Of a stretch of DNA of 64,000 nucleotides, positions 1-64,000 are shown in pieces. This DNA comes from Macrocystis pyrifera (taxonomy: Eukaryota; Sar; Phaeophyceae; Laminariales; Laminariaceae): the NCBI GenBank assembly GCA_031763025.1, contig JASSKH010000003.1:6934718-6998717 (forward strand). Direction: 5' to 3'. A program made the translations under genes and the position numbers. Under the pieces are notes generated by a model. It worked only from the letters and a program-made list of their open reading frames with translations, was not told where the DNA came from and searched no databases. Numbering within the stretch: the first letter of the stretch is position 1; the number at the start of each line of letters is the position of its first letter.

Positions 1-1127
1 CGCTGCCTGGCCGCATGTGGATCCCCGCTTGTGGATCCGCATACGTGACGTCGGGAAGTATCGCTTTATCGCGATACTCTGATGCCGTAGCATCTCGGAG
101 TCCTTCTGCCTCGATGAGGATGTCCATGCGGAGATCCCTGTTTGCGTGGAAAGGGGCTCCGCTTTCCATTTGGTGACGGATGGACATCCTCTTAAGGTGC
201 GGGAGAGCGCGTGCACCAGAGGTTGGGGCTGGTTTACTTGCGCGCCCGATCGATGACATAATCGTGCATGTCGCGTATTAGCCTCCGCTGCACCGCAGCA
301 GGGGCACCTTGCCGCTAGGAACTCCTCAATCCCCAGAAACTGCCTTCCCGCAGCCACAAACTCTGACGGTGGTATGACTCTGGCCGCGTCGACAGGTCTC
401 GCGCTTAGGAATGCAGTAGCCCCTGGTCCCGAGTGGCTCCGTTGCCGGGCCTTGGCCAGACCCCTCGACTCTTTCTCTTCTTGTGGGTTACCCGTGCCTC
501 GCTGGGTCGTCGTCTCGACGGGGAGCTGGTCCAGTGAAGCAACGTATCTCTCGTGACGATCTCGGTTTACCAGCTTCCCTAGTCTATGCTGCGCTTTGCT
601 GGAGCTGATAGATTCGGCATCGTGTGCCGGCAACACTTCTGCAACCGACAACCCTGAGGCCTCTTGTTCTCCTCCTCGAAATGCTCCCGCCAGCGTTCCG
701 ACACGATGTTCGCCATGGCCTCTTCTGAAACCCCATGCACATCGCGGGGGTCCCTGATGCTGTTCCAGATGCGCCGGACGAGGTCTGAATCGGGGAGCTC
801 CCTCCGGACTTTGTCCCCGATAGCGCCGGACAGGTCAGCAAGCACCTCCGGCACCGTCGCTGCCAAGCTTCCGACGGACGCTGACATTCTCCGGGCTTCA
901 TCCGATAGGTCTATTGTCCAAGGCATAAGCAGAAAAGGGCGGGACACCTCAACGTTAGCTTCGTATTTTACGTCCGCAGGTAGGAAGTTTTCATACCGCT
1001 TCGCCCATGTGCTCAGATGTAAATCATTAAAAAAAGTTTTCACGGAACAAATTAATCCGTATGCACTGTTGTTTTGAAATGTACGGGAAGTTAATTTATT
1101 TAGGAGACTGCCCACCAATGATGGCAT
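1..1127 (-). mobile_element. Degraded C-terminal part of a retroelement-like protein (zinc knuckle plus nuclease-like motif)
   Basis: Read on the minus strand from 1127 down to 1, three frames in succession give protein-like sequence. The first (1127-579) is rich in charged helix and contains WREHFEEENK. The second, from about 600 to 200, contains EEFLAARCPCCGAAEANTRH followed by ARLCHRS, a Cys/His knuckle. The third, about 200 to 1, contains LRMDILIEA and DKAILPDVTYADPQ, which resemble the D...D/E-x-K core of the restriction-like endonuclease in some LINE-type elements. At least two frame changes (near 600 and 200) separate them, so the copy looks dead. It runs off the left edge. The class assignment (LINE-like with a C-terminal nuclease) comes from remembered motif wording and is not certain. 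Confidence 0.45.
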
Positions 1128-1159
1128 TGTCTGAAGTAGTTTTGAACATTTCGTATTAT

Positions 1160-1612
1160 TAGTCGAAATTATCGGGATAATTGATTTTGTATACCGTCTA
1201 TTAATTGGAATTGCCCGGACAGTTGATTTAGAAAGCAGTCTGCTAATTGAAATTGTCCGGACAATTGATTTTGGAGACTGTGCATAAATTGGAATTGTCG
1301 GGCCAATTGATCTGGGAGACTGTCCATTAATTGGAGTTGTCGGGACAAATACTTTTGGCGTCAGTCTACTAATTGAAATTGTCCGGACAACTATTTCGGG
1401 GGGCTGACTATCAATTGGAATTGTCGGGACAGTTGATTCAGGAGACAGTCTGTCAATTGGAATTGGCCGGACAATTTATTTAGGAGAAGGTCCATTAATT
1501 GGAATTATCCCGACCATTGATTTCCGAGACTACCTATAAAGTGAAATTGTCTGGACAATAGGGCCAGGTAGGGGGCACTTCATTAATAGAAATTGTCTGG
1601 ATAATAGAGCTC
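1160..1612. repeat. 42-bp tandem array built on the palindrome AATTGTCCGGACAATT
   Basis: The core TTGTCCGGACAA or a close variant recurs at about 1211, 1253, 1295, 1337, 1379, 1421, 1463, 1505, 1547 and 1592, a steady spacing of 42 bp. The copy at 1251-1266 is a perfect 16-bp palindrome. Between cores lies a semi-conserved GGAGACTGTCCATTAATT spacer. The array sits directly upstream (minus-strand sense) of the retroelement-like reading frame. An ordered row of palindromes four helical turns apart is what a multivalent protein-binding region would look like, for example subterminal transposase sites. Function is inference. Confidence 0.8.
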
Positions 1613-1892
1613 GGCGCCTTTCAATTAACTGGAATTAGGAACCACAATAGACAGTCACTTCCAATAGGAAGCTATTAACAGACTATTGGACTATTGTCTA
1701 TTGTCCAGGGTTATATATAGTAGGGAACAAAAAGTCGTCAGGACCGAAAAATACACGGTGTTCAAACATACATGATGAGGAAACAATAACACGTGATTTC
1801 GGGTCCATCATGATCGGTTCTGTTCACGGCCCGAACCCCCGTACTACACGAGTATATACTACTGCTGCTGTGTGTAGTTTGGTTATTAATAT

Positions 1893-2051
1893 TACGGGGG
1901 GCCATGGTAAATAGGACCAGATATTGTTGGTAAAAATATGGAAATATATGGGTGTGTTCGTGTTCACAGTTAGATACTGTAAGAGTAGTAGGTCCTATTA
2001 TAACTAACTGTAGTAGTGGTAATAGGTCCTATTTAACTATGGTCCCCCGTA
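1893..2051. mobile_element. TA-target MITE, copy 1 (enlarged)
   Basis: This is the first of seven copies of a short element of about 105 bp. Its ends are inverted repeats reading TA-CGGGGGACCATAGTAAATAGGACC on one side and the complement on the other. Each well-preserved copy lies between two TA dinucleotides, the target duplication expected of Tc1/mariner-type transposons. The centre is AT-rich (AAATATTGTTAGTAAAAATA). There is no coding capacity. This copy is longer than the others because the GGTCCTATT portion near the right end is repeated. Confidence 0.7.
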
Positions 2052-2089
2052 ATAGCATTTTTACTGCAGTATCACGGGGGGAACTTATT

Positions 2090-3020
2090 ATTACTGTTGT
2101 GTACTTCATCGAAGCAGCAGGCCAGAGGTATAAGCAGACGGCCCAGTTTTTACACCTAGGCGGAATTATCCACGAAAACGCTGACCTCTCGCTCGAAATC
2201 GACCGACGGATCCGTCTCATGCGAGCATGCCTCAAACGGTTCGGCCCGGAGCTGTGTGATAGGACGACCGCCCCCCTTATAGCCTGAAAGTCCGAATGCT
2301 GAAGGCCGAGGTGATTGAGACCCTGCTGTACGGGTGTGTGACGTGGACCCTCAGAGCGGAACACTTTGCCAAGCTTCGAACGGCTCACCACCAAGTCCTA
2401 TTGCGAGTCATTGGCTTCCAGCGCCGACTTCGTACTGATCATACCACCCTCTCCTACGCGAAGGCCCTCAAGATGACACGTCGCGAGAGCATCGAAACGA
2501 CCATCCGCAAACGGCGTCTCTTCTTCGCGGGGGGGGTGGCACCGCAAAGCAAGGATCGATTACCCAGTCGGGTAATGTTCGGGACGATGGCTGGTGGGGA
2601 GAACCCGAGACCTGGTGGACAGGTGAAGACTTGGCATAGATGCATAGCCGAAGACCTTAGGGAGTTCCGAGCCACCGAAGGTCAACGGAACTTGCTCCCT
2701 TGGTGTTTGGAGTTGAAACCGCGCTGTGGCCCACTGCTGCAAAAAAGGCGGGGAAGTGGTACCGGGGGATCCTCGAAGCAGTCGAACGGTTCATGGTGAG
2801 GTGGCACGAGGCTGAGGCTGAGCTGAGTAGGCAGCGCCGCGCATCCGCCGTGGGTGGTGTCCAAGGGAATGGGGGGAGGAGGGGCAACAAGAGGAGTAGC
2901 AGAAAACCCGACCAAGGGAATGCGGAGAGGGGGGGGAACGGGAGTAGAAGGGAAACTACTGTGGACGAAAGTAGGAAGGAGATGGCAGACAGGGTAGCAA
3001 GGCACCGGGCAGACTAAGAA
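2090..3020 (+). mobile_element. LINE family A, 5'-truncated copy
   Basis: This is the 3' part of a non-LTR retrotransposon. Conserved wording shared with the copy at 5985-8130 includes LGGIIHENADLSLEI, LKAEVIETLLYGCVTWTL, LLRVIGFQRR and a tail with KWYRGILEAVERF and RWHEAEAELSRQRRA. The reverse transcriptase catalytic part is missing because the copy begins after it, next to the MITE at 1893-2051. The reading frame is broken at least twice. The tail ends with a conserved ACAGGGTAGCAAGGCACC segment before the untranslated end. Confidence 0.85.
2296..2799 (+). pseudogene. LINE family A, C-terminal reading frame
   Basis: The longest open stretch of the truncated LINE copy, 167 codons. It covers the thumb and C-terminal region, starting at LKAEVIETLLYGCVTWTL and continuing through IRKRRLFFAG and MFGTMAGGENPRPGGQ. 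No palm motif (YADD) is present. It ends where the frame shifts; the family continues in the next frame with LVFGVETALWPTAAKKAG at about 2690-2760. It is a relic and not expected to be translated as a functional protein. Confidence 0.8.
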
Positions 3021-3640
3021 GTAGAACATGCCTATACTACTCGTACCACCAACTGGTGCAGCTGGTTCGAACGTAGTCTTCCTTTGTCTTCCTTTGGTTT
3101 TTGTTTATTTCTGTTTCGCTTTATTTTCTTCTTTTTGCGCTGACCCTATATGTGATGTTCACTTTATTTTCTTTCTCTTCCTTTCTCCGATTGATAAGCC
3201 TTCTTGAAGGAGAGTGTGGGTGGATGACGAGCCTGCTTTGCTTGTTTCGTATTGTCTGACGCCGAGGGGCCGGGCATAGTTGACGAACGGACGAAGGTGG
3301 CAGACAGGGCAGCAAGGTACCAGGTGGATCAGCAGGGAGAACCTGGCTGTGCTACTTGTATCATAAACTGCTGCCGCTACCTGGAGGATGCTTTGTGCTT
3401 GGTTTGGTTTGCCTGTTATTTTCCCTTGGTTCTTAGTCTTAATCTGTTGACGACTTTAATAGTGGTGTTTTCCTTTTTTCCCTTTTTCTTCCAGTTCGTT
3501 CTTTTCAAGTGTCTGCCAGATCCCCTGCGGGCACGATATTTTGCTTTTATATATATTCATATATATATATATTTTTTTCTTGTTTCTTTTTCTCTTTCGA
3601 ATTGTCTTCTTTGTTTTTTTTTTTCTTTGTTTCGTTTCTC
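3021..3640 (+). repeat. LINE A 3' end and a second 3' tail fragment, T-rich
   Basis: About 3021-3120 is the untranslated tail of LINE A (ACTCGTACCACCAACTG is shared with the copies ending near 7990 and with the minus-strand tails at 42.3 and 42.7 kb). A second, shorter LINE-A tail lies at about 3265-3390, marked by GCAGACAGGGCAGCAAGGTA and ACTGCTGCCGC. The rest, to 3640, is pyrimidine-rich with long T runs and a TATATA microsatellite near 3550-3570. I see no gene. Confidence 0.6.
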
Positions 3641-4231
3641 TAGGTCATGGAATGTGTATATCGTGCCTGTCGTACGCATGATGACATGGCATTGCATTGC
3701 ATACGTGGCAACGTAAGTATCTCTGTTGTCGTTGTTGTTGTTTTCTTCACATTAAACCGTTCTTTCTACCCGTCTCTGTGTCGTAGTCTGTGACCACAGA
3801 GCTCGTATCTTTCTAGGGTGCAGAATCAGCACGGACACTGGGCTTGCTGGATGTCGACGAGTAGAAGAACGGTTTAATGTGAAGAACACACACACACACC
3901 CGTCGACATCCAGCACAACCAGTGTCCGTGCCGATTCTTCAATCCTAGAGAGAGATACAAGTTCTGTGGTCACAAAGCTACGCCAAGTGCCTGTCGTACG
4001 CAGTATGATGACATGGCATTGCATTGCATACGTGGCAACGTGCCTGTCGTACGCAGTATGATGACATGGCATTGCATTGCATACGTGGCAACGTAGTATC
4101 TCTGTGGCGTAGCTTTGTGACCACATAACTTGTATCTCTCTCGGATTGAAGAATCGGCACGGACACTGGTTGTGCTGGATGTCGACGGGTAGAAAGAATG
4201 GTTTAATGTGAAGAAAACAACAACAACAACT
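3640..4231. repeat. Scrambled cluster of an AAC-tailed short interspersed repeat
   Basis: The basic repeat, read in one sense, runs from CTAGGTCATGGAATGTG through GTGCCTGTCGTACGC, GGCATTGCATTGCATACG, GTGACCACAGAACTTG, GGCACGGACACTGGTTG and GTCGACGGGTAGAAAG to GGTTTAATGTGAAGAAAAC and an (AAC)n tail. Here at least five partial copies sit head to head and tail to tail: forward 3640-3724, reverse 3725-3780, forward 3781-3898, reverse 3900-3985, and forward 3986-4231 with its first part duplicated. Other copies lie at 4850, 5405, 8785, 38.5, 40.6, 41.9 and 49.9 kb. A microsatellite-tailed SINE is likely, but I see no clear pol III boxes. Confidence 0.75.
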
Positions 4232-4490
4232 CAGAACCAAACTCCTCGTGTGAAACATGAGGGAATTTATTCTGATGAGACGTTTTTTTGGGTCCACAAC
4301 GTCCGTTCTGGCTCGTACCTGGTACCAGTTACTTCGCTTAAAAAAAAAAAGAAGACATTTTTGTCATTATTTTAGTATATTATGTGTGGGGAATGGCAAT
4401 TGGGAAACGATTGGTCCAGGACTGGCAGAGAAGCGTATGATGAGGGATACTACTAATTTAAGGAAGGATATTCGATTTATTTATTACTAG

Positions 4491-4824
4491 CCGGCGTCCC
4501 CGGTGGCTTGGTGGTGGTTCGCGTGCCTATCAGGATCAATTTCGTGGGTTAAAGTCTCACCGAGTGCATGCTCGTAGGGGCTTTTTCTTGCATAAAAAAG
4601 TTGCTAAGCGGTAAGAGCGAGAGCGTGAGTAAGTTACATTCGATGAAAATCGACGAGCAGTGTGGGAATGCTGAACCCTATGCGCGGCAAGAAATAAAGG
4701 CACGTACCGGGGGGGAAAAGGGACGGCACCTGTGACCACGGCTTGTCCAGAAGATCGCTGAGGGTAAAACCTTCTACGAGTTAGGCTGGAGAGTATAAAA
4801 GTGATGATCAAAGAAAAAAAAAAA
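4491..4824 (+). mobile_element. tRNA-derived SINE, copy 1 (diverged)
   Basis: It begins GCCGGCGTCCCCGGTGGC and ends in an A run at 4814-4824. It matches the copies at 8386 and 8993 along its whole length, but with more differences. The B-box region reads GTGGGTTAAAGTCTCAC, so the TTCGAGT loop of the better copies is damaged. It contains GAAAATCGACGAGCAG and GTGACCACGGCTTGTCC as family landmarks. Confidence 0.8.
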
Positions 4825-4849
4825 GAAGGAACGGCATCTGATCTACAGT

Positions 4850-4850
4850 A

Positions 4851-4906
<56 letters not shown>

Positions 4907-5009
4907 GTTGTTTTCTTCACATTAAAATAAACCGTTCTTTCTACCCGTCGACATCCAGCACAACCAGTGTCCGTGCCGATTCTTCAATCCTAGCGAGATA
5001 AAAGTTCTG
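4850..5009 (-). repeat. AAC-tailed short repeat with a long (GTT)n run
   Basis: A (GTT)n microsatellite of about 57 bp (4850-4906) is the complement of the AAC tail. It is followed by TTCTTCACATTAAA, the CGTCGACATCCAGCAC block and the GATTCTTCAATCCTAGCGAG block of the repeat. The copy is truncated at about 5009. The plus-strand valine-rich frame through the GTT run is an artefact of the microsatellite. Confidence 0.8.
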
Positions 5010-5984
5010 TGGTACGCCATATTGTCGGAAGGCAAAATAATAATAATAATAATATCTTCGCCCTTCTTTTTCCTCTGCTTTCACTCAGATCCGGGGTCAA
5101 ATGCGCCTTGTACTCGAATGTAGCAGGCTCTCGTCCCCCCCCCCCCCCCCCCCGACACTGCGGTTCGTGCCTTCATTTTTATTGCGAGAAGACTTCTTCA
5201 GCCATTATTTCTCTTCCTTTGTCGACTCTCGCGTCGAAAGTTCGCCTATTATACCCATACATACGCTACGCGCTCTCTCTCTCAGCAGTTCAGTTGCTCC
5301 TTTTTTTACTCCCTTCCTAGCAATACTGTTAATACTACAGCATGCCAGCATATACTACTATTAATACAGTAACAAAACTGCATGCTGCTGTAGTAGTAGT
5401 ATAGTATGCCGACGGGTAGAAAGATAAAGCAGTTTATTTAATGTGAAGAACGCACACATACTACACACAACACTTGTATACCAGTATTACATATACTACA
5501 GGCACTACTCGTATAGCGTGCCTTTGCCATTCTTGTTTACGTCAATCCGTTATATATACGAATCACTCGATCGACCGATCGGGTGTATCTTTATATTTAG
5601 CAGCAAGCAGCAGAGGGGTGAAGACCATCGATTAACGATTAACAATAGTATCTGCGCATGCATGTGAGACTCAGTGTGTTCTCCTTTTTTTTTAAACTGT
5701 GTTAAGATCAACGGTTGCGGGACACTTTGTATCCCTGGACAGGTCTGCCTTTTAAGTCTGTAATCGTTGGGACTCACGTGTGTTGCTTGCTTGGCTATAG
5801 AAGAAGAGCAGTTTTATCCCTTTCGTGCACGCGGAGACTGAGACCAAGCTCGTGTGCCTCTGGAAAACCCCTGGTTTTCCATCTAAGATACGCCTTCCAA
5901 GTACTACAAATACGTTCCCAGTGACTGAACCCAGGTAATTACGGGGCTTTCAACCTCATACAAAGCAGTATCATAACACTAGCC
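5010..5984. other. No gene seen; repeat debris
   Basis: Includes an ATA/AAT microsatellite near 5036-5052, a run of about 18 C at 5136-5153, a partial AAC-tailed repeat at about 5408-5456, and TACTACTGCTG / TATTAATAG type short motifs. No open frame here shows recognisable protein wording or paired splice sites. Confidence 0.5.
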
Positions 5985-8130
5985 CACTCTGGTGAGCCGT
6001 ATATGCAGAATTATAGGAAATTCGTGGAAACCCCGATTCCACGAACTAGAACATGAGTCGAAGATGCGGCTCCTCAAAACCCACTCCCACACCTCTGAAC
6101 GGCGAGGCAACGAAGCCGGCAAAGTACGTAAAAAAATAAAGGGAAGACCTAGCCTTAAGGGGCAGGAAGAAATCGTCGATGAAAGCCATCGCCATGCCGC
6201 CCGCACGGGGGGGGGGGCGAGGAAGATGCACGGAAAAGCGAAAAGTGAGTACGGGAACGAAAAGAAAAATAACACGGGAGACGGCAAGAACCACCTAAAC
6301 TCAGTCCACAACTAACTCTGAAAGCGCGTCCTGGGCCGCAATTGAGCGGCCGAGTGCCCAGATCAGTCCCGACACTGGGCGGGGGGGGTAGGCAGGACAG
6401 AATACGCAAAAGCACATGCCCAACCCAGCCCCCCCAAAAGGAAAACACACCAGAAACATATCGGGCAGACAAAAAATCACCCCCCAAAGTCCAGGAAGAC
6501 GCAGTATCATAACAACCGTTCATTCTGTACCCGGCGACACCCAGCACAGGTACTCACACACCTTGGTGTACCAACCAAGATGCTCACAATCATTCGCATT
6601 TTTCACGAAGTCATGCGGGCTCGCGTGCGTGCGGATGACGGTGAACACTCGGACTGGTTCGATGTAACTCAGGGGCTGCGGCAAGGCTGCGTACTATCGC
6701 CGTTACTGTTCAATGTGTTCTTCGCCGCTGCGATACACATCGCGCTGGTACGCCTCAGCAAAGACGAATGCATTGTAAGGGATTAGGTTCATTTCGAAGA
6801 GGACAGGGATATCGGAAAAGAGGAACCGTTGGCATGCGTGCAAAGGGCTGTGTGGGGCATGTTGTATGCAGACGACGCAGGAATAGTCTCGAAGTCGGCG
6901 GAAGGCCTTGCAAGAATGATGACAGTCATCGTGACTGTCTTCGAAGCAGTAGGTCTCACGGTATTCGAAAAGAAGACAGGGACGATGCTCCTACGAACAC
7001 CGGATAAGACGTTTACCACCTCACCGCTCGCGATCGAAGCTGCAGGCCAGAAATATAAACAGACGTCACAGTTTTTATACCTAGGAGGCATTATCCACGA
7101 GAACGCTGACCTCTCCTTCGAAATCGAGCGACGAATTCGTCTGATGATGCGGGCATGCCTCAAACGGTATTGTTCGGAACTGTACGATAGGACGAACGCA
7201 CCGCTTAGTCTGAAAGTCCGGATGCTGAAGGCCGAGGTGATTGAGACCTTGCTGTACGGTTGCGTGACGTGGACCCTCAATGCGGACCACTTCGCCAAGC
7301 TCCGATCAGCCCACCACGAAGTCCTTCTGCGAGTCATTGGCTTCCAGCGCCGACCACGCACCGACCACACCACCCTCTCGTACGCGAAGGCGCTCAGGAT
7401 AACACGATGCAAAAGTATCGAAACGACCATCCGTAAACGGCGACTCTACTTTGCGGGGGCTCTGGTGCGGCAACATAAGGGGCGATTGCCCAGTCGGTTC
7501 ATTTTCGGGACGATCGCTGGTGGGGAGAGCCCGAAACCAGGCGGGCAGCTCAAGACTTGGCCTAGGGCCATTGCTGAGGATCTTAGAGTGTTCAAAGCTA
7601 CCGAGGGATCAACGGAAGACTCCCCTTAGTCTTTGGAGTTGGGACCGCACTGTGGCCCACTGAAGCAAAACAGACGGGAAAGTGGTACCGGGGAATCCTC
7701 GAAGCAGCTGAACAGTTCATGGGCAGGTGGCACGAGGCTGAGGCAAAGCTGAGTAGACAGCGCCGCGCATCTGCTGCGGGTAGTGTTAAAGGGAACGGGG
7801 GGAGGGGTAACAGCAGCTGGGGTAGAAGGAACACCGTACAAGTGTATGGGGGCAGGGGGGGGGAACGGGAGGAGTAGAAGGGAAACCGCGGTAGAAGAGA
7901 GTAGCAAAGAGACCGCAGACAGGGTAGCAAGGTACCAGGCCGACTAATAGGTTGGACTTTTCTTTGCTACTCGTACCGCCAACTGCTGCGGCCCTTCGGT
8001 ATATGTATTGGCTTGGTGCTTTGATTTTTTCCGTGACTTAACATTTTCCTATCTTTTCCCCTTCATATCCTTATGAAAGAAGTACTACATAGTGGGTGGG
8101 TGATGAGCGTATTTTGGCCCACTAATTATT
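5985..8130 (+). mobile_element. LINE family A, longest copy, 5'-truncated
   Basis: The most complete family A copy. Upstream of the reverse transcriptase, about 5985-6550 carries basic, degraded sequence (RKKIKGRPSLKGQEE) that may be the preceding part of the open reading frame. The reverse transcriptase follows at 6556-7629. After 7629 the frame shifts and the family C-terminus continues (GKWYRGILEAAEQF, SRQRRASAAG, ADRVARYQAD) to a stop near 7948, then the 3' untranslated tail to about 8130. No 5' end, promoter or target duplication was found. Confidence 0.8.
6556..7629 (+). pseudogene. LINE family A reverse transcriptase with one in-frame stop
   Basis: One frame runs from [16 protein letters not shown] through [17 protein letters not shown] (the fingers/palm motif preceding the catalytic loop), then a TAG at 6784-6786, then VQRAVWGMLYADDAGIVS with the YADD catalytic motif, and the thumb region (FLYLGGIIHENADLSFEIER, LKAEVIETLLYGCVTWTL). 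It would copy element RNA into DNA at a nicked chromosomal site. The N-terminal palm aspartate region lies upstream of what I can read. One stop and one downstream frameshift make this copy non-functional. The wording resembles RTE-like elements, but I cannot assign the clade. Confidence 0.85.
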
Positions 8131-8385
8131 TCTCTTTTTACTTAGTTAAGTGTTCCCCGGGATGCATATTTCCCCTTTTCCTTCCCGTTCCTTCCCCCTT
8201 GCACGTCCATTTTGGCTCATGCTCGGGGTATGTCTGAGCTTTGGCTTCCCATTTTATTTATTTATTTGGGATTCTTCTCCTTTTCTTTTTCGCCGGTTTG
8301 TTTTCTTCGTTGCTTCTCTTTCTTTATTATGGTGTATTTTGGTTGCTGGCGTATGTATGTATTATGTTGTGTCGGCCGCACCTAG

Positions 8386-8728
8386 TGCCGGCGTCTCCGG
8401 TGGCTTGGTAGGTGGTCCGCGAGCCTATCAAGATCAATTTCGTGAGTTCGAGTCTCACCGAGTGCATGCTCATAGGGACTTTTTCTTGCATAAAATTGAT
8501 TTTAGCGGAAAGCGCGAGAGCGTGAGTCAGCTGTACATTCGATGAAAATCGACGAGCAGTGGGAATGCTGAACCCTATGCGCGATAAAAACTAAAGGCAC
8601 GTACCGGGGGGGAGAAGGGACGACACCTGTGACCACGGCTTGTCCAGAAGATCGTCGAGGGTAAAACCTCCTACGAGTGGGCTGGAAAGTAAAAGTGATG
8701 ATGAAAAAAAAAAAAAAAAAAAAAAAAA
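8386..8728 (+). mobile_element. tRNA-derived SINE, copy 2 (best preserved)
   Basis: It starts near GCCGGCGTCTCCGGTGGC. TGGCTTGGTAGG matches the pol III A box (TRGCNNAGYNGG) at 11 of 12 positions. GTGAG-TTCGAGT-CTCAC forms a perfect T-arm with the B box inside. After about 270 bp of unrelated body it ends in 25 A at 8704-8728. This is the classic layout of a SINE moved by LINE machinery. It is not a functional tRNA: no acceptor stem or anticodon arm closes around these boxes. Confidence 0.9.
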
Positions 8729-8784
8729 GTGCGAAGGCAAGGTATTATTGCGTGGTAGGCTATTAATGCATTACGGTGTGTTAT

Positions 8785-8985
8785 CTGTGTCGTAGTCTGT
8801 GACCTCAGAGCTCGTATCTTTCTAGGGTGAAGAATCAGCACGGACACTGGGCTTGCTGGATGTCGACGAACGAGTAGAAGTAGGGTTTAATGTGAAGAAC
8901 AAACACACTTACCACCCAACCACCCGTGCTGGTTCTTCAATCGTAGAGCGAGATACCGGTACAAGATCTGTGGTCATAAAACAAA
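8785..8985. repeat. Two head-to-head fragments of the AAC-tailed repeat
   Basis: A forward fragment (GTGTCGTAGTCTGTGACC to GTTTAATGTGAAGAAC, about 8785-8900) meets a reverse fragment (GGTTCTTCAATCGTAGAGCG to CTGTGGTCATAAAAC, about 8930-8985). The reverse fragment contains a 6-nt extra segment, CCGGTA at 8956-8961, absent from sister copies. Confidence 0.7.
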
Positions 8986-8992
8986 AACGACA

Positions 8993-9323
8993 TTTTTTTT
9001 TTTTTTTTTTTTTTTTTTCATCATCACTTTTACTTTCCAGCCCACTCGTAGGAGGTTTTACCCTCGACGATCTTCTGGACAAGCCGTGGTCACAGGTGTC
9101 GTCCCTTCTCCCCCCCGGTACGTGCCTTTAGTTTTTATCGCGCATAGGGTTCAGCATTCCCACTGCTCGTCGATTTTCATCGAATGTACAGCTAACTCAC
9201 GCTCTCGCGCTTTCCGCTAATCAATTTTATGCAAGAAAAAGTCCCTATGAGCATGCACTCGGTGAGACTCGATCTCACGAAATTGATCTTGATAGGCTCG
9301 CGGACCACCTACCAAGCCACCGG
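8993..9323 (-). mobile_element. tRNA-derived SINE, copy 3 (inverted)
   Basis: The poly-T start at 8993-9019 is the complement of the A tail. The body matches the 8386-8728 copy with only a few substitutions and one 3-nt length difference. The B box reads GTGAGATCGAGTCTCAC, with one change in the loop. With copy 2 it forms an inverted pair separated by about 265 bp. Confidence 0.9.
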
Positions 9324-10211
9324 GACGTACATGCTATTAATAAATAGAGAGAGAGATACATTGAGCACCTAGAGCCGACTTCGTATATCTAGTATTATGA
9401 TGCAATGCCATCGTGTCATCGTTCGTTATGTTCAGTCATCATACAGTTAGTAGTACAGAGTAGCTCTATAGACAAGGTATGATCCATACAGCAGCAGTAC
9501 TACTCGTATGTAAGGATAATGAGGTGGTGTACGTACCTGAAAGTGTGGTAATAATACGAACGAGGTGGATACATCTACGACAAAATAATATTATTTGGTC
9601 CTGGTATAATATTTGTCATGCACAACAAGCACAGCTCATGATCTCACAGCAGCACAACAAGCACAGCTCACACGTTTTATTACTTTTAGCTTCCGGCATT
9701 TTTTACATGAATATAATGCAGCAGCAGTATGTTCAGTTGCTGGTTTCTGGTCGCCAGCTGTCGTAAGTGAGAATGTGATATGGGTGGCCGCATCACACGA
9801 AGTTGTGGGCAAGTAGGCAGGTGGCCGCGGTCAGCGTACTCACTCATAGTTCTCGAAAAAAAAAAACGAAGAAACATAAAGGAAGAACTCCGGGTTTCCC
9901 AAAATACCACCAAAATAACATTATCTTGCACGAAGCAGGCCCCCTCGGCGGTATGGCACTTCCAGGCGGCATATTAGTCCGACGTGTGGAATGGCGGGAA
10001 AAATCTTTATAGATATAATTTTCCTAGAATTTTCGAATACTCCCAACACAAAACAACAACAACACCGGTGCTGTCACTGCTTGCTGTCCCGACCAAATCC
10101 CCAGCACAACAAGACACAGCAGTATACACAACCACAGCAGTAGCAGCAGCAGCAGCACTGAAGGAGTAGTAGTCGCGCGCCACAACAAGCGATACCTGTA
10201 CCTCACCACAG
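9324..10211. other. No gene assigned; possible upstream part of the 10.2-kb gene
   Basis: Contains GAGAGAGAGATA simple sequence, a repeated CAGCACAACAAGCACAGCTC segment (two copies near 9625-9670) and AAC/CAG triplets. A frame at about 9935-10010 reads like a short exon (HEAGPLGGMALPGG) but lacks a clean donor. Earlier exons of the gene at 10212 should lie in or left of this stretch. Confidence 0.35.
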
Positions 10212-10326
10212 AATCCCCTTGGGATGGGTGTCACGTCAATCGAAGCCGAGGAGTACCCCGGGCGACCAAGGGCGGATGCTAGGACGTCGCTCGACGGAGA
10301 ACCCTGCAGTGTGGAACAAGACGAGC

Positions 10327-10358
<32 letters not shown>

Positions 10359-10493
10359 CAACACTATTATCATTACGCTTCTCAGCAGCAACAGCACCGC
10401 CAACAAGCTCCACCGTTGGCATATGAGGAGTGGCAGGAGCTTGCGACCAACCTAGGGCAACTTCATGTGGGCGAAGCAGCAGCGCAATACCAG
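10212..10493 (+). CDS. Exon of an unrecognised low-complexity protein (exon a)
   Basis: A 94-codon exon with acceptor CTCACCACAG before AATCCC and donor CAG|GTACTA. It encodes NPLGMGVTSIEAEEYPG, then an alanine run written in GCA repeats, a Gln/His/Tyr-rich stretch (QHYYHYASQQQQ) and an acidic helix (LAYEEWQELATNLGQLHVGE) ending in AAQYQ. The donor is phase 0 and fits exon b at 11245. A methionine at codon 5 could start translation if this were the first exon; the acceptor-like upstream sequence favours an internal exon. I do not recognise the family. The CAG run may vary in length between individuals. The donor lies inside TACCAGGTA, a motif discussed among the findings. Confidence 0.5.
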
Positions 10494-11244
10494 GTACTAC
10501 TATTACCTACGAACGCAGAGGACTTTCGTGCTTCGATGATGGAACAACGGAACGCGAAAAAAAGCTCTCTCGTCTCTTTCGCTTTGTTTGTTATCGAATC
10601 GAACAAAGTGAATACCTGGAGCTATTCGCACGTATAAAGACGAAGAAATGAATAATCTCTGTGAACCTCCTGCAGTTCAGCACCAGTGCCTGTTTCGTAG
10701 TGGATATTAATCAATAGTGCAGCACAGCCAGCAGCAGTACACATGTATCGTATCCTAGCCGAGGCAAAGCCGTTGTATAGTACAACTGTCAGTAGGTCTA
10801 TGCATCGTGCTTGCATACACCAGGTACATGCTGTTGGAGATACCGCTGGAGATACTACAGCAGTATTAATAGTAGTATTAACAGTGGTAGTAGGCGAGAG
10901 ATGACGCTTTTTGCTTTCGGTGCTCGTGCCCTTTGCTGTCCGTGTCTGATGATGCTCTGTGCGCACGATAGACTCCAGCACACCATAATATAGTTGTTCT
11001 GCTAAAGAGTACATCAGGTACTAAATAGTTGACTTGATACATCAACGGCTGTCGTTCTTCATTCATTACACTGTCTACAACATATCACAGCAGATATATG
11101 TGAGATTTATCTGCAGCAGCAGTATTATAATAGTTTTTGTTTGTGGCTAATAAACAAAAATTACCTCCTTTCTCACACTGCTGCTGATGTCTGTTCGACC
11201 ATCCATCTCTTAATTTATTTCTGGCTCGCCCGGTCCCTCTGCAG

Positions 11245-11610
11245 GAGAACAGCCACATGCACCACCACCACCACCACCACCAGTACAGCAGCAGCAACCA
11301 CCACCAACACCACCAACACCACGAGTCGTTCGAGGCAAGAAATATGCGGCTCCACGAACAATCGGGCATGGCAGCCCCTTACGGCGGCTATGGCGGCGGC
11401 GGCGGTGGCTATGCTGCGGCTCCGGGTTTATCGTACGCCGGTTTACCTAGCGGCGGCTGCAACAGCATGGACGACGACGAGATGGCCCTCGGCGCCCCTC
11501 CGCTTCTTCCTCCCTCACTGAAAAGGGCACGGGGATGTTCCTATTCCCCGCAACTAGGTATGCGCGAGTTTCTATCCGACGGAGAGGAAGAAAGTGATCG
11601 GCGGCAGTAG
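11245..11610 (+). CDS. Last exon of the same low-complexity protein (exon b)
   Basis: The acceptor is CCCTCTGCAG before GAG, phase 0, matching exon a. The 121 residues begin ENSHM, then a histidine run (CAC repeats), SSSNHHQHHQHH, a glycine/tyrosine patch (YGGYGGGGGGYAAAP), the acidic SMDDDEMALG, a proline patch and KRARGCSYSPQLGMREFLSD before the acidic tail DGEEESDRRQ and TAG at 11608. KRAR could act as a nuclear signal. Such His/Gln/Ala-rich composition is common in regulatory proteins, but no DNA-binding domain is visible. AATAAA signals occur about 320 bp downstream. Confidence 0.55.
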   Translation, partial: ENSHMHHHHHHHQYSSSNHHQHHQHHESFEARNMRLHEQSGMAAPYGGYGGGGGGYAAAPGLSYAGLPSGGCNSMDDDEMALGAPPLLPPSLKRARGCSYSPQLGMREFLSDGEEESDRRQ

Positions 11611-11929
11611 TTGTTTTTTATGCTGCACAGCATTTTGCTTTGCCTGTGGTGGTGGACTGGCCGGGACGGCGCTAAACAACACCACTAACAACTGGGACGG
11701 AGTTTTGAGAGGTAGTGCATACTACTGCTGCTGTTGCAAACGGCTCCTTCTGTTTTTCTCCTATCGTTTTTGTTTGCATGACCACGAACGGCGCGCCTCG
11801 GGGGCGGCGGCGGCGGCGGGGGGGGGTCGGGGGGGGGGGGGGGGGGGGGTCGAGAGGCGCGGTTTTTCTCGTTGTCGGACATTGCGTTTTGTTTTTGGCG
11901 GCTTTTTTTCAAAATTGGAACTGGCTCTC

Positions 11930-11956
11930 TCAATAAAGAAACGAATAAATTTATTT
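11930..11956 (+). terminator. Possible polyadenylation signals
   Basis: CTCTCAATAAAGAAACGAATAAATTTATTT contains AATAAA at about 11934 and AATAAA at about 11945. They lie 320-340 bp after the stop of exon b on the same strand and would suit its 3' end. A pair this close is suggestive but also common in AT-rich DNA. Confidence 0.35.
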
Positions 11957-13124
11957 ATTCTTGCTGTCGCGTATTCCCAGGGACCCGACTGGACGTTCCC
12001 GGTTAATGTGCAGAACGTACCCCCTTACGCAATGGTTGACCGTCTGATTCCAGTTGTTGATGGCTGTCTTGGTGACCTTCTCTCATGTGTTGCAGTTGGT
12101 TGGGGACCTGCTCACACGAGTGCTACGTGAGAAGTGCTGGCTGCTGCTTTATCATACCAGGTCACGCACCTGATAGGTGCATGTACGATACTCGCGTTGT
12201 CTTCACAGGGTGCGAGTGTGTCAAGGGTGGCTTATGTGGCTTGCATGTACATAATCACTCTTACGCACACCCTTGCCACGCACCCAATAGTACACAGCAA
12301 CAGCAAGAATAGCTTGCGATGATGATTTGTCGTCGTGTCGTCGTATTTGCGTGTAAGCTTATTAGCGTTGCCAGAGTATATGTAGGAAAGAACCCCCCCC
12401 CCCCAGCAGGAGGAGGAGAGTATCTGTCATTCAAAAATATCTATGTGACCAGCGAGCGAGTGCTTGCTGACTGTTGACGACGAAAGGGATGGTGCGTACG
12501 TAGAAGTATTTTTTTTTGTCTTTCAAAAGTCCGGCCCTTGGCCCTGATTGTCCCACACACATGTATTTTATGTAGTTTATATCGTGCGTGTACTACTTTG
12601 TATCCTATTAATGGTGCAGAGGCGTAGTAATACTTGGCTGTGTAGATCTGCATTTTTTTAGGACTTCGTACAATAGTAGGTAGAGATTCCCGACTCTCGA
12701 TTGACACACACCGGCGGCTTCTTGGAGCAGGCTGCTTCGAGTTGCTATATATGGACCGGGGGGGGGGGGGGGGGGGGGGGGTAACTCTGCGTTGGCTGCT
12801 GGGTAACATTATGATATCGCGGCGGCGGCGGGGTGGTGGTGGGGGTAATTTACTTTGATCTTGTGTTTATCGTACAACATGAGTTGCACCTGCTTGCTTC
12901 CGTGTCATTTTTTTTTGTTTTGTAGGTTGTGCGTTTGTTTTAGGAGGAGTTTTTTCCTGGGTGTTGGTTGATGAAAGCTGCATTGCATGCATGCTGTTTG
13001 TTGCTGCGCCTTTTTTTGTTTCAAGATGTTCGTCCAACTGAACGCACTGAGAGCTCTGCATTTGGTAAAGCTGCCCAATTAGATCTCTACTCGTACCACT
13101 GCATACCTATGATAAAACACCCTT
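11957..13124. other. No gene assigned; G-run rich
   Basis: G/C-homopolymer tracts just upstream (about 11820-11850) and at 12387-12401 and 12758-12781. A frame at 11980-12130 (PDWTFPVNVQNVPPYAMVDR) follows an AG and reads like protein, but has no partner exon I can identify. The rest has no supportable gene. Confidence 0.35.
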
Positions 13125-13355
13125 TCACTCGTTGAATGCTCGCGGGGGGGGGTGTAAATCTATCTCGTGGTTGTAGCTATCCACGGCTTTGGGTGTGCTC
13201 TGAGCTGCTGAGGTGGCGTGCTTCTCTGCCACGAGGGTGGCGGGCTGTACGTGTAGTTTAGAACAAGCGTGTTGTCTCACCACTTTGTCCGGGAAATAGA
13301 AGGAGCGTATGGAGATCAGTATCAATGCCAGAACGATCGTTACATTTACGGACAT
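13125..13355 (-). CDS. Small hypothetical protein with N-terminal hydrophobic segment
   Basis: 76 codons from ATG at 13355. Residues 5-20 (VTIVLALILISIRSFY) form one hydrophobic segment directly after a short start, followed by a polar region with VAEKHATSAAQSTPKAV. That is the look of a signal anchor plus stalk, as in type II membrane proteins of the Golgi, so this could be the first exon of a longer membrane enzyme. A GTGAGA after FPDKV is a possible donor, in which case translation would stop matching there. No homologous family is recognised. Confidence 0.3.
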   Translation of the reverse strand: MSVNVTIVLALILISIRSFYFPDKVVRQHACSKLHVQPATLVAEKHATSAAQSTPKAVDSYNHEIDLHPPPRAFNE

Positions 13356-13885
13356 GGGTGGTGTTAATCCCGAGAATAGTGGTAGCCGTCACACGCAAAA
13401 TAATAGTCTCAAGTACTATGCGAGCTGGTGTATCATAGTACCAGGCAGTCAGTGCTGGATTACAGCGACGTGACGTTTCGAGTTGGCGAGTTGCTGCAAT
13501 CTAGTAGCTGATCGCATTACCATATGCCAAAACAGGGAATCGGAGAGGATGTAAACGGCAGTACGTAGATAGGAGACTTGAGGCAATGAGGTGAAATGTC
13601 GATATACACCTGGTACTTTTTAATGAGTGAGAGGCACTAGTGAGTTTTTTTAGTGACGAAAATGAACGGTAAAAGTTTCCACGCGGAGGGGTTGGGGGGG
13701 GGGGGGGGGGGGGGGGGGGGGTAGCACGGGAAAAACGAGATATAAATAAAACGGACAAAGTCTGCCTGGTTGAGCCACTCGTACGGAGCCGGCGTGTGGC
13801 CGTATACACGAGCAGAAATAGGATGCCGCACTCTGATGAACGGTGTAATCAACTTGAACATATATACCCTTCGGTGTGCTCTCAC

Positions 13886-14196
13886 GGTACTCGCAAAATA
13901 GGAGTGGGTGTGGTATAGCCACAGCCAGGACTATGTATACTGCTGTGTTGTAGTCTTTCACCGGGTGCAGCATGTAGGCCAAGTACTGATCCTTCGGATG
14001 CGGCGATTCCAGCAGATCCACAGGCGGGCCCACCATATTTGTTTTGGAGGAGACCCCACCAGCGATTAAATCTCCACGCGTTACCATGTGCGTGCCCCGC
14101 GTGCTGGTGGGTTTTGTGCCTGTGCACAGACTCGTCTCCCCGAGTTTTGTTCTCGGGATAACCCCACAACTTAGCTTCAACCTCCCCACCCCCACC
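13886..14196 (-). CDS. Possible internal exon, unrecognised protein
   Basis: The acceptor side has a pyrimidine-containing TACTTTTACAG, and the donor is TACC|GTGAGA. One frame is open across 103 codons with varied composition: PTSTRGTHMVTRGDLIAGG, VSSKTNMVGPPVDLLESPHP, KDQYLAYMLHPVKDYNTAVY, IVLAVAIPHPLLFCEY. The last 25 residues are hydrophobic enough for a membrane segment. A second frame is also free of stops but is richer in Gly and His, so the frame choice is uncertain. It lies upstream of the 13125-13355 reading frame on the same strand. Confidence 0.3.
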
Positions 14197-14421
14197 CTGT
14201 AAAAGTACTAGTAATATAATTCCCTCGCCGTAGAGTTCCAACTGGTACTTACAGCAGTAGTATTATTACGAGTACTGCTGCTGTACTGCTTTCGAGAGTT
14301 GGCCGTATTGTTTGATGTTTGCCTGGGTACAAACTGGTTAATTTTACATTTTAGTTGCAAAAATATTGGAAGATAAGGCAACATATTAAACGAGCATCAC
14401 CCTTGTTTTTTTTTAGTTATT

Positions 14422-14712
14422 ATGGTTTTATACGCCCTGAGCAGAGGGGGCATGGCGTACCGATGTGATTCCGCGTGTGGACAAAACTCGTCGTCTGCCG
14501 CTGAAATAGCTGCCATAAGAATTTTGAACCGGGGGGGGGTGCGGTGTGGGAGAGGTTACGCGGGAAAGGATATACTGCAGAGAGGGTGTGCAAACCTCGG
14601 GAACGCATCTTGCAAGGTGGTCTCACGTGAACTGCAGAGTATGCAGGACAGGATGTCTGCCGTGCGGAATTTGTTTCAGGCCGCGCTAGTGTGGGTTACT
14701 TCTCGCAATTAA
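14422..14712 (+). CDS. Hypothetical reading frame
   Basis: 96 codons with a helix-like C-terminal half (CKVVSRELQSMQDRMSAVRN, LFQAALVWV). It begins with an ATG but has no supporting promoter, splice partner or family. It could be one exon or chance. Confidence 0.15.
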   Translation: MVLYALSRGGMAYRCDSACGQNSSSAAEIAAIRILNRGGVRCGRGYAGKDILQRGCANLGNASCKVVSRELQSMQDRMSAVRNLFQAALVWVTSRN

Positions 14713-16117
14713 AAATTGAAAGAGCTTGCAATCATTTTTGTTTGCCCTCTCGGAACTTGCTCTTCTGCCGCTACTCGATGGGCCACGACCCGGCCCGGCG
14801 GTAGATGCATGCAAACTCTCAACATTGACCCAATCCATGCACGTATGCATGCACATTGCGTTCGACGCGCAAACTGCTCCGGCTTTTAGTGCGGTCAACC
14901 TTGCTCTCCCTTACATGGAAAGCTACATCATTCACGACTCGGCGTTCGCTGGATATCGACAGACAAAAAGGCCCCGTGTGACCAAGCAGGGCCGCCAAAA
15001 AAACAGCTATTAATGGTGTGGTGACAAAAGGGCCTCGCGTGCCAGCCCCACCAGTGCAGTAATGGCGCCAAAACAGCGCATCCTCTTGTAATTGTGTTAA
15101 CACATCATGTACGGTTGTCACACGTGCACTGGACTGCAAAATAATGCAGCATGTCTCCGCTGCTGTGCGACCTTTCGCGCCCCGCCGCGTTTTTTTTTTT
15201 TTTTTTGCAGGCTTTCGCATAAATTATTCAACAGTAGTATCAGGTCTTCGAATTCGAACACTACCCAGCGGAACGATGGGCCATCGCGGGTAGATGTGCG
15301 CAATTCCGACAATACGTATCTGTTTCATTTTGTCTGTTCAAGAATTTTGAACGGCAGAGTACATTGAACCGTTGACAGCTAACAGACCAAGGTGAGCGCA
15401 AAAATGCAATGAACCTTTGCTCTCCCCCGCATCGAAAAACCAAACGGCAGTAGTACTCTGTTGTGCTACAATCATGCCGCCAGCAGTATTAGCTGTAAAT
15501 CGACCGACCTACCCGGGTCTACTGTAGGGTTCTCACTCCGCCTCCGTGTAATTAATTGAGCCAACAGAGCAGTAGAAATCCTCCTTCAAATTGCGCTAAA
15601 ATAGCAGTAGAACTGATGTACGATACTCGCGCGGGCAATGGCTGAAAATCGACAGATAGTACAGTAATGCACTACACAACCAACCGGGGCCGCGAGAAGA
15701 GCTGTTGTAGTCACAAAGTGCCCAGCGTATTCACCCCTCCCCCCCCCGTGCACTTGCGTCAACACAGTACGCTCCCTTCCGATTGCGCTGATACAGTACT
15801 GTACGACAATTGCGCGGGAAATCGCTAAAGATCGAGAGATAATCACTTACTATGCTATCCAACTATTATAAACGGCAACGCGAAAGGAGCTATGATGGTC
15901 ACTAGCTCCCCCCACGTGTAGTTGGGCCGACACGGCAGTACTCCCCCCTTCTAGGTGCGCTATTACACGGATAACAAAGCACCGCATTTCTCTTCTGCAT
16001 CGCTGAAAATTCACAGAAATCAATGCCCTACGCTATGCACCCATCCGGGGTCGCCAAAAGAGCTCTTGTAGTCACAAAGTGCCCGCGCACTCACCCCCCC
16101 TTTCCCTTTGGAGACGG

Positions 16118-16165
16118 ACGCGTGGTCAATGGTCAAAACACGGAGGCATGCAACAAATGAGCACC
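16118..16165 (+). mobile_element. LINE family B, 3' tail only
   Basis: CGTGGTCAATGGTCAAAACA followed by AAATGAGCACCCCCC matches the last coding bases and stop of LINE B at 23990-24050. The copy is limited to the extreme 3' end, the expected product of severe 5' truncation. Confidence 0.7.
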
Positions 16166-16201
16166 CCCCTCCCCCCCGGTGTAATTGCGCTGAACCACCA
16201 T

Positions 16202-16303
16202 TACGGAGGACCGTAGTAAATAGCACGTACGGTACACACAAAAACTATATATTCCCCTTTTTTACTAAAAAAAAATTGGTCCCATTTACTATGGTCCTCC
16301 GTA
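16202..16303. mobile_element. TA-target MITE, copy 2
   Basis: TA-CGGAGGACCGTAGTAAATAG at the left and CTATGGTCCTCCG-TA at the right. It shares the inverted ends and AT-rich centre of the family, with diverged middle sequence. Confidence 0.75.
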
Positions 16304-16738
16304 ATATTATAATTTCGTCAACAGATGTGGACTGCAGAAAACGCAACACGTTCACCTTGCAGCATTTCGCGCCGCGCCGTTTTAAGCACCTTTTCAAGGC
16401 ACTTCCATATGGTTTCGTGATCTAGGAACCTACTCCGCGACTCGATGGACCACGGTAGACGTACGAGTACGCAATCCCCACACCGACGGAATACACATTT
16501 TACACATTTTTTCCCAAGGCTTCGAACAGCTCTTCGACCGCAAAAAGAGCACCGGTCAGTGCAACCGATCTCAAGCTTGCTCTTCCTTCCATGGAAAGCT
16601 ACAACAATTTGTGCTGTTGTGCGACAACTATGCCAGCATTTGGTTGAAATCGGCATTAATGCATCTCGTGACCAACCAACCGCTCGCTCGCCCGCAAACA
16701 GAGCTATTGTTGTAGTGGCAAAAGCGCTTCGCGTGCTC

Positions 16739-16739
<1 letters not shown>

Positions 16740-16809
<70 letters not shown>
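16740..16809 (+). repeat. Run of 70 consecutive C
   Basis: Uninterrupted cytosine from 16740 to 16809. Flanked by the repeated segment GCTCA... and CTCTCCCGTGCAAG. It occupies the same place where sister units of the surrounding block carry only 7-10 C, so the run has expanded. The proline- and glycine-rich frames across it are artefacts. Confidence 0.95.
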
Positions 16810-16811
<2 letters not shown>

Positions 16812-17399
16812 TCCCGTGCAAGTACGCCAACACACAGTATACATCCCGTTTGTAAGACATTTGCACGGGCAATCGCCGTACACCGACAGAAAATATTGCA
16901 CTATAAAAGGTCTAACTCAACCAACCGAAAAATATTGAAAATACGTGGCAAGAGGGAAGGACCCCCGGTTCGACTCTACCATCTATGGTACTTTCCCCCA
17001 TCTTAGAGGGTAGTGCGTAGGGCACGCCAGGTTTGGGATAAGGCCGATACGGACGGCCTCCCGAAACGTTCATCAACGATGATGGAAAGGAAAGAGTGTG
17101 TGTGAACTGTACGAGGCACGGGCCTCGCATTCCTATCTGCAGCGAATAGTTGTCACGGGACAACTACTAACGACAGCAATTAGTCAACGAATATGGGTGA
17201 CCACGGTCGTACAACAAATACGGATATCCACGACCTCGGCAAATGGTGGGATCATCGCGGGACAACATCCATGCGACGGTTGGGTCCAGAAACTGGAACC
17301 TACAGGTATACTAATATAATTATCTTCAAGCGGCGAAGGGCCTCAAGTGCCTGCCCCCCTACATTTGCGCCAATTCTATAGTCACAGCTCCTCCGCACG

Positions 17400-18127
17400 G
17401 CTGCATTCCCCAACGAACACACAAAAATACATTGTCGTGCAAGGGTGCGACTTGTCGACAAAAAGTAGTAGAAAGTAGCGGCAGGGTACACACGCGTTAC
17501 CAGCCGCCTCTACGGCATCCCACACTCTCCTACAACGAATGCCGGCAAGATTTATACGTTGTCGCGCAACAAGACCATCCGGATCATCGCGTCAAGCATC
17601 CGCGCTGGAGTGTGAAACGGCCATGCCGTACGAGAAACGGTCACCACGAGCAAATAAAAAGGAGAAAAGCAAGTACTGGTGGGGCGTGGGGCGGGCACAT
17701 TGCAAACACACCCGGAAACGTGACAAAACAAAATTGAAGTCAGCACCGCGAGAAGATGGATTGACGCATTCAACGATTAGAGCAACCACCAAGCACCTTC
17801 TGAACCCACACACACAGCGAGCGAGCGGGGGAAAAATAACTTTGGGCGGGGCAGGACGCCGACGTTAAAACGTGATCCCTGGTTGAGCGCTGAACCAACT
17901 CAACATCAGAGGTTACATTTTTCTACCCAGACTCCTACGTAATACTCTGGTACTGGCTTGAACAGATGGTAACGTTGTTGGCCAACTATCGCTGTTTGTT
18001 CCCGCAGCCCGCCATCGCTTTCCGGAGATTCGGGACCGCGCGTGGTGGGCAGCATCGACTGTTACCTTCGGGAGAAACTGCCTCCAAGTGTGCACACGCG
18101 CGCACTCTAAGCAAGTGCTGGCAGGGG
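17400..18127. other. No gene seen; region 3' of the ADP-ribosyltransferase gene
   Basis: Lies just beyond the stop codon of the minus-strand gene and should hold its 3' untranslated region. I see no convincing AATAAA on the minus strand. Short open frames here lack protein-like character. Confidence 0.4.
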
Positions 18128-18217
18128 TCAGACCATGGTGTAGACAATCACGTAGGTAGGTATGGCGGCGTCCTCGTTGTAGACGACGACCTCGTCATGG
18201 TTGAGGTTGGTGCCTAC
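18128..18217 (-). CDS. ADP-ribosyltransferase gene, last exon with the catalytic glutamate
   Basis: A good acceptor (TTCCCCTCTCTCTCTTCAG) then VGTNLNHDEVVVYNEDAAIP, TYVIVYTMV and TGA at 18128-18130. The E of HDEVVVY is the third triad residue, expected in enzymes that can extend poly-ADP-ribose. The protein ends eight residues after the final strand (PTYVIVY), the usual C-terminus of the domain. Confidence 0.9.
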   Translation of the reverse strand, partial: VGTNLNHDEVVVYNEDAAIPTYVIVYTMV

Positions 18218-21200
18218 CTGAAGAGAGAGAGGGGAAGAGGTATCGCAAAAGATAGGCAACACGTTGAGAGCGGCAAATGAGCACAAAGGAAAATACACAA
18301 GAGAGGTTAAAACAAAAATAAACCGAGAAGCCAAGGCCGAGGGATTGAGAAACACTGAGTTAGGCACGCCCAAAGAGTCGCGAGAGACCAAGACCGAGTG
18401 GGGGTTGAGACACTGAGTGAGGGCACACGAACAACACTCGTGGGATTTTAGGCCCACGTCTTCATGTAACAAAGCATGGTCGTCTCATCATCTGCATCCA
18501 AACACATGTCTTTCCTTCCTCTTAACGGACAGGAAACATCGCAAAATGCTTCGTTCTCATTCGCCCCTCTACCTCCCGCCCAACAGCGGGGAAGAAAATA
18601 AACACAATAAAACTAATAACTAACGAGTTTTTTGGTTGGGAAGACGCCAGTTCAATCAATACCCACAGACATACGGCCGACACCCACCACTACTGCTTTA
18701 CACTACACACCATATTCCGTCAACACTCTACAAATCGAGGAGCGGCTACGCTACAACACGGGACAGGGCTGTGACCCCTCACATGACACTCGGCCTTCGC
18801 GCTGGAGGATCCTAGCGGTGTGCCTAACTCAGCGCCTCGTTTATTTTCGCAACAAAAAGCAACCGCCGAGCCTACGAGTACGGTACAGCAGTCGGCACGT
18901 CCGATCTGTGTGCTGTTTTCCATCCGTGTCCGGGGCCATTAACAACCCCCAGAAATCGATCACAGCGGTACCTAGCACAGTGATTCGTTGATTTCAAAAA
19001 GCAACAAAAAACCCCGGGGCTGCGTACGGTACAGCAGTCGGTACGTTCGACCTGTGCTGTTTTCATCCGTGGTCTTTTTGGGTCTTCACAACAACCGCCA
19101 AAAACCGTAACAGCAGTATCGCCAAAAACCGCTACGCACGTCCTGTTGAACTCTTCACCTCTCCGATTACGGCGTCGTAGCCTTGAGGGGGGCACATGCC
19201 ATCCGGCAGAAAGGCCTCCTGCGTCACGTAAGGCCTGCCCACCACGACAGACGCGGTGAACATGCACCTCCATGTTTTGCCGTTCCAAACCTGTATGGCG
19301 GATGGGGAGGGCAGATCCGGAGGAGGGGGGATGGACGGATGTGAGTCGGGGGGAAAAACAATACATTTTTTTTTTTTGTCTTACATATAGGGGACAAATT
19401 ACGTGTTGTACAGCGATGCGAAACGCGGTCGCGAACGCGACGAAAAAATACGAGGCTCTCATATACCATACCACCCTGGAAGGAAATGTGAAAACCCTTG
19501 GTGAGTAAATATCAATACCTACCGGTCCTTATATTTCCGGCCAAAGTAGTATATACAGTAGCGGTTCTCAGGACCCTTCTATAGCGCAAGCACGTGACCT
19601 CTGCATGTCCTTTTTCCGCAACTCATTCCCCTCTCCGCGTACATAGCATCTTCGCCCGACCAGTCCGTGTGAAACGCGATCGGAGAAAACACGAAACCGG
19701 TACTGGAATACGCTGTATGGCAACCCCGCCGCAACTTGAAAACATAATACATAGTCTTGACAGTAGTAGTTCATGCGGCTGATATGGTACGAGCCGTGTT
19801 ACATATGATGGCGGTAGCGGTGGCGCTGTTGTGGCGCCGTTGTGCCCAAATATTTTAGACAGGGCTCCTCAATTGAAGAGCTATACCCGCAATGCTTTTC
19901 TAGGATCCGATGTGATTGTTTTTGGTGTATTATTCGCGATATATACCTACTTAAATTGAAGCCCATGGGACTTTACGTGTCGGGGCTTTGCGTGCATTTC
20001 CCCCTGAAAGTCGGTTGCTGGATGAGAAGAGTTTTACAGCTCCTCAAGGGAGGAGACTCAGAAACTTCAGCAGTTACACCTGAAAAAAACACCGCTGTTG
20101 CTATCTTCCCTTGTACCGTGCGTCCATCGACGATAATCGTGGGTCGCGCTGGACCCAATTAGTAGCTGTACCGACGCATTTTTGCTGTTGTCACCGCTTC
20201 CCTATTCGTTTGCTTCCAGACTCTTGATACCTTCGCGCGGTTTGATTGTATTCTATTTGCTCTCCTACACCAAAAGCTGTGGCACATCAGCCGAAGGCCC
20301 CCATAGGTACCCCATCGAAAATCCTTTCGGGAATAGTGCCTGCAGACAGAAGTTGCACAACCAAAAAAAAGAGCTCAACCGATTTCACCACCTGGCGCGT
20401 GATCAGTCGCAGCGAGAACACAGCCGAGCTAACCACCACCACCACCACCACCACCATCACCAACGCCACGCTGACAATGACCACTGCAGCAAAAAGAGCA
20501 CCGGCACCAACCACCATCACCAACGCCACGCTGACAATGACCACTGCAGCAAAAAGAGCACCGGCACCAACACTACCGTGACAATCACCAATACGATCAG
20601 CAAACACCAGCACCAACCCTGACACCGACATCACATTAACATCAACCGAAAAGGGTACCTTTTGCGAATTAATAGCGTAATCGTTGGCCTTGCCGGATAC
20701 GCTGCTGAAGTACAGCCCCTCCCCGTACCGCAGGCTGACGTTCGTGGCCTTCGCCGTGCGCCCCAGGTTTCCCTGGAGCTTGCTGAAGCCGTGCGTGCAG
20801 ATGCTGCAGACGCTGCAGTCCGGCCTTGCGCACGGGCCTCCCTGCGCATCGCAAAAAAGACCACGCCATGTACCGGAGGGGGCGAAAGAAGCGTTGTGGT
20901 ACGGTAAACAGGCAACTAAAATAGCTATATGTTATACAAGTAAAATGTCCTAGACGGGGATACAACACTTTTCTACGGTATTCTCAAAATGTAATCGCTG
21001 AAACAAATACTAACCAAAAATGTATAGGGGGGGAGGGGGGGGGGGGTAATAACTGCTGAACTGATTGTTTGTTTTGGGGATACTATTAATAGTATGTACA
21101 GTAGGATGGATTTGATGAAAAAAAAGATAGGTTCGGAAATCGGGTCGGGGAAACGATATCTACTGCACTCCCCGACCGGGGTGGGGCATACATACCGCCT

Positions 21201-24200
21201 TGTTTTCACGCTCGCGAAACGAACGTGCTGCAAGACAGGTACTTGCCGTACGATAGAAAAAATACACAGGCGTGTGACGTGAGCGCCGAAGGAAGAGAGC
21301 GAGGCGAGCGGATGAGCGCGTGGGATAACGAAGAGGCGTCTCGCCTCGCGAACCTACATACAGGGCCGGCGCTTGCGCATCACTTTCTCAGCCACGACGA
21401 CGACGCCGCTGTCAGGATGTGCAAGAACCCCCCCCCCCCCCGACAATAGGGAAGAAGTTGATATTAATAGTATGCAACAGAGCAGTAAAATGGTGGGATG
21501 AAGAAGTGAAAGAGGCTATAAGAGCAAGGAGAAAGGCACACGCAAGGTATACATCGAGTAAAACTTCGACAGGGTGGGAGGAATATGCTATAGCTAGAAA
21601 GAAAGTAAAAGAGATGGTAGAGAAGAAAGTGATATGGAAAGACGTAGTAAATAAAACGAATGAAGACTTTGAGGGCGGGATGAAGCAGATGTGGGTAGGG
21701 ATAAAAGGGATACTTGGCAAACAAGCAGGAGAGGCAGACATGGGAATAGCTACTCTAAGAGGACAGAACGGTAAAATGGTTAGTAGTTCGAAGGGGAAAA
21801 GGGAAGTACTAGTAGAGCATTACCGAAAGCTAGGAACACACCCACAGCCAACGAAACGTTCGACGCAGAATTCGAGAAGGAAATCAACGCGTGGGCAGAG
21901 GCGAACATAGATACATCAGAAAGGGAAGACAGTGGTTCGGGAGAGTTACAGAGAGTGTTCACAAGGGAAGAAGTAAAGAAGTGTGTAGCTGAACTTAATA
22001 ATAGAAAGGCAGCAGGGGCAGACCAAATAGTGAATGAATTTATGAAGTATGGGGGAGAAGGAATGCCTACCATGATGGTTATGTTGTATAACTGGATATG
22101 GCAAAACGAGTACGCACCTAGGAGGTGGAGAGAAGGAGTAGTAGTAAACTTATTCAAGAAAGGAGATAAGGCTGACCCGGGGAACTACAGACGCTACTAA
22201 GCACAGTAGGCAAAACATTTTGTAAGATTTTGAACGATAGAATGGGAACGATGATGGAGAAGGAAGACAAAATAAGCGAAGGGCAAGCAGGGTTTAGGCC
22301 AAACCGTAGCTGCGTAGACCATGTGTACACCTTAGGTAAGATTATTCAAGGTCGGAAAGACGCGGGACAAACAACGTACTGTTTCTTTCTAGATGTGCAG
22401 AAAGCCTACGACACAGTATTGAGAAATGGGATGTGGAAAAAAAAAAACTGTGGGAAAAGGGAATCAGAGGAAAGATGTGGAGAATGATGAAAAAGATGAC
22501 GGAATGTGCGAGAAGTGCTGTGATGCTGGACGGGGAAATATCGAAGTATGTCGATATTTACAAGGAGTTGCATCGGGATGTACGTTGTCACCTAACTTAT
22601 TCAAGATATATATTAACGACCTGATAGTAGCAGTCGAGGTAGCAAAGCAGGGGGTCACGGTAGGGGAAGATACGGTGTCGGGATCGATGTTTGCGGATGA
22701 CTTCGTGGGGATATCAGAAACACCCGAAGGATTGCAGAAACAAATAGAGAAGGCGCTAGAATACACCAGGAAATGGAGGGTGATGGCGAACGTCAAGAAA
22801 AGCGCAGTAGTTGTTTGTAACGAAGATAAGGTAAGCCCGGTAAATTTCGGTTGGAAGTGGGGAGAAGATGAGTTGCCGATCGTAGACCAGTATACATACC
22901 TTGGCGTAGAGATCTCAAAAGAATGCTCTTGGGATACACATACAGCAAAAGTTACAGGAAAGGGTAAGGCACAAGTAGGCAAGATGGACGCGATCCTAAC
23001 AGACCCGAACCTTGACACTAGGATTAAGACATGTATCCTGATGAATGTGATAGTACCAAAGCTAGAATTTGCGGGAGAAGTATGGGAAGGGAACGCGAAA
23101 CTCGTTAAAACAGTTGGAAACAGTACAAATGACAGCAGCTAAAAAAATCCTAAGATGCTCAAGTACGACTAGAAATACAGTACTAAGAGCAGAACTGGGA
23201 ATGCACCCACTCAAGACAAATAGATACATGAGAAAGTTGAACTGGCAATATAAAGTAAGGAACATGCCAAAAAAAAGGTTGCCAGCCATAATTGATAGAG
23301 CTGTATGGGAGAAAGTAACAAAAGGGCGAACTGGAATAAGGTGGGATGGCGCAATTGAGAAAGTGTGGAAGGATATAGGGGGAAACCAAGAAGAAATGAT
23401 GTCCGCCGGGAAGTTTGGGAGGTACAAGGCAGAAGTAGAAGAAATGATAGAAAGAAGGGAAAGGTTGGCGCTAAGAAACAAGGTGGAATCGGAAAAACAC
23501 TCAGAGATATACGGGGGATTGAGGGAAGGAATAGGAATGAAAACGTATGTGCATGGCCCAATGGACTTTGCAAAAACGCTGAAACTGTGCTTTCGTGTAG
23601 GGGACCTGGACTTGTCAGAAAGAAAGAGGTACGAGTATACCAGTAGCCGGAAGGAGGAGGAAGTAGATGCACAGATGTGCCCGTGTGGCAAAGCAATAGA
23701 GAGTAGAACCCACATAGTAGGAGAATGTAAAATATACAAGGAGGAACGGGATGTGTTAGAAGAGGAGATGAGGGAAATAGACGAATGTGACATGGAGGAG
23801 TTTGATACAATGAATAGCAGCGACGAAACGATCGCTATCCTAGGAGATAGATGGTGGCCACAGGAGGCCAAACAGGAAGGGGATAAGATTAGCAAAAAGT
23901 TTCTACGTAATATATGGAAACAACGTAATGAGCGCCCAATAGTTGGAGGTGTCTCTATTAGGAGTAGGAACGGTGCTCCGTCTCGAATAGGATACGTGGT
24001 CAATGGTCAAATGACTAAGGCAAGAAACAAATGAGTACGCCCCCCCCCCCTCCTGCCCCATATATTATATATGGGTTGGGTTGGCGTCGGTTGGCAACGA
24101 CACTGTAAAACATGCCGCTCACTACGTGAGCTAGACATCCAGGGTACCGTTTTTCTTTTTTTTTTTTTTTTTTTTTTGGCGGTCGCCCACAGCTGGTCAT

Positions 24201-27200
24201 CTAGTTAGATCATTTGTGCGAGGTAAAGAACCTTTACTCTGCACAAGGGAATTGATCGTATCACGTAGTGTTCAAGGTACGGCACCCAAGAGGCAGTTAC
24301 ATAGTACTCCCATTGCTGTCTCTGGAAGTGGCCACACCGGAAATTAAACTAACTCATTGAAGCTGTTATCCATATGCAAGTCCGCCTCACAAGCGGTTCT
24401 TAGTAGGATGCAGCCCACCCTTCATGCGGCTCGCCGGACACCTCACGGCGCTTCGCGCTTGGTGCAAGCAATGTCTGCCTGGTCGGTGAAAACCGGACAT
24501 GCTCCGTCCCGGCATTGTAGGGGTGCGAGGGTCTATGGTCATACGATTACGGCCATGCATGAGATCGAGTACATCTCTCCTACCGAGTACACCCCCCCCC
24601 ACAGGAGGAAAAAGGGGTGCGCTAGAAAAAAAACATTCCAATTTTGGACCCTGGCTAGGCAGCAAGTAAGCCGCACGTGCGATACCCGCCGTAGGCCACC
24701 GCAGTCCACCGCACGCGCTGGATACGGTAGGCGAAAGCGTGGCGCCGTCTACCGTGCCATACGTGCTCGATCTCGAACGGATGCACATAAAATGGACAAA
24801 GGGGAAACTCCTCTATGATAATATCTTTAGTCGTGCTATCTAAATCTATATACTCGTCAGCGCTCAAGGCCCAAAGCGCGACAAGCATTTGAAGGGGGGG
24901 GGGCGCAGTATATCTGGAGGAAAAGAGGGCTTTTCCGCGACCCCTACTTACAGAAGGGGCTCGATTAAGGGAGCAGTTCCGAAATAGTAAACAGAGTACT
25001 TTGTCTCCATCTTTTCCACAGACTACAGGCAGCGGAGCTACTAGACCAATAGGAACGGCGAAAAAGAGAAAAAAAAAGGCTGAATCCACCAGGATATATC
25101 GACAGCTTCTGAAGACCCCCGTATGTACATAAATTGATTGCGAGTTACAGGCCACCGTGGGAGCGAACGAAAGAATGCGCGCCAACAACACGATACGGCT
25201 TGGTAATCTTGGTATAACGGGGGACCATAGTTAATACCTGGTAGGACCTACGGTATGCACAAAACACCCATATATTCCCATATTTTTATGAACAATATTT
25301 GGTCCTATTTACTATGGCTCCCCGTAATAGTTTCAAGGTGTCACGGTGGCGTGGGACACGAAACATCGCCATGTCCGAAAAATTATAAAAAAAAATCACG
25401 GCCCCAGACAAGGTCAAGAGCCCGAGTCGGTATGTACCCGCAAAACCGAAAACAGGGGGCAGGGGTTTGGGGAACCAGGATGCATCACCCGATCATATTA
25501 TTATTAAATAGGAATGGCCGTAAGTACGCTGTACCGCGAAGCATGCCGAATAAGTATCTTGTGTGTGAGGATATCTCTGCGTGTCACTCCAATTGGTCCT
25601 GAGACTGCATCAGATATCTCGCACAAAACCCTACCTACCTACCTACGTACGCCACCGTGGTTCGAACGAAATTCTGTCGGGCTAAAATGAATACCTGGTA
25701 TCTAGTATTCTTTAATCCTTTTTTCAGCCCATTTACTCACCATCTCCCTCCCTTCCGTAACTCAGCTCAGATCCGGGCCTTCATTTCTATCGCGGGGAAA
25801 AATCAGCGTTTTCTTTCCTCGTCGATTATCGTCGAATTATTTCTGCGTACAACACGCACGCTTTCTGCAGAAGATTCAGCACAACAGAATAGTCCAACGC
25901 CGAGCGGGGCTTCAACTCGCGAAACCGACCTTACTCAGCATTTACGAGGTCAAACCATTGCCAGACCGTAAACCACCGGGGGCGTCGGCCTACATGCCCA
26001 GCACTCAAGCAAAACCAAATGGATGCACATCGTATGTGTCTTCAGTCTATAGCGTAAAAATTAGGGAGTCGGTGAAGGCTGCCACAGGCTACCAGCCACC
26101 CCTAACTCGATTCAGGAAGAAGGCCACCTATTAATAGTATGTTATGTATAGGGGGTGCTATTATACCTATCCTGCACGATGAGCGAGGCAGGCCCGTATC
26201 TCTTCATCAAAGGTGGCGAGCATCGCCGCTGTAGAACCTTCTCGTTAGTTTGAACGATTTTGCTGCGTTGGATGTGGGCTACAGCAGGAGCAGCAGCAGC
26301 AGCAGCAGCTGCTGCACCTGTACGGGTACCAGGCGTGTGATGTGTTATTAATAGTGTCAGATACAAAACTTTGGCGGGCGACTGTAAAATTTCGTCCTGG
26401 TGGTTTGAACAGAAATACGGCGAAATTTCACAAACAAAACGCAACAAGAAATAAATAATCAGGAAAAAAGGGCTAATTTGTCATTTTTTCCAACTCTTGT
26501 ATATTCAATGATATGTACGCAAAGAAATTGCCCCTTAAATTCTAAAAACCATACGCACCAGGTAGCGACCAAAAAACATGAAAAACACTCCGAGCGGAAG
26601 CGTGCCAAGTTGATGTTTTTTTCTGGGGAACAATCGCCCATGAACCAACAAAATATCTCCGAGAGAATACTGGTATAACCGACTGTAACCAAAGCTTCAC
26701 ATGTATGCGTGTTGAATAAAATGTATGTAGCTTACCCTCAAGTCAACAAAGAAGTTGCAGTCGACGGAGCATGAGGTGCCGTGGAAGCGGCGACGCGTGT
26801 TGGTCGTGATCTTCTCGTAGTGGGCGTGCTTCTGGAGCACATCCTTCGGCACCTGCACGTTTTCCCCGGCGGCAATTCCCGCACGTTCGTGTCAAACTTT
26901 CGCTCGATTGGGGATTATCCATCAAGACCACCAGCACAGCAGCCCTTCACCCTTCACACCGGCCGTCCGTGCATAGTACGAGTGAGTACGTCGCAGATAA
27001 AAAATGCTTACGTATAATATTTCACGAGATATTTTGTTCTGGGCCGTCAGAGGGACACATCTTGTCTTGCGACAGCAGCAGTAGAAATAACCTGAAACAA
27101 ACGAGCAATACAAACGTTTTTGTAGAAGTCATACCCGAACCAGTATGTACACTCACTGCTGTCAATGTCTACTGCAGCTGCTCTACGAAAGAGAGGAGAG

Positions 27201-30200
27201 ACCAACTTTACATCGTAACAATATGGCACACTATTTTACGGGGGACATAGTAAATAGGACGAAATATTGTGAGTAAAAATAGGTAAATATGCAGGTTTTT
27301 GTGTGTACCGTAGGTCCTATTTACCAGGGCTTTTCGCGGGTCAGGTCAAATCTCACGGGTCGGGGGTCGGGTCGGGTCGGGTCGGGTCAGCTGACCCGAC
27401 CCGACCCGCGAGATTTTGAAAGCCTCTTGACCCGACCCGACCCGACCCGCGAGATTAAAAAATGTGTTGACCCGACCCGACCCGACCCGTGAGATTTGAA
27501 AATATCCTGACCCGACCCGACCCGACCCGCGAGATTTCAAAACCTCCTGACCCGACCCGACCCGACCCGCCACCTTCGGATTGACCCGTGAGACACGGGT
27601 TTCATGCGGGTCGGGTCACCTCGAGCCGCGAGACTATTTATCTTGACCCGCAGGTCCGACCTGCGGATCCGGCCCGTGGGTCGACACTTCAAAAACAATT
27701 TAATACTCATTTTTGTGCCCACAACCGATATGTGGCCTGGCTGTAGTGGGTATAAATGGATGCGGGCATGCGTATAAGGATTTGGCAGTGTATGAATGTT
27801 TGAAAAAGATACCAAAGGAATATTATTGAGTATTCATACGAGAAAAACCTTTGGGCAAGAGAGCGGGAAGTGTTTTGAGCGTCGGATCCGCGGGCCGGAT
27901 GCGCAGGTCCGACCCGCGGGTCAGCAGAAAAGAACTTGCGGGTCACGCTGACTCGACCCGCGAGTGACCCGTTTCTCGCGGGTCATGACTTGACCCGACC
28001 CGTGAGCTTTTCATCACCTCTTGACCCGACCCGACCCGACCCGTGAGATTTGAAAAACTCTTGACCCGACCCGACCCGACCCGTGAGATTTGAAAACCTC
28101 TTGACCCGACCCGACCCGACCCGTGACATTTTGAACACTTCCTGACCCGACCCGACCCGACCCGTGACATTTTGAACACCCCGTGACCCGACCCGCGGGT
28201 CGGGTCATGACCCGCGAAAATCCCTGCTATTTACTAGGGTCCTTTGTACTACGAGTGTTCTCAACCCTTCCAGGGCAAACTGCAGCGCCGTTTTTTGGGG
28301 GACAAACTACTTAGAATTTGACTGGTGTGTCCCCAATTCGGGACTGCGGTTCTAACAATAACATGAGAAAATAAGCGTAAACAGCAGCATCACATGCTGT
28401 ATAAAAAATTCCAGTTCGTTTATGCGCCATTCTCCATTGTAAGGCACTTCCCGGAGGGGAACCTTGTCTTCTGCTGTAAGTGCTATTAATACATACACTT
28501 CCAAGATATAGAAAAGCGGGGTATGGAGGCTCCTCCCGGGTGCGTCCTTCCATGGATGCTGCGCTACTGGGCCCGTACCCCTCAGGACCGAAGAGAGCCG
28601 TGGTCAAGAATATCGACGGTGTCTGACCCTCTTCGATCTCGTGGCAGACTATTGATATTAAGAGCACGCCCGCCTGCCCTGCAACTGAACCACTAGAATG
28701 ACCCCGAGAAAAATGATTGCTATCATAGGAGATAGATGGTGGCCACAGGCGGCGAAACAGGAAGGGGGTAAAGGATTAGCAAAAAAAAATCTACCTGGTA
28801 CGTAAAATATGGAAACAACGTAGTAAGCGCCCAACTGCTGTTGGAGGTGTCTATCAGGAGCAGGAACGGTGCTCCGTCTCGAATGGGATGCGTGGTCAAT
28901 GGTAATCACCAAGGTAAGCAATAAAAGAGTACGCCCCTTACCCCTCCGCCCACGAAAACAAAAACGGACGCGAGCAATGAACGGTCTGGCAGCATTGGGT
29001 AGTTTGGTGGGTACAGGGATAAGTTTTCCATTTTCTCGTTGTTCGCTCAGGCACTAGAGATGCGCATGCCCCGACTTCAGGCGCCGAGATGCCCCCCCCC
29101 CCCCCCCCGAGAGAAAGAAAGGCAAGCAAACGTCAAGCAAGCTGCAAAGCTCACGGCCTTTTGCATATATATGTTGAAAACCGTTTTTGTAAACTAGATA
29201 CTTCGTATGTATGTACGAACACTAACAACGTTATCTTACCCCCTCTGCGGTCATCAGTCCGGGTCGCAACTTCCGGCCCCGACCTCCGCAGTACAAGTAA
29301 AACACCCTGGATGAATGGCGGCCGCCTTCGGGAACCCTCGCCTTCCACGGAAGAGCGTAACAACAACTATTAAAAATTACGTCTTTTCACTACAAACGGT
29401 CCTCACCTTGACCTTGAAAATCCGCTCGACCCTGAGGCCGTTGGGCTCCTTCTGCCACTTGGAAAAAAAACTGCTCCTTCACCGAGGAGTAGGACGGGTG
29501 CCCATTGGTCAGGACGCTCAGCTTGAAACCATTCGCGTTGGATCCAGCCATGAATGTCCGGTCCACCTGGGGTTCAGGAGGGTTGGCGCACTGCGTGAGA
29601 GAGAAAGCAAGACAACGGCACCAGTTGGCGAGAGTGGAGGAAGCACTTGTAAATAAAAGATGCAGATAAATGCCTGGGTAGCATGCCACTTGGGGCTTCG
29701 TGTTGGCGCACTGTGAGAGAGAGCGAGACAAGTACGCTAGTCGCCGCTCGACAAGGCGTGGTAGTGCAGCGTAACAGAACCTGCGCGTGAAATCACAACA
29801 GGGTTCTTTTCCTGGCTTGGGGACACACCAGGAGAGCCAACATCAGGGGGTTACGAGGAGTCAGTATCCCTCGGCCTTTACTGTGTTAGGTAGACCGTCT
29901 TTGTCAGCGCTCCCTTCCCCGTCTGGTGCCCCGGGGGAAACGAGCCGTGCTGCGTTGAGCCGTGCGGCGCCGGCGGCGGTAGTCATAGTCATGCGTTTCC
30001 GCTTATCGCCGAGCGGGCTCTCACTGCGGATAATTCGTACCTATCAACGCTTTGCCCGCCTGCGATAAACTGCCCAAATGACAAGACACTATTTGAGTGC
30101 GTGCGACCGCGAGCATATCAACCAGACCAATGCGCTGCCGAGTTTCGCGAGAGCTCGGTGGACGCGGTGCGTCGCTCGTTTACCGCGTCCACGAATCCCT

Positions 30201-33200
30201 CGCCAAACTCGGCAGCGAAGTTGGTCGGAATGGGTGGTATAATCGCAGCCGCACGCACAAGTACTGACTTTCGCTGCCGCAGTTTATCGCCGGCAGGAAA
30301 AGCGTTCATAGAGAAACCAGCTATCCGCAGTAAGCAGCAGTCGGTGAGAGGGGAAAATGGGGCAAGTAGATGCATACGCATAATTTGCACCCGCCCGGGC
30401 AGGTTGGCGAGTAAAAGATGAGAAAGGGGCACCCTTGCCCCCACATCGCCCGCGTGCCTCCATCGCTTGGTAAGTTTCCGCCAGTGATGCGCATATAGTT
30501 GGAACGACGGGCGAATCAAAATCGACCCGTCAAAACCGACGCAAAATATGATGCGTAGGGCGAAACACTATTCCGCACCCCCCAACAACAGTAAAAAACA
30601 GCAACAACGACCCATCAAAACCGGCACAAAGCATAGACTGCGCGGGGTGAAACTAATACGTGCGTCCCAACGACCAAAATAACAAACCACACAATGAGCA
30701 TCGGTGCGCTCGAAAAAACTACTATATGCTATTGCTACTACTGATACTTGCTGCATCACTATCAATACACACCTCCTCCTCCTCCTCCTCCTCCTCATAC
30801 TACTGCTTATACGCGGCTCTAAAGTCATGGCGCCGCCTTCGTACGCAGCATATGTACAACTCCCACACCTGTGGCGAAACTAGTTGCCCCTACTACTCTG
30901 GAGAAAAAAAAACATCGACGACACCCTTTAGCGGCTCGAGAGAGCCTGCCCGTCGCTCACCAGTTGGCGGCTGGCGGCGCGATGCAGGTGAATTTCGGCG
31001 CAGTAGCCTAGGTTGGCCCCCGTGCGGTTGTGGAGTAGCGTTTTGCTGACGCAGCCGGGGAGGCTACACTGGTCCCGCCCGACGAGGTGGTGCGCGCCGT
31101 GCGCTTCCGCGCAAGCGCTGCTGCAGTAGCCGAGGGGAAGGCTGGTGCTAGGGTCCACCCAGGCGGGCCTGTTTTCGTTCGTTTCAGATTTCGTTTTGTT
31201 TCGTGTTGCGTGCGCGTATTTCATATCAATATGAGTGCGATCGACGAAAGCGTGGGATCGGGGGGGGGGGCGGGGACGAACGGAAAAAAAAAAAAAAGGC
31301 ACAGAAAACCCTTGTTTGAGCAACAACAAACAGGGCTTACCAATGCGGCGCTACTATGTACATATTCGTAGTCGTCTGTATCACATGTGCGGCTTAGGTC
31401 GCCTGCCACGGTAAGAGAGGGTTGTAGCACCCAATATTTTTGAGGCATTGTCCTTACTTGGGCGGCTAGCTCTATATACTTCTCACTCAAACAACCGGCT
31501 TTGGGGAAAAAATGCAAGTTGACCCTTTTAGCACTGCAGTCCCGTTTTGAGAACAAGCTACTTCGAATTCGAATAGTTTGCCCCCAACACGGGAATGCAG
31601 TCCTAAAAGGGCTAGAAGCCCGTTACGTAATCCCACGGGTTGTTTTAGTTGCCGTAAAAAGAGTGTCGAGTTTGCACAAAGATGGGTGCGATTGCTTTTC
31701 AGCTGCTCATTTTCCCTCGACAACGGTAAAAAAGGGTGCTAAAAAAAGTCGAAGATTGTATTTTCGGAAGGCTACTTTCGACCAGACTTTTTTCCCCGAA
31801 AACGCCTCGTTCGGTAGTAGCAGAGTGGCAAAACCTTCCCCTTTTGGATAAAAAATCGAGATCTGGCTGAAAAATTGACCGCGCTTTACCCTGTGCGAAC
31901 TCAATGCGCTACACCGTATACATGTACACGTCAGAATATTACTATGTACTAAATGGTCTGTTTTTTCCGGAAAAAAAAAAATTCCGGCTGCGGCCGCGGG
32001 TCTTCTCTCGCGCTCTTGGCTGCGTAGCACGCAGGGAGCCCGCGTGTACACCACGACGCAAAATGCGGGCCCTGGCCGAGGTCCGTGCCGCGTACTCTGG
32101 GCCTTCATAGTCGCGAATTATGGCAATTAATTACGGGGAGCCATTCCGATCTGCTACCGACCTGCTAGAGCCAAACACGAAAATGGAAACCCCACAATTC
32201 AAAAGATATATTAGTGTCTGCTGTTGGCTGCTGCTGCTGTAACATGTCTCATCACACCGCCGCCCCTCGAGCTCTCTACAATGAGGCATCCACGGAACAG
32301 CAGCAGTCGCTCATCAAGCTCTTCCTTCTGTGACGGTCACGGACGGCGCATTTTTTGTGTGTATGCGTGTGTGGGTCGTGATTCCTGGCGACTTATACAA
32401 GTAGGAACGAAGACCTACATATATAATTCAAGAGAGCTGCAATTGGATGCTGCGCAGGGGGCAGGACGACCATTTGTACAGACTCACACTTCCACGGCAT
32501 TTCAAAAGCAACCGCGCACTTACGGTACGCACTACAACAGTAGCAGCCGCGGTATAACAGCAGTGCTCGTACATATATGTGTGTGCAGTGTTCACCAGGA
32601 GATACAGTACAATTTTAAAATCCAGCACACGTCGTCGAACCTCGTCCTTTCACACAGCAGTATACAGCAGTAGCACTCGGATAAATAGGGATGCTTGATG
32701 ATGACGCTGCTCCCCCCTTTTCAACTTGTGTCACCCCCGGATTTCAAAGACAACCACATACCGAAGGGGAGCCTTGTAAAATTTACCGCTTTGGGTGTAG
32801 TTTGAAGGACCGAGTGGTTGCCATATTGATGTCTGAACGCTCCTTATATTTCCGCCTAGAGTGCTAAGCATTGGGTAGCTTCTCAGTTGAGGAACTTCTG
32901 GAAGAGAAAAATGTTTTGCGCTCAAAAAGTGCAACACAATCCCTACCGTACGTAGCACGGCTCCTAGGCTTGTTCGTTGACTCTTCTCAGCAAAAGAACA
33001 CATCAGAATGGATGCAAGCAATCAATGGTAAAGCCACCGACTCAGCGGCGGAGCGGGGGGGGGGGGGGGGGGGGGTCGAGCTGCGGCCCTTTTATCCGGA
33101 CCTGCAAGCGCCCCCCTCTGTCTCTGTCGTGCTTCACGCACCTGAAGCAACGCGGGTTGTTGCAATCGGTCGAGAGATCGGCCTTGGCCTGTGCAGCATG

Positions 33201-34328
33201 CGAACGGCTGCAGTACAGCGACTCCTGCGGGTGTTAAAAAAGGAGAAAGATAGATCGGCGTCAGGAAAAAAAGCTGCAACAGCCGTGGTCGTGGCTGCAG
33301 ACTCGGCGCCCTGCTTTGGAAGCGGACAGCAGTGGCCTCGAAACGAAACAAAACGTGCAACGCGGCTGCCCCCCCCCCCGCCGAACGGAATTCAGGCAGC
33401 ACGATCAGGTCAAAACACGCCGGCGTAGTGTACAACAAGCAATCGTTTGTTGTGCTGTCGGCCCGCAAAACGGCATCGAGCGGGGCCAAGCCGAGCCAAG
33501 CCCGAGCCCTACCCTACGCGGATTCGGCACAACTCCACAACGCGTGGCACAAGACAGAAACGGGAGGTGCTCGAAATGTCATAGTAGGCACACAAGACAG
33601 GCCTCGGACACCGTTGCCGAAGCCCATCACGAGGGTCTCATTTTCAGGCCACCAAGGTAGCCAAGACCTCATCAAGTATACAGATACCATTATTCCGCTG
33701 ACTTTGACACGTTTGAAAAAAAGAACGGCATATCTAACAACACACACAAAAAGCAGGGAACAATGGGGTCTACATACAAACAGCTTAGATGCAAACTATC
33801 TCTCGCCCAAAGGTCAAGTGGCAAAAAGGACTACCCGCTACACCCGAAACGCCCCGAAACGCCACAGAACCACTCCTCCCCCCGCTCCGTCTCTCAAGGG
33901 ATGCGTGGTCAATGGTCAAATGACGAAGGCAAGCAACAACTGAGTACGCCTCGCATGCGTCTCGCCAAACACCTCACGGCGCGTCGCGCTTCGTGCAAGC
34001 AATGTCCCTGGCCGGTACAAACCCGACGTGGTCCGTCCCGGCATTTTAGGGATGCGAGGGTCTATGGTCATACGACTACGGCAATGCGTGACATGAGCAC
34101 CCCCCACCCGTGCGCGCGCGAACGCCTCACCTCTCCCGTGACATGGTCGCGGTACACTGCGTTGTGGCAGGCGTGCTGCTGGCACTGCGAGTTGCCCCGC
34201 GAGCCCGGGCGAGGCCACTCCCCCCTAGCGGCGGCCATTTCGGCGTGTCTACGGCTGCAGAAATCGTGCACGGTTTGGGTGTTCTGATCGAAAAACACCG
34301 TTCGGGTGCACCCGCGAAGCTGGCAGCG
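18128..34328 (-). CDS. Zinc-repeat PARP-type ADP-ribosyltransferase gene (nine exons recognised)
   Basis: Nine minus-strand exons join in phase (34131-34328, 33142-33224, 30961-31168, 29407-29590, 26736-26852, 20659-20841, 19159-19290, 18128-18217, with the 26.7-kb exon start least certain; a degenerate extra copy of the first lies upstream). The protein has four repeats of the form C-x4-C...C-x3-H/C, likely zinc-binding, then a PARP catalytic domain with FHGTS (His), YGEGLYFSS (Tyr) and NHDEVVVY (Glu): the H-Y-E triad of poly-ADP-ribosylating enzymes that use NAD+. It would modify proteins or nucleic acids; cell compartment unknown. The true N-terminus is not found. One exon is one base too long. 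Introns are 0.9-6 kb and loaded with transposons. Confidence 0.85.
18840..19075. repeat. Diverged direct repeat in the last-but-one intron region
   Basis: GTACGGTACAGCAGTCGG followed by ACGT-CGA-CTGTG and CTGTTTTCATCCGTG occurs at about 18878-18930 and again at 19025-19070, about 145 bp apart. No function seen. Confidence 0.6.
19159..19290 (-). CDS. ADP-ribosyltransferase gene, penultimate exon
   Basis: 44 codons between CGCCATACAG and GAG|GTGAAG. It encodes VWNGKTWRCMFTASVVVGRP, then EAFLPDGMCPPQGYDAVIGE. WRCMF...VVG and PP-GYDAV-GE are core strands of the PARP fold. Phase 0 on both sides. Confidence 0.9.
20453..20572. repeat. Perfect 60-bp tandem duplication next to a CAC run
   Basis: The 60 bases from 20453 (CACCATCACCAACGCCACGC...) are repeated exactly at 20513. 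They follow a (CAC)n microsatellite at about 20432-20456. This is intronic for the minus-strand gene, and the open frames across it are a by-product. Confidence 0.9.
20659..20841 (-). CDS. ADP-ribosyltransferase gene, exon with the catalytic tyrosine
   Basis: 61 codons, phase 0 at both ends; acceptor GCGATGCGCAG, donor AAAG|GTACCC (weak). It encodes GGPCARPDCSVCSICTHGF and LRYGEGLYFSSVSGKANDYA. The C-x4-C-x2-C-x2-C cluster after GGP is typical of this PARP subgroup. YGEGLYFSS contains the triad tyrosine, and KANDYA closes the nicotinamide pocket. The 6-kb intron upstream of it holds LINE B. Confidence 0.9.
22230..22480 (+). pseudogene. LINE family B, palm segment A reading frame
   Basis: Open stretch holding the fingers-to-palm part of the reverse transcriptase, with GQAGFRPNRSCVDHVYTLGK and the first catalytic aspartate in FFLDVQKAYD. 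The frame is lost in an eleven-A run at 22437-22447. Confidence 0.8.
22426..23142 (+). pseudogene. LINE family B, palm segment C reading frame
   Basis: 238 codons carrying GVASGCTLSPNLFKIYINDL, the FADD catalytic motif and the beginning of the thumb (YTYLGVEISKECSWDTH). The second aspartate pair is intact. Confidence 0.85.
23069..24034 (+). pseudogene. LINE family B, C-terminal reading frame with zinc knuckle
   Basis: 321 codons, the longest intact part. Basic throughout; CPCGKAIESRTHIVGEC near residues 205-221 is a C-x-C...H...C knuckle as found at the C-terminus of many LINE proteins. It ends GYVVNGQMTKARNK. Tail fragments of this end occur at 16.1, 28.7-28.9 and 33.9 kb. Confidence 0.85.
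24420..24570. repeat. Dispersed repeat, copy 1
   Basis: ACACCTCACGGCGCTTCGCG, GTGCAAGCAATGTC and GAGGGTCTATGGTCATACGA match, in the same order, 33955-34092 in the same gene. About 140 bp, perhaps 80-85% alike by eye. Class unknown; the second copy directly follows a LINE-B tail. Confidence 0.75.
24571..25215. other. Intron sequence, no supported gene
   Basis: A minus-strand open frame (24655-25191) contains LSADEYIDLDSTTKDIIIEE, loosely reminiscent of a transposase segment, but the similarity is too slight to name. C run at 24591-24599 and G run at 24894-24902. Confidence 0.3.
25216..25326. mobile_element. TA-target MITE, copy 3, with a 7-nt insertion
   Basis: It carries the family's inverted ends. 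Compared with the copy at 42409 it has an exact extra 7 nt, CCTGGTA, at 25237-25243, giving TA-CCTGG-TA. Confidence 0.8.
25327..26735. other. Intron sequence, no supported gene
   Basis: Contains an alanine-coding GCT/GCA microsatellite at about 26287-26318 and TACCTGGTA at 25692. No exon is needed here, because the flanking exons join in phase. Confidence 0.4.
26736..26852 (-). CDS. ADP-ribosyltransferase gene, exon with the catalytic histidine
   Basis: 39 codons ending DLR|GTAAGC. It encodes VPKDVLQKHAHYEKI, NTRRRFHGTSCSVDC and NFFVDLR. FHGT carries the NAD-binding histidine. The acceptor chosen (AACGTGCAG) keeps phase with the preceding exon but lacks a pyrimidine tract. Upstream in a neighbouring frame FDTNVRELPPG looks coding, so the exon may start near 26899 with a one-base error in the GGGGAAAA run. 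Confidence 0.75.
27237..28248. mobile_element. TA-target MITE, copy 4, split by a hAT-like insertion
   Basis: The left part (27237-27324) runs from TA-CGGGGGACATAGTAAATAGG to GTAGGTCCTATTTAC. The right part resumes at 28227 with CTATTTACTAGGGTCC and ends near TA at 28247. Eight bases, CTATTTAC, appear on both sides of the inserted element at 27325-28226. Confidence 0.8.
27325..28226. mobile_element. hAT-like non-autonomous DNA transposon with a GACCC array
   Basis: 902 bp. Terminal inverted repeats of 19 bp with one mismatch: CAGGGCTTTTCGCGGGTCA at the left; the right end reads CAGGGATTTTCGCGGGTCA in complement. The target duplication is 8 bp (CTATTTAC at 27317-27324 and 28227-28234), as hAT transposases make. 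The interior is two arrays (27395-27590 and 27985-28190) of a 40-bp unit, TTGACCCGACCCGACCCGAC followed by CCGTGAGATTTGAAAACCTC, around a unique centre of about 370 bp. The units resemble the subterminal transposase-binding repeats of hAT elements. There is no coding capacity. Confidence 0.9.
28278..28355. mobile_element. Small inverted-repeat element, diverged copy
   Basis: CTGCAGCGCCGTTTT...GACAAACTACTTAGAATT...CCCCAATTCGGGACTGCGG aligns loosely with the element at 31523-31605. Terminal repeats are partly eroded. Confidence 0.4.
28695..28945 (+). mobile_element. LINE family B, 3' fragment
   Basis: Matches 23825-24050: ATAGGAGATAGATGGTGGCC, ATATGGAAACAACGTA, GGAACGGTGCTCCGTCTCGA, then GTGGTCAATGGT and GAGTACGCCCC. 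It carries an exact 7-nt extra segment, CCTGGTA at 28794-28800, relative to the longer copy. Confidence 0.9.
29407..29590 (-). CDS. ADP-ribosyltransferase gene, exon entering the catalytic domain (one-base frame error)
   Basis: The acceptor is TTTCTCTCTCACGCAG and the donor AAG|GTGAGG. It begins CANPPEPQVDRTFMAGSNAN and continues FKLSVLTNGHPSYSSVKEQF. After an A8 run at 29463-29470 (T8 in the gene) the protein-like frame moves by one: SKWQKEPNGLRVERIFKVK, the usual start of a PARP domain. The exon is 184 bases where phase 0 at both ends needs 183. Either the run is one base too long in the assembly or the gene is broken here. Confidence 0.8.
29640..29735 (-). repeat. Duplicated exon edge
   Basis: CTCTCTCACAG|TGCGCCAACACG at about 29705-29728 (minus strand) imitates the real acceptor and first codons of the 29407-29590 exon (CTCTCTCACGCAG|TGCGCCAACCCT). 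A duplicated exon edge like this may act as a competing splice acceptor. Confidence 0.5.
29985..30380. mobile_element. Palindromic (fold-back) element in intron
   Basis: Two arms of roughly 165 bp, inverted: left CTCTCAC...CTGCGGATA...AACGCTTTGCC...GCGATAAACTGC and CTGCCGAGTTTCGCGAG, with GTGGACGCGGT nearest the centre; right the complement (ACCGCGTCCAC, CGCCAAACTCGGCAG, GCAGTTTATCGCCGGCAGG, TATCCGCAG). The centre is about 13 bp at 30165-30177. Reminiscent of long-TIR MITEs. RNA from it would form a hairpin. Confidence 0.7.
30381..30900. other. Intron sequence with a two-unit tandem repeat and a CCT microsatellite
   Basis: GACCCGTCAAAACCGACGCA at 30524 is echoed by GACCCATCAAAACCGGCACA at 30608, with about 80 bp of similar sequence each. 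(CTC)n at 30771-30796. No gene seen. Confidence 0.5.
30961..31168 (-). CDS. ADP-ribosyltransferase gene, exon with zinc repeats 3 and 4
   Basis: 208 bases, one base plus 69 codons, between GAAAACAG and GTGAGC. It encodes PAWVDPSTSLPLGYCSSACA completing repeat 3 and QCSLPGC...NLGYCAEIHLHRA as repeat 4. C-S-L-P-G-C is a recurring signature in zinc-repeat proteins linked to PARP domains. It ends in phase 0, which fits the next exon. Confidence 0.85.
31169..32700. other. Intron sequence, no supported gene
   Basis: Apart from the small element at 31523-31605 the stretch has only simple runs (A14 near 31283-31296, G10 near 31259) and scattered TACTGCTG/CAGCAGTA motifs. A flank TTACGGGGAGCCAT at 32134 resembles a MITE end but has no partner. 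Confidence 0.4.
31523..31605. mobile_element. Small MITE with CCCTTTTAG inverted ends
   Basis: About 83 bp. The left end CCCTTTTAGCACTGCAGTCC and the right end, in complement CCCTTTTAGGACTGCATTCC, pair almost perfectly. The centre is CTTCGAATTCGAATAGTTTG. A second copy is at 58348-58435 and a worn one at 28278. Confidence 0.75.
33142..33224 (-). CDS. ADP-ribosyltransferase gene, exon completing zinc repeat 2
   Basis: A short exon of 83 bases with an excellent acceptor (TTTTTTTAACACCCGCAG) and donor CAG|GTGCGT. It encodes ESLYCSRSHAAQAKADLSTD then CNNPRCF plus two bases of an arginine codon. It supplies the C-x3-H half of repeat 2 and the C-x4-C half of repeat 3, so the splice sites fall inside the repeats. 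The remaining base comes from the exon at 30961-31168. Confidence 0.85.
33890..34092 (+). mobile_element. LINE B 3' tail joined to the dispersed repeat, copy 2
   Basis: 33895-33947 (GGATGCGTGGTCAATGGTCA, AAATGACGAAGGCAAGCAAC, TGAGTACGCC) is the LINE-B end. From 33955 to 34092 it continues with the dispersed repeat also present at 24420. Together they fill most of the 0.9-kb intron between the first two recognised exons. Confidence 0.7.
34131..34328 (-). CDS. ADP-ribosyltransferase gene, exon with zinc repeats 1 and 2 (first half)
   Basis: 66 codons between acceptor TTACGTGCAG and donor GAG|GTGAGG. Repeat 1 reads RCQLRGC...HDFCSRRHAEM, and the first half of repeat 2 reads QCQQHACHNAVYRDHVTGE. 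The C-x4-C plus FC-x3-H spacing is a compact four-ligand site. It starts and ends in phase 0. It is the most 5' exon I can support; the arginine at its start shows translation begins further upstream. Confidence 0.8.
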
Positions 34329-34696
34329 CTGCACGTAATTATTGTTAGTATATGGTGCGCAAATCAGGGAACGGGGCGGGGGACGGGGGCGGGCGAACGG
34401 CGGGTGGGCGGGCGGGCGGGCGGGAGGGTTGCTGTAGCTTGGAAGACGGGCGGATGGGTGGATCCCCGACTTTTAAATTCCACGTGTCGAGAAGCGTCGT
34501 GCACAGTTTGGGTTCTGGTCGAATAGCACCGTATGATTGCACCCGTAAAGCTGGCAGCGCTTCATCACATATCATTATTAGTGGTGTGCACACTAACAGG
34601 GGATGGGGGACACGGGGGGCGAGGGAGGCTGCTGTTGCGCACAAGTCGGAACGGACGGATGAACCCGATTTTTAACTCAGCTTCGGACGCCCCGTG
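34235..34696 (-). repeat. Tandem duplication of the first zinc-repeat exon
   Basis: A unit of about 231 bp is present twice. The intact exon edge at 34328 (GCAG|CGCTGCCAGCTTCG) corresponds to 34559 in the second copy, which reads RCQLYGCNHTVLFDQN before the frame decays by a one-base loss. Flanking intron sequence (ATTATTAGT, and GGGCGGATGGGTGGATCCCC versus ACGGACGGATGAACCCGATT) is duplicated too. A still more worn third unit may lie at 34697-34800 (HTGFSSSHAGARG), lacking the key cysteine. Confidence 0.75.
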
Positions 34697-35259
34697 CGCC
34701 CGCGTGGGACGAGCTAAACCCGGTGTGCGATTGATGCTGGTGTTGATGCTGTCCTGCCCGTTCCGGAGCGCTGGCCGCGGCGGCTTGCACAACACAACGA
34801 GTTGCGATCAACACCTTGAAATCTCTTGCTCTTGCGAGCGCGTGGATGACATTCCTTTTTTGTTTTCTTAATGCGTTCGGCTTTGTGTGCCGCGATCGAG
34901 TGCCATGTGAGGACCTCTGAGGGGGGAGGGAGCAGCCGGTGACCACGGCAGACAGCAGGAACTCCAAGATGGCATTTACATGTACTCCTGGTATGATCTA
35001 TTAGCGTTCCAGCCCCTCCTTCGTTGCATTTTTTTCAATTTCCGCAAATATTTTATATCCCACCATCTGTGTCCCGTTTGCCACGCGTCTGCGGTGTGTG
35101 CCGTGTGGCACGCGTGTGTGTGCAGTGTGTCACGCGTGGAGTGCTTTCAAACGTGGATACTCCCTGTTGTGCTTCAATTATCTCGGGGTTCTGTACTGCA
35201 TGTACTGCAAGTACTATCAGTATGTCCCCCGTCGGTAGCGTTGACACTGCGGGTGCTCG

Positions 35260-36300
35260 TGGTGCCGAAATACTCTTAATGTGCCCAGTATAGTTGGAGT
35301 ATGACGTATACTTCGACCGTCTGTGCACCGTTTCGACAATTCTCAGACCCATTGTTCGGCACAAAACACTCACAGATGGTCCCACGAGTGGGAGATGGAG
35401 CAAATTACTTTCGCTGCGGACAACTCGAGTACTTCGAGCACTGGCAGTATTTCGGGAATATGTACTGCGAGTAATCTCAGTACCTCGAGGTTCTGTCCTG
35501 CGGGTATTGCCTGTACTCCAAGTATTTCGTGTTTCGATACTGCGGGCACATATTTGTGTGCTCTCGGAGTTCCGTACTGCTCCTACTCTCAGTACTCTCA
35601 ATAGTTGGGCCTTCTCAGCACTCGCAATATTTTGGCCGCCAGTACTCCAATACTCTCAGTACTCGGACTACGAATTTGTTCTTGAGCATCCACTACTGGT
35701 ATCTGTGAAACCTTTATTTTACCCTGAGCGCCAAGAAAATACTTATTTTGCAGGAATATATTTTGCACGTGCTGGGTTTTACTCAGCCGGTCACAAAGTA
35801 ATATGTCCCAACCTCGTCCTCACGCAACTGTTTTTACTTACGTTTACGCCGCAAGCATTGGACTGATCGCCGCGAGTTTTGGGTTCAGGATCAATATCAC
35901 GAGTTTTGGGTTCAGGATCAATATCACACTCACCGGTATACCCTCTTTTATATTATTGTTGTATCAATGTTACGGGGGACCATAGTAAATAGGACCAAAT
36001 ATTGTTAGTATAAAGAGGGAAATATACAGGTTTTTATCTATACCATAGGTCCTATTAACTATGGACCCCCGTAATAGTAGTATTATAGTAGTGATGCCCA
36101 CTATTTCCACAAACAGCAGTATATATTTAGTCTGTCCTGAAAAATATGTGTGTTTGTGTGTTCTTTACATTAACGCTGGGTGGATGCAGTTAGTTCTAAA
36201 CAGGCAGGTGTGCAGGTATTTCATACGAATATTATATATTTCGTTCTTGCGCCAATCCCCTAGGCACCTTTCCGAGGGAACCTTGTAGTATACTTCTACC
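35260..36300. repeat. Large dispersed duplication, copy 1
   Basis: Shares order and wording with 38780-39605: GTACTCCAAGTATTTCGTGT, GCCGCCAGTACTCCAATACT, CCTGAGCGCCAAGAAA, CGGTCACAAAG..., CACGCAACTGTTT, ACCGGTATACCCTCTTT, GGTGTGCAGGTATTTCATAC and GCGCCAATCCCCTAGGCACC. The left 350 bp is dense in TACTGCGAGTACT and AGTACTCTCAGTACT. Similarity about 75-80% by eye. Between them lie CCRTGG arrays. No coding potential. Confidence 0.75.
35971..36073. mobile_element. TA-target MITE, copy 5
   Basis: The cleanest copy: TA-CGGGGGACCATAGTAAATAG to CTATGGACCCCCG-TA, 103 bp with target TAs. The sister duplication lacks it at this point. Confidence 0.9.
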
Positions 36301-36849
36301 AGGTACGTTTCTTTGTCAACCCAATGATATAAAACGTGATATTTTTATGCACCATCCAACAATACATTTTGCGGGCCAACGCCCGGTCTTCAACTTATTA
36401 TTACTACTGCTGTACTACGGAGGGGGAAGAGAAGCGGGAAGTTTGCATTATTTGCTTAGATTTTGAAATATTTATTTTCCGATTCGGGGATGCAATCTGA
36501 TCGGAACACGCAAATTAAGTAATTAATTTTTCCAACTTCTGTATTTCGTGCTGGAAATATTAATACTTGACTATACTTGTGAAATTTCCGTACTCATTCG
36601 AACATATCTCTTCGTACCAGCGCTTTTGGGCAAAACGCCAAGTCGTCGACACGGGAAGCCCGGCCAGACACATTGGTCGAGGTCCGGGCGCGATCCGTGC
36701 ACTCTGGAGCGCGTGGCGGGCGCTCAAAGTTTTTTTTTCCGGTGGGAGTGCCGATTTCCCTGGTTTCAGAACTAGAGGCCTTATTTTGCACGTACGTACC
36801 GGCGAAATGTCGTCATCTTTCATTTTTCATGAGTGTCGTACTTACTTAC
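36301..36849. other. No gene seen
   Basis: AT-rich first half, then a GC-richer piece (36620-36790) with overlapping short open frames on both strands. No splice pairing or family match. Confidence 0.35.
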
Positions 36850-36939
36850 CGGTATCATTTTTTCTTGCGTTTGAACACACAGAGCACAGCATAAGCAGAC
36901 AATACAGCTGCCAGCAGCAGAGCCAAGAGCCCTGCCGGC

Positions 36940-36974
<35 letters not shown>

Positions 36975-37050
36975 GGGCAGCCTCGTGCGCGTGTGGCAGA
37001 TCCACAAGCGCGTTGGTCTCCGCTGTACCCTTGTGGCTAATTGGTTGTAC
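36850..37050 (-). CDS. Possible exon with a transmembrane segment
   Basis: 67 codons in phase 0, acceptor GGCTCAG, strong donor CCG|GTAAGTAAGT. It encodes VQPISHKGTAETNALVDLPH, then eleven leucines written as CTG repeats (36938-36974), AGRALGSAAGSCIVCLCCAL and CVQTQEKMIP. That is a polar segment, one long membrane-spanning stretch rich in Leu and Cys, and a basic/polar flank, as at a membrane exit. No neighbouring exon was identified and the leucine run is also a microsatellite, so this may be chance. The donor overlaps TACCGGTA. Confidence 0.25.
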
Positions 37051-37399
37051 CTGAGCCTGAGATCGATTATCCCGCAACATCACATCTCTCTCTCTCTCTG
37101 ACGTTGTGCCCGATATTGTGATCGTACGAGATCTTGATGCTGTTGCAAACAGCAGTGCGACTGCGGTAACATCAGAACCAGAGTGCAGAAAGAGTGCTAA
37201 CTGACCGCCAGCTAACTAGAGCATCAACTTCAGGCAGCACCATGCACGGTGATAGACCCGCCCTGTACGGTGGATGGTTGCTCTATACGGCAGCCTACGC
37301 GAGCAATCAAATGATGCCGTTGCTCTGCTGCTGCTGCTGCTGCTGCTGCTGTGTGTAACAAATATTTCAGGAGACGGAATTTTCATCTCTGTATGTACA

Positions 37400-37770
37400 T
37401 TATTGTCTTTTTTCGTGACATGCCGTGGTATATGCCGTGGTACCACCTGCGGCAAAACCTTCCACGGCATCTTCCACGGCATACCACGGAACTTTCCACG
37501 GACCTCCGCGGCCTACCATGGGACCCTAACCCAAACCTAGGTGCCGTGGACATCGGGGTGCCGTGGGGGTTGCCATGACATGCCGTGGGGTCGCCATGGA
37601 GTGCCGTGGCGGTAGCCGCGGGAGTTGCCCTATGGTACTACCCATGGCATGTCATGGCAACGCCCACGGCGTGCCATGGAATCCTATGCTACACCATGGG
37701 ATGCCGTGGTGATGCTATGGTATGCCATGGGCGGTACCATGGCAATGCTACGGCATGCCCACGACAAGGT
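37400..37770. repeat. CCRTGG-rich array, copy 1
   Basis: More than 20 occurrences of CCATGG, CCGTGG or CCACGG, often as GCCATGGCATGCCGTGG, within 370 bp. The order of variants is shared with 38150-38500, so it is one repeat family rather than random simple sequence. Many of the hexamers are palindromes. Open frames across it are artefacts of the repeat. Confidence 0.8.
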
Positions 37771-38149
37771 CAAATAGTGTAGAACCTTGTAGCAGTGACT
37801 ATTACCGTCTACCGAAAGGGTAGCAGTACACGTCCCTGCTGTTGCGTGTAGTCTCATCTTGCAATGCATTATTTTCACGTATGATACAAGACATACAATA
37901 CAAGTTGCGTGTTCTTACGCAAGGCCACGGAGTTGGGGCGCGCTCACGCGTGTGGCGTGCGTTCGTGCCTCAACCTTTCACAGTTGCTCCCAATACTTGC
38001 GGAGTAAAAAAATATATGTTCGAGAAAATACTGCTGTAGGTACTTCGTGCACTCGCAGTATTTCGGCTTTGAACTGCAGATACTGCGAGTAAAGTACTCG
38101 CAGTATTTCGAGGTTCTGTAAGTCAAATTGTGTTGAACCCTGCATGTAC
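37771..38149. other. No gene seen; short TACTGCGAGTA repeats
   Basis: Contains a fragment of the AGTACT/TACTGCGAG repeat (38035-38120), as in the duplications at 35.3 and 38.8 kb. Confidence 0.4.
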
Positions 38150-38505
38150 ATTATTGCCATTTTTGGCGACATGCCGTGGCATTGCCGTGGCACCACCAGT
38201 GGCAAACCCTTCCACGGACCTCCACAGCAAACCATGGAACTCTAACCCTAACTCTGACCCTAGCCCTAACCTAGGTGCCGTGGACATTGGGGTGCCGTGG
38301 GGGATGCCATGACATGCCTTGGGGTTGCCATGGATTGCCGTGGGGGATGCTGTGGCGGTTGCCGCGGGGGTTGCTATGGTACCACGCATGGTATGCCACG
38401 GCGTGCCATGGAATCCTTTGCCACGCCATGGGATGCCGTGGGGATGCTATGGTATGCCATGAATGGTGCCATGGTAATGCCACGGCATGCCAGGAACAAG
38501 TCAGA
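38150..38505. repeat. CCRTGG-rich array, copy 2
   Basis: Aligned with 37400-37770 through TGTACATTATTG, GACATGCCGTGG, CCTTCCACGG, AACCTAGGTGCCGTGGACAT and GGTATGCCA. It includes a short telomere-like stretch (CTAACCCTAACTCTGACCC, 38231-38250), matched by a shorter one at 37513. It ends where an AAC-tailed repeat begins. Confidence 0.8.
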
Positions 38506-38509
38506 TAGT

Positions 38510-38510
38510 G

Positions 38511-38542
<32 letters not shown>

Positions 38543-38775
38543 TCTTCACATTAAACCGTTCTTTCTACCCGTCAACATCCAGCACAACCAGTGTCCGTGC
38601 CGATTCTTCAATCCTAGAGAGATAAAAGTTCTGTGCGCACAAAGCTACGCCACAGAGATACTACGTCGCCACGTATGCAATGCAATACCATGTCATCATA
38701 CTGCGTACGACAGGCACGACATACCCATTCCATGACCTAGAGAAACTAAAACGAAACAAAGAGAAAAAAAAAACT
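38510..38775 (-). repeat. AAC-tailed short repeat, nearly complete copy
   Basis: (GTT)n at 38512-38540, then CTTCACATTAAACCGTTC, GTCAACATCCAGCACAACC, CTACGCCACAGAGATACTAC, CATACTGCGTACGACAGG and CATGACCTAGAGAAAC up to an A-rich end. This copy and that at 40556 show the whole unit is about 255 bp. Confidence 0.85.
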
Positions 38776-38779
38776 CTGC

Positions 38780-39605
38780 GAAATACTCTCAATATGCCCA
38801 GTATACTTGAAAATGATGTATTTCGGGAGTATGTACTGCGAGTGCTCTCACTATCTCGAGGTTCCGTACTGGGGATATTACCTGTACTCCAAGTATTTCG
38901 TGTATCGATACCGCACGGATGCATGTTTGCCTGTGCTCTCGGGTTCCGTGCTGCTCATACTCTTAGTACTCTCAGTATTTGGGCCAGTACTCGCAAGACG
39001 TGAGCCTTCTCGGTACTCGCAACATTTTTGCCGCCAGTACTCCAATACTCTCAGTACTCGGACAACGAATTGTTCGCGAGATCTATCCATGAAACCTTTA
39101 TTTCACCCTGAGCGCCAAGAAACGTTCATTTTGCGGGAATATATATACCAGGTATATATTGTATGCGCTGGATTCTACTCCGCCGGTCACAAGCACTATG
39201 TCGCAACCTCGACCTCACGCAACTGTTTCGTACTGAAGTGTGCGCCGCAAGCACCGCGAGTCATCTGTGCAGGATCAATATCCACTTACCGGTACCCTCT
39301 TTAATATTACCGCTGTAGTAATTATCCCACATTATTTCCACAAACAGCTAATTTGGGGGCCCATAGTAAATAGGACCAAATATTGTTATCAATAGTAAAA
39401 ATATTGAAATATATAGGTTTTTATGCATGCCAAAGGTCCTATTAACTATGCATGCCCCCCCGTAATATCTACCTGGTACTCGTATATAGAATAAGTCCTC
39501 AAAACAGGTGTGCAGGTATTTTCATACGAGTATTATTCCTTCTTTTGCGCCACTCCCCTACTACTGCTGTGTAGGCACCTCCCGGAGGGGAACGTTGTAG
39601 ATCTT
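38780..39605. repeat. Large dispersed duplication, copy 2
   Basis: Partner of 35260-36300. It differs by the position of its MITE, by an extra TACCAGG near 39146 and by an exact 13-nt extra segment at 39559-39571. Confidence 0.75.
39351..39464. mobile_element. TA-target MITE, copy 6
   Basis: TTTGGGGGCCCATAGTAAATAG to CTATGCATGCCCCCCCG-TA. It is inserted at a point of the duplicated host repeat different from that used by copy 5. Confidence 0.8.
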
Positions 39606-40555
39606 ACTATTAATATATATATTTACTTTCCGAGTTCGGGCACGCGATCTATCATATCAAGCTATGGGATGTGCGCATTGTACAACCAGGTGTATGTCAA
39701 TAGTGTGCTGTACTGGTTTTCATTTCGTCCTGGCGCCACTCCCCCAGGCACCTCCCGGAGGGGAACCTTTTATTACATATTAATAGTATACTTGTAAAGT
39801 TGTTCTCACATTAACTTATCTGTCCGTGGTGAAAAAAAAGGCTCGCAACAAGTACTCTCGGGGATCTGGTGCCATTACACTTGTAGTACCGGGTATACTC
39901 TGTACTTGATAACCTTGAAGGAAATACCACTCTGTATCATTTTAAAAGAACCGGTTTTACACCAATTGTTAAACCAAAAGGTGATTATATTTCGGGACAT
40001 AGTGGTTACAATTAGCTCTCTACCATAGTAGAGTCTCTACCTGCAATCTGGGTTGAAGAACACCTGGTACAAAAACTGTATTGTAGAGATAGAGCCTATA
40101 AACCAGCTTCCCCTACACAGAGCCCTGTGATCTGCGGTAATATGTACGAGTATGATAATTTAAACGTTCCCCTCGAAGCAAAACCTGTTGGGAAAATATG
40201 TACGAGTACGAGTACTACACAGGACTATTAATAGTAGATTGCGCATGAAAGGTGCATGGACACTGCTGCTGCTCTAGAAGTACAGCAGTACCACTGTAGG
40301 CTACTGGACTACTCTACAGGTCTGCGTAGCGTGAAAAATACAATAACTGCTTCGAGTTGTAGCTGTGGGAACTACGGAAGGGGGCGATCTGTACGAGAGC
40401 AGTTCAGCAGAACTACCGATGCACTGCCGTTTTTCTGCCCTGTGAGACATTGCTTGCGGGAGGTTTCCGCGGGTCGAATCATGACAAATTACAACCACAT
40501 CATCGTCAAAATGAATCTTGAAATCCCGTAGATCGAATCTCTTAAGTACCGGAGA
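39606..40555. other. No gene seen
   Basis: A third short fragment of the large repeat's right end is at about 39690-39775 (GCGCCACTCCCCCAGGCACC, TCCCGGAGGGGAACC). The remainder is AT-rich with TATTAATAG and TACGAGTA motifs. A 91-codon plus-strand frame at 40256 has no family character. Confidence 0.4.
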
Positions 40556-40810
40556 ATTGTGTTGTTGTTGTTTTCTTCACATTAAACCGTTCTTTCTACG
40601 CGTCGACATCCAGCACAACCAGTGTCCGTGCCGATTCTTCAATCCTGGAGAGATACAAGTTCTGTGGTCACAAAGTTACGCCACAGAGATACTACGTCGC
40701 CACGTATGTAATGCAATGCCATGTCATCATACTGCGTACGACAGGCACGACATACACATTCCATGACCTAGAGAAACAAAAACGAAACAAAGAGAAAAAA
40801 CAAAAAAACA
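40556..40810 (-). repeat. AAC-tailed short repeat, complete copy
   Basis: It runs from GTTGTTGTTTTCTTCACATT to CATTCCATGACCTAGAGAAA with an A-rich end. Used above as the reference for the unbroken GAGATACAAGTTCTGTGG segment. Confidence 0.85.
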
Positions 40811-41099
40811 AAAACAAAGACAATTCGAATCGAAAAGACCGGCTACAGGGAAGTTACTGGTATTACAGGATGGCAGTATCGAAACGGCCCGGTACCGGGA
40901 AGTTACCGGTACAGCACCATATATATTAATAGTACGTTGATACTGCTGCTGTAAGTAGGTTGATAAAGATGAACAAATAACAGTGACATTAATGTGTCAA
41001 ACTTGAAAGTTGAACGAATAATTTGAACAGAGGGACGGAAATATTATTCCAAAGGTCGCCACAAAGTTGCACCAAACTACGAGCTGGTTCCAGCGATAT

Positions 41100-41405
41100 C
41101 GCACTTACTTTTGCTCTTTGGTTTTTGAGAGTTGGAAAATGACATTTGGCATGGTTGTCCGTCATGACAAGATGGAAAAAACTGAACACTGCTCTTTTTA
41201 TTTTTGTTTTTTAGGTTCTTGGTAATTTTTTTTTCCCGTTTTTCTGATGTTTTTGGCGACTTTAACCCTCCCTCATTCACCAAAAAAATAAAATAAAAAA
41301 AAGACCAGTCGTCGGTTTTTATTTTGTTATCACGCACAACCATGCCAAATTTCATTTTCCAACTCTCAAAAATTAAAGTGCAAAAATTATTCCCGTGAAG
41401 AGTAA
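41100..41405. repeat. Inverted repeat with ~80-bp arms
   Basis: TTTTGAGAGTTGGAAAATGA then ATTTGGCATGGTTGT (41125-41165) pairs with ACAACCATGCCAAAT and TCATTTTCCAACTCTCAAAA (41335-41375). The arms extend to about 41100 and 41405. Outside, GCTGGTTCCAGCGATAT at 41087 is matched in complement by CGCTGGAACCAGC at 41827, hinting at a larger element of about 0.75 kb. Confidence 0.65.
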
Positions 41406-41883
41406 ATTAATCCCTCTTAATAGGTATAGAGTTGCTAAAAAGCTCGAATACATTGTTCTGGCAGGCGTTAAATATAACAGCCTTGCATGTTTCGCATAAC
41501 AAAACAAGTGTCACCCAGACGTCTTCCCCTTGTTGATACGATAATGTCAACACTTCTAAATAGTGTCGAATTATTCGGCGTATTGGCCGATTTATGGCCT
41601 AAATACGAATTTATATGAATGTTACTATCGGCAGTTTAAATCCCTATGCAACGACGCCTCCGCAAGTAATACAAACAATGTCCATATCTCGCGAACTACA
41701 ACTCGCACGCCAAAAATCTCTTCAGCGATGTGTTCCCCTCGTTCATCCGGGCATGTGGATATCTTTACTTGAAATTTTTTACGTATTCCGACATTTGTTG
41801 CCCGAAGGCGGAATTTGATGTGTGTCGCTGGAACCAGCTCGTACCAACAGACTACAGATGTAGTGTACACAGGAGCAGTACAG

Positions 41884-42170
41884 CAGTGTGTGTTCTTCAC
41901 AATAAATGGTTCTTTCTACCCGTCGACATCCAGCACCTAGCCACCAGCCACAGCAGTGTCCGTGCCGATCCTTGCCTAGAGAGATACCGGTGGAAGCTCT
42001 GTGGTAAAAAAACTACGCCACAAAGATACAACATTTTTATGCAGGAAGCAGAGTAGACAATGCAATACCATGACACATCGTACTGTATACGACAAACACG
42101 ACACACACATTCCATGGATGAAAGAAAACGCAAGCAAAAAAAAGCTACAAAGAAGCAACACATATAAACA
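41884..42170 (-). repeat. AAC-tailed short repeat, diverged copy
   Basis: TTCTTCACAATAAATGG, CGTCGACATCCAGCAC, GTGTCCGTGCCGAT, CTACGCCACAAAGATAC, ATTCCATGGATGAAAG. It contains TACCGGTG at 41985-41992, a six-base extra segment at the same point as the copy at 8954. Confidence 0.75.
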
Positions 42171-42249
42171 GAGTCAGACCAAGAACGAAGGCAGATAGCG
42201 GGCAAACCGAAGCACAACAAAAAAAAAACAAAAAGCACCCGTCAGGCGG

Positions 42250-42400
42250 CCGCAGCAGTTTGTGGTACGAGTAGCATAGACAGGTTCTAACTACTACTAC
42301 TGTGGTCGGTCTGGTACCTTGCTACCCTGTGTGCCGTGTATTTCCTGCCTCTTCGTCAACCATGTCTCACCCCCGGAGAGGATGCATCAGACAATACAAA
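42250..42400 (-). mobile_element. LINE family A, 3' tail
   Basis: Complement of the family's end: GTGGTACGAGTAGCATAG, GGTCTGGTACCTTGCTACCC. Only the last ~130 bp is present. Separated by MITE copy 7 from a longer copy at 42655, which repeats the same end; they are two insertions or a duplicated end. Confidence 0.65.
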
Positions 42401-42408
42401 ACTATTAT

Positions 42409-42512
42409 TACGGGGGTCCATAGTTAATAGGACCCATGGTATACATAAAAACATGTATGTTCACCTATTTTTACTAACAATATTTGGTCCTATTTACTAC
42501 GGTCCCCCGGAA
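42409..42512. mobile_element. TA-target MITE, copy 7
   Basis: TA-CGGGGGTCCATAGTTAATAG to CTACGGTCCCCCG; inverted relative to copy 5. The right TA is altered (GGAATAAT). Confidence 0.85.
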
Positions 42513-42654
42513 TAATAACAAAGCAGGCTCGTCATCCACCGACGAAGCAAGACTTCTTTCACACCAGGTACGTGTTGCCAGGTAGAAGGAAGGCAGAAAA
42601 AAAAAAAAGAAAACAAGAAAATCAAAGCGAAAAAAAAAAGGAAGATCGCGTTCG

Positions 42655-43290
42655 AACCAGCTGCAGCAGTTGGCGGCAAGAGTAGCATGGACATGTTTCA
42701 CTTACTACTGTAGTCGGCCCGGTGCCTTGCTACCCTGTCTACCGTCTTTTTCCTGGTTTTGTGCACCGCGGTTTCCCTTCTACTTCTCCTGTTGCCCCCC
42801 CTGCCCCCATTCCCTTGGTTGGGTTTCCTCCCACTCCTCCTGTTGCCCCCCCTCCCCCCATTCCCTTGGGCATCACCCACGGCGGATGCGCGGCGCTACC
42901 TACTCAGCTGTGCCTCATCCTCGTGCCACTTCAACATGAACCGTTCGGCTGCTTCGAGGACCCCTCGGTATCACTTCCCCGCCTTTTTTTTTACAGCAGT
43001 GGATCACAGCGCGATCTCAACTCCGAACACCAAAAGGGGGATTAGTCCGTTGATTCTTCGGTGGCGCGGAACTCCGTTAGATCTTCGACTATGCACCAAT
43101 GCCAAGTATTTTACGGTCCGCCAGATCTCGGGGTCTCCCTACCGGCCATCGTCCCGAACATTATCCGACTGGGTAATCGCTCCTTGCTTTGCCGCGCCAC
43201 GGCCCCCGAAAAAGAGCCGCCGTTTACGGATGGCCGTTTCGATGCTCTCGCAACGTGTTATCTCGGTAGATGCAGTATTACGTCATAGTA
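42655..43290 (-). mobile_element. LINE family A, 3' fragment in reverse
   Basis: Read on the minus strand it repeats the C-terminal region seen at 2300-3020: CATCCGTAAACGGCGGCTCT, GACGATGGCCGGTAGGG, then a GTACGAGTAGC end near 42690. The coding part is broken in several places and the reverse transcriptase palm is absent. It abuts the left repeat of the retroelement at 43357. Confidence 0.8.
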
Positions 43291-43356
43291 TATCGGTATC
43301 CCTGGGGTAACTATTTACCCACGAATATTAACGAAACAAGGAACCCCTTCGGATGA

Positions 43357-43567
43357 GCAGAACATTATCGGAAGAATGAGAGAATGTGAGTTTTGTACGT
43401 ACGTAAGAAGTTCAAGCCAATCAGATGACTGCGGTGATTCACGGTAGCATGAATCGTAGCCCTTGGTAGACACACCTTGTCTGGTACGTAGCCGCAACCT
43501 ACACGTATCAGCGCAGTGAAGCAGAGGCAGAGCTACAGGTCCAAGGTGTGAGACTAGTTTGAGTTGA
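43357..43567 (+). repeat. Split direct repeat A1
   Basis: 211 bp from GCAGAACATT to CTAGTTTGAGTT, repeated nearly identically as A2 at 48578-48786. Confidence 0.9.
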
Positions 43568-43574
43568 GTTCGGG

Positions 43575-44785
43575 ATGTCCGACGAGAGCAAGTCGCCGGA
43601 GGCCACGGCCAATGCGTCTACTATTGCGCGCGAGGCGCAGGCTGCGAGGTTTGCTGCACAAACAGAAGCTGAGGCGAACGCTCATGCTGCTGTAGCTGCT
43701 GTGCAAGCGGAGGTAGACGCACGCCGTGTTGGGATAGCCGAAGCCGAGGCTCGCCAGGCCGCGGAAGACGCTGCGTCCATTCGCCAGGCCAACGCTGCGG
43801 CTGCTGTTGCCACCACTGCGGCTTCGGCTGGTCCTTCATCTATGCCGGCAGCCTCGGGGGGAGCAGTATCGACGGCTGACGTTCTGCATTGGAAAAACCA
43901 GGTGGCATCCGAGTTTTCCCGAATAGACACGGATATACTGGGCGTCAAATCTACACTGGACAACGTGCTCCTGTCTGTGGCTGGCCTTCGGGACGCCGTC
44001 ACCAGCAGCGTATCCAAGATCGCCAACAACGAAGTGCTCCTCCAGCAGTTTGTTGACAATTTTTCCGACCGTGAGCCTTCTGTGCGGGACAGCGGAGATG
44101 CGAGGGAGCGCCATGTACAGAAATCGCAGCTCACCGACGACACGGCCATGTGGAAAAAAAAATGTCCTCTCGCAAACACTGGCTGCTTCGGGGACGCTTG
44201 CCCCCGAACCTCGGCGAGTCGGCCGCGGATATCCAGTCGTTTGTGGGGGAGAGCGTCGATGTTACGGCGGCGGTGGCGGCCCAGCTTCGTGCCGTCAGCA
44301 ATTTTGACGTGGCCTTGTATGGGCCACGTGCCGATCGCCCGGTTGACCACCTGGTGATGGTCGCGGACCGCCTGGATCTCTTGCGCCAGGCTCTCATGGC
44401 GGTTCTTACAGTTGGACTCTCGGCGGAGGTCGCCCACGACCGCGCGTGCCTGGACCGGCTGGCACCCGTCAACGCCTCCTTTACATCCGCGGCTGCTGGT
44501 CTGCGCCGTCACACTCTCAGCAATATCTTTTTGCTGTCCAGCTCCACGGCGAGGGCCGTCATGAGCGAAATGGTGAACGACGACTTACGTCTTTGGGTGA
44601 ACGACGCTAATACCCCGTCCGACGCCTCGTCTCCTACGGCGCTCCTCGATGGGAGATCGGCGGCACCGGCCGGGGTAATGCGAGGAGGCGCGGAGGCGCA
44701 GGCTGGTGGGTCGCGGGCTATGGTGCTCCGCCCAGGCGGGGGTCGTGGGGGGGCCGGGGCAGGTGGCGGTTCTGGTTCGGGATGA
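43575..44785 (+). other. Capsid-like (gag-like) region of the retroelement
   Basis: The first coding region after A1. The N-terminal part is an alanine/glutamate-rich heptad-like coil; further on the sequence is mixed hydrophobic and helical. It is placed where DIRS-type elements encode their structural protein. No zinc knuckle is visible. Identification rests on position and composition. Confidence 0.55.
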
Positions 44786-45339
44786 AGACACGGGCCCTTC
44801 CTGTCGGTTGGGCCAACACTGGGGGGGGCGGCGGCGGCGCGGGCAGGTGGCGGAGCGGTGACGGCGCTTGTCGCCAGCGGCGGAGCGGGCACTCGGCTGG
44901 CAACCCACGAAGGAGGGGGGGGTTGCGGGGGCGCGCTTTAGGTGCTCTGGCTGGCGACGGTGGTGTCGGGCGAGATCGCGTCGCGGTGACTCCGGGTTCG
45001 GTTCCCTTCTCAAAGCAAGGTACGGATATGGGCGTGCGTGCGAGTTATTTGCCCGGTGACACGGTGTGTGTGTGACGTGCGTTTGGAGGCGATCACAGAT
45101 GAGGTCGATGCGTGGATCGCCGCTCGGGAGGTAGTGGCGCAGGCAGTATCTGGGCGAGGCTCAGCGAGCCTCGATCAGGTCGCTTCGCTCAGCTCCTCAC
45201 TCGTGCGACAGTGTCAAGGCAGTGTTCCTCTTTTCCTGTCCACCATCGGCGCCTCATTGTTCGCTTCACATATTAACGTTGCCGTCGTACAGCACTGGTT
45301 TGGTGAGATAAAAAAATTCCCCCGTATTTCTTTGTTGCT

Positions 45340-47260
45340 TCGTGTGCTGGCGCCAGGCGCGCCTGTTTGCGTTGCACGGGGGGGGGGATTTGACCACAGA
45401 ACTCGCGTATGGTAATCACCCGGGCGTTGCCATGCATACTGTGGCTATCCATGATAAGATATGCGCAGACGTTGTGCACGGCCGAGCGGTGGTGTTTGAA
45501 TTGCGATTTGCAGACGAGATCCAGGGTCTTCGCATTTCACCGCTGAGCGTCGTTCTCGAACCCAAGTTAAGGATTATTCACGATCTCACGTTTGCGCGCG
45601 GGAATGGTCGAACCAGTGTTAACGGTGACACTGACTTTGACTCCGCGCCATCGTGCGAGCTCGGACACGTGCTTCGTGATGTGCTTTTACGGGTGTTGTT
45701 TTTGCGACAGACGCACGGTATTCGCGCTCGGATCCTGCTGTGTCGTGTGGACATTAAAGACGCTTTTCAACAGGTTTTGGTTGATCCGGCAGGCGCAACG
45801 ACCTTTGGATACGTTTTCGGCAATCGCGTTGTCGTGGATTTGCGCTTGCAATTTGGTTGGCGTAATAGTCCTGGGTTTTGGGGGTTGATGGCCTCTGCGC
45901 TCGAGCATGCTCACACCCACACTACGTTTCAAGGCGCAGATGTTTCCCCACAAGGGGCTGCCGCCGTTTCGCACGTTGAACTCTCCCCGCCGCGGGGAGT
46001 TCAGGTTGTTGCTATTCCGCGTGATTTGTGGGCCCGTTCCTGGCGCAGGAGGCCTCACCGGAAGCAATTTTTTTGTGAGGTACTACGTTGACGATGGCAT
46101 TCTCGTCGAGTTGCAATGGTGGCCGGACGGCCGCCGTTGCTTGCGTGCTGTACAGTCGCTGGCGTCGGACCATTTTCGCTTGTTGGGCGAACGTGGTGTT
46201 TCCGATCCACCCCTCTTGTCAGCCAAGAAAATAACTAACTGGGACACGCGACTCGAAGTCTTGGGATGGATTATTGATACTGAAGCGCTTACTGTTACGC
46301 TGCCGTCGCATAAGCGCCTCAAGCTGCACGATATCCTCGCGGAGTGGCCCTCGTCTCGTGCGTCCGCTTCAGCGAAGCAGGTGTCACAGTTAGTTGGCTT
46401 TCTCATGCATGTGTCCTTTGCTGTTCGTCCGGGGCGCTTTTTCGTTAACCGCTTGTTGGCTTCGGTTGGTATGCCGCGCATTGCCGCCGGAGCTGATTTT
46501 GATTGTCGTATGGCAAACCCCGGGCGGCGTCTCGCTCTGGGACCCGAGTTCCACGGTGACCTCGAGTTTTGGAGGTGGTTCGTTGAGGAAGGGTTGGACG
46601 CGCGCGGCGGAACCTTGTCGGCTCCGATGCATCATTTGCTTGAGCGCCCCCCTAGACGTACTCTGTTTTCGGACGCATCTAAAACCGCTGTCGGGGGGTT
46701 TTGTCTTGAAACTGGTGTGTACTGGCGATACGAGCTTGACGCAGGGGAACGGGCTCGATTTTGTGGATCGAGCAAGTCCGTTGCAGACGAGAACGATATA
46801 TCAATTAATGTCCTCGAACTGCTGGGCATGGTGGTTTCTGCATGGGTTCTCGTCTCTGCGTGTGCTGAAAGTCCGTTCGAAATGGGGGATTGTGTGTTAT
46901 TGCGGGGCGACAACGAGGCAGCCGTAGAGTGGGTGCGCCGTTGTCGCGGGGGCAAGGAGCCGAGATCTGGCGCATTAATGCGCCTTCTTGGTGTGCTCGA
47001 ACTGTCCTCTGGTTGGCACTTTAACGCAAAACACGTACGGGGCATTTTTAACGTGGCCGCTGATGGTATCTCACGGTGGGACTGTGCTTCCGTCCTCGCT
47101 AATCTGCGTGCCGTTCGACCCGATATTCCGTGGCAGGAGCAGGACCTGGGGGATGCGGGCACATACCTCTGTACTTCGGTGTTGGCCTCGAACTCATGCG
47201 AAATGCCATTGCGACCTCGTCTGAACGCACTTATCAGGGGCATTTTGGCGCGTGGGTAGA
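45340..47260 (+). other. Reverse transcriptase and RNase H region of the retroelement
   Basis: Contains the reverse transcriptase palm with a YVDD box near 46085 and an RNase H-like domain with FSDASKTAVGG (about 46660) and a following acidic GDNEAAVEW motif (about 46910). This wording is typical of DIRS/Ngaro polymerases. The end overlaps the recombinase region. Confidence 0.8.
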
Positions 47261-48293
47261 CTTTCGGGTACGGTGTGGCATGTCTGTATTCCTAGACCGG
47301 TGCGGAGACAGCATGACCAACGTGTGGCATTTGTTCGAGTACGTCGCGTACGCTTTTGCCACCAAGAAATTGCAGTCGGCAACCATCGAGAGTCATTTGT
47401 CAGCGATCAAGTTTTTTCATCGTATTTCACGAGGGTTCGAACTGGACACTACTCATCCGGTTTTGGTTAATATACTCAAAGGCGCCGCTCGTTCGCATGC
47501 CGACGCTGGTAACCAAGCAACCGTTCGTAGGCCGGTTTCGTGGGAAATGTTGATCGCGGGCGAGAAATTGATATCTACGTGGCAGACGGGGGGTCGCGTC
47601 TTGTGGCTTGCCCTCTGCGCTTCATTTTGTTTTTTGACTCGCGCCTCGGAAATGTTTGCGGAAACTCGGTCACGTGTGCATGAGACGTATTGTTTGCGAC
47701 GGGCCGACGTAGCCTTTTTTCGCGGAAACATACAGCTCACAGTTGCGCAGTGGTCCACCGCGGACCGCGTAGAGGTTCGGTTTCGTGGGTCGAAAGGGGA
47801 CCAACTGCGAAAAGGGGCGGTTCTAACGCGCGTACGTTGCGGTCCGGCGTTGCGCGTGGGCGAAGGTGGCGGTGCGGTCGATCTCATGATCGAATTGATG
47901 TCCTGTTATCTGTTTCTTCCCTCGTCGGCCCCCCTTGCCGCTTTCGGCGTTGGTAATGGCAGATGGTCCATGTGGACACAGCAGCAAGCGACGACAGCTT
48001 TGCGGAAAGTGGTTGCGTTGGCGGGCGGGCGTGCGGAGGAGTACGTTCTGCACTCTCTGAGGATTGGGGGCGCAACACACTTGTCGGCGGGGGGGGCGAC
48101 ACCAGAGGTGTTGCAGCGTGAGGGCCGATGGGCGTCCGATGCGTACAAGGCGTATGTTCGCAGTCACGGAAAGGATGCCAGTTGGGTAGCAGACGTTATG
48201 GCCCAGGAAGGACTTAGCGGTGGGATCCAGCCGGGCCAGAGCACTGAGTGGGGGCGAGTTAATTCACTCCGAGTGGTGAATGGGCAGAAGTAA
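47130..48293 (+). other. Tyrosine recombinase region of the retroelement
   Basis: A phage-integrase-type recombinase: FRGSKGDQLRKG, then HSLRIGGATHLSAGG with the H-x-x-R pair and a downstream tyrosine in AYKAYVRSHG. It would integrate a circular DNA intermediate without target duplication, which fits the absence of LTRs and an integrase. Confidence 0.85.
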
Positions 48294-48401
48294 ATAATGG
48301 TAAAGTGTGTTATCACATGCGTTCCCTATGAGATTGCAAGTGGGAGGGGAAGGGGTAGTAAGAACACATCAGTAAATAGGGTCAACTCCCATGTGTGATG
48401 G

Positions 48402-48786
48402 AGGCTGGCGTCGAGAGTTCTGTGTCGCCAGTTCGGTTGGGAGTTGACTCGAGTGTACGGATGTGAGCGCGGGGTTGCCGTTGGGACAGCCCCGGGGGGG
48501 TCACCCCTTCTCCAACCCCCCTTTCCGGGCGGGGGGTTGCGCATTAATATAATACAACTTCGAAAGCAAAGTGCAAAGCAGAACATTCTCGGAAGAATGA
48601 GAGAATGTGAGTTTTGTACGTACGTAAGAAGTTCAAGCCAATCAGATGACTGCGGTGATTCACGGTAGCATGAATCGTAGCCCTTGGTAGACACACCTTG
48701 TCTGGTACGTAGCCGCAACCTACACGTATCAGCGCAGTGAAGCAGAGGCAGAGCTACAGGTCCAAGGTGTGAGACTAGTTTGAGTT
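48402..48786 (+). repeat. Split direct repeats B1 and A2, adjoining
   Basis: B1 (48402-48577, GGCTGGCGTCGAGAGTTC to GCAAAGTGCAAA) is followed without a gap by A2 (48578-48786). Confidence 0.9.
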
Positions 48787-49256
48787 CCCACCCACCCGCC
48801 CGTGCTTTTGAGGGAGTCAGTGGGGGGGAGTTCAATAGTCGCAGTAACGTTTGCGTTTGTTGCTGTATGTTATACGTACCCGGTAATTTCGCTGATGGTG
48901 CGACCGGGTGTCGTAGATTGCGCGAGTGGCGGCGTGGGCTAGCCGCCTTATTTGGCGTTTGGTATGGTTCGATGCAAGTGGGGTTTCTTTATATCATACT
49001 ATTATAGTTGATAAAAGTAAACATGGCGTTGACGTGGTGTTGCATCGGCTCGGATTCTGCGCGCAATCTGAAAGTATCGGAGAAGGGGGTTATCCGTATA
49101 TTAACACTGGAGTGCATTGTTAGTTTAAATGTATTTGTGTTATTGTATATGCCTGGTACAAGTGCGTGTCGAATTTCTCACGTGTGAGGTTATCTTGTAC
49201 TTGGTGTGGTTTCTCGAGTTATTTGTCAGAAACGGCTTTTCTGATAGCGGTTTGGT

Positions 49257-49433
49257 AGGCTGGCGTCGAGAGTTCTGTGTCGCCAGTTCGGTTGGGAGTT
49301 GACTCGAGTGTATGGATGTGAGCGCGGGGTTGCCGTTGGGGCAGCCCCGGGGGGGTCACCCCTTCTCCAACCCCCCTTTCCGGGCGGGGGGTTGCGCATT
49401 AATATAATACAACTTCGAAAGCAAAGTGCAAAA
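49257..49433 (+). repeat. Split direct repeat B2, right end of the element
   Basis: Matches B1 with about two or three differences. About 470 bp (48787-49256) of unique sequence lies between A2 and B2. Confidence 0.9.
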
Positions 49434-49996
49434 AAATACAAGTGCGGAAAACTACGTACAGATTTTCGCTGTTTCCACAGCTGCAATATTATAATACTCC
49501 TTTCTGGTGTATTTGCGGCCAGTTATGACTCCCTACAAACCGAAAACGACATTTTTCCAAGTGCTAAGACCGAACGAGATGTTGAATGTTTGAACGATTT
49601 GTTTTTACCTCATGTCAGCGGCTGTACATCACGGCGAACTTAAACCAAGACCTTGCGCAATCAGCACTATTACATTTTGTATGCGAGAGATTTCCAACGC
49701 ATTTGTTGATTCATACAGGGTCTGGGTTCGATTATTTTACTTCCAGGGTGCAATATTTCAAACAAAATCTAAAGATTGGTCCAAAACCGACAGACATTAT
49801 AATCTTGAAAAAAAAACGGGAGATTTTTTTTCAAAATCTTGCTCTCTCGTTAAAACCTTCGAAGCTGGGCCCTGTGTGTGTTGTCTTCACATTAATCCGT
49901 TCTTTCTACCCAACTACAGCAGTACACCCAGTGCCCGTCCTCATTCCTCATCTTAGAGAGATACCTGGTACTAATTATGTGGCCACAGACTTGTGA
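49434..49996. repeat. AAC-tailed repeat fragment and unique sequence
   Basis: 49880-49992 is a reverse copy of the AAC-tailed repeat (CTTCACATTAATCCGTTC, GTGCCCGTCCTCATTCCTCA, GTGGCCACAGAC) with TACCTGGTA at 49962-49970 as an exact seven-base extra. The remaining 450 bp has no supported gene. Confidence 0.65.
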
Positions 49997-50760
49997 GACA
50001 GAGACAAAACGAAACAAAAATATTTCCAAATCAATGGGTGGAGCAAGTGAAATGCCAACGTGCCTGGTACGAGAACACAACAACACAAGCCAGTCCGGAA
50101 ACGAACAAAAAGACAATAAATAAGGAACAAAACAATTTTTGAAATGGAACAAAATACAAGTGATGCAAAGAAATCAGGAAGACTGCTAATAGAAGAAAAG
50201 CATACATGCTCAAGGGGAACACTTAAATGGTACGAGAACACAACAACACAAGCCAGTCCAGAAACGAACAAAAAGACAATAAATAAGGAACAAAACAATT
50301 TTTGAAATGAACCAAAATACACGTGATGCAAAGAAATCAGGAAGACTGCTAATAGAAGAAAGACAGAGACAAAACGAAACAAAAATATTTCCAAATCAAT
50401 GGGTGGAGCAAGTGAAATGCCAACGTGCCTGGTACGAGAACACAACAACACAAGCCAGTCCAGAAACGAACAAAAAGACAATAAATAAGGAACAAAACAA
50501 TTTTTGAAATGGAACAAAATACAAGTGATGCAAAGAAATCAGGAAGACTGCTAATAGAAGAAAAGCATACATGCTCAAGGGGAACAAATAACTGATACGA
50601 GAACACAACAACACAAGCCAGTCCAGAAACGAACAAAAAGACAATAACTAAGGAACAAAACAATTTTTGAAATGAACCAAAATACACGTGATGCAAAGAA
50701 ATCAGGAAGACTGCTAATAGAAGAAAAACATACATGCTCAAGGGGAACAAATAACTGCTG
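49997..50760. repeat. Higher-order tandem repeat, 365-bp period
   Basis: GACAGAGACAAAACGAAACA recurs at 49997 and 50362; inside each period the segment GGTACGAGAACACAACAACA to GATGCAAAGAAATCAGGAAG appears twice (50066, 50230, 50430, 50597). So two alternating subunits, one about 230 bp and one about 135 bp, form the array. Neighbouring units are almost identical, so it is recent. The hydrophobic minus-strand open frames through it repeat with the DNA and are not supported as genes. Confidence 0.85.
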
Positions 50761-51767
50761 CACGCACGAGGCAACACGAAGGAGAGGAAGACACCGGCGT
50801 TTGGACGGCGGGGGGGGGGGGAGAAAACATAGAGAGAAACAAGGCACAAAACAAGAAAGAAGAGAAGAGACAAAATCGAACGCGAGGCGATGATAGTAAC
50901 ATGGGTTCCCGTCTCGCCTACAAAACCGATTTGTTGGAAATAAGGCCGTTTCTCACGCTGCTGACACTGTTTCAACCCGGATTTCGACGACAAGGTTTGA
51001 TCCCTACAGTAGTACGCGAACCTACCAGGGCCTGTAGTTGGACCGTTGGTATACAGCGTCCTATCATACACAGATGCAGCAGTGTGTAAGTACTAAACAG
51101 GAGCCCCCGGAAATATCAAAGTTGCTGCTGCTGAGCAACATCGTTTCATGCTGCAGACACGGTCATAGATGCCCTCTCTTGCAGATACGAGGGCCCCTTA
51201 GCGTATACGTTGCTCAGTCGACAGTGCGAGGCTGGTCTATGGAGCTATTGCCGTTTTCGGTAGGGAGGCACGATATGTCATTATTACACCAGAAATTCCC
51301 TAGGTATACCTAGGGGTTCTACAGCGGAAACTCGAAACTTGTCTGTCTGTCCCTCTTCAAAAGGAAACTCCAATCCTCGCAAAATCTGGTCCCATACCGC
51401 CCCCGAAGATGACGTGTATACCGCACGAATCGACAGCGGACACACATACAAGCAGTCTGGGCCAACTTCCGAATTCAACGGAGCCCTGCGCCTTGAGCTA
51501 CGCGACCCAGCCCCACCCGCGGGACAATCGCTTGTAGACAATCGCTTGTGCCAGAGTCGGTACGAGCAGCGAAATCTGCGCAAATTGGCTACAGCGCATC
51601 GATCGTAACAAAAGCGATATCACCTTGTAGAAGCATGGTTCGCTCAGCGGGATTGGCTAACGGCGCCAATGAGGTCGTTGCCCGCCGCTCGCAAACGGCC
51701 GTGCAAGGTCGCTTCTGGCTGCAAGGTCTTGACCCCATGGAGTTTGCGATATATTTTGTGACGCTTT
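50761..51767. other. No gene assigned
   Basis: G run at about 50810-50821. A plus-strand frame at 51339-51608 has mixed composition (WSHTAPEDDVYTARIDSGHT) but the minus strand is also open there, and no family is recognised. Confidence 0.35.
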
Positions 51768-52088
51768 ATGGCAGGGTCGCTTCCTGATCCACAGCAAATC
51801 GAAGTGCTTATCAAGCAGACAACAAAAGCAGCACTTCGGAAGTTCTTCACGCCGTGCAAGGCACGAAAGCAATTGCTGATCGATCGGAAAGACTCGCAAG
51901 CATGGAAGACCGCGCAAAAAGAGTTACGAACTAACGGGCACAAAGTTCCTCACGGAAGCACGCAGGGTCGGAAGGAGGCAGCTGCTGCGAGAAGGTGTGC
52001 CAAACGCCCCGTTCTACCGCTCCCCGGAGTTACAGCAGTGTCGCGCTGTTGCTCTCGTCCGTCAACAATAGTTGCCGAGCCACCGTAA
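51768..52088 (+). CDS. Hypothetical reading frame
   Basis: 106 codons from an ATG. The first 65 residues look protein-like and basic (LPDPQQIEVLIKQTTKAALR, KFFTPCKARKQLLIDRKDSQ, AWKTAQKELRTNGH). The tail runs into the tandem block (RRCAKRPVLPLPG is repeated near 53955). It could be a transposon remnant or one exon. No family recognised. Confidence 0.25.
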   Translation: MAGSLPDPQQIEVLIKQTTKAALRKFFTPCKARKQLLIDRKDSQAWKTAQKELRTNGHKVPHGSTQGRKEAAAARRCAKRPVLPLPGVTAVSRCCSRPSTIVAEPP

Positions 52089-53975
52089 ATCTCCCTCCCT
52101 TGTTACCACACTCTCTGCAACCAGCAGCAGCAGGAGTAGGGCACGCGAGGCCAGGGTCAGCGTCGCTATACGCTCGGCTTTTCTGTCTAACCCTTGAACC
52201 TTTTGTACACGCACTCGATTTTGTCTTGTGTTTCCTGGTCCCGAACCCAAACTTCGGCATAATTTGGAGACGAAAAATCTACAACCTGACATGTCCAACT
52301 GAGCTTCTCGTAGCAGGTACTACCACTACTACTGCTTTACGACATCTACAGCGGAGCTTCTCCAGCAGCAAAACAGCAGGAGCAGCAGTAGCAGTAGGAC
52401 ACACGAGGCCACGGTCAGCGTGGCTGTACGCTCGGCCCGTCGGTCTAACCCTCGAGTCCTTCGTACACGTACTTGATTTTGTTGTGTGTTTTCTGGTTCT
52501 CTACCTCGGAAATCGGCAAAATTTGGAGACGAAACATGTACACGTAGACACGTCCAACAGAGCTTCTCGTAGCAGGTGCCACCACTACTATCGATACTAC
52601 TGTACGACAGTTCCAGCAGAGCTTTTCCTGCTTCTCCGTTCCTGCACCAGTAGGAGGGTGGGCCTGGCAATACCACTTGCAGCATGTCTTGAGGACACGG
52701 CCCGAATGTTGCTGTGGACAGGCGCATTCTGCCCAAGAGTACTCGTAGAGTTGGGTTTCGTTCGGTAGAACTCATAAAACAAAAACCCTTATGACATGTT
52801 GCACCACTCTTAATACTAGTGCTGTACTGCAGCACGACATCAACAGCAGATCTTTTCCTGCCGTCCTCTCATCAGTAGGAGGGTGGGCCTGACAACACCA
52901 CCTGCAGCATATCTTAGGGACACGGCCCGAACATTGTTGTGGACAGGCACAGTCTGCCTACGAGCACTCGCAGAGTTGGCTTTCGTCAGATAGAACTAAA
53001 AAAACAAAAGCCGTTCCGTACTTCACGACTTACAACCGCACCAGCACGAGAAGATTCGCTTGTGTGTGCACAGAGCCCGCCGTAGCTGGTATTGGTGCCG
53101 TGTGTGTTGAGCTCGGTGGATAAACGTGGCCGAAAATAATGTTGAATCACACACGAGGACACGGTGACACACACAAACTTACAGAGAAACTATGAACGAA
53201 GCACCCTACTCTGGTACGACTCGTTATGAAGAGGCTTTTTTTCCTTGCAAGACCAAGAACACTCTCTGCAGCCAGCAGCAGCAGCAGCAGTAGGCACACG
53301 AGGCCAGGGCCAGCGTCGCTGTACGCTCGGCTCGTTGGTCTATCCCTCGAACCCCTTGTACACATACTCGATTTTGTTGTGTTTCCTGGTTCCCCACCTC
53401 GAAATTCGGCATAATTTAGAGACGAACCATCTATACGTAGACATGTCCAACAGAGCTTCTCGTGGCAGGTGCCACCACTACTACTGCTGCACCCTCATCA
53501 GTAGGAGGGTGGGCCTGACATACCACCAGGAGCACGCCTTAGGGACACGGCCCGCACGTTGCTGTGGACAGGCACATTCTGCCTACGAGTACTCGTAGAG
53601 TTGGGCTAACTGAAAAAGAAGGTTATGACAGGTGCCACCACTGCAACTACTGCACGACATCTACAGCAGATCTTCTCGTGCTTCTCCGTCCCCTCATCAG
53701 TAGGAGGGTGGGCTGACAACACCACCTGCAGTATGTCTTAGGGACACACCCCGAACGTTGCTGTGGGCAGGCAGTCTGCCTACGCCGTAGAGTTGGCTTT
53801 CGTTAGGATAGATAGCAATAAAAAAACAAAAAAAAAACCGTTTGATATTTTAGGATTTACAAACGCACCAGCATGAGAAGGTTTCGTTTGGTGTGCGTGC
53901 ACAGAGCCCGCCGGGATCGGCATTGGTGCCGTGTGTGTTGAGCGCTGCTGCTACGAGAAGGTGTGCCAAACGTCC
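51970..53975. repeat. Diverged tandem duplication, units of several hundred bp
   Basis: Landmarks recur in order: GCGAGAAGGTGTGCCAAACG (51990, 53955), ACACGAGGCCAGGGTCAGCG (52145, 52405, 53300), TACACGTACTTGATTTTGTTG (52210, 52470, 53355), TCCAACAGAGCTTCTCGTAG (52290, 52555, 53445), TAGGAGGGTGGGCCTG (52655, 52875, 53505, 53705), GGACACGGCCCGAA (52695, 52918, 53545) and GCCTACGAGTACTCGTAG. Order suggests four partial units, each ending in an A-rich stretch with AAACAAAAACC. Function unknown. Confidence 0.7.
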
Positions 53976-53989
53976 CGTACAACCGTTAC

Positions 53990-54690
53990 CCGTACCTTGG
54001 GTTGACCACCCGCCCATACTGCAACACTATGTGGCGAAAAACCAACTTACCTCTCCACCCAAACCACCGATATATTCTACTTTAATGTCGGCACTTTTGG
54101 TATCTTGCCATTTTTTTTTTTTTTTTATACCAACATAAGAAGACGACGGTGTAATAGCCATTTTCTTTACAACTAATCCGCCCACTAACCCACCGGTGTT
54201 CCGATGCTTACTGCTGTACTAGTGGTACGACCGCTGCCACGCCAGCGGGGCTGGTATATGTGTATACCCACACCACCGATGTTCCGATGCTTACACATGC
54301 TTTGGGCTATGTTTGCTGATCACCGACCCATGCTGCAACGCTATGTAGCGAAACACCAACCCACCTATCCACCCAAACCACCCACACCCTCAGCACATTT
54401 ATCTTGAACTAGTCCGCCCACTAAACCACCAGCGTTCCGATGCTTACTGCTGTACAAGTGGTATGACAGTTGCCACACCAGCAGGGCCGGCATTCGTTTA
54501 TACCCACACCATCGACGTTCCGATGCTTACTCATGCTTCGGGTTGGGTTTGCTGACCAAAAACCTATGCTGCAACTCTATGGGGCGAAAAACCAACCCCC
54601 CTATCCGCCGAAACCACCGACACCCCCAACCCGCCCACTAATCCACCGATGTCCCGATAGTTTCTGCTGTACTATTAATAGTGGTATTCG
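53990..54690. repeat. Tandem repeat, about 230-330 bp units
   Basis: Segments CATACTGCAACACTATGTGG / GCGAAAAACCAACTTACC, TCCACCCAAACCACCGA and GTTCCGATGCTTACTGCTGT occur three times (54015-54210, 54330-54450, 54565-54665). T run at 54111-54127. No coding support. Confidence 0.75.
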
Positions 54691-55089
54691 CATGAATTTC
54701 AATTTATAAGCCCTCATACGATTCTGATGGTGTCCCGCTTGACTGCCCGTCTCCTGGCTTATTATCTTTGCTATTGCGGGTCTTGCAGGAGTCGTCGCAA
54801 ACCGGTACCCTGGTCTCCCATCGTCAAGGCAGCTCCTGTCTTGGCGTGTGACCATTCTTTTGGGCGTGGTTGACGGGAGTACGTTCACTATGATGGGGAG
54901 GCTTGCCGGCGTCCTACCATCACGGACACCACCACCCCGTTCGAGCGCTACAATTGCGACCGCTGAGCTGTCTTTGACCTGTCGGGTTAGGGTGAGACAG
55001 AGTTCTGCTTCTTCGAATATTGCTTCTATGAACAGAGGGCGGACGTCGTCCGCCCCGCTGTTCTGTTCTTACAACAAAATAGAACGCGC
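54691..55089. other. No gene assigned
   Basis: Short open frames on both strands. Nothing recognisable apart from TATTAATAG at 54672. Confidence 0.35.
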
Positions 55090-55404
55090 GTGCGCACGTC
55101 ATCCGCGTACCGGAGCGCAAGTGCCAGCGTTTGTTCGCTAAACAGGGCATATAGCACGGTGGGTTCTCCCGCTAGCGCGAGCGTTGGTTCGCCAAACAGC
55201 GCAAACAACACGGTCGGGTCTCCCGCCAGCACAGGTTTATCCGCGATTGCAGTTTCGGCTGCAAGCGCGGTTTCGGCGTCGAGCACGATTTCGGTTTACG
55301 GTCACGAGCGCGACCCCGACGACTTCACCGGCTGGCGCGAAATACGGTGGTTCGATCCAGGGCGCAGGGTCTCTCATGAACGCGGCTGCAACCCCGACCG
55401 CTAG
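55090..55404 (+). CDS. Ser/Ala-rich repetitive reading frame, low support
   Basis: 104 codons with an internal repeat of about 15 residues (SASASVCSLNRAYSTVGSPA, then SASVGSPNSANNTVGSPAST) and a less repetitive end (VYGHERDPDDFTGWREIRWF). The DNA itself is repeated (GGTTCTCCCGCTAGCGCGAG / GGGTCTCCCGCCAGCACAGG). No start context or family supports it. Confidence 0.2.
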   Translation: MRTSSAYRSASASVCSLNRAYSTVGSPASASVGSPNSANNTVGSPASTGLSAIAVSAASAVSASSTISVYGHERDPDDFTGWREIRWFDPGRRVSHERGCNPDR

Positions 55405-55700
55405 GGGCCCTTGTGTCCGGGGGGGGGGGTAAGGGAAAACGTGTCTGCGTAGTTTAGACGCAGCTCGTTTCTAATCGGATTCGTTTTGACCAAAGTGTCT
55501 TTCTGCATCGGCATTGGGGTTGGTGTAGCAAAACGTGCCACAGCATCTTTGGGTGAGTTGGATTGGGTTCTTTGTGTCAGGGGCCCTGGTGCCCGAGGGG
55601 GTTAGAGTAAACGGCCTCGCGTAGAATAGATGCAGCGCTTTCCTACGCTTGTGACGGTGTCATGTGCTTTGACTGACTCTTCCTATACCGTGCCACAGCA
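55405..55700. repeat. Two-unit tandem duplication of about 165 bp
   Basis: AGGGGCCCTTGTGTCCGGGG with GTGTCTGCGTAGTTTAGACG, GTGCCACAGCATCTTTGGG (55400-55560) is echoed by AGGGGCCCTGGTGCCCGAGG, CGCGTAGAATAGATGCAGC, GTGCCACAGCACCTTCGATGG (55575-55715). Confidence 0.7.
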
Positions 55701-55715
55701 CCTTCGATGGGCTCG

Positions 55716-56141
55716 GGATGCTTTTTTCCCTGTGTTAGGCCGTTTTATGTAATAGATTTTGAGTATGTATACACAAGTAGTGGCGACCGTCGTGTCCTTG
55801 TTCGACGAGTCTACTCTCCGCGCTTCTGTGTCATACCAGGTTTAATCAATACAACACACAAAACTACACAAAACTACCAAAATACTGCCAGGTAAATGGG
55901 AACACCTAGGGAACAGCAGGGCAACGATTGCCCTGCTCTACAGTAGTATTGCAGCTGTAAAAAAACGGAAACATTTTTTCCACGAAGATAGCAATACATT
56001 TTCATTCTTGGACTGAAGGGGTCCCTCAAGGGAGCGGGGCGTTTCACACGAGTTTTATAGTCAAGAGGTGTGTTTCGTTTTTCGGATTTTTACGGGATAA
56101 TTGAGTCAAGGGTTTCCAAACGAAGAGGCCTTTGTGCACAG
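55716..56141. other. No gene assigned
   Basis: Unique sequence upstream of a possible exon, with ACAAAACTACACAAAACTAC simple repeats. Nothing supportable. Confidence 0.35.
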
Positions 56142-56241
56142 AGTCTCGGCATCACCGGAACATGAGCAATACGTCCGCAGAAGTCGGACGATGTCAGGAG
56201 GAAAGGGCACGCTGCATCGCGAGCCAAGCCGCATGTACCAG
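56142..56241 (+). CDS. Possible exon (1 of 2), unrecognised protein
   Basis: Acceptor CTTTGTGCACAG and a near-consensus donor CAG|GTAAGG. The frame open on both sides encodes VSASPEHEQYVRRSRTMSGG and KGTLHREPSRMYQ, ending in phase 0. It is compatible with the candidate exon at 56666. The donor falls inside TACCAGGTA. No family recognised. Confidence 0.35.
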
Positions 56242-56665
56242 GTAAGGCCGTCATTTGACACATACGTGTCGTCTCATGATACCAGCCGATCGTCCCCTTG
56301 ATCGCTTGTCTCTAGGGGCTGCAGGTCTCTCGAACTGTCGTTCGAATCGTAGGCACCGTTTTGACTGCTGTGTGAGGCTCTTCGGGATAATAAAACACAT
56401 ATAGACACAGCACTCACACACCACACCACCAGCGATTCTACCATGTCTGCCCGCCGACGACTTGAGCGTGGTTCTCTCACACACCACGCAAGAGGCTGTT
56501 GCTTGATTTCCCGGCTGCTGATCGCTGTTGCGGCTCTTGGGTCAGACACCCGTCGCCGCCTGCCGGTTGATCACCTTTGCCTTTGGTTTGCATTTTTGGT
56601 GTCGTTACGAGTTCGCTATGTTCGTATTAATACATCTAGCCACTCTTCCATCTCGAGCCCCACAG

Positions 56666-56861
56666 CTCCAGTTCACTAGCGGTATACCGTGGTATGATGA
56701 TCTTGCGCACGTGCATGGAGACACATTTAATGTTTTCTGTGGTGATTTCTTGACGGCAGGGTTGTGGACGACGGGAAAACAGGAAACCAACTCTGTTCAA
56801 GCAAAATCAACGATCTTTCACTCTGTATGTATATCTCCAATACAAATACATCACGGAAAAG
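56666..56861 (+). CDS. Possible exon (2 of 2), unrecognised protein
   Basis: Acceptor CTCGAGCCCCACAG, donor AAAAG|GTAATG. 65 codons with non-repetitive, globular-looking sequence: LQFTSGIPWYDDLAHVHGDT, FNVFCGDFLTAGLWTTGKQE, TNSVQAKSTIFHSV. It starts in phase 0, matching the exon at 56142-56241, and leaves one base for the next exon. The surrounding region is not obviously repetitive, which favours a real gene. Function unknown. Confidence 0.35.
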
Positions 56862-57150
56862 GTAATGAATCAGCTTATACTAGCCTACTCCAAAGCCTAT
56901 CTTGGAAAAAAATACAGGGGGCGGGACAAAATAGGTCCGCCCCGCTGCCTTAATTAGCCCTCTGGGATTCGATACGAAAAATCGCGAATGGAGCAGTAGT
57001 ACGGGGCGCACGAAGCAGACCGGGGTGTTGGGGTAGGGGCCGTGTCCGAAGTCCGAAACGCAGCACGATGATAACAATCATATAAACCCGGGTGTGGATA
57101 CTTGTACGTTTGCATCCAATTAGGTAGGAGCTTGATAAGACCACACGTAT

Positions 57151-57522
57151 ATGCGATCCCTTTTTAGGCCGTCATACCTCATACCCTTGGTCCCGAAAGG
57201 GTTGACCACTCTGGGACCTCTCGATATCCATAAAAAAGACTGGCAAAACTTGGTGCTATCAACCGTCTACGAGCAGCGTGAGCGTCCAGCAGTACGGGGT
57301 ACGATCAATGATCTCCACCCGTGCCGTACGACTCCTTGCATCAACCATTGTAACTCGGACACCAAAATTTGTATCATCCCCCAATCACGCACACTTGCCC
57401 TTGCTGTTATCATCTGTTTTTCGTCGTCGATTTTTTCCTCTGAAGCCTCAAGAAGGTTGATAAGTCGTCACACAGCACTATTAATAGTACAACAGTTAGT
57501 ACAGCAAGCAGTACCAGTATGA
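57151..57522 (+). CDS. Hypothetical reading frame
   Basis: 123 codons including GLTTLGPLDIHKKDWQNLVL and STVYEQRERPAVRGTIND. It may contain a further exon of the possible gene at 56.1-56.9 kb, but no acceptor or donor pair is convincing. Confidence 0.2.
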   Translation: MRSLFRPSYLIPLVPKGLTTLGPLDIHKKDWQNLVLSTVYEQRERPAVRGTINDLHPCRTTPCINHCNSDTKICIIPQSRTLALAVIICFSSSIFSSEASRRLISRHTALLIVQQLVQQAVPV

Positions 57523-58347
57523 CATCATAATACCCGGAAACATACAAGGAGAGCTTCGCCGGCGGCCTGGACGGCCGGCCGCCGGTCGCCGGCTCGCGAG
57601 TGGGACAGGTCCATACGCCCCCTCTGTGTAGCTATGTACAGTAGTACCATGAACCATCTACGCCAGGTACCGAGTACGTACGTATCGGTATCGAGTACTG
57701 CTGCCTATACGTGCCGGCATAAAATACCACGGCAGGTACAGCAGTATGTTACTACTGCTGTCTAGTCATTTCACACTCGAAAATACCAGTGTGCACGCGA
57801 AGTGAAACACAAATCATCAAGCAGCGAATAGGCATTCTCACTCAACCACAAGCAACTTCTTCGTAGAACAGAAGCAGCAAGCAGTAGTATCATACCAGGA
57901 GCAGTATAAAGGTCACAAAGCCGAACATCATCGTCCGAAAACTCGTACGTATATGTAGACGCGCGGGTGCGATTACGAGCGAATGGGAGATTTTAATTTC
58001 GACGGCACCAAAAAAAAGAGGCGTCCCTGAAGCATTCCGACGTACGCTGTCCGCACGCACACGAGTTGACGACAACAACAAATATCCTGCACCACGATTT
58101 CCTAGCGACAACTATACTACACACATATATATTAAATCATCGTTTTATCTATGTACATCAATCGCGTTGTTGAAACTTCGTGTGCTATGCTCGCACGTTG
58201 AAGGTGATCAAAGTTTGGTACGATAACCAGATAAAAAACTTTTTGGAGTGCCGACAGTCGAGACACGAGGCATGAAAGCATGGTTTCCTTCTCCGCCGAT
58301 GTATGAATGTCTAGTCGTTTCGAGAAAGCACGGAGACTGCTGTGAAC
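57523..58347. other. No gene seen; GC-rich palindromic patch
   Basis: 57550-57600 is a GC-rich patch with self-complementary GGCCGGCGGC-type units (GCCGGCGGCC, GGCCGGCCGCCGG). The rest is AT-rich with TACTGCTG/CAGCAGTA motifs. Confidence 0.4.
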
Positions 58348-58435
58348 CCCTTTTAGTACTGCAGTCCCGTTTTGTGGACACACTGCTGAGAATTTGAGTG
58401 GTTTGCCTCCGAAGCCGGATTGCACTTCTAATACT
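58348..58435. mobile_element. Small MITE with CCCTTTTAG inverted ends, copy 2
   Basis: CCCCTTTTAGTACTGCAGTC to the worn end GATTGCACTTCTAATAC; middle CTGAGAATTTGAGTGGTTTG aligns with 31523-31605. Confidence 0.6.
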
Positions 58436-58799
58436 TACTGCACTGAACGTACCGACGCCGTGCGCCCTTACAGGGCGACACGGTCGACCTATGGCCTATG
58501 CCATGAAGTGTCATACGCACCCCACAATGCCGGCCGACCGACCGCGACACGAGCCTCAAGCCGCGCGGTACCTCGAGCTGGACCCACAGCTTTCCGCTTG
58601 GGCAGAGGAATCTACAGTATGTACCACTCTGCCTCAAAAATGTAAAAACCCTTAGTAAATACCTGGTACATATTTAATCAAACCGCTCGTTACATTTCGG
58701 GACAGCGTGGCATAGTTTATCACATTCATATAGTACGAGCTCTAGAAACCAAAAACTACTTGCCAGAAGTAGTCTCTCACATAATACGCTACTTGATTT
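58436..58799. other. No gene seen
   Basis: Two overlapping 80-codon plus-strand frames without family character. TACCTGGTA at 58660. Confidence 0.35.
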
Positions 58800-59430
58800 T
58801 TTATTGGGAGCTCGTGGAAGCTTCCATGGAAGTAGATGGCAGCTTAATCTTGTACGGAAATAGATGGAAACTTCCATGGATGTAGTGAAAGTTTCCATGC
58901 AAGTAGTGGAATATTAACATATTGAGATCCCATGGAACCAGGGGAAATTGCACAGAAATTTCCATGGAAACATACAAAAGTTTGATCTACTTCCATGGAA
59001 GCTGTAACAGGTAGTACTACGTATGAGTCGGGGAGGAGTTGCAGTAGACCACTATTAATACTACACTACTGTAGATTGTTGTCGAAAGAGGTCTCTCAAA
59101 GTACAGCGACCTACTAATAAGAATACTTCCGTATCATACAGCGAATCAGAGAAGCACAGCGACCTACTGCTGTAGGTTCTTCCCAAAGCACACCAGTCAA
59201 GCGCAAGCCTCTGGTAGGTTTTAGGGTAAAGGTGAAAAGGCACAATTCAGTTCTTCGAAGTATTAACACTATACTATTGTATCGGTAGTAGTTTACTGCA
59301 CAAGTCAGAACTTCGTGGAAGTTAGTGGAAGTAAGCATAGCTCGTGGAAGCTCCATGGAAGTTCCAATGGGAAGCACGGAAGCGTTCAAGGAAGCATCCA
59401 GCTTCCACACTCGGTGGAAGTTTCCATTTC
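58800..59430. repeat. Cluster of TTCCATGGAAG palindromes
   Basis: CTTCCATGGAA or a close variant occurs about a dozen times, in two groups (58815-59000 and 59310-59445). Spacing is irregular, between 12 and 60 bp. Related in spirit, not in sequence, to the CCRTGG arrays at 37.4 and 38.2 kb. The groups flank a 300-bp unique piece holding GTACAGCGACCTACTA twice (59099, 59156). Confidence 0.75.
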
Positions 59431-59750
59431 TTCCATGGCCACTACTAACTTTCCACTACACAGAGCGGCAGATTCTACATTTCTATGAAGTGCCCGGTAT
59501 TTGTTTGCATACTTCATACCTGGTACCGGTATACCTGGTACAACAGAAGCACTCCAAGTACTCTCCAGCCCAGCTTGCAGCAACTTATTAGCTATCACGC
59601 TCGGCGGCATTCTGAACAAGCCGCGTGGTCACACTCGTATGTAGGCGTCTATACTTCTGCCCCCGATTACTCGCTCAGCTTTGATCGCCCTGTTACTCGT
59701 GGGGTTCCTACTCGCTCGTACTCGTAGCCCGTCGACTGCCATCGAATGTT

Positions 59751-60258
59751 CCAAGGGTATGTTCGGTAGGGCACGTACCAAAGTATACCGGGGGTGTTGA
59801 CTCGGTGCATGCCCTACCAAACCTTGCCAGAGTGTTCGGTACGGCCGCAATACCCTACTCCAACACTCCGGTTAGGTGCGGTACGAACTCGATACCGGTA
59901 CCCGACCTAAGTTCGGTACGATCTCAATACCAGCACCCGACACTTCGGTAAGTTCGGTACCACCTCAACACCGGTACCCGACACTTCGGTGAGGGAAACG
60001 CACGGTATATCGGGGGTATTTACCCTACCGAAGTGGTTCGACACGGCCCCAATACCCTACCGATAATCCGATACGGTTCGGTACGAACTCGATACCGGGA
60101 CTCGACACTTCGGCAAGTTCAGTAGGACTTCAACACCGGTACTCGATACTTTGGTAAGTTCAGTACGATCTCAATACTGGTACCCGACATTTGGGTAACT
60201 TCGGTACGCCCACCGATAATACCCCGTGTGCGGGTTACCCTACCGAACATACACTTGG
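59751..60258. mobile_element. MITE with 41-bp internal repeats and a 6-bp target duplication
   Basis: 508 bp. The left end CCAAGGGTATGTTCGGTAGG matches the complement of the right end CCTACCGAACATACACTTGG at 19 of 20 positions. AATGTT is duplicated on both sides (59745-59750, 60259-60264). Inside are about seven units of around 41 bp on the pattern TTCGGTACGAACTCGATACC then GGTACCCGACACTTCGGTAAG (59876-60000 and 60075-60215). No coding capacity. The superfamily is unclear. Confidence 0.85.
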
Positions 60259-60998
60259 AATGTTGCTTTCCGCTCTTTTCGACGTATGATATGAAGCCAA
60301 AAAGCCGTTCACTCGTAGTATTCAGCACTCTGGGGTTTTTCCTATGCGGTTCGATTTCGAGCTTCAGATTTGTGTTTTTCGATCCCAAAAATGAAAGCAT
60401 CTGCTTTAGGCCAATTATTAAGCGGTCGGAAACGTGGATTGAAAAAGCCGGTTTCCGATCGGTTATTTTCCCGACTGGATTGTGAATCGCTACCCTTCTT
60501 ATCGTCCGTCGGATCGAATATACCTGTACAGTTTTTGTGTTTTTTCTGGAGATGTGAGGGAGTGACTTTTAATAGATTGACTACCTCCAAGAAAAAGAGG
60601 TCCCATTACAATCTGGGAGGTAGGACCTTCAGGTTGGTAGGCTGTTTAGGTATTTTGGTTCCTGTTGGGACCAAGGTACGGGCGAAGACCCAACCCAACC
60701 CCTGACTCTAACCCTAACCCTGACCCCAAACCGCAGTCAAAACGGGCCAAAACTGGCCATAAACGCGGCTGCGCCGCGTTAGCACCGAACCAGGAAATTT
60801 CTCAATTGCGGACGACGATTCCGAAGTGTAGACCGCGCTACGCAATTTTTTAGTCAAAAACACCCCTGAAGATCCAACCTCCCAGATAAGCAAAACCTAC
60901 TCAAGAAAAAAGAGTAGGGTAGGCGGAAGTCGGTTCGAAACTACGCCGTAACGCTCGTGGGGTCAGAGAGGTGTTCATCTTCCAGCAGCTGCGCCCAA
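60259..60998. repeat. Unclassified repeat; telomere-like patch
   Basis: GGATTGAAAAAGCCGGTTTCC-type sequence (60430-60460) recurs in complement at 61510-61605. CTAACCCTAACCCTGACCCC at 60709-60728 is a three-unit telomere-like stretch. No gene seen. Confidence 0.5.
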
Positions 60999-61175
60999 TC
61001 ACACATACATGCTGAAGTCTCGCTTCTTCCTCGAGCGTGTGAGGTTCACACGCGGGGCGTTCTCCTCCATCTCGTCCTCGAGGCCATCGTGGCGCTAGAT
61101 TTCTTCGAGAGTCGCCAAAGCTACAACCAGCGCAGGAGTTGGCAAAAGGTCATCGACACCGCGCACTGCGGCCAT
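60999..61175 (-). pseudogene. Short protein remnant with one internal stop
   Basis: 59 codons from ATG at 61175: MAAVRGVDDLLPTPALVVAL, ATLEEI, TAG, then RHDGLEDEMEENAPRVNLTR, SRKKRDFSMYV and TGA. Both halves are in one frame and look like one acidic-to-basic protein. It might be the start of a transposase (such starts are common in Harbinger-type proteins), but I do not recognise it securely. Confidence 0.35.
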
Positions 61176-61619
61176 TGGGTGCTGACACGTGCTGCTGACG
61201 GGCGTAGAAAAAGATGTACCCCGCTGACTCGCGGCGAGCAGCAGCAGAAGTGACAGCAGCCAAGCCAGCGTCGCCGATGTTGTGGTGTGGGGTCGTGTCG
61301 TATTTCGTGTTGTTGTGGAGTGGGTATGTGATACTCGTACGACTAGGCGGCGGGACTTTCAATTTTTTCCTAAGCATGAATCCGACTGGCGTATGGGATT
61401 GAAAATCTCAGTTTTCTCGACTGTCTGGTCCAGTTGGGAAAAAAAAAAAGTCTTGGATTGAAAAGGCGCTTTTTCAACTAAATAAGAAAGCCATTTTTCA
61501 TTTCCGATCGGAAACCGGCTTTTTCAATCCATGTTTCCGACTGCATAAGAACTGGCCTAAGAAAGCCAATTTTAGTCTCCGATCGGAAACCGGCTTTTCA
61601 ATCCATGTACCGACTGCAT

Positions 61620-63060
61620 AAGAACTGGCCTTATGCAGTCCGAATAAGCAAAATTTGACCGGAAATTCCAGATTTGATACTCCGATGGCCCAAGTGGTCA
61701 GATATTGGCCCAAAATCCGACGACTTGGGTCATCAGATTTTCAAGTCTAAAAATGGCATGGTCTCTAAATTCAATATGTTATCCACGACAGCAAGCAGCA
61801 GCAGAACGATCGATGAGTTGGATGGTGACACAGCTGTATAGCCACGCTGCTTTGCGCTCGACGCGCGGTCGGCGCGTCTCTTCGTGGTCGGACTACAGTT
61901 GGCTGGCGCAGGCTCGGGCCTAGAGACCAAGAGAAGCGCACGCGGCGCGCACCTCTCCGTCGACATGTACGCGTAGACTACAGCAGCAGCAGCAGCAGCA
62001 GTCAGTCACATTGTGAAATACCAGTACGAAATACCAAGACAGGTTGACTCTAGCGCACTCGGCACGTACGTCTCATCGCCGCCAGACCAAAGGCAGTCAA
62101 CGTTGGCTCCAACGCTTGGGTCCTACGCGCAGTACAGCGCACCCAACGCGTCTCTTCGGGACGCCAGACCACAACATCGGCAGTTGGTCTCGGCGTCTGC
62201 TCGAATCGCCGCACGCAATAAATCCGATTTTTCCGCACAGGAAGGCTGTGGGCGTGTCCAAACGTCCAAACAGAATCGAAAATCGAATTCGAAATGACAA
62301 TCAACAAGGCGCTGATTGGTCCCTGGCCCAAACATGTTCCCGTTCGTTTTTTAGGTTTCCAAGAAAATGAACTATTTAGGCCGTTTCCTATGTGGTTCGA
62401 TTTTTGAGCTGCAGATTTTGACCCGATGGCATTTTCAGATATGAACTTGACAAATCGAAAGAGTCTTTCTATGCGGAAAAATCAGATTTATTGTGCGTGT
62501 AGAGATTCGAGCAAACGCCGAGACCAACTGCTGTTTATGTGGTTTGGTGCCGTGAAGAGACGCGCTGGGTGCGCTGCCCTGCGCGTAGGCCCCAAGCGTC
62601 CGAGCCCACGCTGACTGCCTCTAGTCTGGTGGCGAAGAGACGTGGCGAGTGCGCTAGAGTCAACCTGTCATGGTATTTTGTGTTTCATTTTGTGACTGAC
62701 TGCTGCTGCTGCTGTACAGCTGTCGTGCAGTCTACAAGTACGTATCCACGGAGAGGCGCGTGCCGCGTGCGCTTCTCTTGGTCTTTAGGCCCAAGCCCGC
62801 GCCAGCCGACTCTAGTCTGGCCACGGAGGGACGCGCCGTCCGCGCGTCGGGCGCGAAGCAACGTCGCTATACAGCTGTATCACCATCCAACTCATCGATC
62901 GTTCTGCTGCTGCTGTTTGTTGTGGTGGACAACATCTTGAATTTAGAGAGCATGCAATTTTTCGATTAGAAAATCTGATGACCCAGGTCGGGTCATCGGA
63001 TTCTCAAATCGAAAAAATTCCGGTCGGATTTCGCATATTTGGACTGCATAAGCAGGGTCA
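61620..63060. mobile_element. Fold-back element with arms of about 600 bp
   Basis: The left arm (about 61620-62255) and right arm (about 62455-63060) are inverted copies. Matching landmarks from outside in: CTTATGCAGTCC, GGGTCATCAGATTTTC, AACGATCGATGAGTTGGATG, ACAGCTGTATAGC, GACCAAGAGAAGCGCACGCG, GGTTGACTCTAGCGCACTCG, CAGTTGGTCTCGGCGT, AATCNGATTTTTCCGCA. About 80-85% paired. The centre is about 200 bp with no coding capacity. It resembles Foldback elements or long-TIR MITEs. Confidence 0.85.
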
Positions 63061-64000
63061 TGCATTTTTTAGATCGAAAAATACAAATCTAAAATCTAAA
63101 GCTCGAAATCGACCCGCATCCAGGAAACAGCCTTACAATAAAACCCAATGCCAAAATAAAAAAGTTGACGGCTGGAAATCGAAAAGCAAATCGAAAACAC
63201 GAACAGCAACAATTCAACGCGTCCTACTGGTCAACTCAGCCACGTCAAAATATCACATGAGGACCGCCGTACACAGCATCCAACCTTGAACCCACAGTTA
63301 GCACGGCAACGCAGCCGCACAGACCCCCCCCAACACAACACCAGCACCGACGTTCTCGGGCCTTTGTTTCCCGGCGTTCGAGCCAAAGCGGACATATTTT
63401 GAGGAAAATTCAGGATGATGCTCTCCACAACAAGGTCCGAAGTTCGTTCTTAGTATAATTTCAAGTTTGTCAACGTTGGACGCGCCACCACCTCCATGGG
63501 AGGCCCAACGACGTCCCGGAATCGAATTGCCGTCGCGTCTGCCTGCTTGCGTGGTGGATCTGTGTTGCCGAGCGCTAGATTGCCGGCATGTGTGCACAGT
63601 TGCGAACGGCCCAAGTAGACTGTGCTCTCCGTTGCTTTTCGCCTGGATTTATTTCGCTTTTCGATTCTGTTTGGGCACCTCGGCTAATTTCCATCGAAAT
63701 CGGAACGAATTCGATTTTCGATTTCGCTTTTCGATTCTGTTTGGACACGCCCTTGTTACAACCCAATGCCAAAATAAAAGAGTCGAGGGCTCGAAATCGA
63801 AAAGCAAATCGAGAACACCAACAACAACAATTTAGCGCGTCCTACTGGTCAGCGCAGCCACGTCAACATATCACATCAGGACATCAGGACCGCCGTACAC
63901 AGCATCCAGCATCCAAACCACAGCTAGCATGACAACACCTCCGTGGGAGGCCCAACAGCTAGCATGACAACGTCCCAGAATCGAATTGCCGTCACCGTTT
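63061..64000. repeat. Direct repeat pair of about 190 bp and related debris
   Basis: CCAATGCCAAAATAAAA, GAAATCGAAAAGCAAATCGA, GCGTCCTACTGGTCA and GACCGCCGTACACAGCATCC occur at 63117-63310 and again at 63748-63940. CCTCC-TGGGAGGCCCAAC and GAATCGAATTGCCGTC also occur twice (63490-63535, 63940-63996). The second copy is cut by the window edge. No gene seen. Confidence 0.7.

Follow-up and report, generated by a model that had tools for sequence, protein, structure and literature searches.

Short TA-flanked words in the giant kelp genome as probable excision footprints of transposable elements

Resident elements and copies of the word

The window, the whole 64-kb stretch of giant kelp DNA analyzed here, contains several resident transposable elements. 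MITE-B is short and palindromic (104-106 bp in 25 of 28 copies) and lies at 16201-16304, where it reads TTACGG...CCGTAA, at 25215-25327, with a putative footprint at 25235, at 35970-36074 and at 42408-42512. MITE-A, also palindromic, measures 79-81 bp for five end pairs, one of them doubtful, and has the 5′ end CCACTCTGGNCGGAAATATAAGGACCG at TA. Its copies are found at 39925-40005 (ends CCACTCTG...CATAGTGG; left flank TA, right flank TT), 58624-58710 (left flank TA, right flank CA; holding a putative footprint at 58660), 19471-19549 (79 bp; ends CCACCCTGG...CCAAAGTAG) and 13280-13360 (diverged). Element C, at 41078-41843, is TA-flanked, has terminal repeats CGAGCTGGTTCCAGCG and spans 762 bp between its TAs. 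Pfam analysis of six-frame translations of 5-kb pieces covering 20 of the 64 kb revealed no host gene and a single match, to CR_prot_dom_plant (E 0.0017), that was below the cut-off. No Rfam family or tRNA was found in the window, and no relative of it in viral_contigs.

The window contains 13 copies of the word TACCTGGTA/TACCAGGTA, at exactly the coordinates named in the original prediction, compared with a mean of 0.36 and a maximum of 2 in 100 dinucleotide-preserving shuffles. The strong excess claimed there is thus confirmed, as is the frequency of related near-palindromes. Relative to a trinucleotide Markov expectation, TATTAATA was observed 18 times (0.4 expected), TACGAGTA/TACTCGTA 20 times (2.3), TACAGCAGTA/TACTGCTGTA 11 times (0.2) and TACCGGTA six times (1.1); ACTATTAATAGT has four copies. 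Given that some copies of TACGAGTA and TACAGCAGTA are common to duplicated repeats, the number of independent events is smaller. Across the whole genome (537 Mb), 121,279 copies of TACCTGGTA/TACCAGGTA were counted (60,614 + 60,665 on the two strands), compared with 2,421 for the reversed word (1,182 + 1,239); the counts for TACGAGTA were 42,211 + 42,665, against 8,583 + 8,395 for its reversed control. The density in the window, one copy of TACCTGGTA per 4.9 kb, is close to the genome mean of one per 4.4 kb.

Further counts were made in a 264-kb sample, consisting of the window and 20 further 10-kb stretches, chosen at round-number coordinates of five large contigs. Here, the density of TACCTGGTA was uneven, with five of the 20 stretches lacking a copy and one (L024) containing eight. 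It is extremely improbable that the excess stems from one high-copy repeat containing the word: some copies are duplicates, for example 10 identical rows on small contigs, but the 64 copies in the sample fall into 46 flank clusters, with many of the joins due to adjacent, overlapping copies, and the 13 contexts in the window look different from one another. A single repeat family is refuted at this scale.

Addition of the word at existing TA sites

Five window copies have a usable spanning paralog within the window, and all five are empty there; no filled CCWGG site came out of this comparison. Three are clean. The copy at 25235-25243 (+ strand) sits at a TA inside the MITE-B copy, with TA alone in six other aligned copies and three empty paralogs; a MITE-B copy beyond the window (L022:98) also has TACCTGGTA at this TA. 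The copy at 28792-28800 (+) has one empty paralog (23827-23984), with TCTACGTAA versus TCTACCTGGTACGTAA, and that at 49962-49970 (+) has six, the homologous TA reading TACCGG at 8954 and 41985. The two weaker cases are 39146-39154 (-), in a (TA)n stretch and absent from the paralog at 35447-36076, an approximate comparison in that the 13-bp gap includes TA units, and 58660-58668 (+), inside a MITE-A copy, with one weak empty paralog (19484-19553; 71% identity). No usable spanning paralog was found within the window for 4316-4324 (+), 10488-10496 (-), 25692-25700 (+), 36297-36305 (-) or 56236-56244 (-). The copy at 39470-39478 (+) is followed directly by TACTCGTA, giving two putative footprints with one common TA, and that at 59517-59525 (+) is linked via TACCGGTA to the copy at 59532-59540 (+), the end of the chain TACCTGGTACCGGTATACCTGGTA. 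An "empty" paralog of 59532 against 39470 was dropped as a chain artefact.

The putative footprint variant TACCGGTA at 8954-8961 has six empty paralogs among the matches listed, and TACCGGTG at 41985-41992 (+) is probably a decayed TACCGGTA at the homologous TA, where paralogs read TACAAG, TAAAAG or TACGAG. At 39387-39394 (+), TATCAATA represents TATCAA inserted at a TA of MITE-B and is absent from five paralogs, two of them with an intact TA; TATCGATA at 52589-52596, likewise at a TA, is absent from two paralogs, with TA at the site in one and AA in the other; and TACCAGTA at 62019-62026 (+) is absent from the other foldback arm, where the site is CA. TA is duplicated around the scar and single in the empty site, with some empty sites showing a changed TA. 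In the 264-kb sample, 16 non-tandem insertions of at least 5 bp are flanked by duplicated TA, and the other 15 dinucleotides gave 0-9 (mean ∼4). Beyond the window, both members of some spanning pairs hold CCWGG (L026:6965/7405 and L020:7116/7485), as expected of copied scars.

A fixed-site test was performed with one TA of MITE-B, exact flanks, inserts of 1-14 nt and a reversed control. This yielded 559 inserts, against none in the control, and 47,784 empty sites. Among the 100 inserts listed of the 559 were CCTGG (28), CCAGG (16), CCGG (4), CCAG (3), CCATGG (2), CCCTGG (2) and CGAG (1, as CTCG), with no TTAA; about four-tenths of those listed were neither CCWGG nor a close variant and comprised slippage-like duplications (AA 8, A 5, GTAAA 5) and odd singles. 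Slippage or tandem duplication was rejected as the origin of CCTGG, which is no copy of its flank. Since target preferences differ between families, counts at this TA do not date them. Several related products can thus occur at one TA, both at the fixed site and at the homologous TAs of 8954, 41985 and 49962. Read from these alignments, the word is TA plus CCWGG added at an existing TA, in line with the original placement of such words at TA sites.

Extrapolation from the 44 CCWGG inserts among the 100 listed gives a load of ∼0.5% of the fixed MITE-B TAs, similar to the genome mean of ∼0.42% per TA (121,279 copies over ∼28.6 million TAs, a number scaled from the 264 kb). The strong excess of one word could also suggest a functional motif kept by selection, such as a regulatory site or a methylation target like CCWGG. 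This is highly improbable, given the clean inserts in MITE copies and a per-TA rate there close to the genome-wide rate. Moreover, TA flanks both sides of 64 of the 539 CCWGG in the 264 kb, compared with six for the next commonest symmetric dinucleotide, a bias that a function of CCWGG does not explain.

Element ends and the cores of the scars

Three cores fit the ends of resident TA-flanked elements: TTAA fits TTA...TAA (MITE-B), CGAG fits CGA...TCG (element C) and CCWGG fits CCA...TGG (MITE-A). TA follows the right end of MITE-B in 23 of 28 copies and precedes the left end in 19 of 28. AC precedes the TA in 11 of 23 MITE-B insertions and in 43 of 120 TTAA-scar flanks (36%; 60 scars, both flanks), compared with 1,649 of all 28,078 TAs (6%; Fisher p ∼1e-22). 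The preference is absent from CGAG flanks (5 of 98) and CCWGG flanks (3 of 127). TTAA scars thus share the target preference of resident MITE-B, which accounts for ACTATTAATAGT. MITE-B could alternatively be cut into a TTA target and a CGGGGG end, in the manner of PIF/Harbinger elements, which use a 3-bp TTA/TAA (TWA) target and excise precisely; the TTAA scar and the target preference favor a TA target with a TTA end. MITE-B was rejected as a source of CCWGG given that its ends are TTA.

Element C is a candidate source of TACGAGTA, and its ends gave 275 matches at ≤1 mismatch, against one reversed. The Minos footprint is reportedly TACGAGTA, with the same 4-nt core between TAs; the difference here is that a resident element has CGAG ends. 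No source of the CAGCAG core (TACTGCTGTA) was found among resident TA-flanked elements; the core may have arisen by expansion of (CAG)n within TACAGTA scars.

MITE-A came to light in a survey of the sequences downstream of TACCW at the fixed MITE-B TA in which the next base is not G. It accounted for two of 33 rows, with six reversed-control matches; a MITE-B subfamily with the sequence TACCACCTRCGG and scar variants present once each were set aside. The MITE-A terminal inverted repeat plus TA has 709 genome matches at ≤2 mismatches, against none reversed. TA is nearly constant among the 100 listed of these well-kept ends, and in rows with one mismatch it is changed in seven of the 83 listed, compared with ∼6 expected if TA were as constant as the repeat. 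In all the sequence fetched, an exact TA still adjoins only six of 20 MITE-A end matches and the copies are diverged, so the link from MITE-A to CCWGG is weaker than that from MITE-B to TTAA. Recognizable MITE-A ends are also far fewer than scars. The ∼80-bp palindromic MITE-A is nevertheless the likely mobile unit for CCWGG and, we infer, its main source.

It is possible, if doubtful, that a different TA element with CCA or CCT ends, for example a pogo-like one, made most of these footprints and that MITE-A played a minor or passive part. The MITE-A copies are old, CCT ends would yield the same scar, and DDE_1 (pogo-like) is the one clear transposase class: 40 of 45 rows exceeded the cut-off, with none of 16 for Transposase_1 and no DDE_3 transposase at E 0.001. 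DDE_1 elements lie, for example, around C202:8066650 and C202:12180480. By contrast, apart from the MITE-B subfamily and scar variants set aside above, no end other than that of MITE-A recurs after TACCW at the scored TA, and the CCA by-product TACCATA is in mild excess (52 versus 33.6 expected), with a bare count of 13 for TACCTTA. Two other candidates were rejected. The ends at 13609 and 40063 (CCAGGTG), which we take to be Mos1-like, had no matching partner end in a TA-flanked scan. A core taken simply from the five opening bases of a single end (CCAGG...) conflicts with the CCACT of MITE-A, and CCGG cannot be formed without both ends.

Proposed excision and comparison with known systems

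TACCWGGTA is very probably the scar of a cut-and-paste element that entered at TA, duplicated it and later left. The best explanation of the sequence patterns invokes several families of Tc1/mariner-type (Stowaway-like) MITEs. The transposase would cut inside the element ends, leaving ∼3 nt of each (CCA) as a 3′ overhang beside the duplicated TA; host end joining would seal the two overhangs with one central A-A mismatch, and repair to A or T would give TA-CC(A/T)GG-TA. We infer the overhang length, the mismatch repair and the transposase in this scheme; the lack of DDE_3 matches and of Transposase_1 rows above the cut-off weighs against it. By the same logic, the TTACGGGGG... ends of MITE-B would leave TTAA scars and the CGAGCTGG... 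ends of element C would leave CGAG scars. The core variants CCWGG, CCGG, CCAG and CCATGG vary like end-joining products, and an A/T-only center predicts the rarity of CCCGG (three, versus 64 CCAGG, in the 264 kb).

The original prediction of one genome-wide process placing hairpin-like motifs at TA holds for the genome-wide occurrence and the TA sites, but not for a single process or for hairpins placed as such: the cores match the opening bases of TA-flanked transposons in this genome and differ between several families, and the near-palindrome would follow from rejoining two inverted ends rather than from a hairpin function. A single enzyme system inserting such words directly at TA would account for their genome-wide insertion there and for the rarity of intact MITE-A at the scored TA (two rows). 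This is quite improbable given cores that match joined ends and differ by family, a target preference that proved specific to its family in the single case examined and the end-joining variants, and we are aware of no machinery for the insertion of fixed 5-mers.

The scored MITE-B TA holds two recognizable insertions versus ∼250 CCWGG scars (from 44 of the 100 listed of 559). We tentatively suggest, as the less probable side of the matter, that the elements are hit-and-run in kelp, most insertions having been removed in the germ line and their sites resealed with no template, possibly owing to a haploid gametophyte lacking a homologue. Were this so, the genome would keep an almost complete tally of past excisions, and each family's scar would be readable from its terminal three bases.

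Excision footprints are already known, and the novelty would lie in the load, ∼120,000 copies in the giant kelp genome. Stowaway (Tc1/mariner) MITEs of Triticeae, in the available text of that study, leave footprints with TA on both sides and 1-4-bp fragments of the terminal repeats, with several footprints per site as here; that text describes a handful at one intron (PMC1925063), whereas a single product reaches roughly 100,000 copies in the kelp genome. The excerpted account of Sleeping Beauty and Frog Prince (C(A/T)GTA) and Hsmar1 (T(T/A)A) resembles the present scheme in its 2-3-nt 3′ overhang and central A/T ambiguity, but here CCA would give a 5-nt core and TTA and CGA 4-nt cores (PMC3878927). 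Ectocarpus, likewise a brown alga rich in Mariner-Tc1 MITEs, has almost 12,000 such copies, mostly non-autonomous, in a study whose main text lacks the words footprint and excision (PMC12477816). Tc1/mariner products are reported at 0-4 bp, and the kelp products, at 4-6 nt, lie at or beyond this range. A literature search for the exact word returned nothing on transposons, judging by title, and a search for a comparable footprint load returned no report.

Excision of DNA transposons is usually hard to see, given short and random-looking scars. Those in kelp are long and numerous enough (∼0.4% of TA sites) for counting, dating and assignment to families. They would form an unusual fossil record of the departures of such elements, such that lifetime rates of insertion and excision, target choice and repair outcome could be measured by sequence alone in a non-model eukaryote. 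Where a reading frame is hit, the 7-bp scar shifts it. The scars also distort the k-mer statistics of a genome on which kelp breeding and conservation draw.

Excess of TA-flanked words

The original prediction placed 13 copies of TACCTGGTA/TACCAGGTA in the window, and all were found, compared with the 0.36 expected from shuffled sequence. The excess was confirmed across the whole assembly (537,376,219 bases, 223 contigs), where 60,614 and 60,665 copies were counted versus 1,182 and 1,239 for the reversed word. For TACGAGTA, the CGAG word, the corresponding values were 84,876 and 16,978. Given that only exact words were counted, scar counts exclude decayed scars; after TA..TA, the commonest flanks of CCWGG were TG..TA and CA..TA.

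Words of the form TA-core-TA were also assessed against a third-order Markov model in a 264-kb sample, made up of the window plus twenty 10-kb stretches chosen at round-number positions along five large contigs. Here, the cores in excess included CCAGG (64 versus 2.0 expected), TTAA (60 versus 5.5), CGAG (49 versus 11.2), CAGCAG (26 versus 1.5), CCGG (16 versus 3.1) and CCAG (24 versus 11.1). Excepting TATA, TTAA was the commonest 4-mer core. The CAGCAG word, TACAGCAGTA/TACTGCTGTA, occurs 11 times in the window (at 54209, 54445 and nine other sites; 0.2 expected). No source element for it was found in the sequence examined, and such words may reflect (CAG)n growth within TACAGTA scars.

Insertion at TA

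Comparison of paralogs, supplemented by reading of the alignments, covered 198 instances of the enriched words in the window. Paralogs were cleanly empty at the CCWGG sites 25235, 28792 and 49962, approximately so at 39146 (from alignment reading only) and weakly so at 58660; seven other CCWGG sites in the window were without a usable spanning paralog. An apparently empty row for 59532 versus 39470 was discarded as a chain artefact. In an alignment of seven MITE-B copies, TACCTGG is extra in the copy at 25235, the other six having a plain TA. Empty paralogs were likewise observed for TACCGGTA at 8954 and for TATCAATA at 39387, TATCGATA at 52589 and TACCAGTA at 62019, although in the latter three cases the empty site was not, or not always, a clean TA. 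Presence or absence of TACCAGTA was read from an older, large foldback (61632-63050) with arm pieces 83-87% complementary. Two observations count against the empty-paralog pattern: in the window, paralogs have several copies of the enriched words in common, TACGAGTA and TACAGCAGTA among them, which are therefore older or copied; beyond the window, a small number of CCWGG pairs were filled in both paralogs. At sites 8954, 41985 and 49962, which correspond to a single homologous TA within one repeat family, the cores are CCGG, CCGG and CCTGG, respectively.

The 264-kb sample yielded 399 distinct insertions of 3-16 bp between paralogs. Duplicated TA flanked 16 of the non-tandem insertions of at least 5 bp, compared with 0-9 for the other fifteen dinucleotides. 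The enriched words are thus insertions at TA.

Inserts at one fixed TA of MITE-B were retrieved genome-wide with the pattern CATAGTWAATA N(1-14) TAGGACC, giving 559 exact matches and none for the reversed control; empty sites number 47,784. Among the first 100 of the 559 matches listed, 44 were CCWGG (28 CCTGG, 10 of them copies of one larger repeat, and 16 CCAGG), and 13 were CCGG (4), CCAG (3), CCATGG (2), CCCTGG (2), CCAGGG (1) or CCTTGG (1). The rest were mainly slippage-like (AA, 8; A, 5; GTAAA, 5) with rare others, including one CTCG. If these 100 are typical, CCWGG occupies ∼0.5% of these MITE-B TAs, near the genome-wide value of 0.42% of TAs.

Candidate source elements and proposed excision products

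PMC3878927, PMC2874221 and PMC4561436 describe Tc1/mariner excision leaving 3′ overhangs of 2-3 nt, end joining of which leaves a portion of the element's end flanked on both sides by TA; PMC1925063 describes Stowaway scars containing fragments of both element ends. By this route, CCA overhangs with a one-base overlap would give CC(A/T)GG, those without overlap CCATGG, and trimmed ones CCGG or CCAG. The same model predicts that a G/C centre should be rare, as was observed (CCCGG, 3; CCAGG, 64). The product spectrum is a direct observation; the overhang length and the action of mismatch repair are inferred.

Element ends that fit these products are present. A genome-wide search at the fixed MITE-B TA for TACCW followed by non-G returned 33 rows and its reversed control 6; most of the 33 were MITE-B variants and a few were scar variants. 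Two of them had the same new sequence, TACCACTCTGACCCRAAATATA, an element end that is also present at 39925 and 58624 of the window; the element was named MITE-A. At its 5′ end it reads CCA, as the scar had suggested. A profile search of the 264 kb gave 18 end hits, among which five pairs face each other at a distance of 79-81 bp; one of the five is doubtful. The consensus end preceded by TA matched the genome 709 times at up to two mismatches, and its reverse 0 times. The local relics are diverged, an exact TA adjoining only 6 of 20 end hits.

MITE-B/TTAA is a better-fitting source-scar pair than MITE-A/CCWGG. MITE-B has the ends TTACGGGGG...CCCCCGTAA. Of 28 copies, 23 have TA after the right end and 19 have it before the left end. 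The three-base TTA overhangs of MITE-B would pair across two bases to give TTAA. AC precedes the target TA in 11 of 23 resident copies and in 43 of 120 flanks of TATTAATA scars, compared with 1,649 of 28,078 TAs overall (p ∼1e-22); the preference is absent from CGAG (5 of 98 flanks) and CCWGG (3 of 127) scars. Because TTAA scars and MITE-B share this preference, ACTATTAATAGT of the original prediction is best read, by its sequence, as AC-TA-TTAA-TA-GT, a probable TTAA scar at a target of the preferred kind. A third element (41078-41843) carries the ends CGAGCTGGTTCCAGCG at TA, with 275 such ends in the genome, and would fit as the source of TACGAGTA.

The transposase is presumptive. DDE_3 was not detected, all 16 Transposase_1 rows fell under the cut-off, and 40 of 45 DDE_1 rows were above it. 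DDE_1 (pogo-like) genes, many with open frames of >300 amino acids, lie at loci L039-L048 of the assembly. Among L042-L048, the pairs compared show 97-99.6% similarity across 2.6-3.6 kb, so that these copies are apparently of recent origin; L039, a relative, is 72% alike.

Scar load, clustering and other features

Excision footprints as such are already well known; the surprise is the scar load, scars outnumbering recognisable insertions. At the fixed MITE-B TA the ratio is roughly 250 to 2, a rough value given that 250 is extrapolated and insertions with an altered first base escape. No account of a footprint excess across a whole genome, or of scars of this kind in kelp, appeared among the open-access papers listed.

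Scars also form chains in which TAs are shared or nearly so, both in the window (14250-14285, 40201-40214 and 59517-59540) and at two other loci of the assembly (L024:582-809 and L021:7459-7489). Close scar neighbours number 23 in the window versus 7.2 (S.D. 2.7) for random TAs, and a scar-pair pattern with 6-base spacing occurs 102 times genome-wide and 0 times reversed. The chains suggest that scar TAs are reused or preferred.

Elsewhere in the window, a possible DIRS-like retroelement lies at 43563-48293, judging by the order of its ORFs and a weak match to a tyrosine recombinase at 47103-48293 (Phage_integrase, E = 0.008, under the cut-off); the preceding ORFs matched nothing or, weakly, Peptidase_A17. 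Reverse transcriptase fragments lie at 22423-23142 (RVT_1, E = 6e-11, above the cut-off) and 6787-7629 (E = 1.5e-4, under it). A foldback of ∼930 bp at 8397-9323 has arms 99% complementary around a 259-bp centre. An unbroken run of 70 C spans 16740-16809, and tandem arrays occupy 1167-1559 (42-bp units) and 27390-28195 (∼40-bp units).
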